A DNA stretch of 64,000 bases from Afipia massiliensis (GTDB lineage Bacteria; Pseudomonadota; Alphaproteobacteria; Rhizobiales; Xanthobacteraceae). A program made the translations under genes and the position numbers. The DNA is taken from positions 1-64,000 of the forward strand of contig NZ_JACHIJ010000011.1 of the NCBI RefSeq assembly GCF_014203115.1, read 5' to 3'. Positions within the stretch are counted from its first letter, which is position 1, and every line of letters starts with the position of its first letter. A model generated the notes under the pieces. That model was not told where the DNA came from. It was given only the letters and a program-made list of their open reading frames with translations, and made no database searches. This document shows positions 1 to 64,000 of this stretch, in pieces.

Positions 1-78
1 CATCGCAAAGCTGCAGCCTAAAATGACAAACAAGATGGGCCAGAGCCTCCACTAAATCAGCCCGCCATCTGTCTCAAA

Positions 79-294
79 TTATCTGACGACGGACACCAGC
101 GGCAGCTTGCCGACAAGCTCTGTCATCTCGGTCGGTATTGAGACGACGACCTTGAGGCCCATGTTGAAGCACACCGTGGCCGTACTATCGAGCGTGTCGG
201 TGAACCTCGCACCGCGTGGTTTGCCAGTCTCGTCGTGTCCAAAGACAAACATTGGACTGCCGTCCTTCATCGGATTTTTGGCTTTCTTGGTCAT
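79..294 (-). CDS. hypothetical protein, 71 aa
   Basis: I do not recognise this protein. It starts with a basic stretch (MTKKAKNPMKDG), has a central GHDETGKPRGARF segment and ends in a beta-like hydrophobic tail; no signal peptide or membrane helix is visible. The start is supported by GGGAG (complement of 301-305) six bases upstream of the ATG. That ribosome site lies in the 3' arm of a 7-bp inverted repeat (299-324), so its access may be structure-dependent. It follows the recombinase pair at 521-2127 in the same direction, about 225 bases downstream. Confidence 0.6.
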   Translation of the reverse strand: MTKKAKNPMKDGSPMFVFGHDETGKPRGARFTDTLDSTATVCFNMGLKVVVSIPTEMTELVGKLPLVSVVR

Positions 295-298
295 TGGC

Positions 299-324
299 GG
301 CTCCCAGAAATGCAGAAGGGAGCC
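299..324 (-). promoter_or_regulatory. hairpin overlapping a ribosome binding site
   Basis: Arms 299-305 (GGCTCCC) and 318-324 (GGGAGCC) are perfect 7-bp complements around a 12-base loop. On the minus-strand transcript the 3' arm holds the GGGAG of the gene at 79-294, so the folded form would hide the ribosome site. Seen directly; a control function is inferred. Confidence 0.4.
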
Positions 325-520
325 GATTGGCTCCCTTTCTTTGCGACTGATTCAAGTTGAGGTAGTGTCGGCCTAAGCCGATCTGGCGGTGGTTTAAACA
401 GCATAGTGGAGTATCTCCAAGTATATAAAATGGCTAAGTCGCAAATCGACCTTAGCATATAAAGATTAGCTGAAAATGCCTAGTGCAACAAGCGTAATAT
501 ATACTTATAAATATCTGTTA

Positions 521-1516
521 TTATTGAGGTTTTAGAGGCCATTTTTGGCATTTTCGACCTAGTTGACAGTAGCGATTTTCACACGATTTTCGGTCGTCAA
601 TGCGATTGCCGTTGCAGATGTCGAGGCCATCGGCGGCGCAGAACCGCCAGATCGCATGCTGCACAAATCGCGGAAAGTTCGCCGGAAATCCCGAATTAAA
701 GCTGGCCGCGTCTATCTGTGCTGAAGCGTCCCGGACGATGCTCGCGCAGCCGCCAGTGGCGTAACACGCGGGTCCGTAGTTATGAGGCTTGCCGCAGCCA
801 TGCAGAATGCCCGTACGGTGCAGAAAGTTATGGACGAGCGAATCTATCGCGATCATGCCGAAGCCGGTCTCGCGCCAATTCTGATGGCTATTGGGGGCGC
901 CTATCAGCAGGCCAGAAAGGCTCATTGTGAGGATCTTGTCCGAGACGCCGTAAACGTTGCGAAGGGGCCCGAGAAGGCGTTCTTGGCGCTCCATCGCGCT
1001 TTCGGCCTCAGTTCGACCGTGGGCGTTCCTAGGTTCGCGCAGCCTTTCATCGATCCATCCAACAAGGTCGCCTTCGGCGATGTCACGGACAAACAGAAAA
1101 AAGCTATAAGCTGTCTGGTTCAAGCGACCGTTGCGAAGCTTGTGCTGTGGGACTGCACAATCGGCAATATGCTCTGGCTGGCTGCAGGTTGAGCTGCCTT
1201 TGTCGTAACGGCACTCGCCATAGCTCCAGTAGTTTGTGAGCTTGGAGCAGGGCTGCGCTTGCCGCAGTGAGGCTTCGATATCAGCCCACCGAATATTACC
1301 GTGCTTGGCCAGGTAACTACGGGCGACCCGATCGGAAATCCCTTGATAGCTAAACGACGTCATTAGCCAATCAAAGATTGCTGCGGAATCGTGTCGTGTT
1401 ATCGCGGTAGAAATTCCTGACTCTCGCGTCTGCGCGCGAATATCATCGAGCAAGCTGGTCGAGCCAGCCAACGTACAAACTTGATGGATTAGTTTGGTCG
1501 CTCCTTCGAAAGACAT
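521..1516 (-). CDS. cysteine-rich HhH-GPD-like protein, partner of a short recombinase
   Basis: A 331-residue protein with no certain family. Residues 183-200 (GPLRNVYGVSDKILTMSL) look like the helix-hairpin-helix of HhH-GPD DNA glycosylases, and 224-236 (IDSLVHNFLHRTG) resembles the following D-x-x-V-x-R-x-x-x-R-x-G segment that carries the catalytic Asp. There are twelve cysteines besides C14: C90, C102, C111, C120; C241, C251, C257; and C293, C301, C312, C317, C323. The last group is spaced loosely like an endonuclease III Fe-S loop, but not canonically. It sits 35 bases downstream of the tyrosine recombinase on the same strand, so the two probably form one transcript. No clear ribosome site precedes the ATG. 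Family assignment is by motif resemblance only; it could be another metal-binding DNA protein. Confidence 0.55.
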   Translation of the reverse strand: MSFEGATKLIHQVCTLAGSTSLLDDIRAQTRESGISTAITRHDSAAIFDWLMTSFSYQGISDRVARSYLAKHGNIRWADIEASLRQAQPCSKLTNYWSYGECRYDKGSSTCSQPEHIADCAVPQHKLRNGRLNQTAYSFFLFVRDIAEGDLVGWIDERLREPRNAHGRTEAESAMERQERLLGPLRNVYGVSDKILTMSLSGLLIGAPNSHQNWRETGFGMIAIDSLVHNFLHRTGILHGCGKPHNYGPACYATGGCASIVRDASAQIDAASFNSGFPANFPRFVQHAIWRFCAADGLDICNGNRIDDRKSCENRYCQLGRKCQKWPLKPQ

Positions 1517-1551
1517 GGCAGTGCCATGTAGGTACGGAGAAACTGATGCTA

Positions 1552-2127
1552 TCAGATGAGCGATATCAGCCTCCGCTGCGCATCGCTGTCGCCATCGATA
1601 TATCGTTCTGTTGTTTGGATTGACCGGTGGCCAGCGAGTAACTGTACGTCTCTTAATGAACCACCGGCGTTGTGAGCTTGACGCGCAGCTCTAGTGATGA
1701 ATGTTCTGCGACCGGAATGGGACGAGCAACCCTTCAAGCCCAAAGCTTCATAAGCTCTATAAAACCAAACTACGATACTTAGAGGTGTCATCTGTCCGCC
1801 GCGCTCAGATCGAACAACGGTGCCAGAACCATCTGAGCCCTCAAGCACGATAGTGAGCGCATTCTGAAGATCAGGATGAAGTGGGATGCGTCGCCCGTGG
1901 CCTTTCTTTGCAGCGTGATCTTGCAGCTCAAGCAGGGGGCTCACGCCACCACTTGCATCGAGAACCATGTCCCATGTGAGCTTTGCGATCTCAGCGGCAC
2001 GAAGGCCGGCTTTGATTGATAGCAAGACGATGAGGCGATTTCGATCCGGTTGCCGGGTGCGCTCTGCGAAGAAAATCAAATCTTCGATGTGATCAGACGA
2101 AAGTATCTTGGCCTGTTTGCCCGGCAT
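1552..2127 (-). CDS. minimal tyrosine recombinase / integrase (catalytic domain only)
   Basis: At 191 residues it is about half the length of a normal phage-type integrase and has only the catalytic domain. Visible catalytic residues are R43 (KAGLRAAEI), a Lys near 74-75 (AAKKGHGRR), H137 and R140 (HSGRR), H167 (LAGHRS) and the nucleophile Y176 (TERYID). All are in place, so strand cleavage and joining are plausible; the N-terminal core-binding domain that normally clamps the DNA is absent. It lies upstream of and colinear with the cysteine-rich gene at 521-1516. No att duplication or adjacent tRNA was seen. It may be an independent small recombinase family or the integrase of a degraded island. 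Confidence 0.85.
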   Translation of the reverse strand: MPGKQAKILSSDHIEDLIFFAERTRQPDRNRLIVLLSIKAGLRAAEIAKLTWDMVLDASGGVSPLLELQDHAAKKGHGRRIPLHPDLQNALTIVLEGSDGSGTVVRSERGGQMTPLSIVVWFYRAYEALGLKGCSSHSGRRTFITRAARQAHNAGGSLRDVQLLAGHRSIQTTERYIDGDSDAQRRLISLI

Positions 2128-2413
2128 TGCTCTCGAACTCTAGTAGCAAGATTCTAGTTTGAAAGAATCTTTGTTCAAGAGAAATCTTGGACACTTCATA
2201 ACGCGTTTCTGAACGTTGCTGACCGTCAGACGAATTGGTCGAAATTCAATCTTGTAAATACTCCCTGGCAGAAAGCTGATCGAACAACCGGTCAAAATAG
2301 AAAAACCTAGGTCAATCCAACACGGCCGGTCCCACAAGCAGGAATTTCTGTCTATCCCGAGAAGGCGGTTCGCTTTCAAGCGGCGGCCCAAAACATGCTT
2401 TATGGAGAGAAAA
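2128..2413. promoter_or_regulatory. divergent intergenic region
   Basis: About 285 bases separate the minus-strand recombinase and the plus-strand gene at 2414. It should hold both promoters. A minus-strand reading frame at 2140-2391 has no ribosome site and untypical composition, and I did not accept it. Confidence 0.35.
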
Positions 2414-2857
2414 ATGAAGTTACTGATTCATCCGTTTTTGGAAGAAATTGCACGCTGGCTCGATGCCGAATACAGCGAAACAGATCATGAGTGGGAGCGG
2501 TATCCGCTCGCCGTACGTCTACATTCAATCTTGGAATTGGTTGGCCGCGAGATCGCTACTAAAGATGTTTCGATGACAACGATGCGATGGCTGCCAACAG
2601 CCGGCGTCCTCTATCTAGTTGGATTCGGAATTTCCGAGGAGTGCCTGGAACTTGAAATGGAGGATACAAACGTGATCGATATTCCAGGCCTGCACCATCC
2701 TGGTCTGTTCAATTTAATGGAGCACGCCTTCAATAAAACCGCGGTAGCATTCAAGAGTTACGCCGCCGGGTATGTCGTTGTAGATGGACGAGATCCCGAT
2801 GGTCTAAGAAGGTGGAAGCTTACAGCAAGCGGTCAACGTCTTGGGGGCGCAGGGTAA
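2414..2857 (+). CDS. hypothetical protein, 147 aa
   Basis: Not recognised. An acidic, apparently cytosolic protein (EEIARWLDAEYSETDHEWER near the N-terminus) with a helical first half and a C-terminal segment (KSYAAGYVVVDGRDPDGLRRW). An ATG at 2402 is in frame, but the GGAGAG at 2404-2409 fits the ATG at 2414 best, so that start is preferred. It is transcribed away from the recombinase gene. Function unknown. Confidence 0.6.
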   Translation: MKLLIHPFLEEIARWLDAEYSETDHEWERYPLAVRLHSILELVGREIATKDVSMTTMRWLPTAGVLYLVGFGISEECLELEMEDTNVIDIPGLHHPGLFNLMEHAFNKTAVAFKSYAAGYVVVDGRDPDGLRRWKLTASGQRLGGAG

Positions 2858-3081
2858 CGATAGGTAGAGCGGCCATGTTTGTCACTCCTGCGACAAGCAT
2901 GGCCAGAGACCGAAATCAAAAGTCGAAAACGTGATAAGCAAGCCGCGCCCAATAAGCTGCATTAAGAGAATAGTTGTCCACGCCTGACTAGGGGTTCAGC
3001 GTGGACCCCTCGACGGTTTAGTGTCTCTCCATGAGCCAATTAGGATGCGCACATCCAACGATTAAATCCCCTGCGAGATCG

Positions 3082-3111
3082 CTGATAAGCAAAGTCGCCT
3101 TTCCTTATCAG
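3082..3111. repeat. solo hairpin of the CTGATAAG repeat family
   Basis: CTGATAAG (3082-3089) and CTTATCAG (3104-3111) are perfect 8-bp complements around a 14-base loop. The arms and loop length match the terminal hairpin of the longer repeats at 7.8, 13.4, 17.2, 50.0 and 54.3 kb, but no ATGGAGTCAGTT unit precedes it. It lies in the intergenic stretch 2858-3242. Confidence 0.55.
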
Positions 3112-3242
3112 TTCTGAACCGTCTGCAAAGATTGATGGCTATCGCGCGCAAGAGGTCAACAAAATGCATCTTGTAAAGTAGAAGGTCGCAACCGTTGTTG
3201 CTTCGGGATGTGGCCCCCCTTGGGCTGAAGAGGCTTTATAAC

Positions 3243-3590
3243 ATGACGATCTTTGACAAACTTAAGAAGGAAAAAACCGCGTTCGCCACGCGCAATGAAC
3301 TAGTCGAGGCCTGTTCTAAGAAACTATCACTGTGGGGCTTGTACGACATCGAGGAGGAGGGCGAATTGGAATATATCGTCGGTGCCTTGGAGAATATTTC
3401 GGAGTGTCATTGGCTCTACGAGATAGTTGATATTTTGCCAGATCCTGCCGATGCCGGCTTTGAGGCGAAATTGCGTGAAGCAGCGACAATCATCGTGAGA
3501 AAAACAGAGCAAGAGTTAGATGACGCGGTGAAAGGGATCGAGATAATCCGATCCAAATTGCGCGAAGATTTGTCTCGACTCTCAAACTAG
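3243..3590 (+). CDS. hypothetical protein, 115 aa
   Basis: Not recognised. An acidic, helix-rich protein starting MTIFDKLKKEKTAF, with an EEEGELEYIVGALENI segment and a coiled-coil-like C-terminus (ELDDAVKGIEIIRSKLREDL). The frame is open from 3195, but GAAGAGG at about 3226-3232 points to the ATG at 3243. The next reading frame begins 17 bases after its stop, so the two may be co-transcribed. No membrane segment. Confidence 0.55.
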   Translation: MTIFDKLKKEKTAFATRNELVEACSKKLSLWGLYDIEEEGELEYIVGALENISECHWLYEIVDILPDPADAGFEAKLREAATIIVRKTEQELDDAVKGIEIIRSKLREDLSRLSN

Positions 3591-3607
3591 AGGAGAGGGA
3601 CGTGTAA

Positions 3608-3817
3608 ATGCTCACGCAACAAATGCGTGAGCATCTTGCAGCTCTGCGCGATGTTATCGAGCGGCCAGAGCTGCAACAAGAATTCAGAAAAGAAGAGGGT
3701 TGGGGCACATCGCTGTTCAGGGATGATGATAACCCGGCTGCTTTTCTTGTCGATGCTGCAGCAATGCTCTCTGGGGATTATTCTCAGTTGGCGGAGCTAT
3801 CCATCGAAATGGTGACC
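3608..3817 (+). pseudogene. hypothetical gene, apparently truncated by the ars-side junction
   Basis: The frame opens with a coherent acidic protein of about 70 residues (MLTQQMREHLAALRDVIERP, then FRDDDNPAAFLVDAAAML). After about 3815 the same frame turns into arginine-rich sequence typical of a wrong frame and runs to 4453, under the arsR gene on the other strand. From 3853 the adjacent frame looks more coding (KGRERYEGFVAALGRRLAKG). The simplest reading is two truncated genes joined at about 3815. An in-frame fusion is possible but less likely. Function unknown. Confidence 0.35.
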
Positions 3818-4032
3818 CTGCTCGTCCGGCTCTGGCTGACCATCACCCCGCCGTGCCTGACGCTGGACAGTCCGCAGCGCAGGCGAAGGGCAGGGAGCGC
3901 TATGAGGGCTTTGTTGCCGCGTTGGGCCGTAGGCTCGCTAAGGGTGCAAGCTTTACGAGTGAAGTCAGTGAAAAGCTCGAACCATGGGCGGATCAGGCGC
4001 CGCGCCGGGCGGCTCGCGCGACGGCGTCTAGC

Positions 4033-4377
4033 TCACCGGCCCGGGCAGCAAATCGGTACGAGGGTGCGCATCAGGCGCAGCATCGCCTCCATACGCTCAA
4101 CGATTTCCGGGCCGTTCAACTGGAAGATCTGGTGGCGGCCGGTCTTCGTCGAAAACACGATTCCGGCTTTCTCGAGGACTTGGAGGTGGCGCGAGATGAC
4201 CGACCGGTCCTGTTTGAAGCCTGCTGCAATCGTCTGGATATCGGCTTCGCCCTGGAGGACCAGAGCCCGAACCAACTGCACCCGAACCGGTTCACAAAGC
4301 GCGTTAAAAAATGCCGTGTCGAGCACCTCGATACAGGCGTTGGCTGCTTCTGTGCGTCGCACTTGGAGCTGCGTCAT
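4033..4377 (-). CDS. arsR: ArsR-family repressor
   Basis: A 114-residue ArsR/SmtB winged-helix protein. The core reads ALCEPVRVQLVRAL, then the recognition region DRSVISRHLQVLEKAGIV and a beta-wing (FSTKTGRHQIFQL). The classic ELCVCDL metal box is absent; candidate ligands are C15, C28 and the terminal C110-C111 pair (ICCPGR). The frame stays open to 4476, but the extension is built from operator DNA, so the ATG at 4377 is preferred. It diverges from the MFS/arsH genes, and two dyads in the shared intergenic region fit its operator. Likely inducers are trivalent arsenicals or methylated arsenic, by context only. Confidence 0.85.
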   Translation of the reverse strand: MTQLQVRRTEAANACIEVLDTAFFNALCEPVRVQLVRALVLQGEADIQTIAAGFKQDRSVISRHLQVLEKAGIVFSTKTGRHQIFQLNGPEIVERMEAMLRLMRTLVPICCPGR

Positions 4378-4399
4378 GTCGCGGAACCTAGGCGCCCTA

Positions 4400-4482
4400 G
4401 TGCACATGTCAACGGTCGTCGCCCTCATAATGTGCATTGCCATGCACATATAGGGCATGTAACATGTGCATAACAATGCACG
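4400..4482 (+). promoter_or_regulatory. divergent ars promoter with two 7-bp dyads
   Basis: Dyad A (4430-4449) is ATGTGCA, six bases, TGCACAT. Dyad B (4464-4482) is ATGTGCA, six bases, TGCAC. A further TGCACAT half-site is at 4401-4407. A plausible exporter promoter lies inside: TTGCCA (4437-4442), 17 bases, TAACAT (4460-4465), so repressor on A and B would cover both promoter boxes. Sequence seen; binding by the adjacent ArsR is inferred. Confidence 0.7.
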
Positions 4483-4526
4483 CGTGCGAAGTGGCCGCGC
4501 CAGGGGATGTTGGGGAGCAAGACGTG

Positions 4527-5807
4527 ATGCTAACGAGTTCGACGCCGCCTGATCGCTTGATGGTCAAGGTGCCGTTTGCCTACGGCTGGATCATATTAGT
4601 CGCAGCGGCCACGGGAGCATTCGCCGCCACCGTCGGTCAAACGGTAGGTGTTGCGGCGTTTTTTGACCCCATCGTTGAAGACGTCGGCATTTCAAGGGGC
4701 GAGGCCGCCCTGGCATATTCTCTCGGCACTTTGATCGGTATTCTCCCAGCGCCCTTCATCGGTCGCTGGATTGACAGACGCGGCGTGCAGCCTGCCGCTC
4801 TCGCGATCGGCCTCGGCGTTGCCTTCGCATGTGTCGGCATAACTCTAGTGAACAACACCGTACTTTTGACCATCGGCTTTGCGGCGCTTCGAGGGTCGGC
4901 TGTCGGCGGGCTGGCGCTTCTGAGCTCGCAAATCATAAACCTTTGGTTCGTACGCAGGCGAGGTGTCGCCGCGGCCGCGGTCGTTGGCGGCGGCGCGCTT
5001 GGAGGCGTGGTCTACCCCGTCGTGACCAACGGTCTTCTCGAGGTGATGAGTTGGCGGGAGGTTTATCTGATCGCGGCCGGCATCACTGCTCTAGTGGTCA
5101 CACCGCTGCTAGTGCTGACGGTTCGAGACAAACCCGAAAGATTCGGGCTGCGTCCTGACTTTGATCAGAGCGTTCCTGCGGTGAACGCAAGTGCTCCCAA
5201 AGAACCGGTCGTAACCCTCCATATGGCGCTACGCACAAGCAGCTTTTGGATCCTGACCCTGGCAGGCTTTTTGAGTAACATGATCGGGACCGCCCTTCTG
5301 CTTCATCAGGTTTCGATCCTGACGAGTGGAGGGTTCACCCGAAACACCGCCGTGACCTTGCTTGCGCCCATGGCGTGGATGCAGGCGCTCGCGATCCTGA
5401 CAGCAGGCCTGTTGATCGACCGGTTTGGGGTGCGTTGTCTGCTTCCGGCCCTCCTCGCCGTGCTCGCTGCGGCGGCCGTCCTGTCGAGCGTGCCCGGCTC
5501 GATCGTCACGGGGGCCGCGTATGCCGCGGCTCTAGGCATCGCCCTAGGTGGGCTGAACACCGTCCAGGCCGCCGGCTACGCCGAAGCCTTCGGCCGGACA
5601 AACATGGGCGCCATCCGGGGCGTTGCGTCGGTCGCCTCCGTTGTTGGCGCCGCGCTCGGCCCACTGCCGCCGATCATCAGTTTATCCGTTACGGGGAGCT
5701 ATGGTCCCGCGCTGTGGGGCTTCGCAAGCGCGGCGATTCTGGCGGCGCTGACGGCTGCGCTGCTGTTGGTTCGATCCCCGGCGCTGCGGCCGAAGTCGTT
5801 AATTTAG
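4527..5807 (+). CDS. MFS exporter linked to arsR/arsH
   Basis: A 426-residue major facilitator protein with about twelve hydrophobic helices in two halves, of the monocarboxylate-porter-like type ([16 protein letters not shown] at the first helix; [10 protein letters not shown] in the loop between helices 2 and 3). GGGGAG at about 4512-4517 supports the start at 4527; the longer frame from 4437 runs through operator DNA. It lies between arsR and arsH, so export of an arsenical, perhaps a methylated or organic form, is likely. It does not look like ArsB or ACR3, and the GAPDH partner that normally marks ArsJ is absent. Substrate is unproven. Confidence 0.8.
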
Positions 5808-5832
5808 CTTTTTGGTCCTATGGAGTCCCAAG

Positions 5833-6549
5833 GTGCACGAACTTCCATCACTCGACCTGCGATCAATGTCTATCCCGGACCCAGAGCTGCTAGCGCCCGC
5901 GGGAAAGCTCACCAGCAAGCCGAAGATACTTCTGCTCTACGGCTCCCTTCGCGATCGCTCGTACAGCCGTTTCATGATCGGGGAGGCAGCGAAGCTGCTG
6001 GACACGCTCGGCGCCGAGACCCGCATTTACAACCCCACTGGCTTGCCCCTGCCTGACTCCACGTCCCCCGACCATCCGAAGGTCCAGGAACTTCGAGAGC
6101 TGTCGCAATGGTCGGAAGGCCAGGTGTGGTGCAGCCCGGAGAGGCATGGCGCGATAACAGGGGTGATGAAGGCGCAGATTGACTGGATTCCGCTTGAGGT
6201 TGGCGCAGTTAGACCGACGCAAGGGCGTACTCTAGCTGTGATGCAGGTCAGCGGTGGGTCCCAATCTTTCAATGCCGTCAACACCATGCGCCTGCTGGGG
6301 CGTTGGATGAGGATGATTACGATTCCCAACCAGTCGTCGGTCCCAATGGCATATAAGGAATTCGATGAAGCCGGGCGGATGCGGCCGTCGGCCTACTACG
6401 ACAGGCTTGTCGACGTGGTGGAAGAGCTCATGAAATTCACACTACTAATCCGAGATCGTGCCGACTACCTTGTCGACCGCTACAGCGAACGCAAGGCTCG
6501 GGCAGCTCTCTCCACAGCCGATGAGCTGGCCCGGGCGGCGCTTGTCTAG
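5833..6549 (+). CDS. arsH: ArsH NADPH-dependent FMN reductase
   Basis: A flavodoxin-fold reductase matching ArsH over its whole length (about 238 residues). The FMN phosphate loop is [14 protein letters not shown]; the [18 protein letters not shown] segment and the C-terminal [19 protein letters not shown] are family-typical. ArsH uses NADPH and FMN to oxidise trivalent organoarsenicals or reduce quinones and metals. A TTG at 5812 is possible, but GGAG at 5822-5825 is well spaced for GTG at 5833. It follows the exporter by 25 bases and is probably in the same transcript. Confidence 0.92.
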
Positions 6550-6590
6550 CAACGAAGCTCTGCTGGCTGCTTCATTAGGAGGGCCCCCTG

Positions 6591-6957
6591 ATGGTCAAGG
6601 TGAAGAATTCCGCGCCTGCTTCCTCGTGAAGAGCGTAGCCATGACGACCGCACACCATCGCGATGTCCAAGGGTTCTGTTTCGACGACGCGGTCGACGAT
6701 CCGGCCAGCTTCTCCATGCTATTCCGCGATGGAGCCACGATCGTGTTCATGACTGGGCAGGAGGCCCGAACGGCACTCTGGCCGAAGATTGCGCCGACGC
6801 CTTCATGGCGCCTCCGATGTCAAGGCGATAGTCGCCGAGCTCGCGGAGAGGCGCCGAAATTGTCAAACAGCCCGTCTACGGGCCAATCTACGGCGGTTAG
6901 GAGGCGATGGACAGGGACTGTAACGGTCTGCTCTTGCTGTTCACCCAGGCTGACTGA
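6591..6957 (+). pseudogene. VOC/glyoxalase-superfamily gene, frameshifted
   Basis: AGGAGGG precedes an ATG at 6591 (MVKVKNSAPA), but the frame stops after 12 codons. The next frame continues as FLVKSVAMTTAHHRDVQGF and SFSMLFRDGATIVFM, typical of a vicinal-oxygen-chelate domain. A further shift leads to SDVKAIVAELAER, and the usual C-terminus CNGLLLLFTQAD ends at 6957. Start and final stop are out of frame by one base. It directly follows arsH, where a VOC protein (such as the C-As lyase ArsI) would be a natural partner; which member it was cannot be told. Confidence 0.75.
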
Positions 6958-6982
6958 GGACCATTAGCCGACGTTGAACATG

Positions 6983-7697
6983 TCACGTCGGCTCCAGGCG
7001 CGCCCGCAGCGATAGCGTCAAGGCTCCGCACAGCCGTCCAAAAAACGACATGTGGTCCTTAGCTTCGTCGACGGACTTTCGATCGGACACAACCGCATTT
7101 GCCGAGAAGTTTTCATCCGGCCAGCCCAGCGTAATACTTTTCATGATGACCTGATTGTCATCTATTCCGGCGTGCTCGCGTACCACGGGTGATTGCACGA
7201 TGCCCTGACTGTTAATCACGGCACCCAGCCCGCGAGACCAGGCGGCATTGACTAGAGTCGTCGCGACGGCGCCCAATCGAAGTGGGTATCGTCACTCGCG
7301 GTCATAGGTTACGATCACGCATACAGGCGCGTCGAATTATCGGAAGCCGCGCAGCACCCAGTCTTGGCGCCTATCTTGTCATCGCGCTCAATCCCCATTG
7401 CGGAGAACAATTGCTGGCGACGCCAACCTGTCTTTCTCGGTGCTGACCCGTAAATGCCTGACCCGTGCGGAACTCGCGCGACTGTGGCACGCCTGTCCCC
7501 ATCCTCTCAGTATTGCCGGCCCGGATTCGATCCAGCGGTTCGCCAGTGATGATGTAGAAATTCCAGGGCTGGCTATTCATGGACGACGGGGCGCGCATAG
7601 CTAAACCGATGATTTCTTCAATCAGCGCCTTGGGTACTGGATCGGGTTTGTAGCCGCGGATGCTTCGGCGACCAAGGATAACGTCATCAAATCGCAT
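6983..7697 (-). pseudogene. nitroreductase-family gene, frameshifted
   Basis: The first 60 residues from 7697 are a clean nitroreductase N-terminus (RRSIRGYKPDPVP, MRAPSSMNSQPWNFY: the FMN-binding Arg-Arg-Ser and the Ser-Asn-Gln region). The frame is lost near 7390; FDAPVCVIVTYDR appears in another frame, and the C-terminus resumes at 7276 (NAAWSRGLGAVINSQGIV, then ITLGWPDENFSANAVVSDRK). At least two indels are needed to join the pieces. It converges with the VOC remnant. Confidence 0.8.
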
Positions 7698-7780
7698 TTG
7701 TCTGATGTTCTCCCGGAAGAATTTCGAACCGGCTTAAATAATCGCGGGTTCTCGGCCTTCGCGCAAAATAGAGAGTGACA

Positions 7781-7858
7781 GTGAAACAGCTAAGGAAATG
7801 GTGAAAATGGAGTCAGTTGGCTAACTGATAAGGAAAGACGCGAAACCTTATCAGTCGA
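7781..7858 (+). repeat. CTGATAAG composite repeat, locus 1
   Basis: A degenerate leading unit (AAACAGCTAAGGAAATG) precedes a full unit: ATGGAGTCAGTTGGCTAACT running into CTGATAAG (7825-7832), a 14-base loop and CTTATCAG (7847-7854). The same arrangement recurs at four other loci in the same orientation. Locus 1 lies in the 630-base gap 7698-8327; I saw no gene in that gap (a GTG-started frame at 7977-8228 is weak). Confidence 0.8.
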
Positions 7859-8327
7859 GCCCGGCGCCAGCCGGATTCGACTAGAAGGCTCCGATCAATC
7901 AAGTCAGCCAAAAGAGAGCTTCGCGCGGCTTAGGTCCCATGCCACATTCACCCGTCACTACTAGCGCAGATAAACAGTGCTAGATCTGGCATTGAAGTAT
8001 CTATTGCTTGCAGCGGGTCGGCGGGGAACGGATCTATGCGCGGTGGCAGCGTTAAGTCCCCAAATGGGGGATGCGAATCGAGCACGTCGGCTTCTTTCTA
8101 AGAAAAAGTCTAAATGCGAGATCGATGTCTATGTCGTCGGCGTCCCATTCGTTTTAAATCAATGTCTCTTGCGGGAACTGCGGAACGAAAACCAAGAAGA
8201 CATTAGGATGGTTGCGAGAGAACAATGAATTTGTTGCCGTGGCTGCGGGACCATCGTTGATGAATGTGGTCGCCTCGTGAATGACTTTGACTACACAGGC
8301 CGTATTCCCTGATCGCTCCGACTTCAT

Positions 8328-8588
8328 TTGATCGAATTTGAAACCAACACAATTGCGTATATGACTGCTGCCCTTGAGCGCGCGTGTAAACGGCTCAAAG
8401 AGGACACTCCAGCCGCGCGGACTTACATAGCTGATCGCCTGGAAGCGTGTGCAAAAGCAGGTGGTAGATCTATGGCAGTGTTCAACGAGGCGGCGGCAAA
8501 AGCGATTGATGATTTGACTGCAACGAGAAGACACCCGGGTCCGGGTATCTGGCAGCGATTGGCACGCTGGAGGCTTTCCAGCCGCTGA
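8328..8588 (+). CDS. small helical hypothetical protein, 86 aa
   Basis: A small, probably cytosolic protein (IEFETNTIAYMTAALERACK, then ARTYIADRLEACAKAGGRSM) of a kind I associate with rhizobial genomes; its function is not known to me. The first codon would be TTG at 8328; an internal ATG at 8361 is the alternative and would lose 11 family-like residues. It ends 63 bases before the CspA leader motif on the same strand. Confidence 0.6.
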   Translation: MIEFETNTIAYMTAALERACKRLKEDTPAARTYIADRLEACAKAGGRSMAVFNEAAAKAIDDLTATRRHPGPGIWQRLARWRLSSR

Positions 8589-8650
8589 AAGCCTTTCATT
8601 GCGTCGGCCTTGGCTATTTTCTCGCCACGCGGGTTCACGCAGGCGGTATC

Positions 8651-8711
8651 TTGTGTGTCGTTGATTTTTCGGATTTGCTCTCGAAGCTTTACCAAATGGA
8701 GATTTTCAAAC
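8651..8711 (+). promoter_or_regulatory. CspA leader with a segment shared with the second CspA gene
   Basis: Bases 8651-8681 match 39673-39703, in front of the other CspA gene, at about 25 of 31 positions (core TTTTTCGGATTTGCT against TTTTTCAGATTTGCT), at nearly the same distance from the start codon (30 and 28 bases). GGAG (8698-8701) then serves the GTG start. Cold-shock mRNAs often have structured 5' leaders; conservation of this one suggests the same. Confidence 0.5.
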
Positions 8712-8915
8712 GTGGCTACGGGCATTGTTAAGTGGTTCAACGGCGCTAAGGGATACGGCTTTATTCAGCCAGACGACGGCAGCAAGGATGTGTTCGTACA
8801 CATCTCGGCGGTCGAGAGGGCAGGACTTTCCAACCTCAGCGAGGGTGCAAAGGTCAGCTACGACGTCGTTCCAAACCGCGGCAAAGAGTCCGCAGAGAAT
8901 TTGCGCATCGGATAA
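8712..8915 (+). CDS. cspA: cold-shock protein, CspA family
   Basis: A 67-residue cold-shock domain (OB fold). It has RNP1-like KGYGFIQPDDG and RNP2-like DVFVHISAVERAG, the aromatic RNA-binding signatures of CspA chaperones. GTG at 8712 is chosen because the upstream in-frame sequence does not look coding and GGAG sits ten bases before it. It is closely similar to the second copy at 39732-39935 and shares its leader segment. Role: single-strand RNA binding and melting of mRNA structure under cold or other stress. Confidence 0.93.
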   Translation: MATGIVKWFNGAKGYGFIQPDDGSKDVFVHISAVERAGLSNLSEGAKVSYDVVPNRGKESAENLRIG

Positions 8916-9115
8916 TCACGGCGAGACTCACAGCCGCCTAAGGACGCGTTCAAAACCGTCCACGGCCTTGTCATCGATATAGCGGGATTTGGTCCGGCGG
9001 AAGAACGACAGGATACTCATGCCGCGCATTCAAGCGCAGGCGAGGACGCGGGTAAATAGTTCTAGATGTGGTTACCGATCGTCGGGGGGAGCTACCGCCT
9101 AGGCCCGGAACGCGA

Positions 9116-9325
9116 TTAGCGATCAGGAAACAGCTTGTCTGTCGCACTATCGAGGCGCGTGTTAGTGCCGCTTGTACTCGCCAAATGTCCAACCAACTCG
9201 CCCGAGAGTCTATAGATATTTGTGCCTCTCAGATTGTAAAGTTTATTTCCCCTCAGATCGTAAACTGAAGAGCCCTTTACCGTCGCGACGGGCTTTCCGC
9301 TGCTATTGAAAATGTTTCCGTCCAT
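9116..9325 (-). CDS. small repeat protein resembling the 4-fold beta flower domain
   Basis: A 69-residue protein built of four short beta repeats, each about 8-11 residues with a glycine turn: GNIFNSSGKPV, GSSVYDLRGNKL, YNLRGTNI, YRLSGELVGHL. This pattern resembles the small 4-fold beta flower domain. No signal peptide or membrane helix. The tail (TSGTNTRLDSATDKLFPDR) is polar. The molecular role of such domains is not established to my knowledge. Confidence 0.65.
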   Translation of the reverse strand: MDGNIFNSSGKPVATVKGSSVYDLRGNKLYNLRGTNIYRLSGELVGHLASTSGTNTRLDSATDKLFPDR

Positions 9326-9486
9326 TGATCTCTCCGCGCGGCGGCTGACAGCCTCGTTGTCTGAGCTTATCGCAGCATGCCGCGATCTGCTAGGTCAGCT
9401 AACTTTACCTACCGGACTCTCCCTCGCCACGAATCGGAATGACGTTCCCCGGCGCATCACGCTCGTCTGAAGAACGGAGTGAACGC

Positions 9487-9630
9487 ATGGTTGGAAAAGC
9501 AGAGACGAAGAGTGCATCGGAACCACGTCATCAGTTGCAAAATGCATGGACGCAAAACGCAACCGCTCAGTGTGCGGGCGAGGGCACCCTATTCCAGCTT
9601 ACGGAGGGCCAGGTACGGTTAGACGGCTAA
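9487..9630 (+). CDS. small hypothetical protein, 47 aa
   Basis: Starts at the ATG at 9487 (MVGKAETKSASEPRHQLQNA), behind ACGGAG with good spacing; the frame is open from 9439. Polar, Gln/Asn-rich, no membrane segment. Its last 32 bases overlap the end of the minus-strand gene at 9599, so the two converge tail to tail. Weak candidate. Confidence 0.35.
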   Translation: MVGKAETKSASEPRHQLQNAWTQNATAQCAGEGTLFQLTEGQVRLDG

Positions 9631-9781
9631 GCGTTTCGACGTGAGCTTCTTCTTCTCTCAGCCGTGATTCAATTAACTTTCTTTCTGACGGGGCTAGATT
9701 GGGCGATTTGAGCAAAAGCTGATAATGGCCAATGATCTTTTGATGGCCCGGAATAAGGAAATCGTCCGCGCTACTAGCCAT
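9599..9781 (-). CDS. small helical protein with an E-R-x-x-I-x-x-R-L-x-E-E-E motif, copy B
   Basis: A 60-residue protein (MASSADDFLIPGHQKIIGHY, then SERKLIESRLREEEAHVETL). Its second half is paralogous to the upstream gene at 9774-10031 (LERNFILKRLSEEEAALAEL). The two overlap by 8 bases, start over stop, so translation is probably coupled. Predicted short amphipathic helices; no known function. Confidence 0.6.
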   Translation of the reverse strand: MASSADDFLIPGHQKIIGHYQLLLKSPNLAPSERKLIESRLREEEAHVETLSRLTVPGPP

Positions 9782-10031
9782 GGCTCCCTTCCCTCAGATC
9801 GAGTTTTGCCCACCCATTGTGGGCTCTTGGTCCAACGTGGAAAGGAAAGGTCTCGTCAGATAGTTCCGCCAAGGCCGCCTCCTCTTCGGACAGCCGCTTC
9901 AAGATGAAGTTGCGTTCCAAATCGGTGAGCTCCGTCTTCAGCAAACGCCGATATCGCCTAATATTGCTGGTACGCGCGCGGATTCGGGCGAGCTTTTCGT
10001 CAATAGCCATCGTCGACACGATATCCTCCAT
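9774..10031 (-). CDS. small helical protein with an E-R-x-x-I-x-x-R-L-x-E-E-E motif, copy A
   Basis: An 85-residue protein: basic N-terminus (ARIRARTSNIRRYRRLLK), then LTDLERNFILKRLSEEEAAL. An AAAGGA element precedes the ATG at 10031; an internal ATG eight codons later is also possible. The downstream gene overlaps its stop codon and repeats the same motif. Both lie downstream of the Hsp20 module in the same direction, with a short gap, so they may be heat-inducible read-through genes. Function unknown. Confidence 0.6.
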   Translation of the reverse strand: MEDIVSTMAIDEKLARIRARTSNIRRYRRLLKTELTDLERNFILKRLSEEEAALAELSDETFPFHVGPRAHNGWAKLDLREGSHG

Positions 10032-10087
10032 TCGTCCTTTCTCGTTGCAGTAAACGGAGCTTCGCGAACGCGAGGCTCCGCTTCCAC

Positions 10088-10426
10088 TTAAAAGCCAACA
10101 GCCGCCGCTGGCTCCTCGAGCATCGGCATACGGAGCGCGGCGCCTCCATGCAGGGGTGGAGGCCCGTTGTCGTCCTCGTCGTCAAGCTGCCGCAAGGCGG
10201 CAAGGATGTCCTTCACAGGCACCGGATTGGCAGAACCTGGAAGTTCGCGAAGCCAAGGATTGTCCCTGACTGCGAACGCATCTGACGCCCATGCAGCAAG
10301 GACGCATCGTTTTTCCATAGGCGAGAGGATCCTGTTCACCAACACCTCGGAGGGGTGGCTAAACATTGCGGCCAAAAGCGAGTTAACATGAATATCCATG
10401 TTCAAGTTGCGCTCAACTGAACTCAT
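10088..10426 (-). CDS. Hsp20-linked protein, 112 aa (paralogue of 18344-18670)
   Basis: A conserved small protein whose partner copy is at 18344-18670. Shared blocks include FSHPSEVL, the SP-x-EKRCVLA-x-WASDAFAVR segment, NPWLR-x-LPGS, KDIL-x-AL-x-x-LDDE and a Pro-rich tail ending AAVGF or EAVGF. Both copies sit next to an Hsp20 gene, here 98 bases downstream of it on the same strand. AGGAG elements precede the ATG. No membrane segment. The linkage suggests an accessory protein of the small heat-shock response; the function is not known to me. Confidence 0.75.
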   Translation of the reverse strand: MSSVERNLNMDIHVNSLLAAMFSHPSEVLVNRILSPMEKRCVLAAWASDAFAVRDNPWLRELPGSANPVPVKDILAALRQLDDEDDNGPPPLHGGAALRMPMLEEPAAAVGF

Positions 10427-10523
10427 GGTCGTTTCTCCTATTTACTCCTTCCTGTTGTTGAATGATGCACGCTTCCGCCGACATCCGTGTCGACGGAAGC
10501 TATGCGGACCGCGAATGGCGGTT

Positions 10524-10973
10524 TTAGGCAGCCTTATGATCGATACGCTGGACGTTGCTTTGTCCATCAATCGCGATTCGACGAGGCTTCATCGCTTCCG
10601 GGATTTCCCTAACCAGTTCGATACGCAGCAGGCCATTATCAAAGGACGCGTTCCGTACCTGTACGTAATCGGCGAGGTTGAACTGCCGGCGGAAGTGGCG
10701 CTCGGAAATCCCCTGATAGAGATACTCGCGCTTCTCGTCCGTCTTGCACCCTTCAACCGTCAGCACATTTTGCTCGGCCGTGACGTTGATCTCATCCGGC
10801 CGGAATCCCGCCAGCGCGACCGATATTTGGTATCGATCCTCGCCCAGCTTTTCGATGTTGTAGTGTGGATAATGAGCCTCCGTCTGCTGCTGTGCAGCAT
10901 CCAAGAGGTCGAAGAGACGGTCGAATCCGACCGAAGACCGCCATAGCGGGGTAACATCAAATGCAGTTCTCAT
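10524..10973 (-). CDS. small heat-shock protein, Hsp20/alpha-crystallin family
   Basis: A 149-residue class A rhizobial-type small heat-shock protein. The N-terminal arm is RTAFDVTPLWRSSVGFDRLF; the alpha-crystallin domain covers about residues 35-130, with the DNGLLRIELVREIPE region carrying the G-x-L signature. An ATPase-independent holdase that binds unfolding proteins in the cytosol. GGAGG at the usual distance selects the ATG at 10973 over one five codons upstream. The leader is a ROSE-type thermosensor. It is about 85 percent identical by eye to the Hsp20 at 18953-19405, so the module was duplicated. Confidence 0.95.
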   Translation of the reverse strand: MRTAFDVTPLWRSSVGFDRLFDLLDAAQQQTEAHYPHYNIEKLGEDRYQISVALAGFRPDEINVTAEQNVLTVEGCKTDEKREYLYQGISERHFRRQFNLADYVQVRNASFDNGLLRIELVREIPEAMKPRRIAIDGQSNVQRIDHKAA

Positions 10974-11078
10974 AGCCAAATCCTCCACTGAGCAAGATGG
11001 TTACAAGCGGGCCGCCGAACACCGTCGGTGCCCGTCTCCACCGGACCCCCAAGGGGCGTCCGGACCGTTGTCGGCAGG
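10974..11078 (-). promoter_or_regulatory. ROSE-type RNA thermometer in front of hsp20, copy 1
   Basis: Read on the complement, the leader contains GGTCCGGACGCCCC, then GGGGGTCCGG, GAGACGGGCACC, and ends CTTGCTCAGTGGAGGATTTG before the start codon. This is the order of ROSE elements: stem-loops I-III, then a final hairpin in which a U-U/C-G-C-U segment covers the GGAGG ribosome site. Heating opens that hairpin. The same architecture is at 18855-18952. Confidence 0.9.
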
Positions 11079-11414
11079 ATAAAAATTAGAAAAACGGCTG
11101 CGGGTTTCAAGCCTCGCTCAAAAAAATTTGGAGAGAATGGGATTGGTTAAAGGGGAGGAAGGCCGCTCGACGAAAATCCCCGCGGTCTGCGATCTGCCTA
11201 AACTGCGCGGCTGGCATTCATAATCTGAAGAAGAAATCGGTCCTCGGGCCGGCCTGAACCTCAGCATACCACTGCGGTGCCCTTCGTGGGCGCTCCTCTC
11301 TAAACTCAGGCCACTATTTCGATCGGAGACGCAGCCCGGGAGACGAAAACCCAAGGCCGCCGGGGTCCCATGCCTCATGTTGTTCGGTTTTGCGGCGGCG
11401 ACGGGTGAGAGCGG
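11079..11414. other. intergenic stretch upstream of the ROSE leader
   Basis: This 336-base stretch should contain the hsp20 promoter (minus strand). A minus-strand frame at 11118-11378 shows no ribosome site or recognisable domain and I do not accept it. Nothing else is seen. Confidence 0.3.
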
Positions 11415-12200
11415 TCAAGGCTTCAGACCCGCTCCCAGCTTCGCCCACGCCTCGGCGTCGAACTTCCGAGCTTCTTCCAAAGCAACATCGAAGGCGGACG
11501 GTTCGGTCTGCTTAAGGGGACCTCGAAATCATCCCTGATCTTGTCATCGGCGTAGAGGGAAGTTGTGTGCCGCTCCTTCCACCGCTGCTCAATTCTGGCG
11601 AAGAAATTTCGAGATTTACTCGTACCTGAGCGGGCTTGCAGCTTTTTCCAAAGCAAGGGCCTTGCTCGCCAAGTGAGTTTGCCAAGCGACGGCACCGCGC
11701 AGCCTGGAACCTCAAGATCTGTGATCTGACGGGATTCCGTTACATCGATTAGGATGTTGACCGCTCCGACGAGCAAGCGGGTCGGCCCGAACAACGGTGT
11801 GGGGAACGGCAAGAAATTTACGCGTGTGCCATCGGGACGTTCGGCTATCGCAGTCATTCCCCGAATTCGTTGCTTCGTCCGAAGAGTCGCCGCCATGGGG
11901 CATTCCGAATGCGGTCGAAAGCTGCCGTCGTCTGCGTATAGCTTCCACGTTACGCACCATTGATCTTTACCGATCGTCGGAGTGCGCTCGGCAAAGCCAC
12001 ACAAGCCGTATTGTAATAGGTGATTGTTCCGCTGACCTCAGTGATAGAGAGGAGCGCTAATGGACTCCAAAGCCGCGAACAAGGCATCGTCGCCGCTTCC
12101 CACGGCATTAACGACGTCGCGCAATACGCAAATTGTTCCAATCGTTTCGCGCAGGATTTGCTTTGGTGCCGTGCGTGCCATGCCAGGGCTGCCCATATGC
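11415..12200 (-). pseudogene. PAS-domain sensor gene, frameshifted remnant
   Basis: Three frames join into one PAS-type protein: ALFAALESISAPLY (frame ending 12038), then TEVSGTITYYNTA (frame 11950), then FAERTPTIGKDQWCVTWKLY and ERPDGTRVNFLPFPTPL with GAVNILIDVTE (frame 11423). The region after about 11720 is less clear; its tail in a further frame reads EPSAFDVALEEARKFDAEAW and stops at 11415. At least three frame changes are needed. The intact protein was probably a PAS/PAC sensor, perhaps a histidine kinase; no kinase domain survives. Confidence 0.65.
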
Positions 12201-12368
12201 CAGCGAAGGCGAATAGTGGGCGCTCGTGGCTTTTGATTGAGGCGGACCAAGTAAGTGCCGGGCGCCGGAGTTCAAGCGGGCGACGAACGGGCCGTCTCGC
12301 GGTCCGATCTTCGTCCCGCCCTTTTTCCTGCGCGGCACCTCTGAATCAGACACGGCGGCATGACTTCA

Positions 12369-12548
12369 TCAGCGAGCAAATCGATCGCGCTCCGCGGCAA
12401 TCCGGCCGCAATCATCGACGGTCGTTCCGCACTGGCGGCAGACAAACTCGGAATTGGTTCTGAGCCACTCGATGGACCTCGCGGTTTTTGTGCCGCAGTT
12501 CGGGCAGGGGACTTCGAGTTCAAGGTATTTCGGGGCTGTAATGAGCAT
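12369..12548 (-). CDS. micro zinc-ribbon protein, 59 aa
   Basis: The reading frame starts MLITAPKYLELEVPCPNCGT and ends AAERDRFAR. Two cysteine knuckles, C15-P-N-C-G and C-R-Q-C-G about 24 residues later, form a classic zinc ribbon, with another Cys in VDDCGR. The spacing and clean frame argue for a real gene. No strong ribosome site is visible. Two membrane micro-genes lie just upstream on the same strand. Possible roles are nucleic-acid or protein binding; unknown. Confidence 0.55.
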   Translation of the reverse strand: MLITAPKYLELEVPCPNCGTKTARSIEWLRTNSEFVCRQCGTTVDDCGRIAAERDRFAR

Positions 12549-12590
12549 TTGGGAAATCCAGATCTATCATCCAGCAGAAAATTTGCTGGA

Positions 12591-12677
12591 TCAGCCAAGT
12601 ACTTTGATGGCAGTGGCGACCAAAATGGTCGCAGCCGCCACGTATCCGTAAACGATAAGACGTCGGTTGAATTCCAT
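12591..12677 (-). CDS. membrane microprotein, 28 aa
   Basis: The frame encodes MEFNRRLIVYGYVAAATILV plus a short tail (ATAIKVLG) and stops. A basic N-terminus followed by one hydrophobic helix predicts an inner-membrane microprotein with the N-terminus in the cytosol. It starts six bases after the stop of the 34-residue frame at 12684-12788. No clear ribosome site; support is composition and tight packing. Confidence 0.4.
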   Translation of the reverse strand: MEFNRRLIVYGYVAAATILVATAIKVLG

Positions 12678-12683
12678 CGTTCG

Positions 12684-12788
12684 TCAACGCAATGCGATGA
12701 ACAGGAACGTCCCAGCGAGCAGCGCGATCCCGAAATAGGAGGCGCTAATGAAGCCGTTGCAAACGCCCCTGAGCTGGGTCGTGGACAT
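12684..12788 (-). CDS. membrane microprotein, 34 aa
   Basis: Starts MSTTQLRGVCNGFISASYFG, continues with a hydrophobic helix (IALLAGTFLFIALR) and stops six bases before the next micro-gene. One membrane span predicted. The three micro-genes at 12369-12788 run in the same direction with 6- and 42-base gaps, like a miniature operon. Function unknown. Confidence 0.4.
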   Translation of the reverse strand: MSTTQLRGVCNGFISASYFGIALLAGTFLFIALR

Positions 12789-13100
12789 AACGCACCCGGT
12801 GTTCTGACTGGATGCGATGATGCTCCGCAATTTATTAAAGATTTAAGAATCGTCCGAGTTCCAATCGCGACCGTTGAGACCGGCGCTTGTCCCCTCAGGT
12901 CACAGGGGGATTTGACGCGTGAAGCATCATCCGAGCCCAACAAGATGTGCCGAAGATACTGAAAACGTGGATTGTTGTTTCTGGTTGGAGCGCATCGAAA
13001 CTGTGCTGAAGGATGGCGCGAAAGAGCAGCGCGTTCAGACGCAATTGCTCGAGCAGATCGCCAACGAGAACATCATCAATCCGCGCCGCCTGCGGGGAAT
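12789..13100. other. intergenic region, no gene accepted
   Basis: Overlapping frames cross this stretch on both strands (12272-12943 minus, 12360-12962 plus) but both read through the micro-genes and have low-complexity composition. A plus frame from 12919 contains a helical piece (LERIETVLKDGAKEQRVQ) that may be a gene fragment. Confidence 0.25.
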
Positions 13101-13285
13101 AAATCAGCCCGGCCGGTCAGGGGCAGATGGGGGCTTCATGACCGGCCGGGCCTAGCCGCCGATATGCAACATGACGGCCTGACCAGCCTACCACCCTTCC
13201 GCGTCTGCAGATAATCAGCCCGGCTGGCGGGACAGTGCGGATGAAAACCAGCCGGCTTAGCCGTCACGAATCGGAAGACGGCGAA
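13101..13285. repeat. two CAGCCCGGC palindromes (second repeat family)
   Basis: Palindrome 1: CCCGGCCGGTCA (13108-13119) pairs perfectly with TGACCGGCCGGG (13139-13150), a 12-bp stem with a 19-base loop. Palindrome 2: CCGGCTGG (13220-13227) with CCAGCCGG (13248-13255), followed by the small hairpin CCGTC...GACGG. Both begin AATCAGCCCGGC. A related element at 29707-29780 has the same CCGTC-ACGAA...GACGGCGAA tail. They look like REP-type dispersed palindromes. Confidence 0.65.
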
Positions 13286-13360
13286 CCCCAAGTCCCGCGC
13301 CGCGAAAGAGGTCGCGGTTCTCTCCGCTAGCTGTGATTGATGATGAAATTACAGTCAGTC

Positions 13361-13440
13361 AATCAACTGCTAAGGAAACTACAGAAATGGAGTCAGTTGG
13401 CTAACTGATAAGGAAAGGTCACAAAGCTTATCAATTGTCG
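13361..13440 (+). repeat. CTGATAAG composite repeat, locus 2
   Basis: A degenerate leading unit (ACAGTCAGTCAATCAACTGC) is followed by a full unit, ATGGAGTCAGTTGGCTAACT and CTGATAAG (13405-13412), and a closing arm CTTATCA (13427-13433). It lies about 290 bases upstream of the exported CHAT gene, which has another copy just downstream. Confidence 0.8.
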
Positions 13441-13732
13441 ATTTGACAGCGAAAAGTGTCTCCCGAATAGGCCGCTGACCTTAAGGGCGTGCAGTAACCA
13501 TGGCCTTCGCGTAAAAGCACGCGAGCATCTTAACCGCAGGCGAACGAGACTAGTGTGGTCGATCAAAATAGATGACGGGTCATAAGCTCGGCGGCGCTTG
13601 ACCTGCTATCGGGCTGTCTCCCACAATGCCAAAAATTTGAATAGTCAAAGGGACAGTTTCATCCCCTCCTAGAATAGCATTTTAGAGCTGAAAAAGCGTT
13701 TATTTATACGGACTTACTTGGAGGCTTTTATG

Positions 13733-16700
13733 AAGCGGTCGGTGGTTCTGTACACTGCTATGTGCGGCGCAGCGATAACGTTCGCGGGTATGAATGCAGC
13801 TTTCGCACTCTCTCTGGAGCAGGCGAGGGAAAGCTGTCGTAACACGGTTGGGCGTCCCATTGTTCAAGCGTGTATGGCTGGCCAGGGAAAAGCTGCGGAC
13901 GCGGAGCAACGTCGCGAAGCGTGTCGAGCGCAAGCTAGCCCTAAGGTGAAGGCTTGCGTGCTCGCCGCGCTAAATACTGCAAATGGCCGTGCGAATGTGC
14001 CAATCGCGCTCCACAAAGACGGAAAGCCTCCTAGCGATAATGTTGCCCCCGGCAATGCGCTCCCCGCCGGCTTCGTAGCGCCGCCTCGGACAATCGCGGA
14101 TATCACAGCGATCCTTGAAAGTGAAAAGCCAGATCCCGCGACCTTAGCGAAGCTTCGAGAGGACGCTGACGACGAACCGGAAAAGAATGCGTCGCAATCG
14201 GATCTCGCAGATTTCTATCTTGACCGTGGGACCGCTCGGGCCCTGCTGGGTCGAAATTATGAGGCTCTGGGCGATGGAGAGAAGGCGCTGGCTGCTGCTC
14301 GGAGTTCAGGCGACGCCTATTTTAGCCAGCGCATTCGAATTTTCATCGGGCAGCAAAAGATGGCACTCGGTGATATTAAAGGAGCGCTGCAGATTAGCCA
14401 ATTTATGGTCAAGGATGCCGATCGACCGGGACAGAAAGGTTATCGATTCCTAGCGCTGCGTTCTTCCGGGCAAATTCTGGTTCAGCTCGGAGATATTTTG
14501 CAGGCTGAGGGATACTTGAGGAGCAGCCTCGCCTTGATCCAGGAGGCGCGGACCAGCGGCCACCCGGGTTGGCGCACAAGCTATTCTCAGAAAGGCCGAA
14601 ACTGGGAAGGAGAGGTTGAATCTCTCCGCGCCACAATCTTCGAAACTCGCGGTCAGTTTCGTGAAGCCGAAGCAGCTTACGCAAAAGCGAGAGAGTGGAA
14701 GCTTGCATCGATTCCTGATTTCAAAAATCAGCAGCACGTGCCTCCAGAGAGTCAATTCAGGTTGGCCGCAGATACCGATCTGCTGAATGTTGCCCGGATG
14801 AAGGCGAAGCAGGGCCGCTTAGCTGAAGCGGAAGTAGATGCACGTAAAGCGTTGCTGGGTCGCCTCAGAGATCAGGGAAAGTTCAATCCGCTGACCACGC
14901 GATTTGTATTAGGTCTCGCTAGCATTCTCGTCGATGAAGGCAGGTATTCCGAAGCTGAGAAACTTACGGTAACGGCACTTGATATTCAGCGGACTTTAAA
15001 GATTGGCGACGACACCCAGTTCAGTGGACAGATACTGTCACAGCTCGGCGCTGTCCTCACCCTGCAGCGGAAGCTGCCGGAAGCGGCCGCGGTTTACGCG
15101 CAGCTCGATAAAGCCATTGAAAAATGGGAGCCCCGCCGCCGCGAAGTCCTGGAGTTAAACGGCTCGCGCATCGATGCGCTGTTCGCTTCTGGGCAAATCG
15201 AGGTTGGTCTTGCTGCTGCGCAAGCATTGTTAAAGCGTGAAATTGCCCGGATAGGCGAAAAGCATTTTGACACAGCATCGGCACGCGGTGTGCTCGCGGT
15301 CGGCTATATGAAGGCAGGCCGGGCTGCGGATGCGGTCCGAGAATTCAAAGTGGCTATTCCGGTGCTGCTTGCCGCCTCTCGGGAGAACTCCGACGATGAC
15401 GATTCAACGGTTGTGGTCGGCCGCAGCGAGCGGCTGAGAGGCATCGTCGAAGCTTACATTCAGCTACTTGCGAGTGCATCTGCTGCGAGCTCCGATGTCG
15501 CGGTAGAAACCTTTAATTTGGCAGATTCTATCCGGAGCCAGTCTGTTCAAAAGGCTCTTTCTGCATCGAGTGCCCGCGCTTCGATCAAGGATCCGGCTCT
15601 TGCTGGACTCGTGCGCAAGGAGCAGGACCTTAGTAAGCAGGTCAACGCACAGCTTGGTCTGCTTACCAATATTCTCTCTTTGCCGTCCGGAGATCGTGAC
15701 GAGAAAAGTGTGAAGGGTGTCAATGCATCGATCGCAAAGTTACGGACAGACCGCGATAACGCATTGCTCGACATCAATAAGCGGTTTCCGTCGTATGCCG
15801 ATCTTGTAGACCCCAAGCCGCCAAGCGTCGATCAGATCAAAGCTACGCTCGCTTCTGGCGAGGCGATGCTATCTTTTTACTTTGGGCGTGACGCGGGTTT
15901 TGTGTGGGCCGTTCCAAAGAATGGTCCTGTAGCTTTTGCCGTCATCCCAATGACTTCCGGCGAGTTGGAATCAAAAGTCCGAAAGCTTCGGGAAGCGCTC
16001 GAACCGCAAGCGGCTATGATTTCGGATATTCCAGCATTCGATCTCAAGTTAGGATACGAGTTATACGCGTCGCTTTTGAAGCCGGTCGAATCCGGATGGA
16101 AACAGTCCAAAAGCTTGATTGTCGTGACAAACGGCGCGCTCGGATTACTACCCTTGTCACTGCTTCCAGTCGCATCTGCCGAAATCAAAGCCGACGACGA
16201 CCCGCTATTCGCGAGCTATCGCAACGTGCCATGGCTTGCGCGAACCCATGCCGTGACGATGGTGCCATCGGCCGCAGCTTTACGCACGCTGCGTCAGTTG
16301 CCGCCTGGCAAACCAAGCCGGAGCGAACTGATTGCCTTTGGCGATCCTTATTTCAGCAAGCTGCAGGAAGTTGAGGCGGCGCAGGCGGATCGCAAAGTCC
16401 AACTGGCCGACGTAGGTGCTGGCGCGGTTACGACCCGAGGATTACCTTTGAAACGGCGCAATAGCCCGAAGCTCGAAGGTGTCGATAGTGCGGAATTGGC
16501 CATGTTGCCGCGGCTGCCGGACACAGCGGAAGAATTGAGGTCAATTGCGTTGGCGTTGCAGGCTGACCCCGCGAAGGTTCTCAATCTCGGAAAGGACGCA
16601 AACGAGAAGACAGTGAAGACTATGGATCTGTCCGGTTTCAAGATACTGGCCTTCGCCACGCATGGGTTGGTGCCCGGTGAGTTGAACGGCTTGACGCAGC

Positions 16701-17134
16701 CCGCTCTCGCACTTTCCGCGCCTGACGTTTCCGGTGCGGAGGGAGATGGCTTGCTCTCAATGGAAGAAATCCTCACTTTGAAGCTGGATGCAGATTGGGT
16801 TGTGTTGTCGGCTTGCAATACCGGTGCGGGAGCAGGTGCGGGGGCGGAGGCTGCATCGGGTCTCGGACGCGCATTCTTTTATGCAGGAACGCGCGCGTTG
16901 CTCGTGACAAATTGGTCGGTGCATTCGCAATCGGCGCGTGAACTCGTGACTGATTTGTTCAAACGGCAGGCGGATGACGTTAAGCTGACACGCGGCGAGG
17001 CATTACAGCAGGCGATGATGGCACTGGCGGACGGTCCTGGATACCTGGGATCCGACGGCAAAACTGAGTTTACTTATGCGCACCCATTATTCTGGGCGCC
17101 CTACAGCATTGTCGGGGATGGCGGGACGAGGTAA
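13733..17134 (+). CDS. exported TPR-CHAT protein (caspase-like peptidase fold)
   Basis: A protein of 1133 residues. Residues 1-26 are a Sec-type signal peptide (MKRSVVLYTAMCGAAITFAG then MNAAFA), so it should act in the periplasm or outside. A Cys-rich segment follows (four Cys between about 35 and 75), then a long TPR superhelix to about residue 560 (FREAEAAYAKAREW; GRLAEAEVDARKALLGR). A coiled linker leads to the C-terminal CHAT domain (about 700-1133). The caspase-like dyad is present: H977 in FATHG and C1028 in LSACNTG. GGAGG supports the start at 13733. It is a single-gene unit, with composite repeats on both sides (13361-13440 and 17199-17292). Most studied CHAT proteases are cytosolic; its target is unknown. 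Confidence 0.9.
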   Translation, partial: KRSVVLYTAMCGAAITFAGMNAAFALSLEQARESCRNTVGRPIVQACMAGQGKAADAEQRREACRAQASPKVKACVLAALNTANGRANVPIALHKDGKPPSDNVAPGNALPAGFVAPPRTIADITAILESEKPDPATLAKLREDADDEPEKNASQSDLADFYLDRGTARALLGRNYEALGDGEKALAAARSSGDAYFSQRIRIFIGQQKMALGDIKGALQISQFMVKDADRPGQKGYRFLALRSSGQILVQLGDILQAEGYLRSSLALIQEARTSGHPGWRTSYSQKGRNWEGEVESLRATIFETRGQFREAEAAYAKAREWKLASIPDFKNQQHVPPESQFRLAADTDLLNVARMKAKQGRLAEAEVDARKALLGRLRDQGKFNPLTTRFVLGLASILVDEGRYSEAEKLTVTALDIQRTLKIGDDTQFSGQILSQLGAVLTLQRKLPEAAAVYAQLDKAIEKWEPRRREVLELNGSRIDALFASGQIEVGLAAAQALLKREIARIGEKHFDTASARGVLAVGYMKAGRAADAVREFKVAIPVLLAASRENSDDDDSTVVVGRSERLRGIVEAYIQLLASASAASSDVAVETFNLADSIRSQSVQKALSASSARASIKDPALAGLVRKEQDLSKQVNAQLGLLTNILSLPSGDRDEKSVKGVNASIAKLRTDRDNALLDINKRFPSYADLVDPKPPSVDQIKATLASGEAMLSFYFGRDAGFVWAVPKNGPVAFAVIPMTSGELESKVRKLREALEPQAAMISDIPAFDLKLGYELYASLLKPVESGWKQSKSLIVVTNGALGLLPLSLLPVASAEIKADDDPLFASYRNVPWLARTHAVTMVPSAAALRTLRQLPPGKPSRSELIAFGDPYFSKLQEVEAAQADRKVQLADVGAGAVTTRGLPLKRRNSPKLEGVDSAELAMLPRLPDTAEELRSIALALQADPAKVLNLGKDANEKTVKTMDLSGFKILAFATHGLVPGELNGLTQPALALSAPDVSGAEGDGLLSMEEILTLKLDADWVVLSACNTGAGAGAGAEAASGLGRAFFYAGTRALLVTNWSVHSQSARELVTDLFKRQADDVKLTRGEALQQAMMALADGPGYLGSDGKTEFTYAHPLFWAPYSIVGDGGTR

Positions 17135-17198
17135 TTCTGATGTTTATGCCGTCACTCATCGCACGTTTAGCAATCCGTCAGCTGGCTCATAGTGAAAC

Positions 17199-17292
17199 TA
17201 CAAAATGAAGTCAGTCGCTAATTGATAAGCAAAGAGACAAAATGGAGTCAGTTCGCTCACTGATGGAAATATGAGAAAGCTTATCAGTCGCG
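17199..17292 (+). repeat. CTGATAAG composite repeat, locus 3 (two units)
   Basis: Unit 1 ATGAAGTCAGTCGCTAATTG with GATAAG, unit 2 ATGGAGTCAGTTCGCTCACT with GATGG, about 37 bases apart, then the closing AAAGCTTATCAGT (17276-17288). It begins about 65 bases after the CHAT stop codon. Confidence 0.8.
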
Positions 17293-17570
17293 GTGGTTTT
17301 TTTCGTCTTCATTGGAGAATATTTTTTGGTTTACAGGCGATGTTGCATGTTTGAAGGACAGTTTTGGATTGAGCCGATACATACGCTGGGGCCGGGACGC
17401 CCTTTATGCATCATGAGAAAATGACGCTGCCAGTGGTACCTCCGCCTTGCAATCAGCGCTGGGGTGCGAGCCCGAGGGGGCGATTTCTCATTCTCTTGGT
17501 GGCGCGGAGATGACCCTTGAAGTAAAGTGACGCCGGAAAACGCGAGCCGGAAGGCGCGAGAGCGCTAGAC
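17293..17570. other. intergenic debris after the CHAT gene
   Basis: No gene supported. A minus-strand frame at 17453-17641 overlaps the winged-helix fragment and has no domain. Confidence 0.3.
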
Positions 17571-17700
17571 ATTTTGATCGTGCTAAGCATGACGAGCCTC
17601 CGCAAGGCGCTCGGCGATGGAAAGGACGGCGCGCGATGCATTACGACCCTCGTAGGACGGGGCTATTGCTTTGTCGCGCGTGGAAGCACCGCACCCGAGG
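17571..17700 (+). pseudogene. fragment of an OmpR/CadC-type winged-helix DNA-binding domain
   Basis: The stretch SLRKALGDGKDGARCITTLV followed by GRGYCFVA is the last third of a transcriptional-regulator C-terminal domain (recognition helix and wing), as found at the N-terminus of CadC-like or adenylate-cyclase-type regulators. Nothing upstream encodes the rest and no effector domain follows. It is a short remnant. Confidence 0.6.
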
Positions 17701-17782
17701 TAGCGCCTGCCGCCGCAGATTGGACTCGATTCTCATTCAGCGCTGGAACTAACGTAGGCCCGTCCGTGGCAGGGTGACCGCG

Positions 17783-17904
17783 ATGCCTATGAACGAGCGC
17801 GTTTGTCCGAAGTGCGGGCGGGCAGTGAAGTTGATGCTGCCTCCAGGCGGCAAGGGCCCGCGTACTACCAGTGCATCGACTGAGACCGGCCTGACCCGCT
17901 CAAA
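17783..17904 (+). pseudogene. small zinc-ribbon gene, frameshifted and with a nonsense codon
   Basis: ATG at 17783 opens MPMNERVCPKCGRAVKLMLP and PGGKGPR in frame. The expected second knuckle appears one base out of frame as YQCID followed by TGA where a Cys (TGC) would be expected, then DRPDPLK. So the gene has one frameshift and one Cys-to-stop change. The intact protein would bind one zinc ion through C-x-x-C pairs. A second zinc-ribbon relic with a similar C-terminus (CDADPLKSP) is at 31880-32015. Confidence 0.65.
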
Positions 17905-18343
17905 TTATCTGAGGTTGCGATCCTGCTGAATGCGGTGCGGCCCACTGAGGGGAAGTAAAGTTGCTGACCTAATTCCGAATCTGGCCCCATATTCGGCCTA
18001 TGCCTCATCTGGAATAACGGCATTCCCTTGGCAGAACGAGCCATCGGCGAATCTCTGAAGCAACCCGGCCAAGGCCGGAAAGCGGCCTCGGGCTCATCCA
18101 GCAAGACGTTCTCAACCAGCGCAACGCCGTAGTGGGACTCAGCATTACTTTGCAGAGACCGTGAATGCCTACATCGAAAAGAGGAAGCCGAAGGATAAGC
18201 CCGCCTCAGTTGGCGACATCTTTCGTTCAAAGCCCGGTATCGTCGTCTTAATGCGCCCCGGTTAGCTGCAATCTGTGGAAATAAACCGAGCGGAACGGAG
18301 AATCTGTTTACGTTCCGCTCGAATGGGATAGTTCGACCTCAGA
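17905..18343. other. degenerate intergenic region
   Basis: Holds fragments only. The plus strand at about 18140-18263 reads YFAETVNAYIEKRKPKDKPA then VGDIFRSKPGIVVLM before a stop, probably a gene 3' end. No complete gene. Confidence 0.3.
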
Positions 18344-18670
18344 TCAGAATCCAACGGCTTCAGCCATCGGTTCGACCCGCGGTGGCCGCAAAGCCGCCCC
18401 ACCAGGGATCGGAGGCGGCGGTACGTCTTCTTCGTCATCAAGTCGGCGCAGGGCACCAAGGATGTCTTTCAACGGGATCGTGTCGGGCGAGCCGGGTAAT
18501 TGGCGGAGCCAAGGGTTATTCCTGACGGCGAATGCATCCGATGCCCATTCCGCGAGAACGCAGCGCTTCTCTGCCGGGGAGAGGACGGGGTTCTGGAGGA
18601 CTTCCGACGGATGACTGAAAGTCGCGGCGAATAGTAAATTTGCATGAATATCGATTTCACGCGTGGTCAT
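18344..18670 (-). CDS. Hsp20-linked protein, 108 aa (paralogue of 10088-10426)
   Basis: Second copy of the conserved Hsp20 neighbour. It shares FSHPSEVL, SPAEKRCVLAEWASDAFAVR, NPWLRQLPGS, KDILGALRRLDDEED and the EAVGF tail with the copy at 10088. AGGAGG precedes the ATG at 18670 with good spacing. Unlike copy 1, it diverges from its Hsp20 gene, with 282 bases between, so the pair has been rearranged since duplication. Role unknown; conserved linkage suggests proteostasis. Confidence 0.75.
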   Translation of the reverse strand: MTTREIDIHANLLFAATFSHPSEVLQNPVLSPAEKRCVLAEWASDAFAVRNNPWLRQLPGSPDTIPLKDILGALRRLDDEEDVPPPPIPGGAALRPPRVEPMAEAVGF

Positions 18671-18854
18671 GGTCGCCTCCTTTTGCTCCTTTCTGTGATG
18701 GCGCGGGAAAATTTAGAGCGACTGACTGGCCTTTCAAGGCGATCAGATTGATTTTTGTCCACGCGGCGGGACGGTTTTGCAGCGCATAAGTTTTAAAAAA
18801 TATTTCCAGAGGGTCTTGAAACCTATCGAACATTTTCTAGTTTTTTCTTCGCCG

Positions 18855-18952
18855 TTTATCGGCCCGGGTGCCCTTCGGGGGTCCGGAGGAGACGGGCACC
18901 GGAGCTGTTCGGTGCTCGCTTGTATCCAACTTGCTCAGTGGAGGATTTGGCT
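18855..18952 (+). promoter_or_regulatory. ROSE-type RNA thermometer in front of hsp20, copy 2
   Basis: The leader reads GGCCCGGGTGCCC, GGGGTCCGGAGGAGACGGGC, CACCGGAGC...GCTCG and ends ACTTGCTCAGTGGAGGATTT before the start. The order of stems and the terminal TTGCT...GGAGG pairing match ROSE elements, as at copy 1. Melting of the last hairpin on heating would free the GGAGG. Confidence 0.9.
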
Positions 18953-19405
18953 ATGAGAACTTCTTACGACTTCACCCCGTTCTGGCGGTCATCTATCGGC
19001 TTCGACCGTCTGTTTGACCTCGTTGATGCTGCGCAGCAGCAGGCTGAGGCTCACTATCCGCCGTATAACATTGAGAGACTGGGCGATGATCAATACCAGA
19101 TCTCCCTGGCGTTGGCGGGATTCCGCCCCGACGAGATCAATGTTACGGCCGAGCAGAATGTGCTTACAATTGAAGGGCGCAAGACGGACGAAAAGCGCGA
19201 GTATCTCTACCAAGGTATTTCTGAGCGTCATTTCCGTCGACAATTCAACCTCGCGGACTATGTGCAGGTAAGGAATGCGTCCTTTGACAATGGGCTTTTG
19301 CGCGTCGAATTGGTCCGGGAGATCCCGGAAGCGATGAAGCCTCGGCAGATCGCCGTCAACGGCGTTTCAAACGCCCAGCAACTCGACTCGAAGGCCGCCG
19401 CATAA
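18953..19405 (+). CDS. small heat-shock protein, Hsp20/alpha-crystallin family
   Basis: A 150-residue small heat-shock protein: N-arm RTSYDFTPFWRSSIGFDRLF, alpha-crystallin domain about residues 35-130 (YQISLALAGFRPDEINVTAE; DNGLLRVELVREIPE), C-terminal tail SKAAA. The GGAGG of the ROSE leader sets the start at 18953. Paralogue of 10524-10973; most differences are conservative. A GC-rich hairpin (19433-19456, CCCCGC...GCGGGG) follows the stop but lacks a T-run, so it is only a possible terminator. Confidence 0.95.
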   Translation: MRTSYDFTPFWRSSIGFDRLFDLVDAAQQQAEAHYPPYNIERLGDDQYQISLALAGFRPDEINVTAEQNVLTIEGRKTDEKREYLYQGISERHFRRQFNLADYVQVRNASFDNGLLRVELVREIPEAMKPRQIAVNGVSNAQQLDSKAAA

Positions 19406-19475
19406 TTCCGGCGCCTTTAGTCCAAACGCGCTCCCCGCTAGCTTTAGCCGGCGGGGTGCGGCTTCGCACAAATGA

Positions 19476-20226
19476 ATGGAGACTAAAGCAATGGCCGCCA
19501 GCTCTGACGGTCGCTTCCTATATGTCGGCATTGGATCGAATAGCAACATCACCGAACGCGGGATGGACGCCGAAGTTGACCGGGCAATGGTGTGGCGGAT
19601 CGACCCAAAAACCGGAGCACATAGGCGGTACGCTACTGGCCTTCGTAACCCCAGTGCTCTTGCCATCCAACCCGGGACAGGCCTGCTTTGGGCAGCCGTG
19701 AATGAGCGGGACGAAATTGGCCCTAATCTTGTCCCAGATTACCTGACGTCAGTGCGCGAGGGCGGCTTTTACGGCTGGCCCTACAGCTATTGGGGGCAAA
19801 CCGTCGATCCGCGAGCGCAGCCGCAGGATATGCAAAAGGTCGCTACAGCCATTCGCCCCGACTACAGCTTGGGATCCCATGTAGCGGCACTTGGCTTGGC
19901 ATTTTCCACCATCGACGATGGGAGGTCGCTTCGCAGAGGGCGCGTTTGTCGGCGAGCACGGCAGCTGGAACCGCAGCGTGCCGGTCGGTTACAAAGTAGT
20001 GTTCGTGCCGTTCCGCGACGGACGGCCTGCCGGCGACCCGATCGACTTCGTATCCGACTTCCTGAACAAGGACGGCAAGACGCGTGGCCGCCCCGTTGGA
20101 GTGACGGTCGATCCGCGCGGCGCTTTGATCGTCGCCGACGATTTGTCGAACACGGTCTGGAGAGTTACGCCAAATTCACCCCGCGCGGGGGCAGCATCAC
20201 CACCGGCGAAGGCCAACCCTTTCTAA
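19476..20226 (+). pseudogene. sorbosone dehydrogenase-type PQQ sugar dehydrogenase, truncated and frameshifted
   Basis: The sequence starts in mid-domain ([54 protein letters not shown]) and loses its frame at about 19910. The next frame continues [20 protein letters not shown] to [19 protein letters not shown]. These are blades of a beta-propeller aldose or sorbosone dehydrogenase that would be periplasmic and PQQ-linked. The N-terminal half, including any signal peptide, is missing. It follows hsp20 by 70 bases, perhaps a recombination junction. Confidence 0.85.
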
Positions 20227-20473
20227 CTCGCTGATGCTGCGAGGCAAGCGCTTGGCCCTGCGCGGCCCTCGGGTTGCCGACAGCGAGACACGCGCGGCTG
20301 CATTGGCAGACCGCACTGCAGCGCAAAACGTCGATGACAGACCGACTGTTGATCAATAATATATACTTACGCACGGCTTATGACGAAATTTTCGCAAGAC
20401 GCCGACGCCATCATGCGTGCAATTTTGATGAGACACTGCTTAACTATCGAACGCGTGGTCCTGGGATCTATGC

Positions 20474-20797
20474 ATGAGCACTAAAATTCGCATGAGTGGA
20501 CGTTTGATCGCTGCGGCCCGTGCCTTAACCGGCATCAGTCAGGTAGATTTCGCTGAGGCCTCCGGACTTTCTGTTGATGCGTTGCTTCTGACGGAGGCAA
20601 GCGGCAGCGCATGGCTCCATTCTGAGCACGATATAGAGGCCGTGAGCCGTGGTCTGGACCATTTCGGGGTGATCGTTATCGAAGAAACAGACGGAATGGG
20701 AGCTGGCGTCAGGCTAAAATTCACTCGTCAGGATGTGAGGCAGATTGCTCGGTTGGAAGGCGAGGGCGGTATCGTCGGCTCGGATGATGCGCCATGA
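20474..20797 (+). CDS. XRE-type helix-turn-helix regulator, 107 aa
   Basis: A compact XRE/Cro-like protein. The HTH covers about residues 9-45 (RLIAAARALTGISQVDFAEA, SGLSVDALLLTEASG), followed by DIEAVSRGLDHFGVIVIEET and a short C-terminal segment. This layout is common in small alphaproteobacterial DNA-binding proteins. Start at 20474 or six codons later; the ribosome site is weak. It lies between two pseudogenes; target unknown. Confidence 0.75.
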   Translation: MSTKIRMSGRLIAAARALTGISQVDFAEASGLSVDALLLTEASGSAWLHSEHDIEAVSRGLDHFGVIVIEETDGMGAGVRLKFTRQDVRQIARLEGEGGIVGSDDAP

Positions 20798-20815
20798 CCT
20801 TACGGCCACATTGGT

Positions 20816-21214
<399 letters not shown>

Positions 21215-21227
21215 CCGCACCGGTGCA

Positions 21228-21764
21228 TTATGGTTCTGAATCGCATCGACGTGAAATCGACCGTATCGACGAATGACTTACGGCGCATGAAATATGCGCG
21301 ACAGCCGAATCCGTAAATTGCATAGGCTCGAAACACATGATTGCAAATGCCTCCGCAGGTGAACGCGCCTCGCGCAATGCCTCGCGCAGGAACTTGTTGC
21401 GAAACATTCTGGAGACGCTTGCCAGAGTTGGCAGGAATTGCTGGATGTCGCGCCGAGGCCAGAGCAGCGCGAAAAGCAGGTCGACCTGACTGTCGTCCGG
21501 CGCGTCAAAGTCGATCGGCGCAGACAACCGCGTCAATGAAGCGACCGGATGTGAGAGGTCAAGCAGGGCATGGGGAACGGCGATACCGTTGCCAAAGGCG
21601 GTTGATCCCACCTTTTCGCGAGCGAGAAGGCCGGCAAGAATTGTCTTTTCCGTGATGCCGGCACGTTGCGCCAAGCCAGTAGAAATTTTCGTTAGGGCCG
21701 GTCGCTTGCCTTTGGCAATGACGTGCAGCGCGATGTCATGTTCTGACAGCAGATTTTCAATCAT
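21228..21764 (-). CDS. PtsN-like EIIA domain protein
   Basis: A PTS EIIA-Ntr type domain of about 178 residues: MIENLLSEHDIALHVIAKGK, then LLAREKVGSTAFGNGIAVPH with the phospho-acceptor His, and FDAPDDSQVDLLFALLWP. This domain takes phosphate from NPr/HPr and signals nitrogen or potassium state. GGGAG precedes both the ATG at 21764 and an upstream in-frame ATG at 21815, so a 195-residue form is equally possible. The C-terminus is longer than usual and Ser/Arg-rich. It stands apart from rpoN, so it is a paralogue. A GreA-C domain gene lies upstream on the same strand. Confidence 0.8.
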   Translation of the reverse strand: MIENLLSEHDIALHVIAKGKRPALTKISTGLAQRAGITEKTILAGLLAREKVGSTAFGNGIAVPHALLDLSHPVASLTRLSAPIDFDAPDDSQVDLLFALLWPRRDIQQFLPTLASVSRMFRNKFLREALREARSPAEAFAIMCFEPMQFTDSAVAHISCAVSHSSIRSISRRCDSEP

Positions 21765-21924
21765 AGCGATCTCCCTACGGACGTCCCCAGCGCTCGTCAG
21801 AGGCTGTGATGACATGATTATCTCCCATCCTTGGACGGCGCGCGCGCTTTGCCAGATGCAATCTTCCGATCTGGATGCATTTGCGAAACACAAATGCCAC
21901 CCACACGAGAATCTAACTCGCAGG

Positions 21925-22410
21925 TTATTTGTAAATTCTCACCAGCGCGATCCAAATGATCAAGAGAAGCGCGGTGCACACTGCGGCCGCGATTTCTCGT
22001 TGTCTTGAATTTCTATTGGCGCGAACAGCTTTGACGGTCACGACTTTTATTTCACCGTCAAAATCGACATACGGCATGCGCGACCCCTGAGGCAGTCCGA
22101 CGAGGGCCGCGCCGATTGGCGACAATACCGACAAATGGTTATCGGCATCGACGCAATCTTCTGGCAGAACCAGAAGCCGCCGCAGAACGGTGCTCGAATC
22201 GTCGATGGAGAATGTCACCCAGCTATTGACGGAGACGGCGAACGCAGGTGGCTCTTCGCCATCGTAGGGATTGGCGCGGTTCAGTTCAGAAAGCAGGAAA
22301 TACGCGGCGGGATGACCGGCGTTTTCCGCTGAATCGGCAAGCCGCTGAAGACGCTGCAAGTCGGGTGCCCAGATCTGCAGGGGAGGTGGGGCCCAGTGGA
22401 CGATGTTCAT
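21925..22410 (-). CDS. membrane-anchored GreA C-terminal / Rnk-like protein
   Basis: A 161-residue protein. Residues 60-130 match the FKBP-like C-terminal domain of GreA and Rnk (VTFSIDDSSTVLRRLLVLPE; LSVLSPIGAALVGLPQGS; KVVTVKAV). The GreA coiled coil is absent, as in Rnk-type proteins that bind RNA polymerase. Unusually, the C-terminus is a hydrophobic helix (IAAAVCTALLLIIWIALVRI), predicting a tail-anchored inner-membrane form. AGGAG precedes the ATG. It may bring polymerase or a polymerase-binding competitor to the membrane; inferred. Confidence 0.8.
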   Translation of the reverse strand: MNIVHWAPPPLQIWAPDLQRLQRLADSAENAGHPAAYFLLSELNRANPYDGEEPPAFAVSVNSWVTFSIDDSSTVLRRLLVLPEDCVDADNHLSVLSPIGAALVGLPQGSRMPYVDFDGEIKVVTVKAVRANRNSRQREIAAAVCTALLLIIWIALVRIYK

Positions 22411-22456
22411 CTAACTCTCCTGGCGTTGGACCGAGCTGTGAAGCTTGCGACGATGG

Positions 22457-22600
22457 TTATCGGTACCAGCGATGCGGCGCTCGCCTCGTGCGGGGTGGAC
22501 GTGCGCTGCCTGACGAGATTCTTCGGTCCGGGTTGTACCTGCTGAAAACAAATGCAACCCAGGCTGTGAGCAGAAGTGCTGCGCAGATCATGACGCCCAT
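22457..22600 (-). CDS. small membrane protein, 47 aa
   Basis: GGGAGGAAAACACC directly before the ATG at 22600 is a strong ribosome site. The product starts MGVMICAALLLTAWVAFVFS, one membrane helix, then a basic tail (RYNPDRRISSGSARPPRTRR). The helix resembles the C-terminal anchor of the GreA-C protein immediately downstream (CTALLLIIWIALVRIYK), suggesting a common origin or interaction. Same strand, 46 bases upstream. Confidence 0.6.
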   Translation of the reverse strand: MGVMICAALLLTAWVAFVFSRYNPDRRISSGSARPPRTRRAPHRWYR

Positions 22601-23100
22601 GGTGTTTTCCTCCCTTCGCCGCTTGCCGGCTCCAGCAGGCGAGAATGCCTGAGGCGTCAACATCGATTGAATGATGATGCCGCCTGATTCTCGCACGCCA
22701 ATGCGCTTGTGGCTGACGCCACACGCGTGATTGGTTCAAGAGTTTGGAGTTGGATTCTTAGTCTATCCCGGACAGCGCGACCGCGCGCTGCCGGGTCAGC
22801 GTCCTGACAGGATCTGACCAGCGCGCAAATGTGATTGCCAACAATTTAAATCGCGGACCATTCTCAAAATCTATGGTCTCATGAATAAAAGTCAATCTCG
22901 ATCGCCGATGATGCCACCTAGATACCTACCACGAACGGTAAATCTCGGTGCTGCGTGTTATGGCACAGATGAATTTGCGAATGGGGCCGTCGGGATCAGT
23001 CCTGAAAGCAATGTGCAGCGGCAAAACGGCGCGGTGTTAACGGGCTGGCTTGATTTAATTCTGAATCCCACCAACTTAACGCTATGAGCATTCTGGCCCA
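22601..23100. other. intergenic region between divergent units
   Basis: Should carry the promoter of the minus-strand small membrane / GreA-C genes. A plus frame at 22881-23087 has no ribosome site and was not accepted. Nothing else seen. Confidence 0.3.
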
Positions 23101-23312
23101 TCATCAAAAGCGTATTTATCGCGCGGGCTGCCTGCAAATTGGCAGGTAACCCGGGCAGGCTTTAAGCCGCCCGGGGTCGAGAGTTCCATTCCCAATACAG
23201 CGTTCGTTGAGCGGATCGGCACGTCAGTGCTTCTGCATCCGCGTCCATGACAACCCAGCCTCTGGGATTCCGGAGCGTTTGGCATGGCTATTTCATGCAA
23301 AGGACCACCACT
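23101..23312 (+). promoter_or_regulatory. hairpin-rich leader upstream of the mgtC unit
   Basis: Three adjacent stem-loops can be drawn: CCTGCAAATTGGCAGG, then CCCGGGC...GCCCGGGG (about 23151-23178), then GCGGATCGGCAC...GCATCCGC (about 23215-23242). The stretch precedes a 45-residue membrane protein and mgtC. Such a leader suggests transcript-level control (Mg2+, polyamine or attenuation), but I could not match it to a named riboswitch. Confidence 0.4.
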
Positions 23313-23450
23313 ATGCGTAGCATTCACACGTCGGCGCATGCAGCGACCCTGCGTCGGAAGAACTTCGACACGATGCTTATGGTTCTGTCGGCGCTCGGTA
23401 CCTGTGGCGTCATGCTGTTGTATCTGGCGGCGTCGGGAGCCTTCAACTGA
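23313..23450 (+). CDS. small membrane protein, 45 aa
   Basis: MRSIHTSAHAATLRRKNFDT followed by one hydrophobic helix (MLMVLSALGTCGVMLLYLAA). AAGGA lies nine bases upstream of the ATG at 23313. It is 187 bases upstream of mgtC on the same strand and behind the hairpin-rich leader, so it may be a leader-encoded regulator or a partner of MgtC. MgtC-linked small membrane peptides are known in enterics; no homology is claimed. Confidence 0.5.
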   Translation: MRSIHTSAHAATLRRKNFDTMLMVLSALGTCGVMLLYLAASGAFN

Positions 23451-23637
23451 TCGCGATCCGCTTTCGGATCAGAAGCAGGGTTGCCGATCCGGCGACCCGC
23501 GACGTCTAGACTGACAGCTGTCGCTGTCTGCAATTTTGATGACAACGAAGACGCCGTCAACTGGCATCGCATCTGGCGATCCAGTTGACGGCGCTTGTGC
23601 CGTTGAACGGCGCTGTTGCGATAAGACAAGAGGCATG

Positions 23638-24330
23638 ATGTTCGACGAAACGGTGATCATTTTGACGAGAATTCTGGTCGCGTCCGCAATCGGCGCAGCC
23701 ATTGGGTTCGAGCGAAGCTTTCATGGGCGACCTGCCGGCTTCCGGACCCACACGCTCGTCTGCGTCGCGTCCGCGCTTCTGATGCTTGTTACCGTGTTCC
23801 AGACCGGATGGGTCACGAAAGTTCCTGCCAATGCAATTAGCACCGACCCGACACGCATGGCGCAGGGCATCATGACGGGGATCGGATTTCTCGGAGCAGG
23901 CGTCATTTTCAAGGAAAGCCCCACGGTGCGCGGCCTGACGACGGCGGCGTCGATCTGGGTCATCGCAGCAATAGGCATCCTTGTCGGCATTGGATTCTAC
24001 GTTCCCGCGATTGCCGGAGCCACTGTCACGCTGATCGTGCTGTCTGGATTTCGCGCGCTCGAAAAGTACCTGCCGCGCGAGTTCTATGTGGACCACAAGA
24101 TTAAGTTCAAACGTGAAAACGTGATTACGGAGACATCAGTGCGTGAATTGATTGGAGCCCACGGCTTCAAGATCGCGAATCTTTCGCAGCATCTCATGAA
24201 CGATGGTCAGACGTTCGAGTACCGCATGATCATCAAGGGCAAGAATCTTCGCAATACCGAGAAGCTGTCGCGGCATTTGAGAGGAGTGAAGGAGATCCTG
24301 GAGTTCCGGATTGTGCCCGTCAACGAGTAA
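23638..24330 (+). CDS. mgtC: MgtC/SapB-family membrane protein
   Basis: A 230-residue protein with the MgtC signature: IGAAIGFERSFHGRPAGFRT after the first helix, MTGIGFLGAGVIFKESPTVR and GLTTAASIWVIAAIG, then a soluble ACT-like C-terminal domain (about residues 150-230). MgtC proteins act in adaptation to low Mg2+ and modulate the F1Fo ATPase and phosphate uptake. AGAGG selects the ATG at 23638. Followed by a small conserved gene, speD and speE on the same strand; Mg2+ and polyamines are exchangeable counter-ions, so the grouping makes physiological sense. Confidence 0.9.
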   Translation: MFDETVIILTRILVASAIGAAIGFERSFHGRPAGFRTHTLVCVASALLMLVTVFQTGWVTKVPANAISTDPTRMAQGIMTGIGFLGAGVIFKESPTVRGLTTAASIWVIAAIGILVGIGFYVPAIAGATVTLIVLSGFRALEKYLPREFYVDHKIKFKRENVITETSVRELIGAHGFKIANLSQHLMNDGQTFEYRMIIKGKNLRNTEKLSRHLRGVKEILEFRIVPVNE

Positions 24331-24374
24331 AGGCGCGCTTATGTTCCAACGTCATCAACTGTGGAGGTTCGTCT

Positions 24375-24581
24375 ATGAAGAATGATCTGATTGTCACCAC
24401 CGAGGATTCATTCATGGAGGGCGCGATGTCGTCGTTCCCCGCCAGCGATCCTCCGTCCTATATGGCAGGGACTGCGATTTCGGGAGCACCGCCCACGAAG
24501 CTGCAAATGCGGAAGCCTCGTCGCGCTTCGATTCGCCGTTCACTTGCCATGCGGCGCAAATCACCGAAATCAAAGGCGTGA
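24375..24581 (+). CDS. small conserved protein, 68 aa
   Basis: GGAGG precedes ATG at 24375. The product has an acidic N-terminal half (MKNDLIVTTEDSFMEGAMSS, FPASDPPSYMAG) and a strongly basic tail (RRASIRRSLAMRRKSPKSKA). The MEG-A-x-SSFPASDPPS block looks conserved in my experience of this family of genomes, but no function is known to me. It lies between mgtC and speD in a likely operon. Confidence 0.7.
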   Translation: MKNDLIVTTEDSFMEGAMSSFPASDPPSYMAGTAISGAPPTKLQMRKPRRASIRRSLAMRRKSPKSKA

Positions 24582-24692
24582 GCATGCAGCTTGCGCGAGG
24601 GCTGGATGAAGCGCGCGCATTCGGTTGCGGGTTTCACGAACCCGCTTGCAGCGCACGGAGCGAAAAATCCGGGATTGTTACAGGAGAGAGAT

Positions 24693-25151
24693 GTGCAGGA
24701 TACGTTGAACTTTACCGAACGCATTGGGCTGGATGACCGGGAGACCATTCGGGCGAAGAGTGTGGTGCCTGCGTTCGATGCGGGCGCGCCGGTTGTGCGC
24801 GACGGATTTCGCTTCGCCGGCACGCATCTTTTGCTCGATCTATGGAACGCCCGGTCGCTGGACGATGTGGAAGCCATGGAGCAGGCATTTCGTTCGGCGG
24901 TGGATGCCGCCGGCGCCACCCTTCTCAATCTTCATTTCCATCGTTTCACGTGTGGCGGAGGGTTATCCGGTCTGGCCTTGCTGGCGGAGAGCCATATTTC
25001 GATTCATACCTGGCCCGAGCATTCATTCGCCGCCGCCGACATATTCATGTGTGGCGGTGCCCATCCATATCAGGCGGCTCAAGTGTTGAGGGACGCGCTG
25101 CGGCCCGAGTTCATTTCGATCAGTGAGCACCGGCGGGGGATTCAGCAATGA
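24693..25151 (+). CDS. speD: S-adenosylmethionine decarboxylase proenzyme
   Basis: A prokaryotic class 1 SpeD, about 152 residues from GTG at 24693. The processing site is E99-S100 in LAESHISIHTWPE: self-cleavage makes the pyruvoyl group from Ser100. His105 and Cys120 (FMCGG) fill the family's catalytic positions. It makes decarboxylated SAM, the aminopropyl donor for spermidine. AGGAGAG (24682-24688) favours this start; the frame stays open to TTG 24591 / ATG 24606, which would add about 30 residues. Its stop overlaps speE by four bases (ATGA). Confidence 0.92.
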   Translation: MQDTLNFTERIGLDDRETIRAKSVVPAFDAGAPVVRDGFRFAGTHLLLDLWNARSLDDVEAMEQAFRSAVDAAGATLLNLHFHRFTCGGGLSGLALLAESHISIHTWPEHSFAAADIFMCGGAHPYQAAQVLRDALRPEFISISEHRRGIQQ

Positions 25152-25999
25152 AGTGGTTTCAGGAACAGCTTTATCCGGGATTCTCCCAGCGCATCGCCGT
25201 TACAGATTTTCTGCTTGAAAGGCAGACACAATTTCAGAAAATCCAGATTTTCGAAACGCCGGTGTTTGGAAGGGTGCTGGCGCTCGACAACGCAATCCAG
25301 ATCACCGAGCGGGACAATCACATATATCATGAGATGCTTGTGCATGTTCCGATGTTCGCTCACGGCGACGTCAAAGACGTTCTCATCGTGGGAGGCGGGG
25401 ATGGCGGCTGCCTGCGTGAAACGCTCAAGCATCCGGTTGATTCAGTCACAATGGTTGAGATCGATAGCGAGGTCGTTGAACTGTCGCGGCGTTTCTTCCC
25501 CGAGGTATCCGGCGGTGCATTCCTGGACGATCGCGCGGATATCCTGATTGACGATGCCTACAGATATCTGGCCGAGGACAAGCGGCGCTTCGATCTCATC
25601 TTGATTGACTCGACTGATCCTGTTGGGGCTGCGGCGAAATTGTTCACCCAGGAATTCTATCAGAGATGTTTTCTGCGGCTTCGTAGCTCTGGAATGATCG
25701 TGATCCAGAGCGGTTCACCTCCGTTTTGGACTGAATCGAAGGATGCTGACACGCGGCCGTTCATGTCGGTGTTCGGACAGCTGCAGGATTACATTGCTCC
25801 AGTACCCAGCTATCCAATGGGGATGATTGCGCTGAGGGGGGCATCGATGGCGGGATACTCGCTATCGCCATGCATCGAGACGATTCGTGCGCGGTTCGAA
25901 AATGTGGCAATTACGACGAAGTATTATGAGCCGGGAACGCACCGGGCGGCGTTCGAATTGTTGCGGGGAGGTAGGGCCATGGTCACTCCCGGGCAGTAA
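25148..25999 (+). CDS. speE: spermidine synthase
   Basis: A 283-residue aminopropyltransferase of full length. The decarboxylated-SAM loop is VGGGDGGCLRETL (GGGDGG at 82-87), with the acidic VEIDSEVV strand after it and the catalytic-loop Asp in IDSTDPVG. The N-terminal beta-domain has the QKIQIFETPVFGRVLALDN pattern. It transfers aminopropyl from SpeD product to putrescine. The ATGA overlap with speD implies coupled translation. Confidence 0.95.
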   Translation: MKWFQEQLYPGFSQRIAVTDFLLERQTQFQKIQIFETPVFGRVLALDNAIQITERDNHIYHEMLVHVPMFAHGDVKDVLIVGGGDGGCLRETLKHPVDSVTMVEIDSEVVELSRRFFPEVSGGAFLDDRADILIDDAYRYLAEDKRRFDLILIDSTDPVGAAAKLFTQEFYQRCFLRLRSSGMIVIQSGSPPFWTESKDADTRPFMSVFGQLQDYIAPVPSYPMGMIALRGASMAGYSLSPCIETIRARFENVAITTKYYEPGTHRAAFELLRGGRAMVTPGQ

Positions 26000-26667
26000 G
26001 CCTTATCTTTCTGATGCTCAGGGTGTCTCTCGGGGAGTGATAGCAACGACGGTAAGTTTGCAATCCCACCTCGGGGGTCTGGAGATCCCTTTCGGCTCCC
26101 CAACGAATCGGTGGATGTGGCGTCAGCATAACCTTTCCGGTGCTCGCAAATATAAGCCTGGATTACGTTTTAAAGCGGCTCTCGGTCGGCTAGATGCGCT
26201 TCTTGATTGATTTCCGCGGAAACGGCTTCAAAAACGCATCCGGCGGTGCCAAGGCAGCTTCGCGATCGCCAGTCTAAGAAAAAAGCTACCCAGGCGATCG
26301 ATTAGCCCGCAATGAGCTTGTCGTGATGAGCTGTGGCTCATCATTCGCGCTGGATGGCTGGATGACCCGCGCCGGATTAATGAGCCCTGCTCATTATGGC
26401 ACAGTGACCCCGATTGGTTCGGACCTTCAGATAACGGAGGGCCAGGCCGGACAGTCATCTCGGTCTCGGGCGCGTTCAGCCCTGACGATAAGAGCGCTAC
26501 GCGCGTACCGAAAAAAGCGATTGTTCGGTCTGCAACTATCCGCAGAAGCGGACGGTCCCTTGTGATCGTTACCCGCTCGAGCCGCGACGACGCACCGCTA
26601 ATAGGTCGCGGTCGGAAGCATGTGCCGCACACCGCAGGTAGATAGGACCTCGCCGAAAGACTGACTG
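26000..26667. other. intergenic region after speE
   Basis: No convincing gene. Two compact palindromes are present: GATGAGCTGTGGCTCATC (about 26324-26341) and AATGAGCCCTGCTCATT (about 26380-26396), which share the (A)TGAGC...GCTCAT core and could be protein-binding sites. A minus frame at 26228-26632 has no ribosome site. Confidence 0.35.
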
Positions 26668-26985
26668 TTAAATCTCCTTGCGGGCACTCAATGCCGCAGC
26701 TAATCGCCGGTCAAAATCAGCCTTTCGCTCGTTCAGTGGACGATCGAAAAAATTATCTCTTGCGATCAAGCCGCGCACTTCATCCGCATCGATATGATCA
26801 ATGCTGCAATCTTTTAACGTACACTCCGTGAATGCGAGCTGCTCGGTCGCATGGTCAATCATAAATGTGCAGTCAACGAAGACGCAGCCATCAAATCTCC
26901 AGAACAGAATTCTAGATCTAAAATCAAACGTTTCCCCAAAAAAGTGCTCGCGCCAAAACACACGCTCTTCGCGAAGATCATTCAT
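26668..26985 (-). CDS. hypothetical protein, 105 aa
   Basis: Not recognised with certainty. The N-terminal half (REHFFGETFDFRSRILFWRF, DGCVFVDCTFMIDHATEQLA) has the alternating hydrophobic / F-x-x-C pattern of a short pentapeptide-like beta helix; the rest is helical and charged (LNERKADFDRRLAAALS). No ribosome site before the ATG; it starts 27 bases after the stop of the next gene upstream, so it is likely translated from the same message. Confidence 0.6.
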   Translation of the reverse strand: MNDLREERVFWREHFFGETFDFRSRILFWRFDGCVFVDCTFMIDHATEQLAFTECTLKDCSIDHIDADEVRGLIARDNFFDRPLNERKADFDRRLAAALSARKEI

Positions 26986-27012
26986 GCGGCTTGAACCTTA
27001 TCCGGCGCGTCA

Positions 27013-27309
27013 TCATTCATCACCATCGAGCTCGATCAGGTACACAAAAAATAACTCGTCCACATCAGTCGGCCGCCCATTTTCAGAAGCTTCCGCGAAC
27101 AACTGTTTCTCGCCTTCCTCAACTCGTCGGACCGTCAGTTTGGTTTCTCCATCCCAGATAGGCGAACCATTAGATCGTAGTCGAGCCAATTCTTCTCGGA
27201 GCCACTCCTCTTTGGTGAGTGATCTCGCCTCGTGATAAGAAGTCGCTTCAAAGGCTAGAGTTGGCTTTTCCAAAATCTCAAGGACATAAACTGCGCGAAC
27301 AATACTCAC
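27013..27309 (-). CDS. hypothetical protein, 98 aa
   Basis: Not recognised. Starts (GTG, AAAGG six bases upstream) SIVRAVYVLEILEKPTLAFE; the middle is basic and helical (TKEEWLREELARLRS); it ends acidic (FFVYLIELDGDE). A TTG at 27327 would add six residues. Cytosolic. Likely in an operon with 26668-26985. Confidence 0.55.
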   Translation of the reverse strand: MSIVRAVYVLEILEKPTLAFEATSYHEARSLTKEEWLREELARLRSNGSPIWDGETKLTVRRVEEGEKQLFAEASENGRPTDVDELFFVYLIELDGDE

Positions 27310-27370
27310 TTGCTGCCTTTCTTGCAAAGCTGGTCATTCCATTGCTCGCCAGTTGATCGAGAGCTGATGT

Positions 27371-27742
27371 TTATTTTCGCTTCGTGCGATCTACTCGCGC
27401 TTCGCGAAACTCTTCTGGCCCTTTTATCAGCTGCCCCTTACGGGAAACCTTGTCATCCGGGCTCGCGGTCGTGTCGCTCATCTTGTCAATGGCGGTGCCA
27501 GCCAATTCCTTCGCTCTATTTTTTTTGCTTTCGTTATCACCCTTGGTGGGGGCCTTTACCCTAAGACCAATTTCAACAAGTCGGCGGATGGCTTCCGATA
27601 GTGTGGGCTTGTCCGGCTGAGTTTCAGCCCATCTAACGATGCGCGCCCGAATGACAGACGAAGCGCGGAATCCCATTAAAGGATCTTTGCCAGTCGCGGG
27701 TCGGCCGCGCTTACCAGGTTTCGCCGTTACTGATTTCGCCAT
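27371..27742 (-). CDS. ribbon-helix-helix-like DNA-binding protein, 123 aa
   Basis: An N-terminal basic arm with an AT-hook-like KRGRPATGK leads into a ribbon-helix-helix-type segment (DPLMGFRASSVIRARIVRWA, TLSEAIRRLVEIGL). The C-terminal half is lysine-rich and disordered. RHH proteins bind as dimers through a beta strand and often regulate plasmid or toxin-antitoxin functions; no toxin gene is recognisable next to it. No clear ribosome site upstream. Confidence 0.65.
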   Translation of the reverse strand: MAKSVTAKPGKRGRPATGKDPLMGFRASSVIRARIVRWAETQPDKPTLSEAIRRLVEIGLRVKAPTKGDNESKKNRAKELAGTAIDKMSDTTASPDDKVSRKGQLIKGPEEFREARVDRTKRK

Positions 27743-27860
27743 AAATTAGGTTTTTACCTTAATAGCTTTCAAAAGGGAAGTTAAGCTTCCGGTTCTATCT
27801 CACCGCAATTGGATGCTCCTGCGACAGGCGCGCCGTTCATCCTTCGCAATGGGGAGGTGG

Positions 27861-28064
27861 CTACTCTTTGAACCTCGTCAGATCGACGGGAGGCCGTAGC
27901 CCAGGAGACGATATCCACCCATTCACGTGCATGGCGGTTTCGAGTTGGCGAGCCTTCTTGAGCAATGCATCTCGCTCGGGGCCATAAGGTAGTTTGGCCG
28001 CTTCCGCCTTAGCCTCTTCGGCAAGACGCTTCCATTTCAGTTCGAGAGAAAGTTTCTTGGGCAT
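27861..28064 (-). CDS. small conserved helical protein, 67 aa
   Basis: MPKKLSLELKWKRLAEEAKA, then PYGPERDALLKKARQLETAM and WISSPGLRPP. This compact helix-rich pattern with the G-P-E-R-D-A-L-L-x-K-A-R-Q-L-E-T-A core is one I associate with many Bradyrhizobium proteins of unknown function. The first two codons are both ATG; the second is used here. Single-gene unit. Confidence 0.65.
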   Translation of the reverse strand: MPKKLSLELKWKRLAEEAKAEAAKLPYGPERDALLKKARQLETAMHVNGWISSPGLRPPVDLTRFKE

Positions 28065-28319
28065 CACCCAGTACTCAACCCAAGCGCAGCTTAGTCCTCA
28101 AAAACTATCCGTCTGTACCATACCTGACAAATAAAAAAGCGCCGCTGGCTGAAGAAGATCGGTTGGAAATACTGCTTCGGATAATCAATGGGCATGGCAT
28201 CCTCCAAGAATCTTACCCTTTCAATTGTGTGAGCCAGCCAATGTTCCCCCCTTTGCAAGGATATGCATGCTATCCGACGAAACCGCCCAGCCGATGTAAG
28301 GTGCTCTCACTGCCTCCAT

Positions 28320-28745
28320 TCAGCGAAACCAGTCCCCAAAGAAGTATGACGGCTGCTCTGACAAAGAGGCTTCTCGCATTTTGCCAGTGACTGGGCGCCG
28401 GGTAACGGTTATGCGGCGGGTCTGGTTTTTATGAGGGATTGCCTTCATCACAGGTCTCGGTGATGGAATAATTTGTGCCAGAGCGTCTCTCGAGGACTTC
28501 GCAATGGGGGGTGGTGCCGCGGGCTTGACGTCTGTGGTTTCGCGAACCTGCGCAATAATGGTTGGAAGCGTGGTGTCGATAACGACCTTCTCCGGAGAGT
28601 TCGCCGTGGAGAAAATTCTGATGGTTGATTTGTCGATTTCCCTTCGGTTACGCATCGCTTCTGGCCCAGGCAGATAGCCATCAACGACAAACAATACGCC
28701 CAATAGTGCGGCGCCAACCAAGACAAAGTATCGGACGTAAAGCAT
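28320..28745 (-). CDS. membrane-anchored hypothetical protein, 141 aa
   Basis: One N-terminal helix (YVRYFVLVGAALLGVLFVVD) anchors a periplasmic part with ISTIR/PEKVVIDTTLPTI-like beta segments, a Pro-rich linker and a basic tail (KNQTRRITVTRRPVTGK). GAGGAAA precedes two adjacent ATGs; the second is better spaced. The pattern is familiar from Bradyrhizobium but without assigned function. Confidence 0.65.
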   Translation of the reverse strand: MLYVRYFVLVGAALLGVLFVVDGYLPGPEAMRNRREIDKSTIRIFSTANSPEKVVIDTTLPTIIAQVRETTDVKPAAPPPIAKSSRDALAQIIPSPRPVMKAIPHKNQTRRITVTRRPVTGKMREASLSEQPSYFFGDWFR

Positions 28746-28944
28746 CATTTTCCTCGAGAGAACGCGACCGAGTTTCGCGTGGAAAAGAGAAAGGGCGGCT
28801 TGTGCCGCAGATAAGGTGCGCTTTGCGATGGGCTATAGCCGCACCGCAAAGCGCACCGTAATGAATCTTCGAAACAAAATCACCCAACAGCACAGCGGCT
28901 CCGGGCGAGTTCTGAAGCTCTCGATTATATGTCGGCCTGTAGGT

Positions 28945-29178
28945 TCAGTTCTCGGTACACACTTTTATCGTCTTCATTCCAGCTTCAGCTTCGGTGCGGG
29001 TCTTGAAGATGCCATTGTCAACGATCGTTGTCGTTGTGGTGGTAGGTTTCTTATCGACAATCGTGCATTTTTTCGTCGCCGCATCTCGTACTACGTAGTA
29101 CTCGCTCACTACCGCCGTCTGAGCAAATGCACTTGCAGAAAATCCGACAATCAACGTTGTAATGAGAAACTTCTTCAT
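28945..29178 (-). CDS. small secreted protein, 77 aa
   Basis: GGAGGAAACA directly precedes ATG at 29178. Signal peptide MKKFLITTLIVGFSASAFA; the mature part starts near QTAVVSEYYVVRDAATKKCT and continues IVDKKPTTTTTTIVDNG, ending AGMKTIKVCTEN. Two Cys may form a disulfide. The F/YYVV-D-x-x-T-K-K-C-x-I-V-D-K-K-P pattern marks a periplasmic family of unknown role common in this group. Confidence 0.8.
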   Translation of the reverse strand: MKKFLITTLIVGFSASAFAQTAVVSEYYVVRDAATKKCTIVDKKPTTTTTTIVDNGIFKTRTEAEAGMKTIKVCTEN

Positions 29179-29411
29179 TGTTTCCTCCATCCGTAGTCAC
29201 GAACTTGGAACGCCGTTCCTCAGTTTCTGTTCCACACAATATTCGGAGGTTAGCGACAATCGTCGGAACGCCAGCGCGAGTGAGCCGTTTCTGCACCGTG
29301 TCTGATTCGACCGAGTGCCTGAAGCCTCGCACCAGATTCGAGCCGCGCGTCCACCCACTGCCACAGGCCGGCGATGAGGATGGAGCCGGCAGACGCGAAG
29401 CAGCAGTTGGA

Positions 29412-29618
29412 TCAGGAGTACGAAGCCGCCGGCAAGGTTGGCGCAGAAGTCTCCTTACCGGTCGCCACCTCCGCCGCCCGCGCCCCCTCCAGCACCGCCC
29501 GCACCTCCGCCAGCTCCAGCTCCAGCTCCAGCTCCAGCTCCAGCTCCAGCCGCCCCAGCATCGTGGCCCAATCGCGCCGGTCGCGAAGACGGGGAGAATG
29601 CTTGTTTTTTGCGGCCAT
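29412..29618 (-). CDS. possible small protein containing a hexanucleotide repeat
   Basis: The frame starts MAAKNKHSPRLRDRRDWATM and contains a run of alternating Leu-Glu encoded by the tandem CCAGCT array (about 29508-29551), then LAEVRAVLEGARAAEVATGK. A change in repeat number keeps the frame, since the unit is 6 bases. Ribosome site not obvious. It may be a real helical protein with a length-variable segment or chance coding of the array. Confidence 0.35.
   Translation of the reverse strand: MAAKNKHSPRLRDRRDWATMLGRLELELELELELELAEVRAVLEGARAAEVATGKETSAPTLPAASYS
29508..29551. repeat. (CCAGCT)n microsatellite
   Basis: About seven tandem copies of the hexamer CCAGCT, uninterrupted. Such arrays mutate by strand slippage. 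It lies inside the minus-strand frame at 29412-29618 as a Leu-Glu run. Confidence 0.9.
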
Positions 29619-30171
29619 CAGAATTTGGCTCTCTAGCAGTTTTGCAACCGGCGGCAGACGCACAGCAACGGATCTCGCTCCTTAACCTAACCAATCAGTC
29701 TTACTTCGCGATCAGCCCGGCCAGCCGGCTTACGGCATAGGGCTGACCGGACCTGCCGTCACGAAATCGAGGACGGCGAATCTCAAGCTCCAGCCCTAAT
29801 GTTCGTTCCATCGCCGAAAGGACTATCCATGACTGGCTGCATCGTAGCGGGTGCGCTTCCTTGGCGTGCTCGCGTTTATCGCGCTTGTTGGTTCGTCTCT
29901 GTTGCTCCGGCAGAAGCCGCGGGCTTGCATCCACGCTGCAACGTCGACGGGCCGTGCGTGACATCGACTTGACGCTGCGGTCGTTTCTGGCCGGGACGCC
30001 TCGGTACATCACCGGCCGGTTGAAATGCGCAGTGAACGTCAACGAGGTGCTGGTGGGGCGTGGCATCGGGGGCACCCGCTCGGCTCGCGAAGTGTACCTG
30101 CATTGGAGGCCAGCCGCGATGGAACCAATTCGATTATCGTTTCTTGTCGCAGGTAACCGAGGGAGGGATCC
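29619..30171. other. intergenic region with a palindromic repeat copy
   Basis: At 29707-29780 lies the third copy of the CAGCCCGGC element (GATCAGCCCGGCCAGCCGGC, then CCGTCACGAAATCGAGGACG). The rest (29800-30170) shows broken arginine-rich frames on both strands; no gene is accepted. It precedes the ferritin-like gene at 30172. Confidence 0.45.
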
Positions 30172-30675
30172 GTGGCCAAGAAACCCAAAATGCTTGCTGA
30201 TCTATTCCATGAAACACTCAAGGACATCTATTTCGCCGAGAATAAGATTCTGAAAACCTTGCCGAAGATGGCTAAAGCAGCTCAGTCGAAGGAACTGAAG
30301 GCCGCTTTCGTCAAGCACGAAAGGGAAACAAAGGGGCAAGTTAAGCGGCTGCAGAGTGTGTTCAAAATCATAGGCAAACCCCCGCGCGGAAAAACTTGCG
30401 CGGCCATCAACGGCATAACGGAAGAGGGCGCCGAGATCATGAAAGACTTTAAGGGAATGCCGGCGCTTGATGCTGGTTTACTGGCGGCCGCGCAGGCGGT
30501 GGAGCATTATGAAATTTCGCGATACGGCACGTTGCGAACTTGGGCGGAAGAGTTGGGAATGTCCGATGCCGCATCATTGCTCACTGCGACGTTGAAAGAA
30601 GAAACTGCCACTGACAAGGCGTTAACGGCCATAGCCAAGTCGGTTGTCAACATCGATGCCGAATCCGAAATGTAA
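30172..30675 (+). CDS. YciE/YciF-type ferritin-like protein (DUF892)
   Basis: A 167-residue four-helix protein: LADLFHETLKDIYFAENKIL, then KHERETKGQVKRLQSVFKII and QAVEHYEISRYGTLRTWAEE. The E/H ligands in DIYFAE, KHERE and EHYE are positioned as in ferritin-like diiron proteins. Members are stress-induced; a role in iron or peroxide handling is presumed. GTG start at 30172 is backed by GGGAGGG. A catalase gene lies 2.5 kb downstream on the other strand. Confidence 0.9.
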   Translation: MAKKPKMLADLFHETLKDIYFAENKILKTLPKMAKAAQSKELKAAFVKHERETKGQVKRLQSVFKIIGKPPRGKTCAAINGITEEGAEIMKDFKGMPALDAGLLAAAQAVEHYEISRYGTLRTWAEELGMSDAASLLTATLKEETATDKALTAIAKSVVNIDAESEM

Positions 30676-30730
30676 TCTCGTAGGGTCGCGATTCGTATTG
30701 CAGCCCAGCAGGAAACAGCAGGAGAGCGAG

Positions 30731-30965
30731 ATGATGAGATTTGTTTTAGTAAGCGCGTGCACGCTGGCGATTTCTGCAACGAGCGCAATGGCGCAAAGTA
30801 CCGGCAAGCGGGAGAAAGCAACTACGGGACAGGCGGGCGGATACACTTACTGCCTCCAGACTTCACCGGGGGCCGGGTGATTGCAAGTATACCAGCCTCA
30901 AACAGTGTCAGGCAGCTCTGTCGGGAACTGTGGGTACATGCGTGAGAAACAACGCGCCGCGCTAG
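30731..30965 (+). pseudogene. DUF3551-type small secreted protein, frameshifted
   Basis: Signal peptide MRFVLVSACTLAISATSAMA, then GGYTYCLQTSPGAG and a stop. One base out of frame the family pattern continues: GDCKYTSLKQCQAALSGTVG then TCVRNNAPR and TAG at 30965. The Y-C-L-Q...D-C-x-Y-T-S-x-x-Q-C...C pattern is typical of DUF3551. The lost base is in the G-rich run near 30865-30880. Confidence 0.7.
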
Positions 30966-30977
30966 TCGCAAATTGAT

Positions 30978-31008
30978 CCGCGCCGCGTTCTGGTGGCGCG
31001 GCTTTTTT
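30978..31008. terminator. Rho-independent terminator (copy 1)
   Basis: CCGCGCC pairs with GGCGCGG, followed by CTTTTTT. It sits 13 bases after the DUF3551 stop, so it probably ended that transcript. Confidence 0.8.
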
Positions 31009-31071
31009 GTTCTGGCTGTCCGTCATGCCAATGTGGAGCCCAGCTTTTGATCCGGCACGGGCGTCCAGTCG

Positions 31072-31269
31072 TCAGGTTGGCCGCTCGAGAGGCGCTTCGC
31101 CATCGAGCCAGTCCTGTTCGTCGGCGAGGGCACGCCACGCCTCCGCCATTCGGCGGTATCGTTTCGCTTTGATCTCATCGTTCGCAGCCTCCGCGAGTTG
31201 CAGGCAATTCTCGGCGTTCTCTCGAAACGCGCTGGATTACTTAACGGTCGTGGTTTTTGCTTTATCCAT
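31072..31269 (-). pseudogene. 65-codon conserved protein, copy 1, nonsense codon 11
   Basis: Same sequence as the intact copy at 49315-49512, except that codon 11 is TAA (MDKAKTTTVK then stop) where copy 2 has GAA. The rest (SSAFRENAENCLQLAEAAND, YRRMAEAWRALADEQDWLDG) is preserved, so inactivation is recent. A short restart inside the gene is possible but no internal ATG is well placed. Confidence 0.85.
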
Positions 31270-31608
31270 GGTCGATCCGGCTTTTCACGCCCGAGGATCT
31301 CGGCGGGCCGTGCACAATATGAGCGACGGCCGCTTGCGCCACAAGGTCCGGCACCTGGCAATCCGCCGCCACATGATCGCCTAAACGCCGGCCACGACGT
31401 GGGGCGCGTCTTGCTGCGATTTGGGGAGGGCTAGGACGTAGTGCCCGCGCATTCTTCACGGGTGCTATAGGCCGGATAAGCCGGGTTTCCCAAGACACGG
31501 ACGCACTCCACGCAACGCGGACTCAAGTGCCAGTCCGTTCCGGCGACGCCACGATGAAACTTAACACGACCATCTGCTTCTCCTTAGAGCAGCCGAGGAA
31601 GGGTCGTC

Positions 31609-31812
31609 ATGCCAAGATACTACTTCAATATTTTCCACGGCTCGGATGCGCATTGGGATCACGAAGGCGAAGAGCTGCCGGATCGTGACGCGGCTTGGGA
31701 AGAGGCGACCAAAGTTGCTGGCGAAACGATCAAGGATCTGGACGGCAAGTTGGCACTCGGACGACCTTGGCGCCTCGAAGTAACCGACGAATTTGCGAAT
31801 CCTCTCTGGTAA
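31609..31812 (+). CDS. DUF6894-type small protein, 67 aa
   Basis: MPRYYFNIFHGSDAHWDHEG, then EELPDRDAAWEEATKVAGET and GRPWRLEVTDEFANPLW. This is the usual compact alpha/beta pattern with a D-x-E-G-x-E-L-P-D core. Function unknown; common in rhizobia. GAGGAAGGGTCGTC precedes the ATG. Confidence 0.85.
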   Translation: MPRYYFNIFHGSDAHWDHEGEELPDRDAAWEEATKVAGETIKDLDGKLALGRPWRLEVTDEFANPLW

Positions 31813-31879
31813 AGTTTTGTTAAAGGCGAAAGAAAATAGCGCGCGGAACTAACGTGTCCGTCTGCTGTGTTTCACGCGT

Positions 31880-32015
31880 GTTAGGCGTTGCCGGCACTGC
31901 GGCGCCGAGATGAAGTCGGTTCTTAAGAACAAGCGGATCAAGTACGAATTTGCCAAGTGTGACGCCGATCCGCTTAAGTCGCCCATTGAAGGCCGTGAAA
32001 CCACCTGCCGGAACC
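31880..32015 (+). pseudogene. zinc-ribbon gene fragment
   Basis: RVRRCRHCGAEMKSVLKNKR and IKYEFAKCDADPLKSPIEG read through in one frame, with a C-x-x-C-G knuckle and a later Cys, the C-terminus resembling the relic at 17783-17904 (DRPDPLK). The N-terminal start and second C of the last knuckle are missing. It abuts the next frameshifted gene. Confidence 0.4.
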
Positions 32016-32018
32016 TAA

Positions 32019-32242
32019 ATGGCCGCGATAGAGCGCATCACGTCGAGAAGCTGGACCCCCGAACAGATCGACAAGCTGAAAGCGCTTGCCGCGTCAGGCG
32101 CGTCGATGATCCGGATTCAAGTGGTCGTGAAAAGCGCTCGTCCAGCGTTCTGCGAAAAGCGAGAGAGCTTGGCCTTCAGGTCCGCACCGGTCGTGACATC
32201 AGGGCCAAGATCCGCGATGCCGAGCGTGACCTGAGGAAATAA
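32019..32242 (+). pseudogene. small HTH-like conserved gene with one frameshift
   Basis: ATG at 32019 opens MAAIERITSRSWTPEQIDKL and KALAASGASMIRIQVVVK. The rest of the pattern, RSSSSVLRKARELGLQVRTG then RDIRAKIRDAERDLRK, continues one base out of frame to the stop at 32242. A single lost A in the AAAA run near 32129 restores a full 74-residue protein of the SANT/HTH-like sort. No slippery heptamer is present, so programmed frameshifting is unlikely. Confidence 0.65.
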
Positions 32243-32267
32243 AGCCGCCTCAATGGCTCCTTTTTAC

Positions 32268-32408
32268 TCAGCGACGAGGAACGATCGGCTCCACCAACCT
32301 AGCGACCTTCGGCGCACTGTCCCCCCGCAGTTTTTCAACAAACCAGAACACCCAGATGGCGAGAAACGAAAGAGCGAACAGTCCCGCACAGACAAGCAAC
32401 GTATTCAT
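32268..32408 (-). CDS. small membrane protein, 46 aa
   Basis: GGAGGACGCC stands immediately before ATG at 32408. One helix (MNTLLVCAGLFALSFLAIWV) followed by a basic cytosolic tail (EKLRGDSAPKVARLVEPIVP). An in-frame extension to 32468 is less likely. Unknown function; same strand as and downstream of the catalase. Confidence 0.6.
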   Translation of the reverse strand: MNTLLVCAGLFALSFLAIWVFWFVEKLRGDSAPKVARLVEPIVPRR

Positions 32409-32705
32409 GGCGTCCTCCAAATCGCGGGTTGATTTGATCTTATTGACCCACCGGCCAAAGCGGAGCACAGAACGTGGGCGAAGTCTGTATAAAATAGCTC
32501 GGCTTGAGAGACGATTACCCGTTTAGCGGAAATATCAGCTCAGCGCCCTTGTTCTTAACGTTCCCGACCTTCTTATCGACTGGAAATATCTCCAGCCGAT
32601 TGGAAAGGCGTCGGGCATGCCAGCGAAAATCATTGCGCACTCGGCGCAATGGCTCCCAAGGGAACATAGCTCAGGTAGAATGCACTGATTCGACATGGTG
32701 GGGCG

Positions 32706-34820
32706 CTAATCGCGCATGCTCACGATGGGCTCGCGCGACCAAAGTCGCAGCTTGCTTAGATGAAGAATGAAGCCAGAGATGTCTTTGTTCCTTGCGAGCG
32801 CAATACATCCGTCGTCAAGTGCTGCAATTCCTGCCTTAGCAAATAGAGGTTCTGCAGCAGCAACGTAACCGATGAATTTGCAGTGCGCGAAGGCATCGGC
32901 GACAAAGTCGCGAACCGTGGGTTCTGCCAACAGGCTTTCCATTGCACTGTGCGCTGGCAGCAAAGCAATGGCGTCGTAGAGCACGGATGGAGCCCCATCG
33001 ATCATTTGATCCGCCGCGACAAGATTGCCGTCACTTGCCCTTATCCCACCAACGTTCGGCGCAATTAATTCGAACGTTGCGCCCTGCTTCGTCAAGGCAC
33101 CTTGAAGTGCCTTTAGAAGGGCTGCATCAGTCCCATTAGTAATAAGGATACCAAGCTTGCGGCCCTCGAAACGATCAGGGCCCTTGGTGAGTATGCTCAG
33201 GGCGGGTGAGGGGTCCAAATCCGTACGCGTCGGTACAGCGGCGTCCGCTGGCTTTGGTATCTTCTTTAAGCCCAACCCGGTTGCAACCTCGTCAGCCAGG
33301 CCTTCTTCAATATTCAAAAGATGCGACACCATCCGCTCTCTGATTACGGGCGTCTTGACCTTGCTCAGTTCGAACGTCAGCGCAGAGGCGATGTGATGCT
33401 GTTCGGGCGGTGTCTGGCTAATGAAAAACTGCCGAGCTTGACTGTAGTGATCGGCAAAACTCTCGGCACGAAGCCGACGTTTTGCGCCGGTTTCAACGTC
33501 GGCAAAGGGAGTGAATCCGCGATCTGGCGATTCTCGAGGACCCTCTTGGAAAGAGTTCGGCTGATAGTTGGCGCGGCCCACCGGGTTGCGCATAGCCATA
33601 TGCCCGTCCTGTTGAAAATGATGGAAGGGACATTTCGGCGCATTGATCGGAAGGTGAGTAAAGTTTGGACTTCCAAGTCGCTTCAATTGGGTGTCGAGGT
33701 ACGAGAAATTGCGGCCCTGCAGGAGCGGATCATTTGAGAAATCGATCCCTGGCGGCACATTCTGGGTCATGAATGCAACTTGCTCGGTTTCGGCGAAGAA
33801 ATTGTCGGGCATGCGATCGAGGACCAGTCGGCCGACGGGGACCGGCGCAAGAATCTCTTCTGGGATAAGTTTAGTTGGGTCCAGAACGTCGAACTCAAAG
33901 TTATCCGCAAACTCTTGGTCGAAAAGTTGGATCTGCAGCTCCCATTCGGGAAAGTTTCCGGACTGAATAGCGGTCCACAGATCGCGCCTGTGAAAGTCGG
34001 GGTCTGCACCGTTTATTTTGACTGCTTCATTCCACATCACGGATTGAAGGCCGAGCTTCGGCTTCCAATGGAATTTGACGAACGTAGACTCTCCCTTCGC
34101 ATTAACTAACCGAAAGGTGTGGACGCCGAAGCCTTCCATAAAGCGGAAGGACCGCGGGATTGCGCGATCCGACATGACCCACATGATCATGTGCATACTC
34201 TCGGGAGTGAGGCTTATGAAATCCCAGAAACTGTCGTGGGCCGACTGCGCTTGAGGGAATGCACAATCTGGCTCTTCCTTCACAGCATGAATGATATCGG
34301 GAAACTTGATGGCATCCTGGATGAAGAAGACTGGAATGTTGTTGCCGACAAGGTCCCAGTTACCTTCTTTGGTATAGAGCTTGACAGCAAAACCGCGAAC
34401 GTCTCGAGCAAGATCAGCCGATCCCTTGCTTCCGGCGACAGTCGAAAAGCGCACAAAGGCTGGGGTGCGTTCGCCCTTACGTTGGAAGAGGTCGGCCCGT
34501 GTATACTTCGCGAGCGATCCGTAGTTTTCATAGAAACCATGTGCACCATAACCTCGCGCGTGAACGACGCGCTCCGGAATGCGCTCGTGGTCAAAGTGAA
34601 AGATTTTCTCTCTAAAATGGAAGTCCTCAAGCAGGCTGGGACCGCGAGGTCCGATCCTCAAAGAGTTTTGATCATCGGAAACCGGCCCGCCTTGCGCGGT
34701 CGTGAGTAGATCTTGGCCCTTTTGAGCCAACTGGTGAAGTTCGCCTCCGGCTCCGCGGGTGAGCTTTTGCTCGTGAATCGTTGCTGTCGTCCCGTTCGAA
34801 CTCTTGGGAGCCTTTGCCAT
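32706..34820 (-). CDS. katE: large-subunit monofunctional catalase (HPII type)
   Basis: A 704-residue clade II catalase. The active-site His is in [20 protein letters not shown], the Asn in [14 protein letters not shown], and the proximal heme Tyr in RNFSYLDTQ. Residues from about 540 form the extra flavodoxin/DJ-1-like domain of large catalases ([20 protein letters not shown]). It dismutates H2O2 to water and oxygen in the cytosol. AGGGAC precedes the ATG. It is full length, with no frame damage, unlike many neighbours. A KatE is usually stationary-phase or stress regulated; no regulator is adjacent. Confidence 0.97.
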
Positions 34821-35255
34821 AATTACTGTCCCTAGGGTTAATACTGCGAGCCAATCCCGTGGGGGCGACGTCGTTCCCTGGAAGGGAGCCGATCATGCCG
34901 TCAATTATTGAGGGATGCTCTTTTGCGCCGCAGCATGGTTGGCGGACGCACATGCGGGCGAAGTCGGCCCTTACGCGGTTAGCACCGTTTCCGTGTGAAG
35001 ACTGAGCTCAGTCTCGGCAAGCGGCGAAAGCGCGCCGTCGATGTTCTTTCTTCATTCCGCGTGGCATCGAGCAGCTTCACCGCATCCATATATCCGAGCT
35101 CATTCGCCCAGCACTTGAGACAGCCGATCTTGGGATTTCGTAATGCTCGAGGGATTTGGCGCGGACCATAGGATCGGTTGTGTTAGATCCAGTTGCAGTG
35201 TGGAACCATCGTTGACGATCCAAGTTGATAGGAAATCACCCTATGGAGAATTCCT
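34821..35255. promoter_or_regulatory. divergent region between katE and the PRC-barrel gene
   Basis: Must hold the katE promoter (minus) and that of the secreted PRC-barrel gene (plus). No reading frame inside is convincing (34672-34953 minus is a shadow). No clear operator seen. Confidence 0.35.
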
Positions 35256-35678
35256 ATGCGCATCTTTCCTGCGGTACTTATCGCTTTTTCGCTTTCGTCA
35301 CCCTTCGCAATGGCGCAGGTTCCTGCCAATACCCCTTCCGCGGCTGCTGCCCCCATCGCGGCAGCGGGCAAGTGGCGAGCTTCGAAAGTCATCGGCGTCA
35401 ACGTCTATAACCAAGCTAATGAAAAGGTCGGCGACATCAGCGAGCTGATTATCGATTCATCGGGCCGCGTCGAAGGCGCCGTCGTCAGTGTAGGAGGCTT
35501 TCTTGGCATGGGCGAACATTTGGTGGCAGTGCCCATGAACCAACTGAAGTTTTCCAATGAAGCGGGCAAGACAACGACGGGAACGACGTCGTCAAACACT
35601 AAGGAGTGGTATCCCGACCGTGCGGTATTGAATACAACGAAGGATCAGCTAAAGGCGATGCCGCAGTTTAAATACTAA
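35256..35678 (+). CDS. secreted PRC-barrel domain protein
   Basis: A 140-residue protein. Signal peptide MRIFPAVLIAFSLSSPFAMA, then a Pro/Ala linker and a PRC barrel (about residues 45-125: KVIGVNVYNQANEKVGDISE, then GAVVSVGGFLGMGEHLVAVP). PRC barrels of this class are often periplasmic and stress-induced; partner unknown. A strong terminator follows 18 bases after the stop. A cytosolic relative is at 41361-41720. Confidence 0.88.
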   Translation: MRIFPAVLIAFSLSSPFAMAQVPANTPSAAAAPIAAAGKWRASKVIGVNVYNQANEKVGDISELIIDSSGRVEGAVVSVGGFLGMGEHLVAVPMNQLKFSNEAGKTTTGTTSSNTKEWYPDRAVLNTTKDQLKAMPQFKY

Positions 35679-35695
35679 CTCGGCGTCAAATGAGA

Positions 35696-35719
35696 ACCCC
35701 GCTCCGGCGGGGTTTTTTT
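35696..35719 (+). terminator. Rho-independent terminator after the PRC-barrel gene
   Basis: AACCCCGC-TCCG-GCGGGG followed by TTTTTTT. Perfect stem and T-run. It also insulates from the converging opgH gene. Confidence 0.92.
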
Positions 35720-35824
35720 GTACGACAAGTTGACCAGTATTAATTGCAGCCTGAGCCGCGAGAACTTGTTAGAGGCAAAAAGAACAGGTCCGCATAGGCC
35801 GATGGCCTGCAGATAATTGAGAGC

Positions 35825-37963
35825 TCACTTTCCCATATTCACAACCATTGTCAGAATGACAGGGTTATTCATCACCGAATACGTCTCGCGAGAGTCCAAG
35901 AACTCCAACGCTTCATCAAAACATCGCGCATCTTCAATTTTGGCGCGGGCAATCGCGAGGTGAGGGTCGATCTTTCCACGATCACGCATCACCGCGGGGA
36001 GATTCCTTACGTGCTCTTCCAAAAGATGCCTGTTGTTGCGCAGTTCGCGAATTGGATCCTCGCTGATTTTCGACGGGGCTGCAGTCAGTTGATTAACGCG
36101 GATCAACACCTGGGGTGGGGTGTTTTGTTCTGGAGTGCTGAATAGCCTCGATGGCACGCCTTTAGTTCGACGCTGCGATGTCAAAAACGCAATTGGAACT
36201 GCGAGCAACAGTCCTAAGATCACTGGTGTCATCCAGACAAGCAACGGTAGCGAGACGGAGTAGGCGCTTGCAGCCATTCCTACGCCGACGAGCGTTGGCA
36301 TCGCAAATTTGCGAACTATTTCATTAGGCCCAACTCCGCCATCGTCACGTCTTTGGACCTGCCAGCCCGCGTCTCTTCCTAGTAGAATTTCACTAACGGC
36401 CGATGATTGAAAGATCATCATTACCGGCGCCATTAATCCCGATAACATCGTCTCAAAAATGATGCCGACAAAAACAAAAATGCTTCCCCCAAAGCGCCGC
36501 CGATTTTCACGTTGGGTAAGAAGGAGAATGAAGGCCAGGAGTTTGGGTATTAGGAGCAGTCCCATCGTACCAACAAAGACCCAAGCTGCCCTGATCGGAT
36601 CCTGAGCCGGCCACTGCGGGAAGAGGGAAAACTCTTTTGGAAAATACTCGGGTCGAACGAACTGGGCCTGCAGCGAGATCAGGATGCCCAGTAGCAGAAA
36701 TATCAACCAGAGCGGCGCAGTAATGTAGGAGCCAATGCCAGCCAGGAAATGCAGGCGGGAAATCCAATGAAGACCTCGCGTGGACAGTAACGCGACATGT
36801 TGCAGATTGCCCTGACACCATCGACGGTCACGGGCGGCAAAATCGATAAGAGATGGCGGACATTCTTCAAAGCTTCCGCCCAAAGTTGGAGCCATGAATA
36901 TACCCCAGCCCGCGCGCCGCATCAGAGCCGCTTCAACAAAGTCATGACTCAAAATGTAGCCGCCGAACGGTTTCCTTCCGCGTAGATCAGGAAGGCCCGC
37001 GCTACTTGCGAACGCGCGAACTCTGATGATGGCATTGTGCCCCCAGTAATTGCTTTCAGAGCCGTGCCACCACGCGATACCAGAAGCAATCAATGGGCCG
37101 TATAGCCGTCCCGCGAATTGCTGCAAACGTGCGAACAAAGTCGTGGCATTCACCATGATCGGAAGCGTTTGAATAAGCCCGACATTGGGATGGTCTTCCA
37201 TTGCCGCGACTAAGCGCACAATGGTATCTCCGGTCATAAGGCTATCGGCATCCAAAACGATCATGTGGTCGTACTTTGCGCCAAATCGTTTGACCCAGTC
37301 TTCGATATTTCCGGATTTCCGGGCAGTGTTTTGCGGGCGGTGGCGATAGAATACCCTTACCGCTTCAAAATTGCGCCGGAGTTCGAGAAAGGCCTTTTCC
37401 TCTTCGATCCAGATGGAAGGACTTGTAGAGTCGCTTAGAATGAACCAATTGAACTTAGAGGTGTGCCCAGTCTGATCGACGGACTCGCACATGGCGCGAA
37501 GTCGAGCCGCGATCCGATGAGGATCTTCGTTGTATGTCGGTAACAACATCGCATTGCTGCTCCCGATGGACGGCAGTGGTCTCTTATCGTCAATATTTAG
37601 CGCATCGCGGCCGCGAACCATGAGCCTCATAAATCCCGCGATCGCCGACATAAACGAGAATGCGACCCAGGCGAAAAGCACAACAAAAAGCGCGAATACT
37701 GCAGCTTCGAGCGCTGTAATACCGCCCACTCGCAGTACTTCATACATTTCGTACCCACCCGCCAGGGTCAGGGCGGCTGTTCCAAAAAGAATGAATGCGC
37801 GCCGTGCTGCGATGTTCGCGACTGGTGATGGCTGAGCAGACAAGGGCGCCGCCTTCAGCGACTGAGGGAGCATCTCAAGTGGGGATTCGTCTGGAAGGAA
37901 TGCGCCTTGATCTCTTATCGCGCCGGACTTAAGCGTCTGATTTATTTCGCTCAGGGTGTCCAT
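35825..37963 (-). CDS. opgH: glucans biosynthesis glucosyltransferase OpgH
   Basis: A 712-residue inner-membrane family 2 glycosyltransferase. The cytosolic catalytic domain carries LLPTYNEDPHRI, the metal-binding D-A-D in VLDADSLMTG, and the acceptor motif RDRRWCQGNLQH. Helices flank it (LFGTAALTLAGGY; ALFVVLFAWVAFSFMSAIAG; several between about 400 and 610). It polymerises the beta-1,2-glucan backbone of osmoregulated periplasmic glucans from UDP-glucose. It follows opgG with a 13-base overlap. Confidence 0.95.
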   Translation of the reverse strand: MDTLSEINQTLKSGAIRDQGAFLPDESPLEMLPQSLKAAPLSAQPSPVANIAARRAFILFGTAALTLAGGYEMYEVLRVGGITALEAAVFALFVVLFAWVAFSFMSAIAGFMRLMVRGRDALNIDDKRPLPSIGSSNAMLLPTYNEDPHRIAARLRAMCESVDQTGHTSKFNWFILSDSTSPSIWIEEEKAFLELRRNFEAVRVFYRHRPQNTARKSGNIEDWVKRFGAKYDHMIVLDADSLMTGDTIVRLVAAMEDHPNVGLIQTLPIMVNATTLFARLQQFAGRLYGPLIASGIAWWHGSESNYWGHNAIIRVRAFASSAGLPDLRGRKPFGGYILSHDFVEAALMRRAGWGIFMAPTLGGSFEECPPSLIDFAARDRRWCQGNLQHVALLSTRGLHWISRLHFLAGIGSYITAPLWLIFLLLGILISLQAQFVRPEYFPKEFSLFPQWPAQDPIRAAWVFVGTMGLLLIPKLLAFILLLTQRENRRRFGGSIFVFVGIIFETMLSGLMAPVMMIFQSSAVSEILLGRDAGWQVQRRDDGGVGPNEIVRKFAMPTLVGVGMAASAYSVSLPLLVWMTPVILGLLLAVPIAFLTSQRRTKGVPSRLFSTPEQNTPPQVLIRVNQLTAAPSKISEDPIRELRNNRHLLEEHVRNLPAVMRDRGKIDPHLAIARAKIEDARCFDEALEFLDSRETYSVMNNPVILTMVVNMGK

Positions 37964-39474
37964 CGATAGACCCAGACCTCTGACACGGGTTCGTCACCCT
38001 GCATCAACAATGCGCGGATTTCGACCGGAGACTTATCCTTCACTGGAAGCTCAAAGCTCAGTCGCCAGCCACCGGTCTCGGGATTCGGTTGTGTTACGAT
38101 ATTTTTGATTTCCCTTTTCTCGGCAGTAACGACACCCCTTACGATTTTCGGATCAATGGATTTTAGTTTCGCGCCAGCCAGATCAAGCACGAAAATTTTC
38201 GAGTCCGTCCTTCTCGTACCCACGGCGGTTCGAGTGACCTTCGCGAGGGGAGAGGGCGTAGGAACATCCGGACCCCAGTGCAGGCGATAAGTGTAGGTAT
38301 GCTCACCCTTGGCTTGGAGCGGCAATTTTGGATGCCAGAAGGCCGCGATGTTGTCGTGAATCTCTTCGTTGGTGGGGATCTCGATGAGATGAATCGCTCC
38401 TTCGCCCCAATCGCCTATCGGCTCCATCCAAAGACTTGGCCTACGCTCAAACTTCGACTCCAAATCCTGGTAGTCAAGAAAGCTCTTCGCGCGCTGCATC
38501 AACCCGAACCCGCGAGGGTTGAGATCTGAGAATACGCTGATCTGCAAATCACGCGGGTTGGTGAGGGGGCGCCAAAGCATCTCGCCACGCCCATTTGAAA
38601 TCGCAAGTCCGTCCGAGTCATGTACAGCTGGGCGAAAGTCATCGACGCCACCACGATCGTTCGGGCCGAAGAAGTACATGCTCGTCATCGGAGAAAGGCC
38701 TGGATGCTGTAGCTCAACTCGGGGATAGATCGCCATTTCCACATCGAAAACTGTATCTTCTCCAGGCTTAATAGTGAATCGATAGGCCGCCGCGGCGCTT
38801 TCGCTATCGAGCAATGCATGCACAACGATCGATCTGGCATTCGCCACAGGTTTCTCGATCCAGAACGACGTGAATTGGGGAAACTCTTCGCCCGTTGTTT
38901 GGCCGGTATTGATCGAGAGTCCCCGCGCTGAAAGGCCGTAAGTTTGTCCTTTTGCAACAGCCCGGAAATAGCTCGCGCCGAGAAAGACACAAACTTCGTC
39001 GTAGTAATCAGGCTTGTTCATTGGAGCGTGGAGTCGAAAACCAGCGAAGCCGATGTCCGTCTCTGCTGGAATTGCGGGCGTGTTGGTTCCGAAAGAAAAG
39101 TGTCCGGGCTGGTAGAGGATCCTAGTCGCCAGCCCATTGACGATTTCGTAGATATCAACGCGACTCGTATAGATCGAACCCCTATGAAAGAATTGGACTT
39201 CGAAGGGCAGTTTTTCTCCGCGCCATAACGCGCGCTCGGGATTGAAGCGAATGGAGCGGTATTGATCGTAATTCAGATCTTTCAGCGTAGGCGGTAACTT
39301 GCTGTCGGGAGCTTTAAACGGTTTGTTCGCTGCGTTACGCGCCGCCTGGCGTACCATACTCGGCTCAAACACCGCCGCTGCTGGCGCAGCCTCTAACCGG
39401 CTCAGCATCGGGGAAAGGAAAGGCGCCGCCATGGCCGCTTCGAGGAAATGTCGTCGGTTCAAGGGAGCTTCCAA
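37951..39474 (-). CDS. opgG: periplasmic glucans biosynthesis protein OpgG
   Basis: A 507-residue periplasmic protein needed with OpgH for glucan synthesis or release. The N-terminus LNRRHFLEAAMAAPFLSPML has a twin-Arg motif (R-R-H-F-L), so Tat export is likely. The family blocks LKDLNYDQYRSIRFNPERAL, MTSMYFFGPNDRG and GRGEMLWRPLTNPR are present. The stop overlaps the opgH start. No obvious ribosome site; the ATG at 39474 begins the signal. Confidence 0.95.
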   Translation of the reverse strand: MEAPLNRRHFLEAAMAAPFLSPMLSRLEAAPAAAVFEPSMVRQAARNAANKPFKAPDSKLPPTLKDLNYDQYRSIRFNPERALWRGEKLPFEVQFFHRGSIYTSRVDIYEIVNGLATRILYQPGHFSFGTNTPAIPAETDIGFAGFRLHAPMNKPDYYDEVCVFLGASYFRAVAKGQTYGLSARGLSINTGQTTGEEFPQFTSFWIEKPVANARSIVVHALLDSESAAAAYRFTIKPGEDTVFDVEMAIYPRVELQHPGLSPMTSMYFFGPNDRGGVDDFRPAVHDSDGLAISNGRGEMLWRPLTNPRDLQISVFSDLNPRGFGLMQRAKSFLDYQDLESKFERRPSLWMEPIGDWGEGAIHLIEIPTNEEIHDNIAAFWHPKLPLQAKGEHTYTYRLHWGPDVPTPSPLAKVTRTAVGTRRTDSKIFVLDLAGAKLKSIDPKIVRGVVTAEKREIKNIVTQPNPETGGWRLSFELPVKDKSPVEIRALLMQGDEPVSEVWVYRWTP

Positions 39475-39731
39475 CGCTATTTGCGAATAGTCTCAAACGA
39501 TCTTTTGGTTGCTTGGTTCCATACTGGGAACGATTGTGGGCTCCGGGTCGATTACGACTTCGGGCTGCCGACAGCATCGCTTCTGCCACCGTCCAGCGCT
39601 GAGGGCGATGATGCTGTTTTGGCGATAGCCACGGTTTCGGTAAACTTGCCTGTTTCGAGCTGGCGGGCACCGTTGTCTCTTGTTCATTTTTCAGATTTGC
39701 TATGGCGGCTTTTCCAACTCGGAGATTCTAA
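39475..39731 (+). promoter_or_regulatory. divergent region and CspA leader
   Basis: Carries the opgG promoter (minus) and the leader of the second cold-shock gene. Bases 39673-39703 resemble 8651-8681 in front of the other CspA (about 25 of 31 matches). GGAG at 39721-39724 is the ribosome site of CspA. No gene in between (several short frames are rejected). Confidence 0.45.
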
Positions 39732-39935
39732 ATGGCTATGGGCACTGTGAAGTGGTTCAACGTAACCAAGGGGTACGGTTTCATTCAGCCTGATACAGGC
39801 GGAAAGGACGTGTTCGTGCACATCTCGGCTGTAGAAAAAGCCGGGCTTTCCAACCTAAGCGAGGGTGCAAAAGTCAGCTATGACGTCGTCGCGAGCCGCG
39901 GCAAGGAATCCGCCGAGAATTTGCGCTTAAGTTGA
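39732..39935 (+). CDS. cspA: cold-shock protein, CspA family
   Basis: A 67-residue cold-shock domain: MGTVKWFNVTKGYGFIQPDT, DVFVHISAVEKAGLSNLSEG, ending RGKESAENLRLS. RNP1 and RNP2 are intact. It differs from the copy at 8712 mainly in the first ten residues and the tail. Its leader is related to that copy, so both are likely co-regulated. Nucleic-acid chaperone. Confidence 0.95.
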   Translation: MAMGTVKWFNVTKGYGFIQPDTGGKDVFVHISAVEKAGLSNLSEGAKVSYDVVASRGKESAENLRLS

Positions 39936-39939
39936 TGGC

Positions 39940-40110
39940 TTAGCTACCGCCGACATAGACAACGCCGCATTGAGGCGGCCCCTGGCTCCCTTCGGAAACC
40001 CAGCCGTTCGAACCACGTACGGTGTTGTTCTGGTATGGCGGCGGAACTTCCGCTTTTCTGCGCTTTGACCAAGCTCCGCAAAGGCAAAGCCGAGCATCAG
40101 CCAGCGGCAA
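39940..40110 (-). pseudogene. possible frameshifted small secreted gene
   Basis: In one frame MLGFAFAELGQSAEKRK gives a poor signal-like start (ATG at 40094); one frame over, AEVPPPYQNNTVRGSNGWVS then EGSQGPPQCGVVYVGGS ends at 39940. The second part looks like a genuine conserved C-terminus. Low confidence; a chance pairing cannot be excluded. Confidence 0.3.
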
Positions 40111-40218
40111 ACGACGAAATGGCTCGAAGCATCCTCTAGCTTGAGTGCGATCAGGACGTCGACCATCATGCGCGCGCGAAGAACGGCCTTGCCAGTGATT
40201 TGGCAAGGCCATTCAAGA

Positions 40219-40287
40219 CTAACGAAGCAAGATGATCAGCAGAATGAGCGGCAGTGGAATTCCAAGTAGCCACAACAGAATTGGCAT
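40219..40287 (-). CDS. membrane microprotein, 22 aa
   Basis: A 22-codon gene starting MPILLWLLGIPLPLILLIIL and ending LR: one hydrophobic helix with almost nothing else. AGGAG stands eight bases before its ATG and lies inside the last codons of the upstream membrane gene (stop at 40293), so translation is coupled. Small hydrophobic peptides of this type are frequent in alphaproteobacteria. Confidence 0.6.
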   Translation of the reverse strand: MPILLWLLGIPLPLILLIILLR

Positions 40288-40292
40288 GAGCT

Positions 40293-41144
40293 TTACTCCT
40301 GCATGAAAGGGGCAGTGCCCCAGTTCCGGTCGCGAAATGCTCCTGCTTCAGCCGCCGCGATGCTTGCCGCGAAGGCGCCGACCAGCAGGGAAGCGGCCAT
40401 CCAGAACGCCAGTTGCGCTGCTGCCTTGCGGGCCTTGTCGAGATCGGACTTCGCCTGCGTCACGATGTCGTTGACGCGCTGTTCAGCGTCGGCCTGGCTG
40501 AGCGCGGTGCGGCGGGCAACCACCTGAGCCACATAGGTGCGATCAGCGGGCTTCAAGTCGCGCTCCGTGCTGAAACTTGACGTTAGCAGCCGGGTCAACT
40601 CGGCGCGGATGTCATTCGCGTCGCCGGCCGGAACGGTTGCTGATGTCGGATCGGGGCGAAGAAGCTGATCCACATAACCGCTCATCGGGCCGGAGGACTG
40701 CGCTGCTGCGGTGCTGGCTCCCTGCGAAAGACCGCCGGCCGTGCTGCCGATGATGGTGGTTGCTGCGGAGGCCAGCAACAGGGCGCCCACGATGGACGCC
40801 AGAGCCCACGCCAGAAAGCCTTGGGCGGTATCTCTAAAATAGGTCTCGTTGCTGTGAATGCCGTACCACGGCGTTCGGAGGCGACCGGCGATGTGTCCGC
40901 CGATGGCAGACGAGATCATCGCAACGACGACAAGATAGAGTCCGGTCCCAATCTTGAAGGTGGTCGCTGAAACCCCGGAGTCGCTCCAAGGGGAGACGAC
41001 GGAAAATCCCATCCCGGTCCCAAACCATAGAAGCACGAGGGTGAGCGCCAGTGCGGCCAACGCACCAGCCAGAACGGCCGCCCAACTGACCCCGGATGTT
41101 GGAAGCTCGGTAACAGATGTTCTTAGGTCGATAGTCTTTTCCAT
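40293..41144 (-). CDS. membrane protein of unknown function, 283 aa
   Basis: Starts MEKTIDLRTSVTELPTSGVS; GGGAGCG precedes the ATG at 41144, better than an in-frame ATG at 41171. Helices: about residues 20-45 (WAAVLAGALAALALTLVLLW), 65-85, 115-140, and one near the C-terminus (LAFWMAASLLVGAFAASIAA). Between lies a soluble segment with an Ala/Asp-rich helix (SQADAEQRVNDIVTQAKSDL). The short membrane peptide at 40219 overlaps its end. No family assigned. Confidence 0.75.
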   Translation of the reverse strand: MEKTIDLRTSVTELPTSGVSWAAVLAGALAALALTLVLLWFGTGMGFSVVSPWSDSGVSATTFKIGTGLYLVVVAMISSAIGGHIAGRLRTPWYGIHSNETYFRDTAQGFLAWALASIVGALLLASAATTIIGSTAGGLSQGASTAAAQSSGPMSGYVDQLLRPDPTSATVPAGDANDIRAELTRLLTSSFSTERDLKPADRTYVAQVVARRTALSQADAEQRVNDIVTQAKSDLDKARKAAAQLAFWMAASLLVGAFAASIAAAEAGAFRDRNWGTAPFMQE

Positions 41145-41360
41145 GTTGGCGCTCCCAGCAGTTCCCTCCAATCGAGGTGCTCATCAATGACAGAGAGCGT
41201 TGAGAGTTCCGGAATTCTTGAAGCAAAGCACTGCGAAGAGGGCTCCACCGCGGATAGGTGCCCGCCTTGGAACTATCCGATGGTCGCCGCGTTCTAACGG
41301 AAATCTAAAGCTGCTGCGCTTTACGAGGCAGCTTTTTCAAGAAATCGCAGGGAGATTCTA

Positions 41361-41720
41361 ATGGCAGAACGCGAAACAGCGGCATTGATTGGCAGTGACA
41401 AGGTCGAGGGCACCGCCGTCTATGGTGCCAATGATGAGAAGATCGGTTCGATTGAGCGGGTGATGATCGACAAGAAAAGCGGAAACGTGTCTTACGCAGT
41501 CCTCAGCTTCGGAGGATTCCTCGGAATTGGCGACGACCACTATCCGTTGCCTTGGCAGTCTCTAAAATACGATACGAACCTAAGCGGTTATCGTACCGGC
41601 GTGACAGTTGAAAAGCTCAAGGACGCACCAAAGTACGGAGACGACGACGCGTGGGATTGGAATGATGCTTCGAGGACGCGTTCAGTGAATGACTATTATG
41701 GCATAGCTTGGCCAGGCTGA
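41361..41720 (+). CDS. cytosolic PRC-barrel domain protein
   Basis: A 119-residue protein with no signal peptide: EGTAVYGANDEKIGSIERVM, DKKSGNVSYAVLSFGGFLGI and GDDHYPLPWQSLKYDTNLSG. The PRC barrel is about residues 15-85. Relative of the exported protein at 35256. GGGAG at about 41350 precedes the ATG. Function unknown; such proteins are often membrane-stress responsive. Confidence 0.85.
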   Translation: MAERETAALIGSDKVEGTAVYGANDEKIGSIERVMIDKKSGNVSYAVLSFGGFLGIGDDHYPLPWQSLKYDTNLSGYRTGVTVEKLKDAPKYGDDDAWDWNDASRTRSVNDYYGIAWPG

Positions 41721-41721
41721 A

Positions 41722-41994
41722 TTCGGCTCGTTGTTGCTGCCGACATGGGCTTCGGCGAGGGCCTCCATGATCAAGTCCCAGATGCCAGCCATTCGCCAAT
41801 GAACGAACCGGTTGTCGCAGGTTGTGTAAGGCCCAAACCCTCCGGCAGGTCGCGCCATGGTGCGCCTGACCGCAGTATCCCGAAGATGCCGTTAAGGACA
41901 CGTCGGTCATTGACCCTCGGGACGCCACGCTGCTTGTTCGGAAGGAACGGCCTGATGGCAGCCCCTCAAAGTCCGTGAGTTCATATCTCATCAT
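41722..41994 (-). pseudogene. IS5-family transposase, 5' fragment with frameshifts
   Basis: From ATG at 41994: MMRYELTDFEG in one frame, then AIRPFLPNKQRGVPRVNDRR, VLNGIFGILRSGAPWRDLPE in another, then NRFVHWRMAGIWDLIMEALA. This is the N-terminal third of an IS5-type DDE transposase (DUF4096 region). No catalytic domain follows. A short palindrome (GCTCCCG-TT-CGGGAGC, 42001-42016) lies just outside and may be part of its end. Confidence 0.8.
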
Positions 41995-42156
41995 TCGAGG
42001 CTCCCGTTCGGGAGCTTGAATCACGCCTATCTCAGTGTTCGCAACGCCGATTTGCAGGTCCGAGATGGGCCGGATAGCGGACATGCTGCTGTAGAGACGC
42101 GAATGGACCCATTTCGGACGTTGCCGCTTGAGTAAGCTGGGAGATAAACAGGGCGT

Positions 42157-42606
42157 ATGGCAGTTCCCGTTCAACGTCGGTCATCACGAGCAATACTTCT
42201 CGATCCTGCTGGGCGTGTGCTTTTGATCCGGTTTGCCGTTGCGAGAGACGGAGGGACGTTTGTCTTTTGGGCAACTCCGGGAGGGGGTGTCAAAGCGGGT
42301 GAAACTGATCTCGATGCTGCACGACGCGAGATAAAAGAGGAGCTGGCTGTGAGCGTTACCTTGACTGGACCTGTTCATACCTCGGTAGATCGGTTCTCGC
42401 ATAAGAATGTTCTCGTGAATAACACAGACGTGTATTTTGTGGGACGGCTAGACCAAGCCGACCCTCAACTCCATGCCGTTACTGATGACGAGCGCGCGGC
42501 TATGCAGGTGCTTAGATGGTGGTCTTGTGATGAAGTCGATCAAGCCACTGAGACGATTTTTCCGCCCGATCTTTCAGCCGTAATGCGTCGCCTTTTCCGG
42601 ACCTGA
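42157..42606 (+). CDS. Nudix hydrolase
   Basis: A 149-residue Nudix protein. The Nudix box is GGGVKAGETDLDAARREIKE followed by ELAV: G-x5-E-x7-R-E-x-x-E-E-x-x is complete, so Mg-dependent pyrophosphatase activity is expected. The substrate cannot be read; the N-terminus (RRSSRAILLDPAGRVLLIRF) is that of a dispersed housecleaning-type enzyme. AGGG five bases before the ATG. Downstream, ATGTCCG / CGGACAT sequences at 42610-42650 recall repeats around 42060. Confidence 0.88.
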   Translation: MAVPVQRRSSRAILLDPAGRVLLIRFAVARDGGTFVFWATPGGGVKAGETDLDAARREIKEELAVSVTLTGPVHTSVDRFSHKNVLVNNTDVYFVGRLDQADPQLHAVTDDERAAMQVLRWWSCDEVDQATETIFPPDLSAVMRRLFRT

Positions 42607-42875
42607 GCAGATGTCCGGTTTAAGTCCGCAGAGCGTCGGATAGCGGACATCGTTCAAAACGTGCTGATTAATCTCGATTTTATGAATACACGGCCTAGCG
42701 TGTTGGATTCGCCATTCGGCAAGTTTTCCTGCGAACCCAGCCAGCTAGGGTGCGTACTCATAGACCGGGTACTGCAAGTGCAGCCCAGCTCATTTCCGCT
42801 TTGCGCCGAACTTGACTGAATTCTGCGGAGCAGCGAATGACGCGATGAGCCAACCGCAATTGTCAGAAAAGGTAG
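42607..42875. repeat. intergenic region with GGATAGCGGACAT repeat pieces
   Basis: GGATAGCGGACAT occurs at about 42636 and 42070, on both sides of the Nudix gene, with inverted ATGTCCG at about 42610. No gene here. The pieces look like a degraded intergenic repeat; low confidence. Confidence 0.3.
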
Positions 42876-43268
42876 CTATGCAAGTGCGGCCAATTTTGAA
42901 CAACGTGGGGTCGTTGACCCGGCTGTAGCGGCTTGATCTGCGAGCAATCCCGCGAGCCGCCTTTCCATCGTCTTCATTTCTTCGATCCTCGCTCTGACCG
43001 ACATCAGCCGAGCATGAACGATTTTCCGGCATTGATCCATCGCACCACCGTTCGTCTGAGCAATTTTTGCGAATTGGCGAATTTGTTTCAATGAGAATCC
43101 TAGCGCACGGCAACGCAGGATGAACCCAAGCCGCGCTACATCCGCCTCACTATAGCGCCGCTGATTATTCCGGATACGCCTCGGCGCAGGCAACAGTCCT
43201 ATCTGCTCGTAGTAGCGGACGGTGGAGGTACTCGTTCCTGCGAAAATCGCAAATTCTCCAATCCTCAT
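42876..43268 (-). CDS. MerR-family regulator
   Basis: A 130-residue MerR protein: MRIGEFAIFAGTSTSTVRYY, EQIGLLPAPRR and the wing NQRRYSEADVARLGFILRCR, then the dimer helix. Effector-end residues include a Cys near DQCRKIV and one in TTPRCSK, but no CueR/SoxR signature. AAGGAG precedes the ATG at 43268. It diverges from the DUF3237 gene at 43346; CTTGAAG-TTCAAG (43280-43292) is a 13-bp dyad in the shared region. Probably controls that gene. Confidence 0.85.
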   Translation of the reverse strand: MRIGEFAIFAGTSTSTVRYYEQIGLLPAPRRIRNNQRRYSEADVARLGFILRCRALGFSLKQIRQFAKIAQTNGGAMDQCRKIVHARLMSVRARIEEMKTMERRLAGLLADQAATAGSTTPRCSKLAALA

Positions 43269-43279
43269 GCTATTTTCTC

Positions 43280-43292
43280 CTTGAAGTTCAAG
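43280..43292. promoter_or_regulatory. 13-bp dyad between merR and DUF3237 gene
   Basis: CTTGAA-G-TTCAAG, a perfect inverted repeat 11 bases upstream of the merR start codon. Another TTGAAG follows at about 43297. A MerR operator is plausible; promoter boxes with the 19-20 base MerR spacer were not confirmed. Confidence 0.45.
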
Positions 43293-43345
43293 CTGCTTGA
43301 AGACGTAAGCTACGGCGATCAGAACTCCAGACGGTCTAGGGTCCA

Positions 43346-43822
43346 ATGATCAATATCAAGCCGCCAGCTTTTCAGCACTTGTTTACGCTAGAGGCAGCAC
43401 TCGCGCCATCACTGGACGCTGGCGAAGGCCAGTTAGGACGACGCGTGCTTAATGCTGTATCCGAAGGACGCTTTTACGGAGAACGCCTCAAAGGGCGTAT
43501 CAATCCTGGCACCGGCGACTGGATGCTAACGCGGAACGGAATTCGCGTGGTCGACGCTCGTATAGTACTGCTGTGCGACGATAATGCGATCATTCACATG
43601 AGCTATGGCGGCAGAATCTGGTTCGATGATGCGGTCCTGCCTGCCCTCGCCAATCCAGTAACACGCCATCTCATCGATCCGTCGCAGTACTATTTCCGTA
43701 CAAATCCTGTCTTCGAGACTGGCCATCAAAAGTATCTATGGCTAAATAAGGTTGTTGGTATCGGGAATGGCCGCCTTATCGAAGGTGGAGGCGTCGCTTA
43801 CGATGTCTTCGAAGTAAATTAG
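43346..43822 (+). CDS. DUF3237 protein, 158 aa
   Basis: PAFQHLFTLEAALAPSLDAG, NAVSEGRFYGERLKGRINPG, then GDWMLTRNGIRVVDARIVLL: the conserved beta-barrel pattern of DUF3237, with the G-R-I-x-P-G-T-G-D-W signature. Activity not established. Divergent from a MerR regulator. The ribosome site is weak (TAGGG). Confidence 0.85.
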   Translation: MINIKPPAFQHLFTLEAALAPSLDAGEGQLGRRVLNAVSEGRFYGERLKGRINPGTGDWMLTRNGIRVVDARIVLLCDDNAIIHMSYGGRIWFDDAVLPALANPVTRHLIDPSQYYFRTNPVFETGHQKYLWLNKVVGIGNGRLIEGGGVAYDVFEVN

Positions 43823-43961
43823 AAGATTGTGTTTGGCCGAGCTTCTGTGATTCAAACTTCCAAGTTAGGAACGTCGATTTCGAATCCAGAGACGTGTTGA
43901 TGGATGTCGGCGTCTCTAAAGGGTGAGCATCTTCGGCGATTACCGAGAATCGTCACCGATC

Positions 43962-44258
43962 TTAAACTGCGTCTTTCGCTATCTTCAGCCGTGAGGCCTT
44001 CACTGACTTGCTGGCGGGCTTGGCAGCGAATTCCATCGGCTCTTTCGTAAAAGGATTGATGCCTGAGCGAGCCTCGGTGGCTGGCTTGTTCACAACGGAC
44101 ATTTTCACGAAACCGGGGACAACGAACTCTCCCGATTCGTTCAACTCCCTGTAACCCACCGTCGCCATCTCTTCGATCACGGACTTCACGTCGCCTCTAG
44201 AGATCTGAGTAGCTTCAGCAATAGTATCGATCAATTGGTTCTTGGTCATCTTGGCCAT
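43962..44258 (-). CDS. HU-family DNA-binding protein, copy 1
   Basis: A 98-residue HU/IHF fold: MAKMTKNQLIDTIAEATQIS, a GFVKMSVVNKPATEAR beta arm and the DNA-intercalating tip GINPFTKEPMEF; the tail is lysine-rich (KPASKSVKASRLKIAKDAV). It bends DNA and compacts the nucleoid. It is about 92 percent identical in protein to the copy at 53977-54273, but codon usage differs widely, so the copies are not recent. Stands alone between DUF3237 and gene debris. Confidence 0.95.
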   Translation of the reverse strand: MAKMTKNQLIDTIAEATQISRGDVKSVIEEMATVGYRELNESGEFVVPGFVKMSVVNKPATEARSGINPFTKEPMEFAAKPASKSVKASRLKIAKDAV

Positions 44259-44459
44259 GATTGCTCCTACGATTGATCATGCCGTCTACTGCATTGGTTC
44301 GGCCTGTCCAGAACTTGAGTTCGTAAAAGCCGATTGCCTAAACAAATGCATCGGCGCTGAGCACGACCCATACATGCAGCCCTCTGTTTCGTCTAACGAC
44401 GTGGTTTTGCGGTGACTGCGCGGCACGCATCTACGCGAGCGCGCAGGACGGTCTGACAT
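44259..44459. other. intergenic
   Basis: No gene. Holds the HU promoter region. Confidence 0.3.
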
Positions 44460-44600
44460 AATGAATATTCGCGCTGGCACGCTTGACGATACACGTTGGC
44501 TGGTTCCAGTTGCGCAAATCTATATGAAGAGTGCACAGCCGTGGGGTTCAGCCTTGCGAGATGCGGAGTGCTACGAGATGAGGCTGGACGATTTTCAGCT
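44460..44600 (+). pseudogene. GFA-family (glutathione-dependent formaldehyde-activating-like) 3' fragment
   Basis: MNIRAGTLDDTRWLVPVAQI then YMKSAQPW is the C-terminal end of a GFA-type zinc protein (N-x-R-A-G-T-L-D-D pattern). Before it no CxxC zinc site exists in frame, and after it the frame dissolves. A truncated remnant. Confidence 0.55.
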
Positions 44601-44917
44601 TGCTCACCGCCAAGAGGTGAGGCTCCAAGGGATCGACGGGTCCGAGTTTCATCGATGCGCGGCCGGCATCTAGAGACCATTTGACTCCAATTCGAAATCG
44701 TAAAGTGTCGGTTCAATAGAATCAACTTATCGTAGGCATGCGGTATTTGTTAACGTATGTCAGCGTCGCTCCAAGGCGCCCATCCATCAGTGGCGAGGGA
44801 CAAAAGCGACATGAGGATAGTCGTCCGAATATGTGGTCGGGGGCCTGGCAGCGGGAATTCGTATTCCTCGACGCAATCGGCTGCGTCCTTTGTTCGCGGC
44901 CTTAGTAGGGATCGGTC

Positions 44918-45367
44918 GTGACGTCGATACTGGCAAAGGACAAAGAGTCGGAAGTGATCGCCAGTTTCGCTCGCCAGGGGCTGTTGCGGATGATTGGCGC
45001 TGAACTGACAGGCCTTACGCCGGGGCGCTGCACGATCGCAGTACCATTTTCCGAGGAGGTAGGGCAGCAGCAGGGCTTTTTCCATGGGGGAATTATCGGC
45101 GCCATCGCAGACACGGCCGGCGGTTATGCGGCGCTGACATTGTTGCCGGTGGGTAGCGAAGTTCTGACACTCGAATTTAAGATCAACTTTCTCCGACCGG
45201 CCGCCGGCGACCGCCTCTCGGCTGAGGGTATGGTGTTGCGGGCGGGGCGATCAGTCTGCGTGACCCGGGTGGATATCTTCGCCGAACGAGACGGGCAACG
45301 CGCGCTTTGTGCCGCTTTGCAACAGAGTATGATGCGCGCGCCTGACCCGAGTGAAAGTCTTAGCTGA
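44918..45367 (+). CDS. PaaI-type hotdog thioesterase
   Basis: A 149-residue hotdog-fold protein: QQGFFHGGIIGAIADTAGGY is the substrate-tunnel helix with the H-G-G catalytic loop, followed by LTLEFKINFLRPAAGDRLSA. It should hydrolyse acyl- or aryl-acyl-CoA. GTG at 44918 with AGGGATCG upstream. It is first in a colinear row with DUF1330, RidA, an Fe-S protein and Crp, though the gap to the next gene is 165 bases. Confidence 0.88.
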   Translation: MTSILAKDKESEVIASFARQGLLRMIGAELTGLTPGRCTIAVPFSEEVGQQQGFFHGGIIGAIADTAGGYAALTLLPVGSEVLTLEFKINFLRPAAGDRLSAEGMVLRAGRSVCVTRVDIFAERDGQRALCAALQQSMMRAPDPSESLS

Positions 45368-45532
45368 AGGCTTCCCATCCGGGCCTTTCCTGAGGAGAAT
45401 CATCGAGGCGACAATGTTGAGACTGTTTTACACCCCACCATATGGTGCTGCGATAGAGCAGCTGGCGCAATCGCTGCCAGCGCACCTGCTTCTCTCAAGG
45501 CGTCGGCGGCCAATCATCAATGGAGAATGCCT

Positions 45533-45826
45533 ATGCCCAAGGCCTACTGGATCGGCCGCGTCTCGATCCGTGACGAGCAGCGTTACCCGGCTTACCTGGC
45601 GGCGGCGAATACAGCTTTCATGAAATATGGAGGTCGCTTCATCGTGCGCGGCGGATCGTTCGAAGCCATGGAAGGGGAGTCGCGCGAGCGCAACGTCGTG
45701 GTCGAATTTCGGGATCGGTCCACGGCGGTGGCCTGCTATCGGAGCCTGGAGTACCGGAAGGCGTTGGCCATTCGTCAACTGATTGCCGATGCGGACATGA
45801 TCATCATCGATGGTATCGCTGACTAA
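45533..45826 (+). CDS. DUF1330 protein, 97 aa
   Basis: A small ferredoxin-like alpha/beta protein: KAYWIGRVSIRDEQRYPAYL, FIVRGGSFEAMEGESRERNV and DRSTAVACYRSLEYRKALAI. GGAG seven bases upstream selects ATG 45533 rather than 45527. A second DUF1330 gene ends the cluster at 48776. The family is often found beside catabolic genes; activity unknown. Confidence 0.88.
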   Translation: MPKAYWIGRVSIRDEQRYPAYLAAANTAFMKYGGRFIVRGGSFEAMEGESRERNVVVEFRDRSTAVACYRSLEYRKALAIRQLIADADMIIIDGIAD

Positions 45827-46310
45827 CTCCCTGCGTCTGCGTGAAATTGTTTCAGCTTTCTCGGGATCAAATCATTTGCCGCGGATGCTGACGGCGTGCA
45901 GATGTCTGCGCGAACCGAACCTATGCTGCGAGATCTTGGTCGCTTACGGGTGAAGAGTGCCTTGGGAGGTGAGCCGCAGGGCGTGAGTTACTCAGACGAA
46001 AGATTGTGCTTCGTCTACCCGCCCTTCAGCCTTGCGTGACCGACACGAGAGTGATCAGTGCGGGTCGCCGACGCTTGCGACGTTAGCGAGACGAGGACAG
46101 ATACAAAAATTCATTCTTTTGCAAGCACGACCGGCCACTCACGCGTGGATGACGCAATTCGGCGGCCTCGACTTTTCCGTCTCGCGCGCCTGATGCATTC
46201 ACTGCAGGTCAGTCGGACCTTCCTCCCATTCGTCAATGTCAACTTGTTAACAGTGGCCCGCGCCGATGCATGCTAATCATGTCTTCCTATCAGGACCCTA
46301 TGGAGACGGC
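45827..46310. other. long intergenic gap in the cluster
   Basis: About 480 bases. A 44-codon ATG frame (45902-46039, MSARTEPMLRDLGRLRVKSA) may be chance or a gene fragment. No promoter identified with confidence, but this gap would be a natural promoter for the RidA/Fe-S genes. Confidence 0.3.
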
Positions 46311-46700
46311 ATGGCACGGCAAGCGCTGCAACTCGGCAAGCATTTCGAAACCACAGTTCCCTTCTCGCTGGGGGTGGTTTGGACCGGACGCACGTTGCAG
46401 ACCGCGGGGATCACGGCGCGTAATGCCAACGGCGACGTCGTCGGCGCCGGCGATATGCGTGCGCAGGTCACACAAATCTTTGCAAATCTCGCCGACATTC
46501 TGACCGCGGCCGGAGCAAGCTTCGAAAAGGTAGTGAAGTTCACGATCTTCACCACCGACATTCACCGCTTCAACGTCGATACCTCTGATATTCGCCTGGC
46601 CTACTTCAAGGGCCGGCCGGCCGCGACGCTGGTGGAGGTCTCGAAACTGGTCGATCCGCGCATGCTCGTTGAAATCGAAGCAATCGTTTGCCTGGATTGA
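46311..46700 (+). CDS. RidA/YjgF-family deaminase-like protein
   Basis: A 129-residue RidA fold: FSLGVVWTGRTLQTAGITAR, MRAQVTQIFANLADILTAAG, ASFEKVVKFTIFTTDI, ending PRMLVEIEAIVCL with the substrate Arg before the last strand. RidA proteins hydrolyse reactive enamines or imines; in catabolic gene sets they often deaminate pathway intermediates. GGAG supports ATG at 46311 over an in-frame ATG at 46266. It ends 2 bases before the Fe-S gene. Confidence 0.88.
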   Translation: MARQALQLGKHFETTVPFSLGVVWTGRTLQTAGITARNANGDVVGAGDMRAQVTQIFANLADILTAAGASFEKVVKFTIFTTDIHRFNVDTSDIRLAYFKGRPAATLVEVSKLVDPRMLVEIEAIVCLD

Positions 46701-46702
46701 GG

Positions 46703-48061
46703 ATGGATCTTTCACCGACCACATCACTGCACAAATTCCTCGACAGCGAGGCGCAAGCGATCGCTGCCGCCTGTACCAAATGCGGCAAATGCGTTGAGGT
46801 CTGTCCTGTCGTTCCATTTGGCGCGGCGGCGGGCCAGCCTGCAAGCTTCGTCGCTGGCGGCATCATCGACTTTCTCGCGCGGGGGGATGCACTTGGCGCG
46901 GCTTCCGAAGCTTGGGCTTCGAGTTGCAACGGTTGCGGGCTGTGCATTCCGGAGTGCCCGGAAGGCATCAACCCGCGAAAAATGCTGGCGTTGGCAGGGG
47001 CAAAGGCGTCGTCACAGGGGTCGAAGACGCCGGAATTGTTCCGCCAGATGTCGCGCGCCATCAAGATCATGCTGGCAATGCAGATCGTTCCCGAAGAGTT
47101 TCGACGCCTGTTCACGCCACCGGCAACCCGTAGCGTGCCAGTCGTGTTTTATCTTGGATGCAACGCGCTGCGTACACCGCATCTGCTGTTCAACTCCATG
47201 GCCGTACTTGACGCGCTCGATGTTGATTACGAGGTGGTCGGTGGCCCTTCGTCCTGCTGCGGCGTCATCGCGACCAAGTGGGAAGGCAAGATCGATACCG
47301 GCGCGCGCGTGACGGCGAACACAATCGACCGTTTCGAGGGCTTTCGCCCAGAAAAAGTACTGAACTGGTGTCCGACCTGCCAGCTGCATCTCGGTGAGAC
47401 GCTAGAAGGCCATCGTCCACGTTCATACGACTTCGATCACCTGACGAAATACCTAGCGAGCCGAATCGATGAATTGCGGGCAAAGTTCGTATCGCCATTC
47501 CCCAGGCGCGTCATCGTGCATGCCCATGTCGGGCGCGCCGACATCTGTCACGACGTCGACACGCTGCTGCGCGCCATTCCCGGCCTTGAGATTGTTGAGA
47601 CGGTGTTCGAGTCCGGCTATACCTGCGGAGGCTCGGGCTGCAGCAAGGCGCCGGAGCTCGCCGCACGCGAGCATGCCGAGCTGATCGAACGCGCACATGC
47701 AACGAAAGCGGACATCCTTGTCACGCTCTATCACGGTTGCCATGGGGTCTTTGTGGGTGCTGAGACGCAAGGCCACTTTCGTGTGCTGAATTTCACCGAT
47801 CTCCTGGTGGAAGCGCTTGGCGGAATTCCTCATCCGGACCGATTAAAGCAGTTCAGTTTGCTCGGGGATTGGCAGATGATCGTCGACGACGCCCGGCCTT
47901 ACCTTCTGGCCAACGGGCTCGACATCGACCAGGACTGGCTGAAACGACATGGCCCCACACTCTTCGCCGCGCTCGAATTCAAGGGACATCTCGACTGCTT
48001 CGAGGCGCCCGGTGCGCCGGGGACAGCAGGAGCGAGACACGTCCATGGCGTTGCCGGCTGA
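46703..48061 (+). CDS. (Fe-S)-binding heterodisulfide-reductase-like protein (GlpC/HdrD type)
   Basis: A 452-residue redox protein. Two [4Fe-4S] ferredoxin motifs at the N-terminus: C-T-K-C-G-K-C-x3-CP and C-N-G-C-G-L-C-x3-CP. Two CCG domains follow: SCCGVIATKWEG with NWCPTCQLHLG, and YTCGGSGCSKAPE with YHGCHG. Such subunits pass electrons from an FAD dehydrogenase or a disulfide to quinone. No flavin partner (GlcD, GlpA or Lut type) lies in the window, so it is an orphan or works with an enzyme encoded elsewhere. ATG at 46703 is taken; TTG at 46688 is possible. It overlaps the Crp gene. Confidence 0.88.
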   Translation: MDLSPTTSLHKFLDSEAQAIAAACTKCGKCVEVCPVVPFGAAAGQPASFVAGGIIDFLARGDALGAASEAWASSCNGCGLCIPECPEGINPRKMLALAGAKASSQGSKTPELFRQMSRAIKIMLAMQIVPEEFRRLFTPPATRSVPVVFYLGCNALRTPHLLFNSMAVLDALDVDYEVVGGPSSCCGVIATKWEGKIDTGARVTANTIDRFEGFRPEKVLNWCPTCQLHLGETLEGHRPRSYDFDHLTKYLASRIDELRAKFVSPFPRRVIVHAHVGRADICHDVDTLLRAIPGLEIVETVFESGYTCGGSGCSKAPELAAREHAELIERAHATKADILVTLYHGCHGVFVGAETQGHFRVLNFTDLLVEALGGIPHPDRLKQFSLLGDWQMIVDDARPYLLANGLDIDQDWLKRHGPTLFAALEFKGHLDCFEAPGAPGTAGARHVHGVAG

Positions 48062-48779
48062 AACCGCAATCTCGGCGCAGAGGATTTCGCCGAAATGGAG
48101 CATCGCCATCGACGGTCTCGATGCGGCGCAGCGGCAGGTGATCCTCGATCGCATGAAGGGACTTTCTTTCGACCCGCGTGAGATCCTGTTCGATCAAGGC
48201 GAGCCGAGCGACACGTTGCTTCTGATCAACGAGGGGCGTGTACGGTTATTCCAGACGCTCGAGAACGGCGAGGAGTTCGTTTTTGGCATCTGTCTGCCTG
48301 GCACAATTTTGGGATTGGCGTCAGTGGTGGCTGCACAGCCGCGTGTTCTCTCTGCGGCCGCCTTGGACCCAGCGGCTATTTCGGTAATGACACGGCAAGA
48401 TTTACTCTTCTGCTTGTCGTCGATTCCGGCCTTCCACTGGAACGTAACGCGATTGCTGGCGATCCTGTCTATCGAAAGCATCGAGCGAAGCGGACCGATG
48501 GCGTTGGATTCGGCCTCCGTGCGGCTCGGCTCGGCTCTGAAATCGCTAGCGCGACCGGAGAAGGTGGCCGGCGTGGAGCGACTCGAAATTTGCGGTGTCA
48601 CGCAGCAGGAACTTGCCAAAATGGTCGGCGTGAGCCGGAGTTGGGTCGCGATCGCGCTGTCGGAATTTGAGCGGCATGGGCTAATATCGAAAGGTCGTGG
48701 CCGCATCGTAATTGAGAATGTCAGACGGCTCGACGGATTCATCGCCGCCGAGCGCAACACCGAACGAGGAACTTCATGA
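48045..48779 (+). CDS. Crp/Fnr-family regulator
   Basis: A 244-residue regulator: cyclic-nucleotide-fold N-domain (LSFDPREILFDQGEPSDTLL, INEGRVRLFQTLENGEEFVF), dimer helix, and HTH VTQQELAKMVGVSRSWVAIA. No N-terminal Fe-S cysteines as in Fnr, so the signal is a small ligand or other cue. It overlaps the Fe-S gene by 17 bases and the next DUF1330 gene by 4 (ATGA), so it is in the operon and probably its local regulator. Confidence 0.9.
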   Translation: MALPAETAISAQRISPKWSIAIDGLDAAQRQVILDRMKGLSFDPREILFDQGEPSDTLLLINEGRVRLFQTLENGEEFVFGICLPGTILGLASVVAAQPRVLSAAALDPAAISVMTRQDLLFCLSSIPAFHWNVTRLLAILSIESIERSGPMALDSASVRLGSALKSLARPEKVAGVERLEICGVTQQELAKMVGVSRSWVAIALSEFERHGLISKGRGRIVIENVRRLDGFIAAERNTERGTS

Positions 48780-49066
48780 GTGTCTACGTTATTGCCCAAC
48801 TGAAATTCAAGCAACGCGACCTCTACGATCGCTACCAGTCGCGCTTCTCGGGCGTATTCAAGAACTTCGTCGGCAAGGTCCTGGTCGCTGAAGAAAATCC
48901 GTTGGTACTGGAAGGTGAATGGCCGCGCGACAAGGTCGTGATGATGGAGTTTCCCGACGCAGACGCTGCGCAAAATTTCCTGGGTTCACCCGAGTACCAG
49001 GCGATCGCGGTGGATCGTAAGGCCGGTGCAGACGGAGTGGTGCTTATGTTGCGGGGTTTAGGATAA
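48776..49066 (+). CDS. DUF1330 protein, 96 aa
   Basis: MSVYVIAQLKFKQRDLYDRY, KVLVAEENPLVLEGEWPRDK, VVMMEFPDADAAQNFLGSPE, ending in a conserved EYQAIAV-type strand. Standard DUF1330 length. Last gene of the cluster, translation-coupled to Crp. Confidence 0.9.
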   Translation: MSVYVIAQLKFKQRDLYDRYQSRFSGVFKNFVGKVLVAEENPLVLEGEWPRDKVVMMEFPDADAAQNFLGSPEYQAIAVDRKAGADGVVLMLRGLG

Positions 49067-49220
49067 CGCAAACAGTCGATCCAGTCCGTCAACTCGTCGA
49101 TTCTGTCACACAGAAAGTCTTTCAGGCTGCGAATTGACTTGGCTCTACCAGCATGCGCCGGTCCAACTCGTCATTTCCTACCATCGTAGATGCCTAGTTC
49201 CGATCACCGGATTAATTGAT

Positions 49221-49251
49221 CCGCGCCGCGTTCTGGTGGCGCGGCTTTTTT
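49221..49251. terminator. Rho-independent terminator (copy 2)
   Basis: CCGCGCC...GGCGCGG followed by CTTTTTT, as at 30978. It ends transcription from the DUF1330 operon about 155 bases after its stop. Confidence 0.8.
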
Positions 49252-49314
49252 GTTCTGGCTGTCCGTCATGCCAATGTGGAGCCCAGCTTTTGATCCGGCA
49301 CGGGCGTCCAGTCG

Positions 49315-49512
49315 TCAGGTTGGCCGCTCGAGAGGCGCTTCGCCATCGAGCCAGTCCTGTTCGTCGGCGAGGGCACGCCACGCCTCCGCCATTCGGCGGT
49401 ATCGTTTCGCTTTGATCTCATCGTTCGCAGCCTCCGCGAGTTGCAGGCAATTCTCGGCGTTCTCTCGAAACGCGCTGGATTCCTTAACGGTCGTGGTTTT
49501 TGCTTTATCCAT
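49315..49512 (-). CDS. small conserved protein, 65 aa (intact copy)
   Basis: MDKAKTTTVKESSAFRENAE, NCLQLAEAANDEIKAKRYRR, MAEAWRALADEQDWLDGEAP. A helical protein of a family I know as abundant in Bradyrhizobium, often in several copies. Function unknown. The copy at 31072 has a stop at codon 11. Downstream of it on the plus strand (minus reading 49640-49730), GEVIVTLSDARAYTLPKAKQ is the start of another small gene, apparently broken. Confidence 0.75.
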   Translation of the reverse strand: MDKAKTTTVKESSAFRENAENCLQLAEAANDEIKAKRYRRMAEAWRALADEQDWLDGEAPLERPT

Positions 49513-49610
49513 GGTCGATCCGGCTTTTCACGCCCGAGGATCTCGGCGGGCCGTGCACAATATGAGCGACGGCCGCTTGCGCCACAAGGTCCGGCACCTG
49601 ACCATCCGCC

Positions 49611-49932
49611 GCAAGCATGTTTTCGGCGACGCCGGCCAGAACGTGCGGGGTCTTGTTGCTTGGCTTTGGGCAGGGTGTAGGCCCGTGCGTCTGACAACGT
49701 GACGATTACCTCGCCGTTCGCGGGAGCCACGGGGCGGATGCCGCAGGAGGCTTACGCGCGGCTGTAGTAGATTCGGATGGTCGCAAAAGGCGAATGCTCA
49801 CCGGCCGCTGGCAGCCCGCGCTATGCTATTTCATCCGTGTTCTGAAGCGTTGCGGCGGGAGACGATAAGCAAGCCAAGTCGGTCATTTCATAACTATGTA
49901 TGTCCGCGTCTGGCGCAAAGCCGACATTCGCG
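49611..49932. other. intergenic with a broken small gene
   Basis: On the minus strand the stretch below 49730 reads MAPANGEVIVTLSDARAYTL and then loses its frame into the duplicated block. Otherwise no gene. Confidence 0.3.
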
Positions 49933-50042
49933 AACTGACAAGAAGAAAGCTGAGATGGGGTCAGTCAGCTAACTGACAAGAAAATAGCGAAAATGGAGTC
50001 GGTCGCTAACTGATAAAGAATCGTCGGAAAGCTTATCAGTTA
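49933..50042 (+). repeat. CTGATAAG composite repeat, locus 4 (three units)
   Basis: Unit tail AACTGACAAGAAGAAAGC, a full unit ATGGGGTCAGTCAGCTAACT with GACAAG, a second ATGGAGTCGGTCGCTAACTG with ATAAAG, then AAAGCTTATCAGT (50028-50040). The units are 35-40 bases apart. Located between the minus-strand small gene and the MarR-controlled tautomerase. Confidence 0.8.
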
Positions 50043-50303
50043 CTTCATGTGCGAATGCCTGCTTTTTGCGTTAGGCGGACAACCGGATTAACGCTCGGCG
50101 TGCCGCATCTCGTCACCAGCCTCGTTGCACCGGAGGAAAAACTGGCCGCCGCCCCGGCGCGTATTACTCTTCCCAGTTGAACAAAATTGCGCCTGACTCA
50201 GGAAAGCAGTCCTGATTGGAGCTGCGCGGCTGGTCGCAAGCACCCTTGCAGGAGGCGGTCTGCCGTAGCGCCGGCGTGGGCGCAGTTGCAAACTTTCATT
50301 TAA
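50043..50303. other. intergenic
   Basis: No gene accepted (a minus frame at 50088-50318 crosses the operators). Precedes the tautomerase promoter. Confidence 0.25.
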
Positions 50304-50339
50304 GGGTATATACCTCAATTGAGATGTGGGTATGTACCG
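50304..50339. promoter_or_regulatory. two GGGTRTRTACC operator-like sites
   Basis: GGGTATATACCT (50304-50315) and GGGTATGTACCG (50328-50339), 24 bases apart, 42 bases upstream of the tautomerase start. The same core (GGGTGTATACCC) is in the dyad in front of the MarR gene at 51395, so the three sites look like one regulon. Binding by that MarR is inferred. Confidence 0.65.
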
Positions 50340-50380
50340 ACGTTTGAGTGACTCGCTATGTCGCAGGAGGGGATGGTTTA

Positions 50381-50764
50381 ATGCCTTTGGTAAAACTGAA
50401 CATTCGTCGCGGAAGACCCGCCGAACTCAGGCGCAAGATTTTGAGTGCGGTCCAGTCTGCGCTGGTTGAGACAATGAGCGTGCCTGATGCCGACAAGTTT
50501 CAACTCGTCAATCAGTATGACGAGGAGGATTTCGTCCACACGGCGGCATACCTCGACATGAATTACTCTCGCGATCTTGTCATGATCGAGATCATTTTTA
50601 TCGAGGGGCGGAGCGACGAGATTAAGAAGTCTTTGATTGCTGCGATCAGCAAAAAGATTGTCGCGGCGACCGGAATGAATTCGGATGATGTTTTCCTGAT
50701 GATTCAAGAAGTTAACCGTACAAACGTCTCCTTCGGCCGGGGCGTGGCGCAGCGAGCAGCTTGA
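50381..50764 (+). CDS. tautomerase-superfamily protein (4-OT-like, N-terminal Pro)
   Basis: A 127-residue double-length tautomerase fold. After removal of Met the N-terminus is P-L-V-K-L-N-I-R-R-G-R, giving the catalytic Pro1 and a basic patch. Then RRKILSAVQSALVETMSVPD and VMIEIIFIEGRSDEIKKSLI. AGGAGG is placed correctly for 50381; a frame from 50348 also exists. Such enzymes isomerise 2-hydroxymuconate-type or act on similar dienols. Next gene is 10 bases downstream. Confidence 0.88.
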   Translation: MPLVKLNIRRGRPAELRRKILSAVQSALVETMSVPDADKFQLVNQYDEEDFVHTAAYLDMNYSRDLVMIEIIFIEGRSDEIKKSLIAAISKKIVAATGMNSDDVFLMIQEVNRTNVSFGRGVAQRAA

Positions 50765-50774
50765 GGAGATTGTA

Positions 50775-51365
50775 ATGAGATTTATGTCGAGACGTATGTT
50801 TTCAGCGATTGCCGTCGCAGCCCCTGCGATTATCGTGAAGGTTGGAGAGGCTGCAGCGCAAGGCGGCGGTGTCATCGACGCCAAGCTGCAGGAACGGAAT
50901 ATCGTGCTTCCGAAACCGACGTTCGTTCCTGCCGATGTTGCAAGAATTCCAATCAGATGGGTCATTGTGCAGGGTGACCGCGCCTACATCTCGGGGCATG
51001 TGGCATCGGATCCTGCGGGCGTCATTGGCACTGCGGAGGGCGGTCCCTATGGCAAGGTCGGGAAAGAGGTGTCGGAAAAAGAGGCGTACGATTATGCGCG
51101 GCGGGTGGGTCTTTCCATTTTGGCCGATCTGAAGCGCGAACTCGGCACGCTGGATCGGGTAGATCGTTGGCTTCGTGTTTTTGGCATGGTGAATGCCATC
51201 GACGGATTCGCCAAGCAGCCGGCGGTCGTCAATGGTTTCTCTGATCTCATTCTCGACGTGTGGGGACCGGACCGTGGCACGCATGCGCGCTCCGCTGTTG
51301 GCCTGGCTGGACTCCCGTTCAACGCTCCGGTCGAGATTGAAGCGGAAGTCCTGATACGCGCCTGA
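50775..51365 (+). CDS. exported RidA-family protein with a twin-arginine signal
   Basis: A 196-residue protein. N-terminus MRFMSRRMFSAIAVAAPAII has S-R-R-M-F, a Tat motif, with cleavage after AAA. The rest is a RidA-type fold (WVIVQGDRAYISGHVASDPA; YDYARRVGLSILADLKRELG; PFNAPVEIEAEVLIRA). RidA proteins in the periplasm are unusual; the Arg before the last strand is replaced by Pro-Val (PVEIEAEV). It follows the tautomerase with the same operon spacing. It may act on an extracytoplasmic enamine or be a structural relative. Confidence 0.85.
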   Translation: MRFMSRRMFSAIAVAAPAIIVKVGEAAAQGGGVIDAKLQERNIVLPKPTFVPADVARIPIRWVIVQGDRAYISGHVASDPAGVIGTAEGGPYGKVGKEVSEKEAYDYARRVGLSILADLKRELGTLDRVDRWLRVFGMVNAIDGFAKQPAVVNGFSDLILDVWGPDRGTHARSAVGLAGLPFNAPVEIEAEVLIRA

Positions 51366-51380
51366 CGGTTGGGCGATAAA

Positions 51381-51414
51381 TTGACGAATCCATAATGCGG
51401 GTGTATACCCGCAT
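51381..51414 (+). promoter_or_regulatory. marR promoter with overlapping operator
   Basis: TTGACG (51381-51386), 17 bases, TATACC (51404-51409). The dyad ATGCGGGT-GTAT-ACCCGCAT (51395-51414) covers the -10 box. A start of transcription about seven bases after the -10 falls on the ATG at 51416, so the mRNA may be leaderless. This is autoregulation by sequence logic. Confidence 0.65.
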
Positions 51415-51415
51415 C

Positions 51416-51835
51416 ATGGATATGGATACATGCATCTGCACAGGCTTGCGGCAGGCCGCCTTTGACATCACGGAAATCTACGATTCATATCTGGAGCCGT
51501 CCGGCCTAAAGATTACGATGTTCAGGGTTCTGCGGCGGCTATCCTCCGCGGAGCAGGCTTCGATTACGGAGCTTGCCGTTATCGTGGGTGTGGACAGGAG
51601 CACGCTCGGCCGCAACCTGCGAGTCCTGGAGCGAATGAATCTTGTGGCCTTTGAAGAGGCCGAAGATGCGCGGAGCAGAACGATTGTCCTTACCGCCTTG
51701 GGCCGGACAACGCTCGCGAAAGCGACCCCGTTGTGGGTAAAAGCGCAGACAAAAATGCGTTCGGTGCTTGGAGAAGAATTGAAGTCGGTCTTTGTAGCCA
51801 TGACGAAGGTCAAGCACGCAGCAGAGGCTCAATAA
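51416..51835 (+). CDS. MarR-family regulator
   Basis: A 139-residue (or 137 from ATG 51422) MarR winged-helix protein: ITMFRVLRRLSSAEQASITE, LAVIVGVDRSTLGRNLRVLE, then wing EDARSRTIVLTALGRTTLAK. The N-terminus carries two Cys (DTCICTG). It probably represses the tautomerase-RidA operon and itself through GGGTRTATACC sites. An ATG at 51395 would start inside the operator and is rejected. The inducer is likely an aromatic or unsaturated acid; unknown. Confidence 0.9.
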   Translation: MDMDTCICTGLRQAAFDITEIYDSYLEPSGLKITMFRVLRRLSSAEQASITELAVIVGVDRSTLGRNLRVLERMNLVAFEEAEDARSRTIVLTALGRTTLAKATPLWVKAQTKMRSVLGEELKSVFVAMTKVKHAAEAQ

Positions 51836-51910
51836 GGCAATCAATCTCCGGCAAAGCAATCTTCGCCCATCGATCTGGAGCGCTTCTGCGGTTCGGCGAT
51901 GTTCTCGCCG

Positions 51911-52108
51911 TCACGTTTTTTGGACCACCTGATGAAGGATGTCGCGCAGGTCCGACGCAGCGGAAGATAGCTCGGCTCTCGTCAGCATCCGCTGTTCGAT
52001 CGGAGGCAGCGGCGGAAAACCGAACTCCGTAACGGCGTCGCGAATACCTGGCGGGATGCGGTGGTGGTTGGGTGAGATGCCGTATCCGGAGCGGAGGGCT
52101 GCCCACAC
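51911..52108 (-). pseudogene. LysR-type regulator, C-terminal fragment
   Basis: GYGISPNHHRIPPGIRDAVT then EFGFPPLPPIEQRMLTRAEL and SAASDLRDILHQVVQKT: the last 60 residues of a LysR effector domain (G-I/V-T...LPPIE..L..A pattern). The rest, with the HTH, is missing at 52108. It diverges from the MFS gene, so the pair was probably a regulator-transporter unit cut by a rearrangement. Confidence 0.7.
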
Positions 52109-52213
52109 ACTAGGGAGGACTAGGTGTTGTCAAAGACAGTGGCGCAGCCGATTATCATGCCCGATCTAATCGACCATCATCGTCGATGTGTGCAACAGAG
52201 TCGAAATGGAGCG

Positions 52214-53473
52214 ATGCGCTGCATATTTGCTTGCGCCCTTCGCCCCTTCTGGAACCTGTTGCCAAAGCCCCCATGGGGCCGCGTCGACAGATCGACCAAT
52301 CCTGAGCCGGAGTATTCCCACCGTGATGTCGCGGTCGTTGCTGCGCTGGCGCTTGCGCCTGCAATCGGCCTCGGCATCGCACGTTTCGCCTATGCGTTGG
52401 TCCTTCCCGACATGCGCGCCGATCTTCACTGGTCCTATGCGGATGCGGGTTGGATGAACACAACCAATGCCGCCGGCTATCTGCTTGGAGCCTTGGTCGC
52501 CGCACGGGCAATCGCGGCTGTGGGCGGATATCGCGTCATGGTCGCCGGCGCGTGGGTTTGCGTCGCGTCGCTTGTGCTCTGCGCCTTGTTCCGGCACACC
52601 GTTCCGCTTAATGCCGCCAGAGTGCTGGCTGGACTTGGCGGCGGCTTTGCCTTCGTGTCGGGCGGCGTGCTTGCTGCTGGTGTTGCGCAGCGCAACCCGG
52701 AGCGTGCCGCCTTCCTGCTCGGCCTGTTCTATGCCGGACCCGGCCTTGGCATCCTGCTATCGGGCGTCGCCGTTCCCTTCACCCTGGAACGCTTCGGGTC
52801 GGGATCGTGGGGCATGGCATGGGCAGCGCTCGCCATTCTCTCCTTGCCTCTCGCTTTCGGCCTCCATCTGGCGCGGGCCGAAAGCGCGACGGCTCCACCA
52901 TCTGCGCAAACGAGTCCGCGCTACGGAAACATGCGCTGGCTGCTTTGCGGCTACCTGTTCTTCGGGGCGGGTTATATCGCCTACATGACCTTCATGATCG
53001 CTTGGGTGCAGGGCAGCGGCGGCGGAGTCAGTTTCCAGGCTCTATTTTGGGCGGTCATCGGACTTGCGACGATGGCCTCACCGTGGCTGTGGACCGCGAT
53101 CCTCAAGCGGCTCCTGCACGGGCACGCCTGTGCTGTCCTGACCGGCATCGCCGCCTTCGGCGTCATGCTGCCGCTTATGTCAAATACGATGCCTATGTTG
53201 CTCGCATCGGCAGCGTTATTCGGCAGCGCATTTTTCGCGGTGGTGGCTGCGACGACTGCCTTCGTGCGGCGCAACCTTCCGCAAGCTGAATGGGCATCTA
53301 GCATCGGAACTCTCACCGTCGTCTTCGGGATCGGCCAGATGCTCGGGCCGGTCGCTATCGGCTTGGTCAACGATGTGATGCAGAATCTCTCGGGCGGACT
53401 ATGGGCTTCTGTGCTGCTTCTGTTCATCGCCGCGATGCTCGACGCATTGCAGCGGGATCGTGGCGCAACATGA
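52214..53473 (+). CDS. MFS transporter, YbfB/YjiJ-like
   Basis: A 419-residue transporter, about twelve helices: VVAALALAPAIGLGIARFAY, LPDMRADLHWSYADAGWMNT, NAAGYLLGALVAARAIAA as in YbfB/YjiJ proteins. The start is uncertain: ATG 52214, TTG 52124 and ATG 52160 are all in frame, and the conserved part begins at about DRSTNPEPEYS, so the true 5' end may have been replaced by the same junction that cut the LysR gene. Substrate unknown. Confidence 0.8.
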   Translation: MRCIFACALRPFWNLLPKPPWGRVDRSTNPEPEYSHRDVAVVAALALAPAIGLGIARFAYALVLPDMRADLHWSYADAGWMNTTNAAGYLLGALVAARAIAAVGGYRVMVAGAWVCVASLVLCALFRHTVPLNAARVLAGLGGGFAFVSGGVLAAGVAQRNPERAAFLLGLFYAGPGLGILLSGVAVPFTLERFGSGSWGMAWAALAILSLPLAFGLHLARAESATAPPSAQTSPRYGNMRWLLCGYLFFGAGYIAYMTFMIAWVQGSGGGVSFQALFWAVIGLATMASPWLWTAILKRLLHGHACAVLTGIAAFGVMLPLMSNTMPMLLASAALFGSAFFAVVAATTAFVRRNLPQAEWASSIGTLTVVFGIGQMLGPVAIGLVNDVMQNLSGGLWASVLLLFIAAMLDALQRDRGAT

Positions 53474-53976
53474 AAGGATGTCCGGGCAAGAATTCCGAGA
53501 TAGAGCGACACCGGCAGGTCGCGCGGTTGGGAACCCGCAGGTGTGAACGCGATCATTCATCGTCAGGGTATGCCGCGGCTCACAAGAAGTCCCTCGTTCG
53601 GCCAGGCGAATTATTTAAGTCTCTGCAGACAACCCGGCAACTCGGCTGCGCGATCGATGACGCGGCGATTTCGGTACCCAGGATGACGTCCCGCGTCACG
53701 GATGATCGGTTGCCGGTCATCGGCAGGATCGTGCGGGTGTCGCATCTGAACTAACTATTGCGCTAGGAAGCACCATTTCGACAATCCAAGGCGAGAAATA
53801 AATTTTAGGTCGAGAATACATCCAGTCGCCAACCGAATGGAGGAAGAGAAAGCTTATCAGCTAGATTGACACTTCGAGGGCCAGTTTGTTTGTGCGGCGT
53901 ATGCATCGGTTTGCTCGCGTTCTGGACATCCTGATTCAATCCGAGTAGACGGCACCCTCAATTCAGAGGAACATTC
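53474..53976. other. intergenic region before HU copy 2
   Basis: No gene accepted. AAAGCTTATCAGC at about 53849-53861 is an isolated closing arm of the CTGATAAG repeat. The HU ribosome site GAGGAACATTC is at the end. A plus frame at 53401-53754 has no domain. Confidence 0.3.
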
Positions 53977-54273
53977 ATGGCCAAGATGACAAAGAACCAG
54001 TTGATCGATGCTATTGCCGAGGCCACCCAGATTTCTAAGGGTGATGTAAAGTCCGTGATCGAGCAAATGGCAACAGTGGGCTACAAGGAACTGAATGAAT
54101 CTGGCGAGTTCGTTATCCCCGGATTTGTCAAGATGTCGGTTGTGAACAAGCCTGCTACGGAAGCCCGCAGTGGCATAAATCCTTTCACAAAGGAGCCAAT
54201 GGAGTTCGCGGCCAAGCCTGCTAGCAAGTCGGTTAAAGCGTCGCCGCTGAAGGTGGCGAAGGATGCGGTCTAG
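53977..54273 (+). CDS. HU-family DNA-binding protein, copy 2
   Basis: A 98-residue HU: MAKMTKNQLIDAIAEATQIS, EQMATVGYKELNESGEFVIP, GINPFTKEPMEF and a KPASKSVKASPLKVAKDAV tail. Nearly the same protein as 43962-44258 (seven or so differences), with many silent changes. GAGGAAC precedes the ATG. The composite repeat starts one base after its stop codon. Confidence 0.95.
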   Translation: MAKMTKNQLIDAIAEATQISKGDVKSVIEQMATVGYKELNESGEFVIPGFVKMSVVNKPATEARSGINPFTKEPMEFAAKPASKSVKASPLKVAKDAV

Positions 54274-54274
54274 C

Positions 54275-54380
54275 CTGATAAGGAAATTACGAAATGGAGT
54301 CAGTTAGCTGACTGATAAGAAAGATGAGAAATGGAGTCAGTTGGCTAATTGATAAGCAGAAGGCGAAAATTCATCAGTCG
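54275..54380 (+). repeat. CTGATAAG composite repeat, locus 5 (two full units)
   Basis: Begins CTGATAAGGAAATTAC just after the HU stop; unit 1 ATGGAGTCAGTTAGCTGACT with GATAAG, unit 2 ATGGAGTCAGTTGGCTAATT with GATAAG 37 bases later, then a diverged closing arm (AAATTCATCAGTCG). It lies between HU copy 2 and the TetR gene, downstream of HU in the same transcript. Confidence 0.8.
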
Positions 54381-54593
54381 TTTTTCGCCGGTTCCTCGCA
54401 TAATGACGCGTTATGGATTCAGGTTAAATCGGCCTCGGGATGGGTAGGCTTTAGCAAGATATTCAGATTGGACCGTGCCTCTACAGCATCATACCGCTAA
54501 AAACCCTTGAAATAGCTGTCATATTGCGGACTATAGCGCTTTACGCATGGCCTGATAATCTTGTTTGTTTTTGCAGAGGAAGCGCCTGTCAGC

Positions 54594-55223
54594 ATGAAGC
54601 GGAAGACCGTGGCTAAAAAGGTCCAGGCGCGTCGTACGCGAGAGGAACGTTCCGAGGAAACGCGCAATAAGCTAATTCAGGCAGGCGCGCGAACGGTCGG
54701 GCGTTATGGTTATGAAGGAGCTTCGATTGCACGCATTACGGCTCGTGCGAAGGTCGCGCTGGGAACATTCTACCGGCATTTTAAATCGCGTCAGGAGTTC
54801 TTCGATCAATTGCTGCCCGCCATGGGGCATACATTGATGTCCTTCGTGCAGGAGAGGGTTGATCGCGATGTGGTTGGCTCGGCGCGAGAAGAACAACGCC
54901 TTCGCGCCTACTTCGAATTTCTCGATGAGTACCCGTGGTACCATCGCCTGCTGAATGAATCAGAGGTAATGGCGCCGAAGGCCCACGCTGTCTACTTCGA
55001 TCTGATGACCTCCGGTTTGGTGCGCAGCTTCCAGCGTAGCCAGAAGCGCGGCGAGTTGCGGGCGTTCAGAAGTGATGAGCTGGAAACAGTCGCCTATATC
55101 GTCATGGCATCGCGTGTCTACCTCGCGCAGCAATACGCAAAATCGAACGGAGTCGTTCAAGAACCTCCGCCGGAGGTTCTTGCGACTTACAGCAAGTTCA
55201 TTCAACGCGCGCTTTTCGATTAA
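54594..55223 (+). CDS. TetR-family regulator of the CoA-ester cluster
   Basis: A 209-residue TetR: SIARITARAKVALGTFYRHF is the HTH, after a basic arm (KVQARRTREERSEETRNKLI). The ligand domain follows (FFDQLLPAMGHTLMSFVQER; YPWYHRLLNESEVMAPKAHA). It converges with the epoxide-hydrolase gene, 9 bases apart. A 17-bp dyad in the divergent promoter at 58311 is a candidate operator. The ATG at 54594 is taken; no strong ribosome site. Confidence 0.88.
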   Translation: MKRKTVAKKVQARRTREERSEETRNKLIQAGARTVGRYGYEGASIARITARAKVALGTFYRHFKSRQEFFDQLLPAMGHTLMSFVQERVDRDVVGSAREEQRLRAYFEFLDEYPWYHRLLNESEVMAPKAHAVYFDLMTSGLVRSFQRSQKRGELRAFRSDELETVAYIVMASRVYLAQQYAKSNGVVQEPPPEVLATYSKFIQRALFD

Positions 55224-55232
55224 CCGTCTCTA

Positions 55233-56408
55233 CTATCGGTAGTTTCTAAAGAACTTCTGCATGTCTCCGACGAGGTCGTCTCCCCGTTCATAGGCGATAA
55301 AATGCCCTCCCGACGCTAGGTCAGAGCGGTGAGCGAGATTATAAGTCCGTTTCACCCATGCGTCTGGCGGTGGTGGAAATAGGTCATGTGGGCATGCCAT
55401 AAACCCTGTGGGTACAGTGACTTTCTCATTCCGTCCCAGTCCCATGCCGCCTTCGAGCCGTGCTGCCGTATAAAGCCAAGTCGATGTGTGAATGGATTGA
55501 GTGACCCAATAGATCATGACGTTTGTGATGAGCTGATCAAGTGTGAACGGCGGAATGTCATTCGGGCTCTCGCTCCATCCATGAAATTTTTCGATGATCC
55601 ATGCGGCAAGTCCAACTGGTGAATCGGCCAGGCCGAACGCAAGGGTTTGCGGTTTCGTGCCTTGAATGGCCTGATAGCCGCTCTCGCGCCGCAAGCGGTC
55701 GCGCGCCTTTGCGAGCCATTCGACCTCATCGGTGATGAAAGGCGCGCTGCCATCCCCGGTGTAAGGTCGCAGTCCCATGATATTGATATGAAGCGCCTTC
55801 AGGTGATGGGCAAAGTCGACGCCCAACCATGATGCAATCAGGCTTCCCCAGTCGCCGCCTTGCGCGACGTAGTTCGGATATCCGAGTACCTTACTCATCA
55901 GCTTGTCCCAAAGTGGCGCGATGTCGCGTGTCGTGATGGGACGCGAGGGTGGTGACGACCAGCCGTAGCCAGGAATACTGGGAACGATGACGTCGAACGC
56001 ATCGTCGATGTTACCGCCGAATTTCTCCGGATGAGCAAGCTGTTCGATGACGTTGTCGAATTCAACGAACGAGCCGGGCCAGCCGTGAGTGAGGATCAGT
56101 GGGAGCGGATTGGTCCCGCTGCCGCGAACATGAATGAAGTGGATGTCGTAGCCGTCGATGTTGACCATGTATTGGGGAAACTGATTGAGGCGCTGTTCGG
56201 TGGCTCGCCAATCGTATTTTTCAAGCCAATGCGACACTAGCCGCTCCACGAACGGCTTATCGGTACCATAGCGCCAGCCGGCGTCCGCCGACGTGCGTGG
56301 GTAACGGGTCCTCTTCAGGCGGGTTCGGAGATCTTCGAGATCGGCGTCAGGTACTGCGATTGAGAACGGTCTGATTGCGGAAGATGCTTTGGTTGCTGGT
56401 GTGCTCAT
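55233..56408 (-). CDS. epoxide hydrolase (EHN plus alpha/beta hydrolase)
   Basis: A 391-residue protein. EHN-type N-terminal cap (about residues 10-110: FSIAVPDADLEDLRTRLKRT), then alpha/beta hydrolase: oxyanion HGWPGS, nucleophile Asp in QGGDWGSLIA, Tyr region, and the catalytic His in SGGHFIAYERGD. It opens an epoxide to a diol in the cytosol. First gene of a minus-strand run with 56430 and 57227? No: it is the last, 21 bases after the enoyl-CoA hydratase start-to-stop order. A role in the cluster, such as clearing an epoxide intermediate, is inferred. Confidence 0.9.
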   Translation of the reverse strand: MSTPATKASSAIRPFSIAVPDADLEDLRTRLKRTRYPRTSADAGWRYGTDKPFVERLVSHWLEKYDWRATEQRLNQFPQYMVNIDGYDIHFIHVRGSGTNPLPLILTHGWPGSFVEFDNVIEQLAHPEKFGGNIDDAFDVIVPSIPGYGWSSPPSRPITTRDIAPLWDKLMSKVLGYPNYVAQGGDWGSLIASWLGVDFAHHLKALHINIMGLRPYTGDGSAPFITDEVEWLAKARDRLRRESGYQAIQGTKPQTLAFGLADSPVGLAAWIIEKFHGWSESPNDIPPFTLDQLITNVMIYWVTQSIHTSTWLYTAARLEGGMGLGRNEKVTVPTGFMACPHDLFPPPPDAWVKRTYNLAHRSDLASGGHFIAYERGDDLVGDMQKFFRNYR

Positions 56409-56429
56409 GACAGGCTCGCTTCTGTAGGA

Positions 56430-57230
56430 TCAGGTACCGGTGAACTGAGGAGTGCGCTTTTCGCGAAAGGCGGAGATGCCTTCGCGCAAGTCGTTGGACA
56501 GAGCGTGGAGCGCCCATTCCAACTGCTCCATGCGGAGGCCAGCGGCCTTGGGCTGTTCGGGTGTTTGCAAGAGAAGCGACTTCATGCGACGCAATCCCGC
56601 CGGGCTGCGAAGCGCAAGCCGGTCGGCGAGCTTTCCGGCCTCCGTCTCTACTGCGCTGTCGTTGACGACAGCGGTAACAAGGCCAGCGAGCTTCATGTCT
56701 GCAGCGGCGTATGAATCGCCCGTGAACATCATTTCTCGGGCGCGCATCGGACCGACCTTGCGCGGCAATCGCACGGAGCTCCCGCCGCCGGGCAGCAATC
56801 CGTAGTTTGCATGCGCGTCGCCAAAACGTGCACTCTCGCCTGCGATTACCAGATCGCAAGCGAGCACGATTTCAAGCCCGCCGGCCATCGCCCAACCGCT
56901 AACCGCAGCGATGACGGGCAGGGGAAATTCTTCCAGCCGGCAAAGGAACGTGTTGAGGCGATCGACAAAGGAGTTGGGTCCGCTTTCGTATCCGGCCCCA
57001 TCCGAACGCAATTGCAGTTCCTTTAGATCGGCACCGGCCGAGAATGCCCGCTCGGTTCCTGCTACGACCACGGCGCAGAGCATCCTATCCTGCTCCAATT
57101 CGGCTAGGATCTGCTCGAACGTGTTGATCATTTGGATAGTCAAAGCATTCAGCGATTTCGGCTTGTTCAAGCGGATCCACACGGTTTTGCCTCGTCGCTC
57201 CCATGCAATCGCGGGGTCAAGGCCGGTCAT
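56430..57230 (-). CDS. enoyl-CoA hydratase/isomerase
   Basis: A 266-residue crotonase fold. Oxyanion-hole motif AFSAGADLKELQLRS and the second-helix region GWAMAGGLEIVLACDL are present. At the catalytic position the usual Gly-x-x-Glu is replaced: ARFGDAHANYGLLPGGG has Ala-His where the first catalytic Glu is normally found, while the second Glu (AREMMFTG) is kept. So hydration or isomerisation on a one-Glu mechanism is expected. It overlaps the reductase gene by 4 bases (ATGA), upstream of the epoxide hydrolase. Confidence 0.88.
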   Translation of the reverse strand: MTGLDPAIAWERRGKTVWIRLNKPKSLNALTIQMINTFEQILAELEQDRMLCAVVVAGTERAFSAGADLKELQLRSDGAGYESGPNSFVDRLNTFLCRLEEFPLPVIAAVSGWAMAGGLEIVLACDLVIAGESARFGDAHANYGLLPGGGSSVRLPRKVGPMRAREMMFTGDSYAAADMKLAGLVTAVVNDSAVETEAGKLADRLALRSPAGLRRMKSLLLQTPEQPKAAGLRMEQLEWALHALSNDLREGISAFREKRTPQFTGT

Positions 57231-58246
57231 GACAATCTCCCGAATTCCATGCAGATTTTTCCGAAATGCGAGCCCTCGGCAATGGCGGCGATCACGCGCG
57301 GGGCTTCTTCCATCTGTTTCCCGGCTATAGAAAACGTTGGTTCGATTCGATGAACCTCAATCGCGCGCATCATGTCTTCAAATGAGCGGAGCGAACCGGC
57401 CGTGACACCCAGCAGACGTATTGCCCGCGTTACGACCTGACCAAGCGCAAGCGTCGGGGAGGGGCCCGCAAGGACACCAATAACGCTGAGCGTTCCACCT
57501 GCTTTGACGGCCTTTACCGACTGGTCGAGGTCCCCGGCGAGCTCAACCACATGGTCGATGCCCGTCGGTCCGGCGATCTCGCGCGCCCGTTTTTGCCAGT
57601 CGGGAAACGTCCTGTAGTTGATAGTTTCATCCGCGCCGATGGCCGAGGCGCGCTTGAGCTTGTCATCGCTCGATGATGTCACGATCACTCGCGCTCCAAA
57701 CAATTTTGCAAACTGCAGCGCGAACAGCGATACACCGCCGGTACCCTGGGTGAGCACAGTATCGCCCGGCTTTACGCCTCCATCTGCGATCGCGCTCCAG
57801 GCGGTTAGGGCGGCGCATGGTAGGGACGCTGCGGCGGCGGCACTCAAATGGGGAGCGGCCTTCACCACTCCCAGTTCAGGTAGCAGCATGAACTGTTGCA
57901 GTACGCCTTCATGATATCCGCCCAGCATTCCCGCCCAGACGTTCTCGTGAAACGGGCCAGCGAACCAGTTCTGCGCGAAATTCGGGCAAACCATGTCGCC
58001 AATCTTCACCCGGGTGACGCTTTTTCCCGTGGCAACCACTTTTCCTGCGCCATCGGAAACGGGAATCATCGGAAGCTGTCCACCCTTCCGCCCGTACCCA
58101 CCGCGAACCATCACCACATCGCGGTAGTTGATCGATGCGGCCTGCATTTCGACGATTACGTCGAACTCGCCGGGGATGGGATCTGGCCGAGCACCGGTTC
58201 GCAGGTTCTCTAGTCCCCAAGCGTCACGAATTTCCATAACCTTCAT
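57227..58246 (-). CDS. zinc-free medium-chain reductase (quinone oxidoreductase type)
   Basis: A 339-residue MDR protein: SINYRDVVMVRGGYGRKGGQ, the Rossmann signature GTGGVSLFALQFAKLFGARV and IVTSSSDDKLKRASAIGADE. Zinc-ligand cysteines of alcohol dehydrogenases are missing, so it is an NADPH-dependent quinone or enoyl reductase. The frame stays open to 58600, through the divergent promoter; ATG at 58246 with AGGACAGG upstream is the real start. Confidence 0.88.
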   Translation of the reverse strand: MKVMEIRDAWGLENLRTGARPDPIPGEFDVIVEMQAASINYRDVVMVRGGYGRKGGQLPMIPVSDGAGKVVATGKSVTRVKIGDMVCPNFAQNWFAGPFHENVWAGMLGGYHEGVLQQFMLLPELGVVKAAPHLSAAAAASLPCAALTAWSAIADGGVKPGDTVLTQGTGGVSLFALQFAKLFGARVIVTSSSDDKLKRASAIGADETINYRTFPDWQKRAREIAGPTGIDHVVELAGDLDQSVKAVKAGGTLSVIGVLAGPSPTLALGQVVTRAIRLLGVTAGSLRSFEDMMRAIEVHRIEPTFSIAGKQMEEAPRVIAAIAEGSHFGKICMEFGRLS

Positions 58247-58310
58247 TTTTGCCTGTCCTGCAATGGTTTCTGCGCCGCGACACCGCCATTGTCGCGTTGC
58301 TACAAAGTAG

Positions 58311-58327
58311 AATAGTGAATCATTATT
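58311..58327. promoter_or_regulatory. 17-bp dyad in the divergent catabolic promoter
   Basis: AATAGTGAATCATTATT is a near-perfect inverted repeat (AATA-TGA / TCA-TATT arms), between the minus-strand operon (58246) and the dehydrogenase (58389). Its position fits a repressor site; the TetR at 54594 is the obvious candidate. Confidence 0.5.
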
Positions 58328-58388
58328 GCATTTTCCTATTGACTTGAAAAGCCGCCGGTTGTTCGATGGGACCTCCGACGAGGAAACA

Positions 58389-59528
58389 ATGCTTTTGAAC
58401 GAACAACAGGCGGGCATCCGCGACATGGCGCGCGACTTTGCGCGCAACGAGATCACTCCGTTTGCTGCGCAGTGGGATCGCGATGAATCCGTTCCTTTGG
58501 AAACGCTAGTTAAGATGGGCAACCTCGGCCTGATGGGCGTTTGCGTTCCGGAACAATGGGGCGGCGCCGGAGCGGATTTCGTTTCGTATGTGAGCGCCAT
58601 GGAGGCGATCGCCTACGGCGATGCGGGTGTCGCCAACATGATGGCGGCGACCAATTCGCCCGTCGCAGCGGGCTTGTTGGCGTTCGGCAATGACGATCAG
58701 AAGGAGCGTTTCCTGCGTCCGCTCGCCAGCGGCGAGTGCGTGGGCGCGTTCCTGCTGAGTGAACCGCAAGCGGGTTCAGATGCCGCCAGCATATTGACGC
58801 GCGCCGAGAGGAAGGGCGGCAACTACATCCTCAACGGCACGAAGAATTTCATCACTGCGGGCGAAACCGCAGACATTGCAATGGTGATTGCCGTCACTGA
58901 TGCTTCTGCGGGAAAGGCGGGGATTTCGTGTTTCATGACCCGGACGCGTCGCGATGGTTACATCGTAGCGCGCCGGGAAACGAAGCTCGGGCACCGCACG
59001 TGCGACACCTGCCAGATTGTGCTTGAGAACTTCGAAATCCCGGAGGCCGACATGCTCGGCCGTCCCGGTGAAGGATTGAAAATTGCGTTATCGGCGCTGG
59101 ATAGCGGGCGGGTGGGTGTCGCGGCTCAATCCGTCGGCGTTGCGCAGGCAGCGTTCGACGCAGCACTGCAATACGCGCAAGAACGCAAGACGTTTGGCAA
59201 GAAGATCGTTGACCACCAAGCCGTCGGCTTTCAGCTTGCCGAGATGGCAACAAAAATCGAGGTCGCCAGGCAGATGTATCTGCACGCGGCATCTCTCAAG
59301 GATCTCGGGCTTCACTGTATCAAGGAAGCTTCGATGGCCAAACTGTTCGCGTCCGAGATGGTGGAGAGCGTGACCTCGGCAGCCGTGCAGATTCATGGCG
59401 GGTACGGATTTCTCAATGATTATCCCGTGGAAAAATTCTACCGCGATATGCGGGTCTTCAAAATCTACGATGGCACGAGTGAAGTGCAGAAGATGCTTAT
59501 CGTGCGTGAACTGCAGAAGAATAAATAG
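58389..59528 (+). CDS. acyl-CoA dehydrogenase with Asp at the catalytic-base position
   Basis: A 379-residue ACAD of normal length: MLLNEQQAGIRDMARDFARN, FLLSEPQAGSDAASILTRAE, TCDTCQIVLENFEIPEADML. At the C-terminal catalytic signature it has KIYDGTSEVQKML: D361 stands where most ACADs have Glu (Y-E-G-T). FAD-dependent alpha,beta-oxidation of an acyl-CoA is expected; the Asp suggests an altered substrate, and Asp-based bases are known in cyclohexanecarboxyl-CoA type dehydrogenases. GAGGAAACA selects ATG 58389. Confidence 0.9.
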   Translation: MLLNEQQAGIRDMARDFARNEITPFAAQWDRDESVPLETLVKMGNLGLMGVCVPEQWGGAGADFVSYVSAMEAIAYGDAGVANMMAATNSPVAAGLLAFGNDDQKERFLRPLASGECVGAFLLSEPQAGSDAASILTRAERKGGNYILNGTKNFITAGETADIAMVIAVTDASAGKAGISCFMTRTRRDGYIVARRETKLGHRTCDTCQIVLENFEIPEADMLGRPGEGLKIALSALDSGRVGVAAQSVGVAQAAFDAALQYAQERKTFGKKIVDHQAVGFQLAEMATKIEVARQMYLHAASLKDLGLHCIKEASMAKLFASEMVESVTSAAVQIHGGYGFLNDYPVEKFYRDMRVFKIYDGTSEVQKMLIVRELQKNK

Positions 59529-59553
59529 GTATCGGCGTTCAACGGAGGAAACA

Positions 59554-60774
59554 ATGAAAGTCTCGCAATTCTGGCTCGTCGGATTAACGCTGCTTGTCTC
59601 AGGTTCAGCGCAGGCACAAGTCTCGGATGATGTCGTGAAAATCGGCGTCATGAACGATCAATCCGGTGTTTACGAGGACATCACCGGAATGAAGGCGGTG
59701 GAAGCAGCCAAGATGGCGATCGAGGATTTCGGTCCAACAGTTCTTGGCAAGCGCATTGAAATCGTGGTTGCCAATCACCAGAACAAGACCGACATTGCGG
59801 GTGGTATCGCACGCAAATGGATCGATACCGAACAGGTCGATGCCATTGTCGACGTTACGGGGTCCGGCGTCGCGCTTGCGGTCAACGAAATCACTCGCGA
59901 CAAAAGCCGCGTAATGATCGCGGCCAGCGCGGCAACGTCGGATCTTACAGGCAAGTCTTGCTCGCCAACGACAACCCAGTTCAGCTACGACACCTATGCG
60001 CTCGCCAAGAGCACTGGTATCGAGACCCTCAAGCAGGGTGGCGATACCTGGTTCTTCATAACCGCCGATTACGCATTCGGTCATGCGCTCGAGCGTGACA
60101 CGTCCAGGTTCGTCGAACAGGGTGGCGGAAAAGTGCTCGGCGCGGTGCGTGCGCCGCTTGGAACGACCGATTACTCCTCCTTCTTGCTTCAGGCGCAGGC
60201 GTCGAAGGCGAAGATCATTGGTCTTGCCACCGCCGGCGGCGACACTATTACGGTCATCAAGCAGGCTGCGGAGTTCGGGATTCAACGCAGCGGGCAGCGT
60301 CTCGGCGGTTTGCTCATCTATATCAATGACGTCGAAGCGCTTGGTCTTCAGACCGCACAGGGCCTTGTTCTCACGACTTCGTTCTATTGGGACCTCAACG
60401 ATGAAACGCGGGCGTGGACCAAACGCTTTCTCGCGCGCACGGGCGGTAAGCGTCCTCCCAACATGCTTCAGGTCGGTCTGTATTCCGGCGTTCTGCAGTA
60501 CCTGAAGGCGGTAAGGGCAGCAGGAACCGACGAAGCGAAGGCCGTTTCCCTGAAGATGCGCGAACTCCCTGTAAATGACTTCTACAACAAGGACATCACG
60601 ATCCGGAAAGACGGGCGCGTGCTGCACGATATGTATCTCGTACAGGTGAAAACTCCGCAGGAATCCAAGGGGCCGTTTGATAATTATAAGGTTCTCAGCA
60701 AACTGGCCGGCAAGGATGCCTATCGTCCCGAAAGCGAAGGCAATTGTCCGCTCGTCACAAGTTCGGCCAAGTAA
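59554..60774 (+). CDS. ABC-transporter substrate-binding protein (branched-chain amino acid type)
   Basis: A 406-residue periplasmic binding protein of the LivK type. Signal peptide MKVSQFWLVGLTLLVSGSAQA; then VKIGVMNDQSGVYEDITGMK and EIVVANHQNKTDIAGGIARK, ending SAK. GGAGGAAACA precedes ATG 59554. No permease or ATPase gene is seen before the window ends, so the rest of the transporter is elsewhere. Such proteins often bind aromatic or alicyclic acids in these bacteria. Between the dehydrogenase and the SDR. Confidence 0.9.
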   Translation: MKVSQFWLVGLTLLVSGSAQAQVSDDVVKIGVMNDQSGVYEDITGMKAVEAAKMAIEDFGPTVLGKRIEIVVANHQNKTDIAGGIARKWIDTEQVDAIVDVTGSGVALAVNEITRDKSRVMIAASAATSDLTGKSCSPTTTQFSYDTYALAKSTGIETLKQGGDTWFFITADYAFGHALERDTSRFVEQGGGKVLGAVRAPLGTTDYSSFLLQAQASKAKIIGLATAGGDTITVIKQAAEFGIQRSGQRLGGLLIYINDVEALGLQTAQGLVLTTSFYWDLNDETRAWTKRFLARTGGKRPPNMLQVGLYSGVLQYLKAVRAAGTDEAKAVSLKMRELPVNDFYNKDITIRKDGRVLHDMYLVQVKTPQESKGPFDNYKVLSKLAGKDAYRPESEGNCPLVTSSAK

Positions 60775-60785
60775 GCGAGTTGAAT

Positions 60786-61550
60786 ATGAAGGGCTTGAAG
60801 GGAAAGGTTGCGCTGGTGACCGGCGCAGCGGGCGGGATGGGACGTCAGATATGCAAGCGTCTCGTCGAAGAGGGCTGCAGCGTTGCGATGCTCGACATCG
60901 ACGCCAAACGTCTCGAATCGCTCGCTGCTGAATTTGGAAAGATCGATCAAGTCTGCCACGTCGCCGTGGACATCAGCGACTACGACGCGGTGTGCCGTGC
61001 TGTCGCCGGTGTGGAGAAAGCCATCGGGCCGATCGATATTCTGATCAACAATGCCGGGTGGGACAAGTTCTCCAACTTCCTCGATACTGATGAAGTGCTG
61101 CGTCAGAAGGTGGTTTCGATTAACCTGAACGGGCCGATCAACATGTTCCACGCCGTACTCGCTGGAATGGCACAGCGCGATGGAGGACGAGTAGTGACAA
61201 TCGCGTCCGATGCGGGCCGTGTCGGTTCGTCAGGTCAGGCGGTCTATTCCGCTTGCAAGGGCGGCGTCATCGCACTCACCAAGACGCTGGCGCGAGAACT
61301 GGCACGGCGCAATATTCTTCTCAACGCGGTTTGTCCTGGCCCGACGGATACCGCAATGTTGCAGGACTTTATGAACCAGGGACCAGGTGGTCAGAAAGTG
61401 CACGATGCGATGAAGCGCGCCATTCCGCTGAAGCGGCTGGGGCAGCCTGAGGATATTCCAGGGATCGTTGCGTTTCTGGCCAGCGATGACGCATCATTCA
61501 TCACCGGACAGGTCATCAGTGTGTCCGGCGGTTTGACGATGCACGGTTGA
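60786..61550 (+). CDS. short-chain dehydrogenase, BadH-like
   Basis: A 254-residue SDR: cofactor loop TGAAGGMGRQ, NNAG in INNAGWDKF, catalytic Ser-Tyr-Lys in IASDAGRVGSSGQAVYSACK, and VCPGPTDTAML. These blocks are very close to 2-hydroxycyclohexanecarboxyl-CoA dehydrogenase (BadH) of Rhodopseudomonas. It would oxidise a beta-hydroxyacyl-CoA with NAD. Start at 60786, 11 bases after the binding-protein stop. Confidence 0.9.
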   Translation: MKGLKGKVALVTGAAGGMGRQICKRLVEEGCSVAMLDIDAKRLESLAAEFGKIDQVCHVAVDISDYDAVCRAVAGVEKAIGPIDILINNAGWDKFSNFLDTDEVLRQKVVSINLNGPINMFHAVLAGMAQRDGGRVVTIASDAGRVGSSGQAVYSACKGGVIALTKTLARELARRNILLNAVCPGPTDTAMLQDFMNQGPGGQKVHDAMKRAIPLKRLGQPEDIPGIVAFLASDDASFITGQVISVSGGLTMHG

Positions 61551-61572
61551 GCGTGCTGCAGGAAGTATATCG

Positions 61573-63072
61573 ATGAACATCGCACAGATTTTCTGGAACA
61601 GCTGTTCTTCATTCGCGAGCAAGCCCATTCTTGTTGTCGATGACAAGGATGTGAGCTTTGATGAGGTGGCGGATCAGGTTCAGCGGCTGACGGGAGCGCT
61701 GCGTTCGAGAGGCATCGGCACAGGCGATTATGTCGTTCTGGCGATGGGCAATTGTATGGAATGGCTTGTCAGCGTTCTTGCCGTTCTTGGCTCGGGTGCG
61801 GTCTGCGTGCCGACCAATCCCGGCTTGCGCCCGCCGGAGATGTGCAACATCGCTAACCATTGTGAACCCAAGCTTGCCATTCTGGATGTGGAACTCGTCG
61901 GTCACTTCGCAGAAGCCAGGGTGAGGTTCGAGACCATCGTGCGGGGAGGCGGCGGCGCCAATGACTGGCACGCGGTGGTCTCCAGCGCGGCGCCCGACGC
62001 TTTTGTCGCTGCCGTGAGGGACGATGACCCCGCCCTGATCTTCTATACGTCCGGGACGACCGGAGTTCCGAAAGGCGTCCTGCTTAGCCACGGCGCCGAG
62101 ATATTCGCGGCGCAGATGGTGGCGAAGCATATTGCCATCACATCGTCTGATCGGTCGATCGTGATGGGCTCGCTGGCGTTCATCTACCCTCTGGTTATCA
62201 ACGCTCTCGCATCCATCGCCGGCGGCGCAAGTGTTGTCCTGCAGGATCGCTTTCACCCGCAGCTCGTTGCCGATGCGGTTCGCAAGCATCGAGTGACGAT
62301 CATGATGGGCGTGCCGACCATGTACGTCATGCTGATAAATTACGCTGATACAGGGAAGGAGTGCGATCTGTCATCCGTCCGTGCGGCTTTTTCGGGCGGC
62401 GCAAGCCTACCCGACGCGCTGGTGAAGCGTGGTAAGGCCAGCCTCGGTTTCAACATCTTCGATCTGTGGGGAATGACGGAGTGTACACCGGTTACGACGT
62501 TCGATCCCAAGCGGGAAACGGCGGGGCAACCGGACTCCTGCGGTCGGGCTTTGCCTGGCTGCGCCTTTAAAATTGTCGATGACGATCTGAAGGAATGTTC
62601 CGTCGGGACAATCGGGGAGGTCATGCTCACCGGGCCGCTGACCATGTCCGGGTACTATAAGAACCCGGCTGCGACGGCCGAAGCCCTGATTGACGGTTGG
62701 GTGCGAAGCGGCGATCTGGGAATGACCGACAAGGATGGTTTTCTCTATATCGTCGGCCGCAAGAAAGATCTCATCATTCGTGGTGGCGCCAATGTCTACC
62801 CGGTCGATGTCGAGGAAGCGCTCTACACCCACGAAGGTGTAGCCGAATGCGCCGTGATCGGAAAACCAGATGACGTGTTCGGCGAAACGGTCAAGGCCTA
62901 CGTGGTGAGAAGGACAACGGCCACCGAGGTGGCCGATCTGGTCGAACACTGCAAGACGAAGCTCGCCGACTATAAGGTTCCGAGCGAGATCGAGTTTATC
63001 GATGAATTGCCGAAGGGTCCCACCGGAAAGGTTCTCCGCCGCGAACTGCGCGAGTGGTCGATCGGACGCTAG
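61573..63072 (+). CDS. acyl-CoA ligase (AMP-binding)
   Basis: A 499-residue ANL-family ligase: AMP loop FYTSGTTGVPKGVLLSHG, WGMTECTPVTTFD, GWVRSGDLGMTDKDGFLYIV and the catalytic Lys in LPKGPTGKVLRREL. It activates a carboxylic acid to the CoA thioester, the entry step of the cluster. Substrate class (alicyclic, aryl, branched) cannot be read from sequence. It starts 23 bases after the SDR. Confidence 0.92.
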   Translation: MNIAQIFWNSCSSFASKPILVVDDKDVSFDEVADQVQRLTGALRSRGIGTGDYVVLAMGNCMEWLVSVLAVLGSGAVCVPTNPGLRPPEMCNIANHCEPKLAILDVELVGHFAEARVRFETIVRGGGGANDWHAVVSSAAPDAFVAAVRDDDPALIFYTSGTTGVPKGVLLSHGAEIFAAQMVAKHIAITSSDRSIVMGSLAFIYPLVINALASIAGGASVVLQDRFHPQLVADAVRKHRVTIMMGVPTMYVMLINYADTGKECDLSSVRAAFSGGASLPDALVKRGKASLGFNIFDLWGMTECTPVTTFDPKRETAGQPDSCGRALPGCAFKIVDDDLKECSVGTIGEVMLTGPLTMSGYYKNPAATAEALIDGWVRSGDLGMTDKDGFLYIVGRKKDLIIRGGANVYPVDVEEALYTHEGVAECAVIGKPDDVFGETVKAYVVRRTTATEVADLVEHCKTKLADYKVPSEIEFIDELPKGPTGKVLRRELREWSIGR

Positions 63073-63103
63073 CGGCTGAACAAACGCCAATCTCAGGATT
63101 ATC

Positions 63104-64000
63104 ATGGGCCCGCTTGCTGGACTAAGAATCGTTGAACTCGCCGGTATCGGCGCTGGACCGCACTGCGCGATGATGCTCGCCGACATGGGTGCTGACGTCG
63201 TTCGTGTTGACCGGCTGACGGCATCCGGGTTGGGTGTTCCGATTGACGCGAAGTTCGATTTGCTGTTGCGAGGGCGGCGTTCGCTTGCGGTCGACCTGAA
63301 GAGCGAAGCCGGGCGCGACACCGTGTTGCGCATGATCGACCAGGCTGACGCTGTAATCGAAAGTTTCCGGCCGGGCGTTGTCGAGCGCATGGGTCTCGGG
63401 CCCGATGTCTGCCTTTCGCGGAATCCAAAGCTGGTGTTTGGACGGCTGACCGGCTGGGGCCAGAATGGCCCTTATGCGCAAATGGCGGGCCACGACATCA
63501 ACTACATCGCGCTATCGGGCGTATTGCACGCGATTGGATCGCGCGGCGGGCTCCCTGTGCCGCCGCTGAATCTCGTCGGCGACTTCGGCGGCGGAGCCGT
63601 ATATGCCGCGTTCGGAATCGTCAGTGCGCTGCTTCATGCGCAGCGGACCGGGCAAGGGCAGGTTGTGGACGCCGCGATGGTGGATGGCGCCGCGGCGTTG
63701 CTGACGATGGTTGTCGGCTTTCAACGCGGCGGCATCTGGTCGTCACAGCGCGGCGACAATATCGTTGACGGAGGTGCACCGTATTATGCAGCCTACGAAA
63801 CGTCGGATGGGCGGTTCGTTTCGATCGGCGCCATGGAAGAGAAGTTCTATGAGCTTCTTCTCACGAAGCTGAATCTTGGGGATGACGCGAACATGCGTCC
63901 TCATACGGATCGTTCGCGATGGGAGTATCAGCGAGACCGATTCAAGGCCTGCTTCCTGACCCGCTCACGCGATGAATGGTGCGCCGTACTGGAAGGCACA
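63104..64000 (+). CDS. CoA transferase family III / alpha-methylacyl-CoA racemase, partial
   Basis: Starts MGPLAGLRIVELAGIGAGPH at 63104 (AGGA upstream) and runs off the window after about 299 residues. GPHCAMMLADMGADVVRVD, AGHDINYIALSGVLH and NLVGDFGGGAVYAAFG are the racemase signatures (His and Asp of the proton relay). It would invert the alpha-carbon of a 2-methylacyl-CoA so that the dehydrogenase can act. It follows the ligase by 31 bases. Confidence 0.9.
   Translation, partial: MGPLAGLRIVELAGIGAGPHCAMMLADMGADVVRVDRLTASGLGVPIDAKFDLLLRGRRSLAVDLKSEAGRDTVLRMIDQADAVIESFRPGVVERMGLGPDVCLSRNPKLVFGRLTGWGQNGPYAQMAGHDINYIALSGVLHAIGSRGGLPVPPLNLVGDFGGGAVYAAFGIVSALLHAQRTGQGQVVDAAMVDGAAALLTMVVGFQRGGIWSSQRGDNIVDGGAPYYAAYETSDGRFVSIGAMEEKFYELLLTKLNLGDDANMRPHTDRSRWEYQRDRFKACFLTRSRDEWCAVLEGT

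What the first reader, a model, noticed from the sequence alone, without database searches (positions are those of the whole stretch)
7781..54380. Dispersed composite repeat: tandem 37-bp units closed by a palindromic arm
At 7781, 13361, 17199, 49933 and 54275 the same intergenic element occurs. Each has one or more units with ATGGAGTCAGTT..GCTAACTGATAAG, about 37 bases apart, and one closing arm near AAAGCTTATCAGT. A lone hairpin at 3082 and a lone arm near 53849 also exist. All are in the same orientation although neighbouring genes point both ways. The closing arm is single even where units repeat, which differs from ordinary REP palindromes.
Basis: seen in the sequence. Interest (0 to 1): 0.75.

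Follow-up and report, generated by a model that had tools for sequence, protein, structure and literature searches.

The report
Integron-like gene-shuffling array, different recombinase
In the bacteria Afipia and Bradyrhizobium a repeated 32-base DNA site sits at the ends of gene blocks that have changed neighbours between genomes, and a small recombinase encoded at the head of the array likely cuts and rejoins these sites, which would make it a gene-shuffling system like the integron but built from different parts.

Summary
The repeats are real and specific (6 unit and 4 hairpin matches in the window, none in 100 shuffles each), but they do not fit a REP family. They read as tandem 32-bp recombination-type cores: 13-bp arm, 6-nt variable centre, 13-bp inverted arm. 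The layout recurs in other Afipia and Bradyrhizobium. Of 118 oriented elements, 22 cross-genome pairs share a left-flank family and only 1 of these also the right; 11 share the right and 1 also the left. Eleven of 116 ends of homologous blocks lie within 50 bp of a site in both genomes (0 in 500 shifts). A 12-kb block is site-bounded at both ends in two genomes, with homology stopping inside the 6-nt centre. In the window a 431-bp HU-gene block starts inside one core and ends where the next element begins. Most likely an integron-like cassette array with its own recombinase, not a member of the integron family. No activity has been shown.

The parts
1552..2127 (-). small tyrosine recombinase, 191 aa, catalytic domain only
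   Evidence: PF00589 E 4.7e-18 over residues 8-178 of 191; catalytic residues R, K, HxxR, H, Y readable in the translation (motif recalled)
521..1516 (-). Cys-rich partner protein, 331 aa, no Pfam, NCBIfam or PADLOC match
   Evidence: 3983 homologues; beside the recombinase at 16 of 16 recombinase loci (broken in G162)
3081..3112 (+). lone near-symmetric 32-bp core, 954 bp upstream of the recombinase start codon; candidate int-proximal (attI-like) site, centre GTCGCC
7786..7855 (+). element 1: unit-type core plus closing core (centres TGGTGA, GACGCG)
13366..13435 (+). element 2: unit-type core plus closing core (CTACAG, GGTCAC)
17191..17288 (+). element 3: degenerate unit, unit-type core (GAGACA), closing core with a 2-nt deletion
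49934..50040 (+). element 4: two unit-type cores plus closing core (AAGCTG, TAGCGA, CGTCGG)
53843..53861 (+). half core (centre plus right arm): 5' end of the HU cassette
   Evidence: homology to G018 starts here
53843..54273 (+). single-gene cassette; HU-family gene 53977-54273 (PF00216)
   Evidence: 91.7% to G018:C66:7001-6571, ending at the stop codon where element 5 starts
54274..54378 (+). element 5: two unit-type cores plus a worn closing core, beginning directly after the HU stop codon
54379..64000 (+). start of a catabolic-gene block that runs to contig position about 65842
   Evidence: 75% to G015:C13:30259-41468, where the block lies between two elements

Best explanation
The repeats are 32-bp core sites that lie at the ends of gene blocks which have changed neighbours between genomes, and they are predicted to be the targets of the catalytic-domain-only tyrosine recombinase and its Cys-rich partner encoded at the head of the array, an arrangement that likely works like an integron. 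Shown from sequence: each core is a 13-nt arm (ACTGATAAGSWWW), a variable 6-nt centre and a 13-nt inverted arm; cores lie, mostly in one orientation, on the 5' side of the recombinase gene; blocks are exchanged between genomes with breakpoints at or inside cores. Inferred: the recombinase and partner bind the arms, strands are exchanged across the 6-nt centre, a block leaves as a circle and re-enters at another core or at the int-proximal core. A block then starts with the closing-type right arm and ends with a left arm, so only one closing arm is seen per junction, while the 37-38-bp units are minimal right-arm/linker/left-arm pieces stacked at block ends. Recurrent 6-nt centres are inferred to act as compatibility labels. 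The partner probably supplies the DNA-binding role of the missing core-binding domain.
For: Core anatomy: kept hits score 15-48 bits, top score 10.8 in one base shuffle of the same 1.65 Mb. Layout: 65 of 68 elements on recombinase-carrying stretches lie 5' of the recombinase gene; of 30 with unit-type cores, all are on that side and 27 on the opposite strand. Co-occurrence: among 146 Bradyrhizobium genomes, 11 of 12 with a full-length partner have core sites versus 31 of 134 others, Fisher 3.7e-6; with any partner match 12 of 18 versus 30 of 128, 4.1e-4. Int-proximal core: 17 of 20 recombinase loci have one within 2.1 kb upstream; 10 of the 17 carry the centre TCAGAA and/or TGAGAG. Exchange: 11 of 116 block ends lie <=50 bp from a site in both genomes, 0 in 500 shifts; a 12-kb block is site-bounded at both ends in two genomes, homology ending inside the centre, TTG|CTG versus TTG|AAC; 22 left-sharing pairs, 1 also right-sharing; 11 right-sharing, 1 also left-sharing. 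Labels: 384 core pairs share a centre versus 8.7 expected. Window: HU cassette.
Against: No recombination, circle or DNA binding has been observed. Sites also occur without a detected partner: 9 of 13 site-bearing Afipia and 30 of 42 site-bearing Bradyrhizobium. One Bradyrhizobium with a full-length partner has no detected site (G245). Homologous recombination between the repeats would also put breakpoints at sites. 105 of 116 block ends are not at sites in both genomes. Three of 30 unit-bearing elements are on the wrong strand and 3 of 68 elements on the wrong side. Centres differ at the two ends of the 12-kb block, so strict centre identity is not required.
Confidence: 0.77

Rival explanations
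1. The elements are passive REP/BIME- or MITE-like repeats of a genomic island. Ordinary homologous recombination between copies exchanges the blocks, and the nearby recombinase is a bystander.
For: Repeated ~100-bp elements can seed RecA-type exchange; many genomes have sites without a detected partner; REP elements are known in Bradyrhizobium (PMC5082802, abstract and passages seen).
Against: Matches in the window's genome are few (8) and 6 of them on one contig; no Y1 (RAYT-type) transposase match in this genome, while the same search rings in 5 of 14 control genomes including E. coli; Br-REP1/2 consensus sequences differ from these; orientation is tied to the recombinase; core anatomy is that of a tyrosine recombinase site (recalled); at the best-resolved junction homology ends inside a 6-nt centre flanked by only 13-bp arms.
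Confidence: 0.16
2. The elements are polar replication-terminus sites (fork trap or FtsK/dif-related), which would explain strand bias around a point.
For: In G011, G108 and G101 the orientation appeared to diverge from a point, and in G101 the GC skew changes sign across the array region.
Against: No dif-like match in the window; in 13 genomes 2 had a hit, both on other contigs than the arrays; the point is the recombinase locus; GC skew shows no clear flip there in G011 or G108.
Confidence: 0.02
3. The elements are RNA-level or regulatory structures (terminators, operators, riboregulators) common to one island.
For: Hairpin-forming and, in the window, between the larger reading frames.
Against: No Rfam match at gathering score other than two ROSE elements; breakpoints of exchange coincide with them; reading frames on both strands flank them.
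Confidence: 0.03

Closest known systems
Integron (sedentary chromosomal), IntI/attI/attC
   Same: Tyrosine recombinase gene at one end, an int-proximal site, an array of sites at cassette ends, cassettes reassorted between genomes, clusters of sites without integrase (CALIN; PMC8618304, passages seen)
   Different: Recombinase is catalytic-domain-only and scores 13 bits against the IntI model (cut-off 265); a partner gene is present; sites are 32-bp 13-6-13 cores with variable centre, not attC; int-proximal sites share the array arms; blocks shown here are 0.43 kb (one gene) and 12 kb, while integron cassettes generally hold a single ORF
pdif / Xer modules of Acinetobacter plasmids
   Same: Modules flanked by Xer-type core sites (PMC7399989, passages seen); variable 6-nt centre (recalled)
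   Different: They are attributed to host XerC/XerD and one cited title calls the sites inversely oriented; here arms are 13 bp with other sequence, no XerD half-site in 134 elements, own recombinase gene, mostly one orientation
GInt genomic islands
   Same: Tyrosine recombinases moving cargo DNA with an accessory protein
   Different: GInts carry a ginABCD operon with three integrases and a small protein and excise as one island (PMC5385486, passages seen); here one small recombinase plus a 331-aa partner and an array of sites
Br-REP1/Br-REP2 of Bradyrhizobium
   Same: Intergenic palindromic repeats in the same lineage
   Different: Other consensus sequences; Br-REP1 is at about 200 sites of the B. 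japonicum USDA 110 genome (PMC5082802, abstract and passages seen)

Membership tests
Integron | IntI-family integrase | tested here: not met
   TIGR02249 13 bits, cut-off 265; PF00589 spans 8-178 of 191, leaving no room for a core-binding domain
Integron | attC sites with RYYYAAC and GTTRRRY boxes (consensus recalled) | tested here: not met
   1 of 134 elements, 0 of 6 window elements, 0 of 134 random stretches
Integron | Site array in one orientation beside the integrase gene | tested here: met
   27 of 30 unit-bearing elements 5' of the recombinase and on the opposite strand; 65 of 68 elements on the 5' side
Integron | Cassettes bounded by sites and reassorted | tested here: met
Integron | Cassette excision and insertion by the integrase | not testable with these tools
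   needs an experiment
pdif / Xer module | XerC/XerD (dif-like) site (consensus recalled) | tested here: not met
   (window); 0 of 134 elements with TTATGTTAA <=1 mismatch
GInt | ginABCD operon with three integrases | tested here: not met
   one recombinase plus a partner without PF00589; the next PF00589 protein recognised in G108 lies about 10 kb away; no gin model was searched
REP/BIME | RAYT (Y1) transposase in the genome | tested here: not met
   PF01797 0 matches in the own genome; control rings in 5 of 14 genomes
REP/BIME | Many copies scattered genome-wide | tested here: not met
   8 matches in 5.33 Mb, 6 on one contig
HhH-GPD DNA glycosylase fold (partner protein) | Fold match | tested here: inconclusive

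The most novel reading that the evidence does not exclude
A second class of gene-capture platform besides integrons: a split tyrosine recombinase (catalytic protein plus a glycosylase-like partner) that shuffles single genes and whole gene clusters through an oriented array of double-stranded cores, using recurrent 6-nt centres as address labels that decide which cassettes can join.
Probability: 0.5. Interest if true: 0.93.

Novelty: new variant of a known kind. Interest (0 to 1): 0.85.

Why it matters
Integrons are the familiar platform in which a tyrosine recombinase keeps an oriented array of exchangeable cassettes. A different set of parts doing the same in Bradyrhizobium and Afipia, with blocks from one gene to 12 kb carrying for example catabolic genes, would show that the strategy arose more than once, could explain part of the variable gene content of these bacteria, and would offer a recombinase whose 6-nt centres can be tested as labels at once. 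It would also suggest a role for a protein family with thousands of members that, where a source names them at all in our listing, are called hypothetical.

Tried and rejected
Rfam: only two ROSE elements. Replication terminus/dif: suggested by the orientation flip in G011/G108/G101, rejected after dif searches, GC skew (G101 alone changes sign in the region) and after the recombinase pair was found at the flip. REP/BIME with RAYT: rejected. attC boxes: rejected. Viral contigs: no unit match. Partner by sequence: no Pfam match at E<=1 for the window's protein and only weak, scattered ones among 50 homologues, no NCBIfam or PADLOC match, no convincing PDB relative; by fold only weak DUF2419/TAG similarity, so its role is inferred. 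Mutual information along the core gave no clear single crossover point.

What was dropped or added before counts: one of the 32 stretches of the named-genome scan (L095, Coprothermobacterota) is not scored by the model and is taken as chance. In one search, 16 genomes behind the 17 named loci were searched (L093 is not held). One search used 172 of 212 cores (>=24 bits, orientation known); one search used 118 of 134 elements (16 lacked orientation), its flank families are single-linkage. The ungapped scanner missed window elements at 53843 and 54274 and half of 17191; three window intervals were added by hand (none is among the 11 junctions). Searches count recombinase hits of at least 150 aa; the second G250 locus (recombinase in two pieces) and the second G182 locus (no recombinase hit) were left out. 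A first Fisher test for any partner match used 13 of 18, a miscount; one search gives 12 of 18. One full-length partner (G122) has an in-frame stop.

Literature: eight searches of open-licence full texts listed no paper that, by title and abstract start, describes these sites or a two-gene recombinase-partner array in Bradyrhizobium or Afipia (listings are capped); I looked inside five papers (PMC5082802, PMC8138268, PMC5385486, PMC8618304, PMC7399989), passages only, plus the abstract of the first. Subscription papers and preprints were not searchable.
Full report
OBSERVATION. The five elements, the lone hairpin and the lone arm exist as described. The unit pattern matches 6 times in the window, all on the + strand, and 0 times in 100 shuffles; the hairpin pattern 4 times versus 0. 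The contig (C11) is 82,849 bp, the genome 5.33 Mb in 19 contigs. A further element lies at C11:74175-74244. Genome-wide a covariance model built from ten copies finds 8 matches at E<=0.1: six on C11, one each on C5 and C6.

WHERE IT OCCURS. A pattern scan of named genomes gave 32 stretches: 27 Bradyrhizobium, 4 Afipia and 1 unrelated that the model does not score. Sites occur in 13 of 29 Afipia genomes (E<=0.1) and closing-type cores (<=1 mismatch) in 42 of 146 Bradyrhizobium (reversed-pattern control 0). In genomes with several copies these tend to cluster within about 30-150 kb, for example G104, G109, G188 and G011, but some genomes also have distant copies, for example G168, G140, G250 and G253.

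ANATOMY. Aligning copies shows a 32-bp core: ACTGATAAGSWWW, six variable bases, then a right arm of closing type (WWWSCTTATCAGT, the inverse of the left arm) or unit type (AAAYGGAGTCAGT). Tandem cores are joined by a 5-6-nt linker, which gives the 37-38-bp period. This is the layout expected of a tyrosine recombinase core (recalled knowledge). Hits kept at 15 bits or more reach 48 bits; the top score in one base shuffle of the same 1.65 Mb was 10.8. The scanner was trained on these stretches. Later counts use a threshold of 14 bits.

THE RECOMBINASE. Comparing four array regions by protein revealed one conserved gene pair: window 1552-2127 (minus), a 191-aa tyrosine recombinase that is almost only catalytic domain, and window 521-1516 (minus), a 331-aa protein with 10 invariant cysteines in an alignment of 50 and no known family. 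A survey of tyrosine recombinases describes simple ones as usually core-binding plus catalytic domain (PMC8138268, passages seen). Catalytic residues are readable in the sequence (motif recalled). The database search returned 3983 partner homologues and 7998 recombinase homologues among the 7999 candidates scored, the latter possibly including other tyrosine recombinases. All 16 recombinase loci have the partner beside it (broken in G162); two further stretches have a partner only. In a class-wide sample 2 of 385 genomes matched the partner: the own genome and one same-family genome with a broken fragment.

LAYOUT. On recombinase-carrying stretches, 65 of 68 elements (20 bits or more) lie on its 5' side (exceptions G113, G111, G182). 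Of 30 with unit-type cores all lie on that side and 27 are on the opposite strand (exceptions two in G011, one in G108). The stretches were chosen around sites, so the side count is partly biased. A core lies within 2.1 kb upstream of the recombinase in 17 of 20 loci, at 74-162 bp in seven of them; none was found within 3 kb at G103:C119, G111:C8 and G106:C91. Ten of the 17, all Bradyrhizobium, carry the centre TCAGAA and/or TGAGAG. The four loci were not in the scanner's training set.

CO-OCCURRENCE. In the 146-genome Bradyrhizobium panel, partner matches occur in 18 (12 full length, one with an in-frame stop), sites in 42; 11 of 12 full-length cases have sites versus 31 of 134 others (Fisher 3.7e-6); for any partner match 12 of 18 versus 30 of 128 (4.1e-4). 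In Afipia 4 of 29 have the partner and all 4 have sites (Fisher 0.03). Many genomes have sites without a detected partner: 9 of 13 in Afipia, 30 of 42 in the panel.

EXCHANGE AT THE SITES. In 46 stretches (2.42 Mb, 212 cores, 134 elements) I found 63 homologous blocks between genomes (>=1 kb, >=78% identity) with 116 internal ends; 11 ends lie within 50 bp of a site in both genomes, while 500 circular shifts of the sites never gave one. Some of the 11 involve the same boundary (G104, G110, G188), so they are not all independent; 105 ends are not of this kind. The clearest case is a 12-kb block, G104:C10:33858-45984 and G109:C2:430845-442976 (89%), bounded by cores at both ends in both genomes with unrelated neighbours; at its 3' end the homology runs through the left arm into the centre and stops there, TTGCTG versus TTGAAC. 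Of 118 oriented elements, 22 cross-genome pairs fall in the same left-flank family and 1 of these also in the same right-flank family; 11 share the right and 1 also the left; some left-sharing pairs are recombinase loci.

IN THE WINDOW. The HU-family gene (53977-54273) lies in a 431-bp block that is 91.7% identical to a piece of G018. Homology begins in the centre of a half core at 53843 and ends at the gene's stop codon, where element 5 starts; no site was seen after the gene in G018. The following catabolic block (54.6-65.8 kb of the contig) matches G015 at 75%, where it lies between two elements; in the window no site was found at its far end.

LABELS. 172 oriented cores have 92 different centres, yet 384 pairs share one versus 8.7 expected after column shuffling. 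GGTCGC is in 18 elements of 13 genomes with 17 left and 17 right flank families; CTAACA in 14 elements with 14 and 14. This suggests that matched centres favour joining, but the differing centres at the two ends of the 12-kb block show that identity is not absolute.

MECHANISM. I commit to recombinase-plus-partner exchange within the 6-nt centre of paired cores, releasing and inserting blocks. Cores as block boundaries are shown; the enzyme assignment, the circles, the label role and the partner's part are inferred. The partner's predicted fold is mediocre and only weakly similar to DUF2419 and a DNA glycosylase.

SETTING. In G108, G011, G113, G106 and G109 a tRNA-Lys(CTT) lies on the far side of the recombinase pair; in G108 a 340-aa integrase sits beside it and GC content drops there from about 0.65 to 0.55, so the array probably sits in a tRNA-Lys genomic island.

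VERDICT. It works like an integron but fails the integron membership tests (IntI, attC), and also those for Xer modules, GInts and REPs.

Noticed in passing
window 10524-10988 (-) and 18920-19405 (+): Two Hsp20 reading frames (PF00011) overlapping ROSE thermosensor matches at 10967-11063 (-) and 18864-18959 (+), arranged as an 82% inverted repeat.
   Followed up: partly
window 43958-44314 (-): Second HU-like copy, about 80% identical to the cassette copy in inverted orientation, without a site seen beside it.
   Followed up: partly
window 30971-31270 and 49214-49513: A 300-bp direct repeat with 100% identity, 18 kb apart; the surroundings of both resemble G015:C13 near 68.7-69.1 kb.
   Followed up: no
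L135:10102-11261 (G108) and tRNA-Lys in G011, G113, G106, G109: tRNA-Lys(CTT) at what looks like the island edge; in G108 a 340-aa integrase lies next to it; possibly the island's own attachment site.
   Followed up: partly
G011:C10:402283-409915: Four neighbouring elements, two on each strand; local duplication or inversion is possible.
   Followed up: no
G121, G126, G137, G232: Equally scoring partner-gene fragments (profile positions 179-334, one TAA) in four Bradyrhizobium genomes without detected sites: probably decayed copies.
   Followed up: no
G000:C5:58222 and C6:7546: Two lone closing-type cores of the own genome on other contigs; the C5 one lies near what reads like the 3' end of a tRNA gene, but ARAGORN called no tRNA there.
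   Followed up: partly
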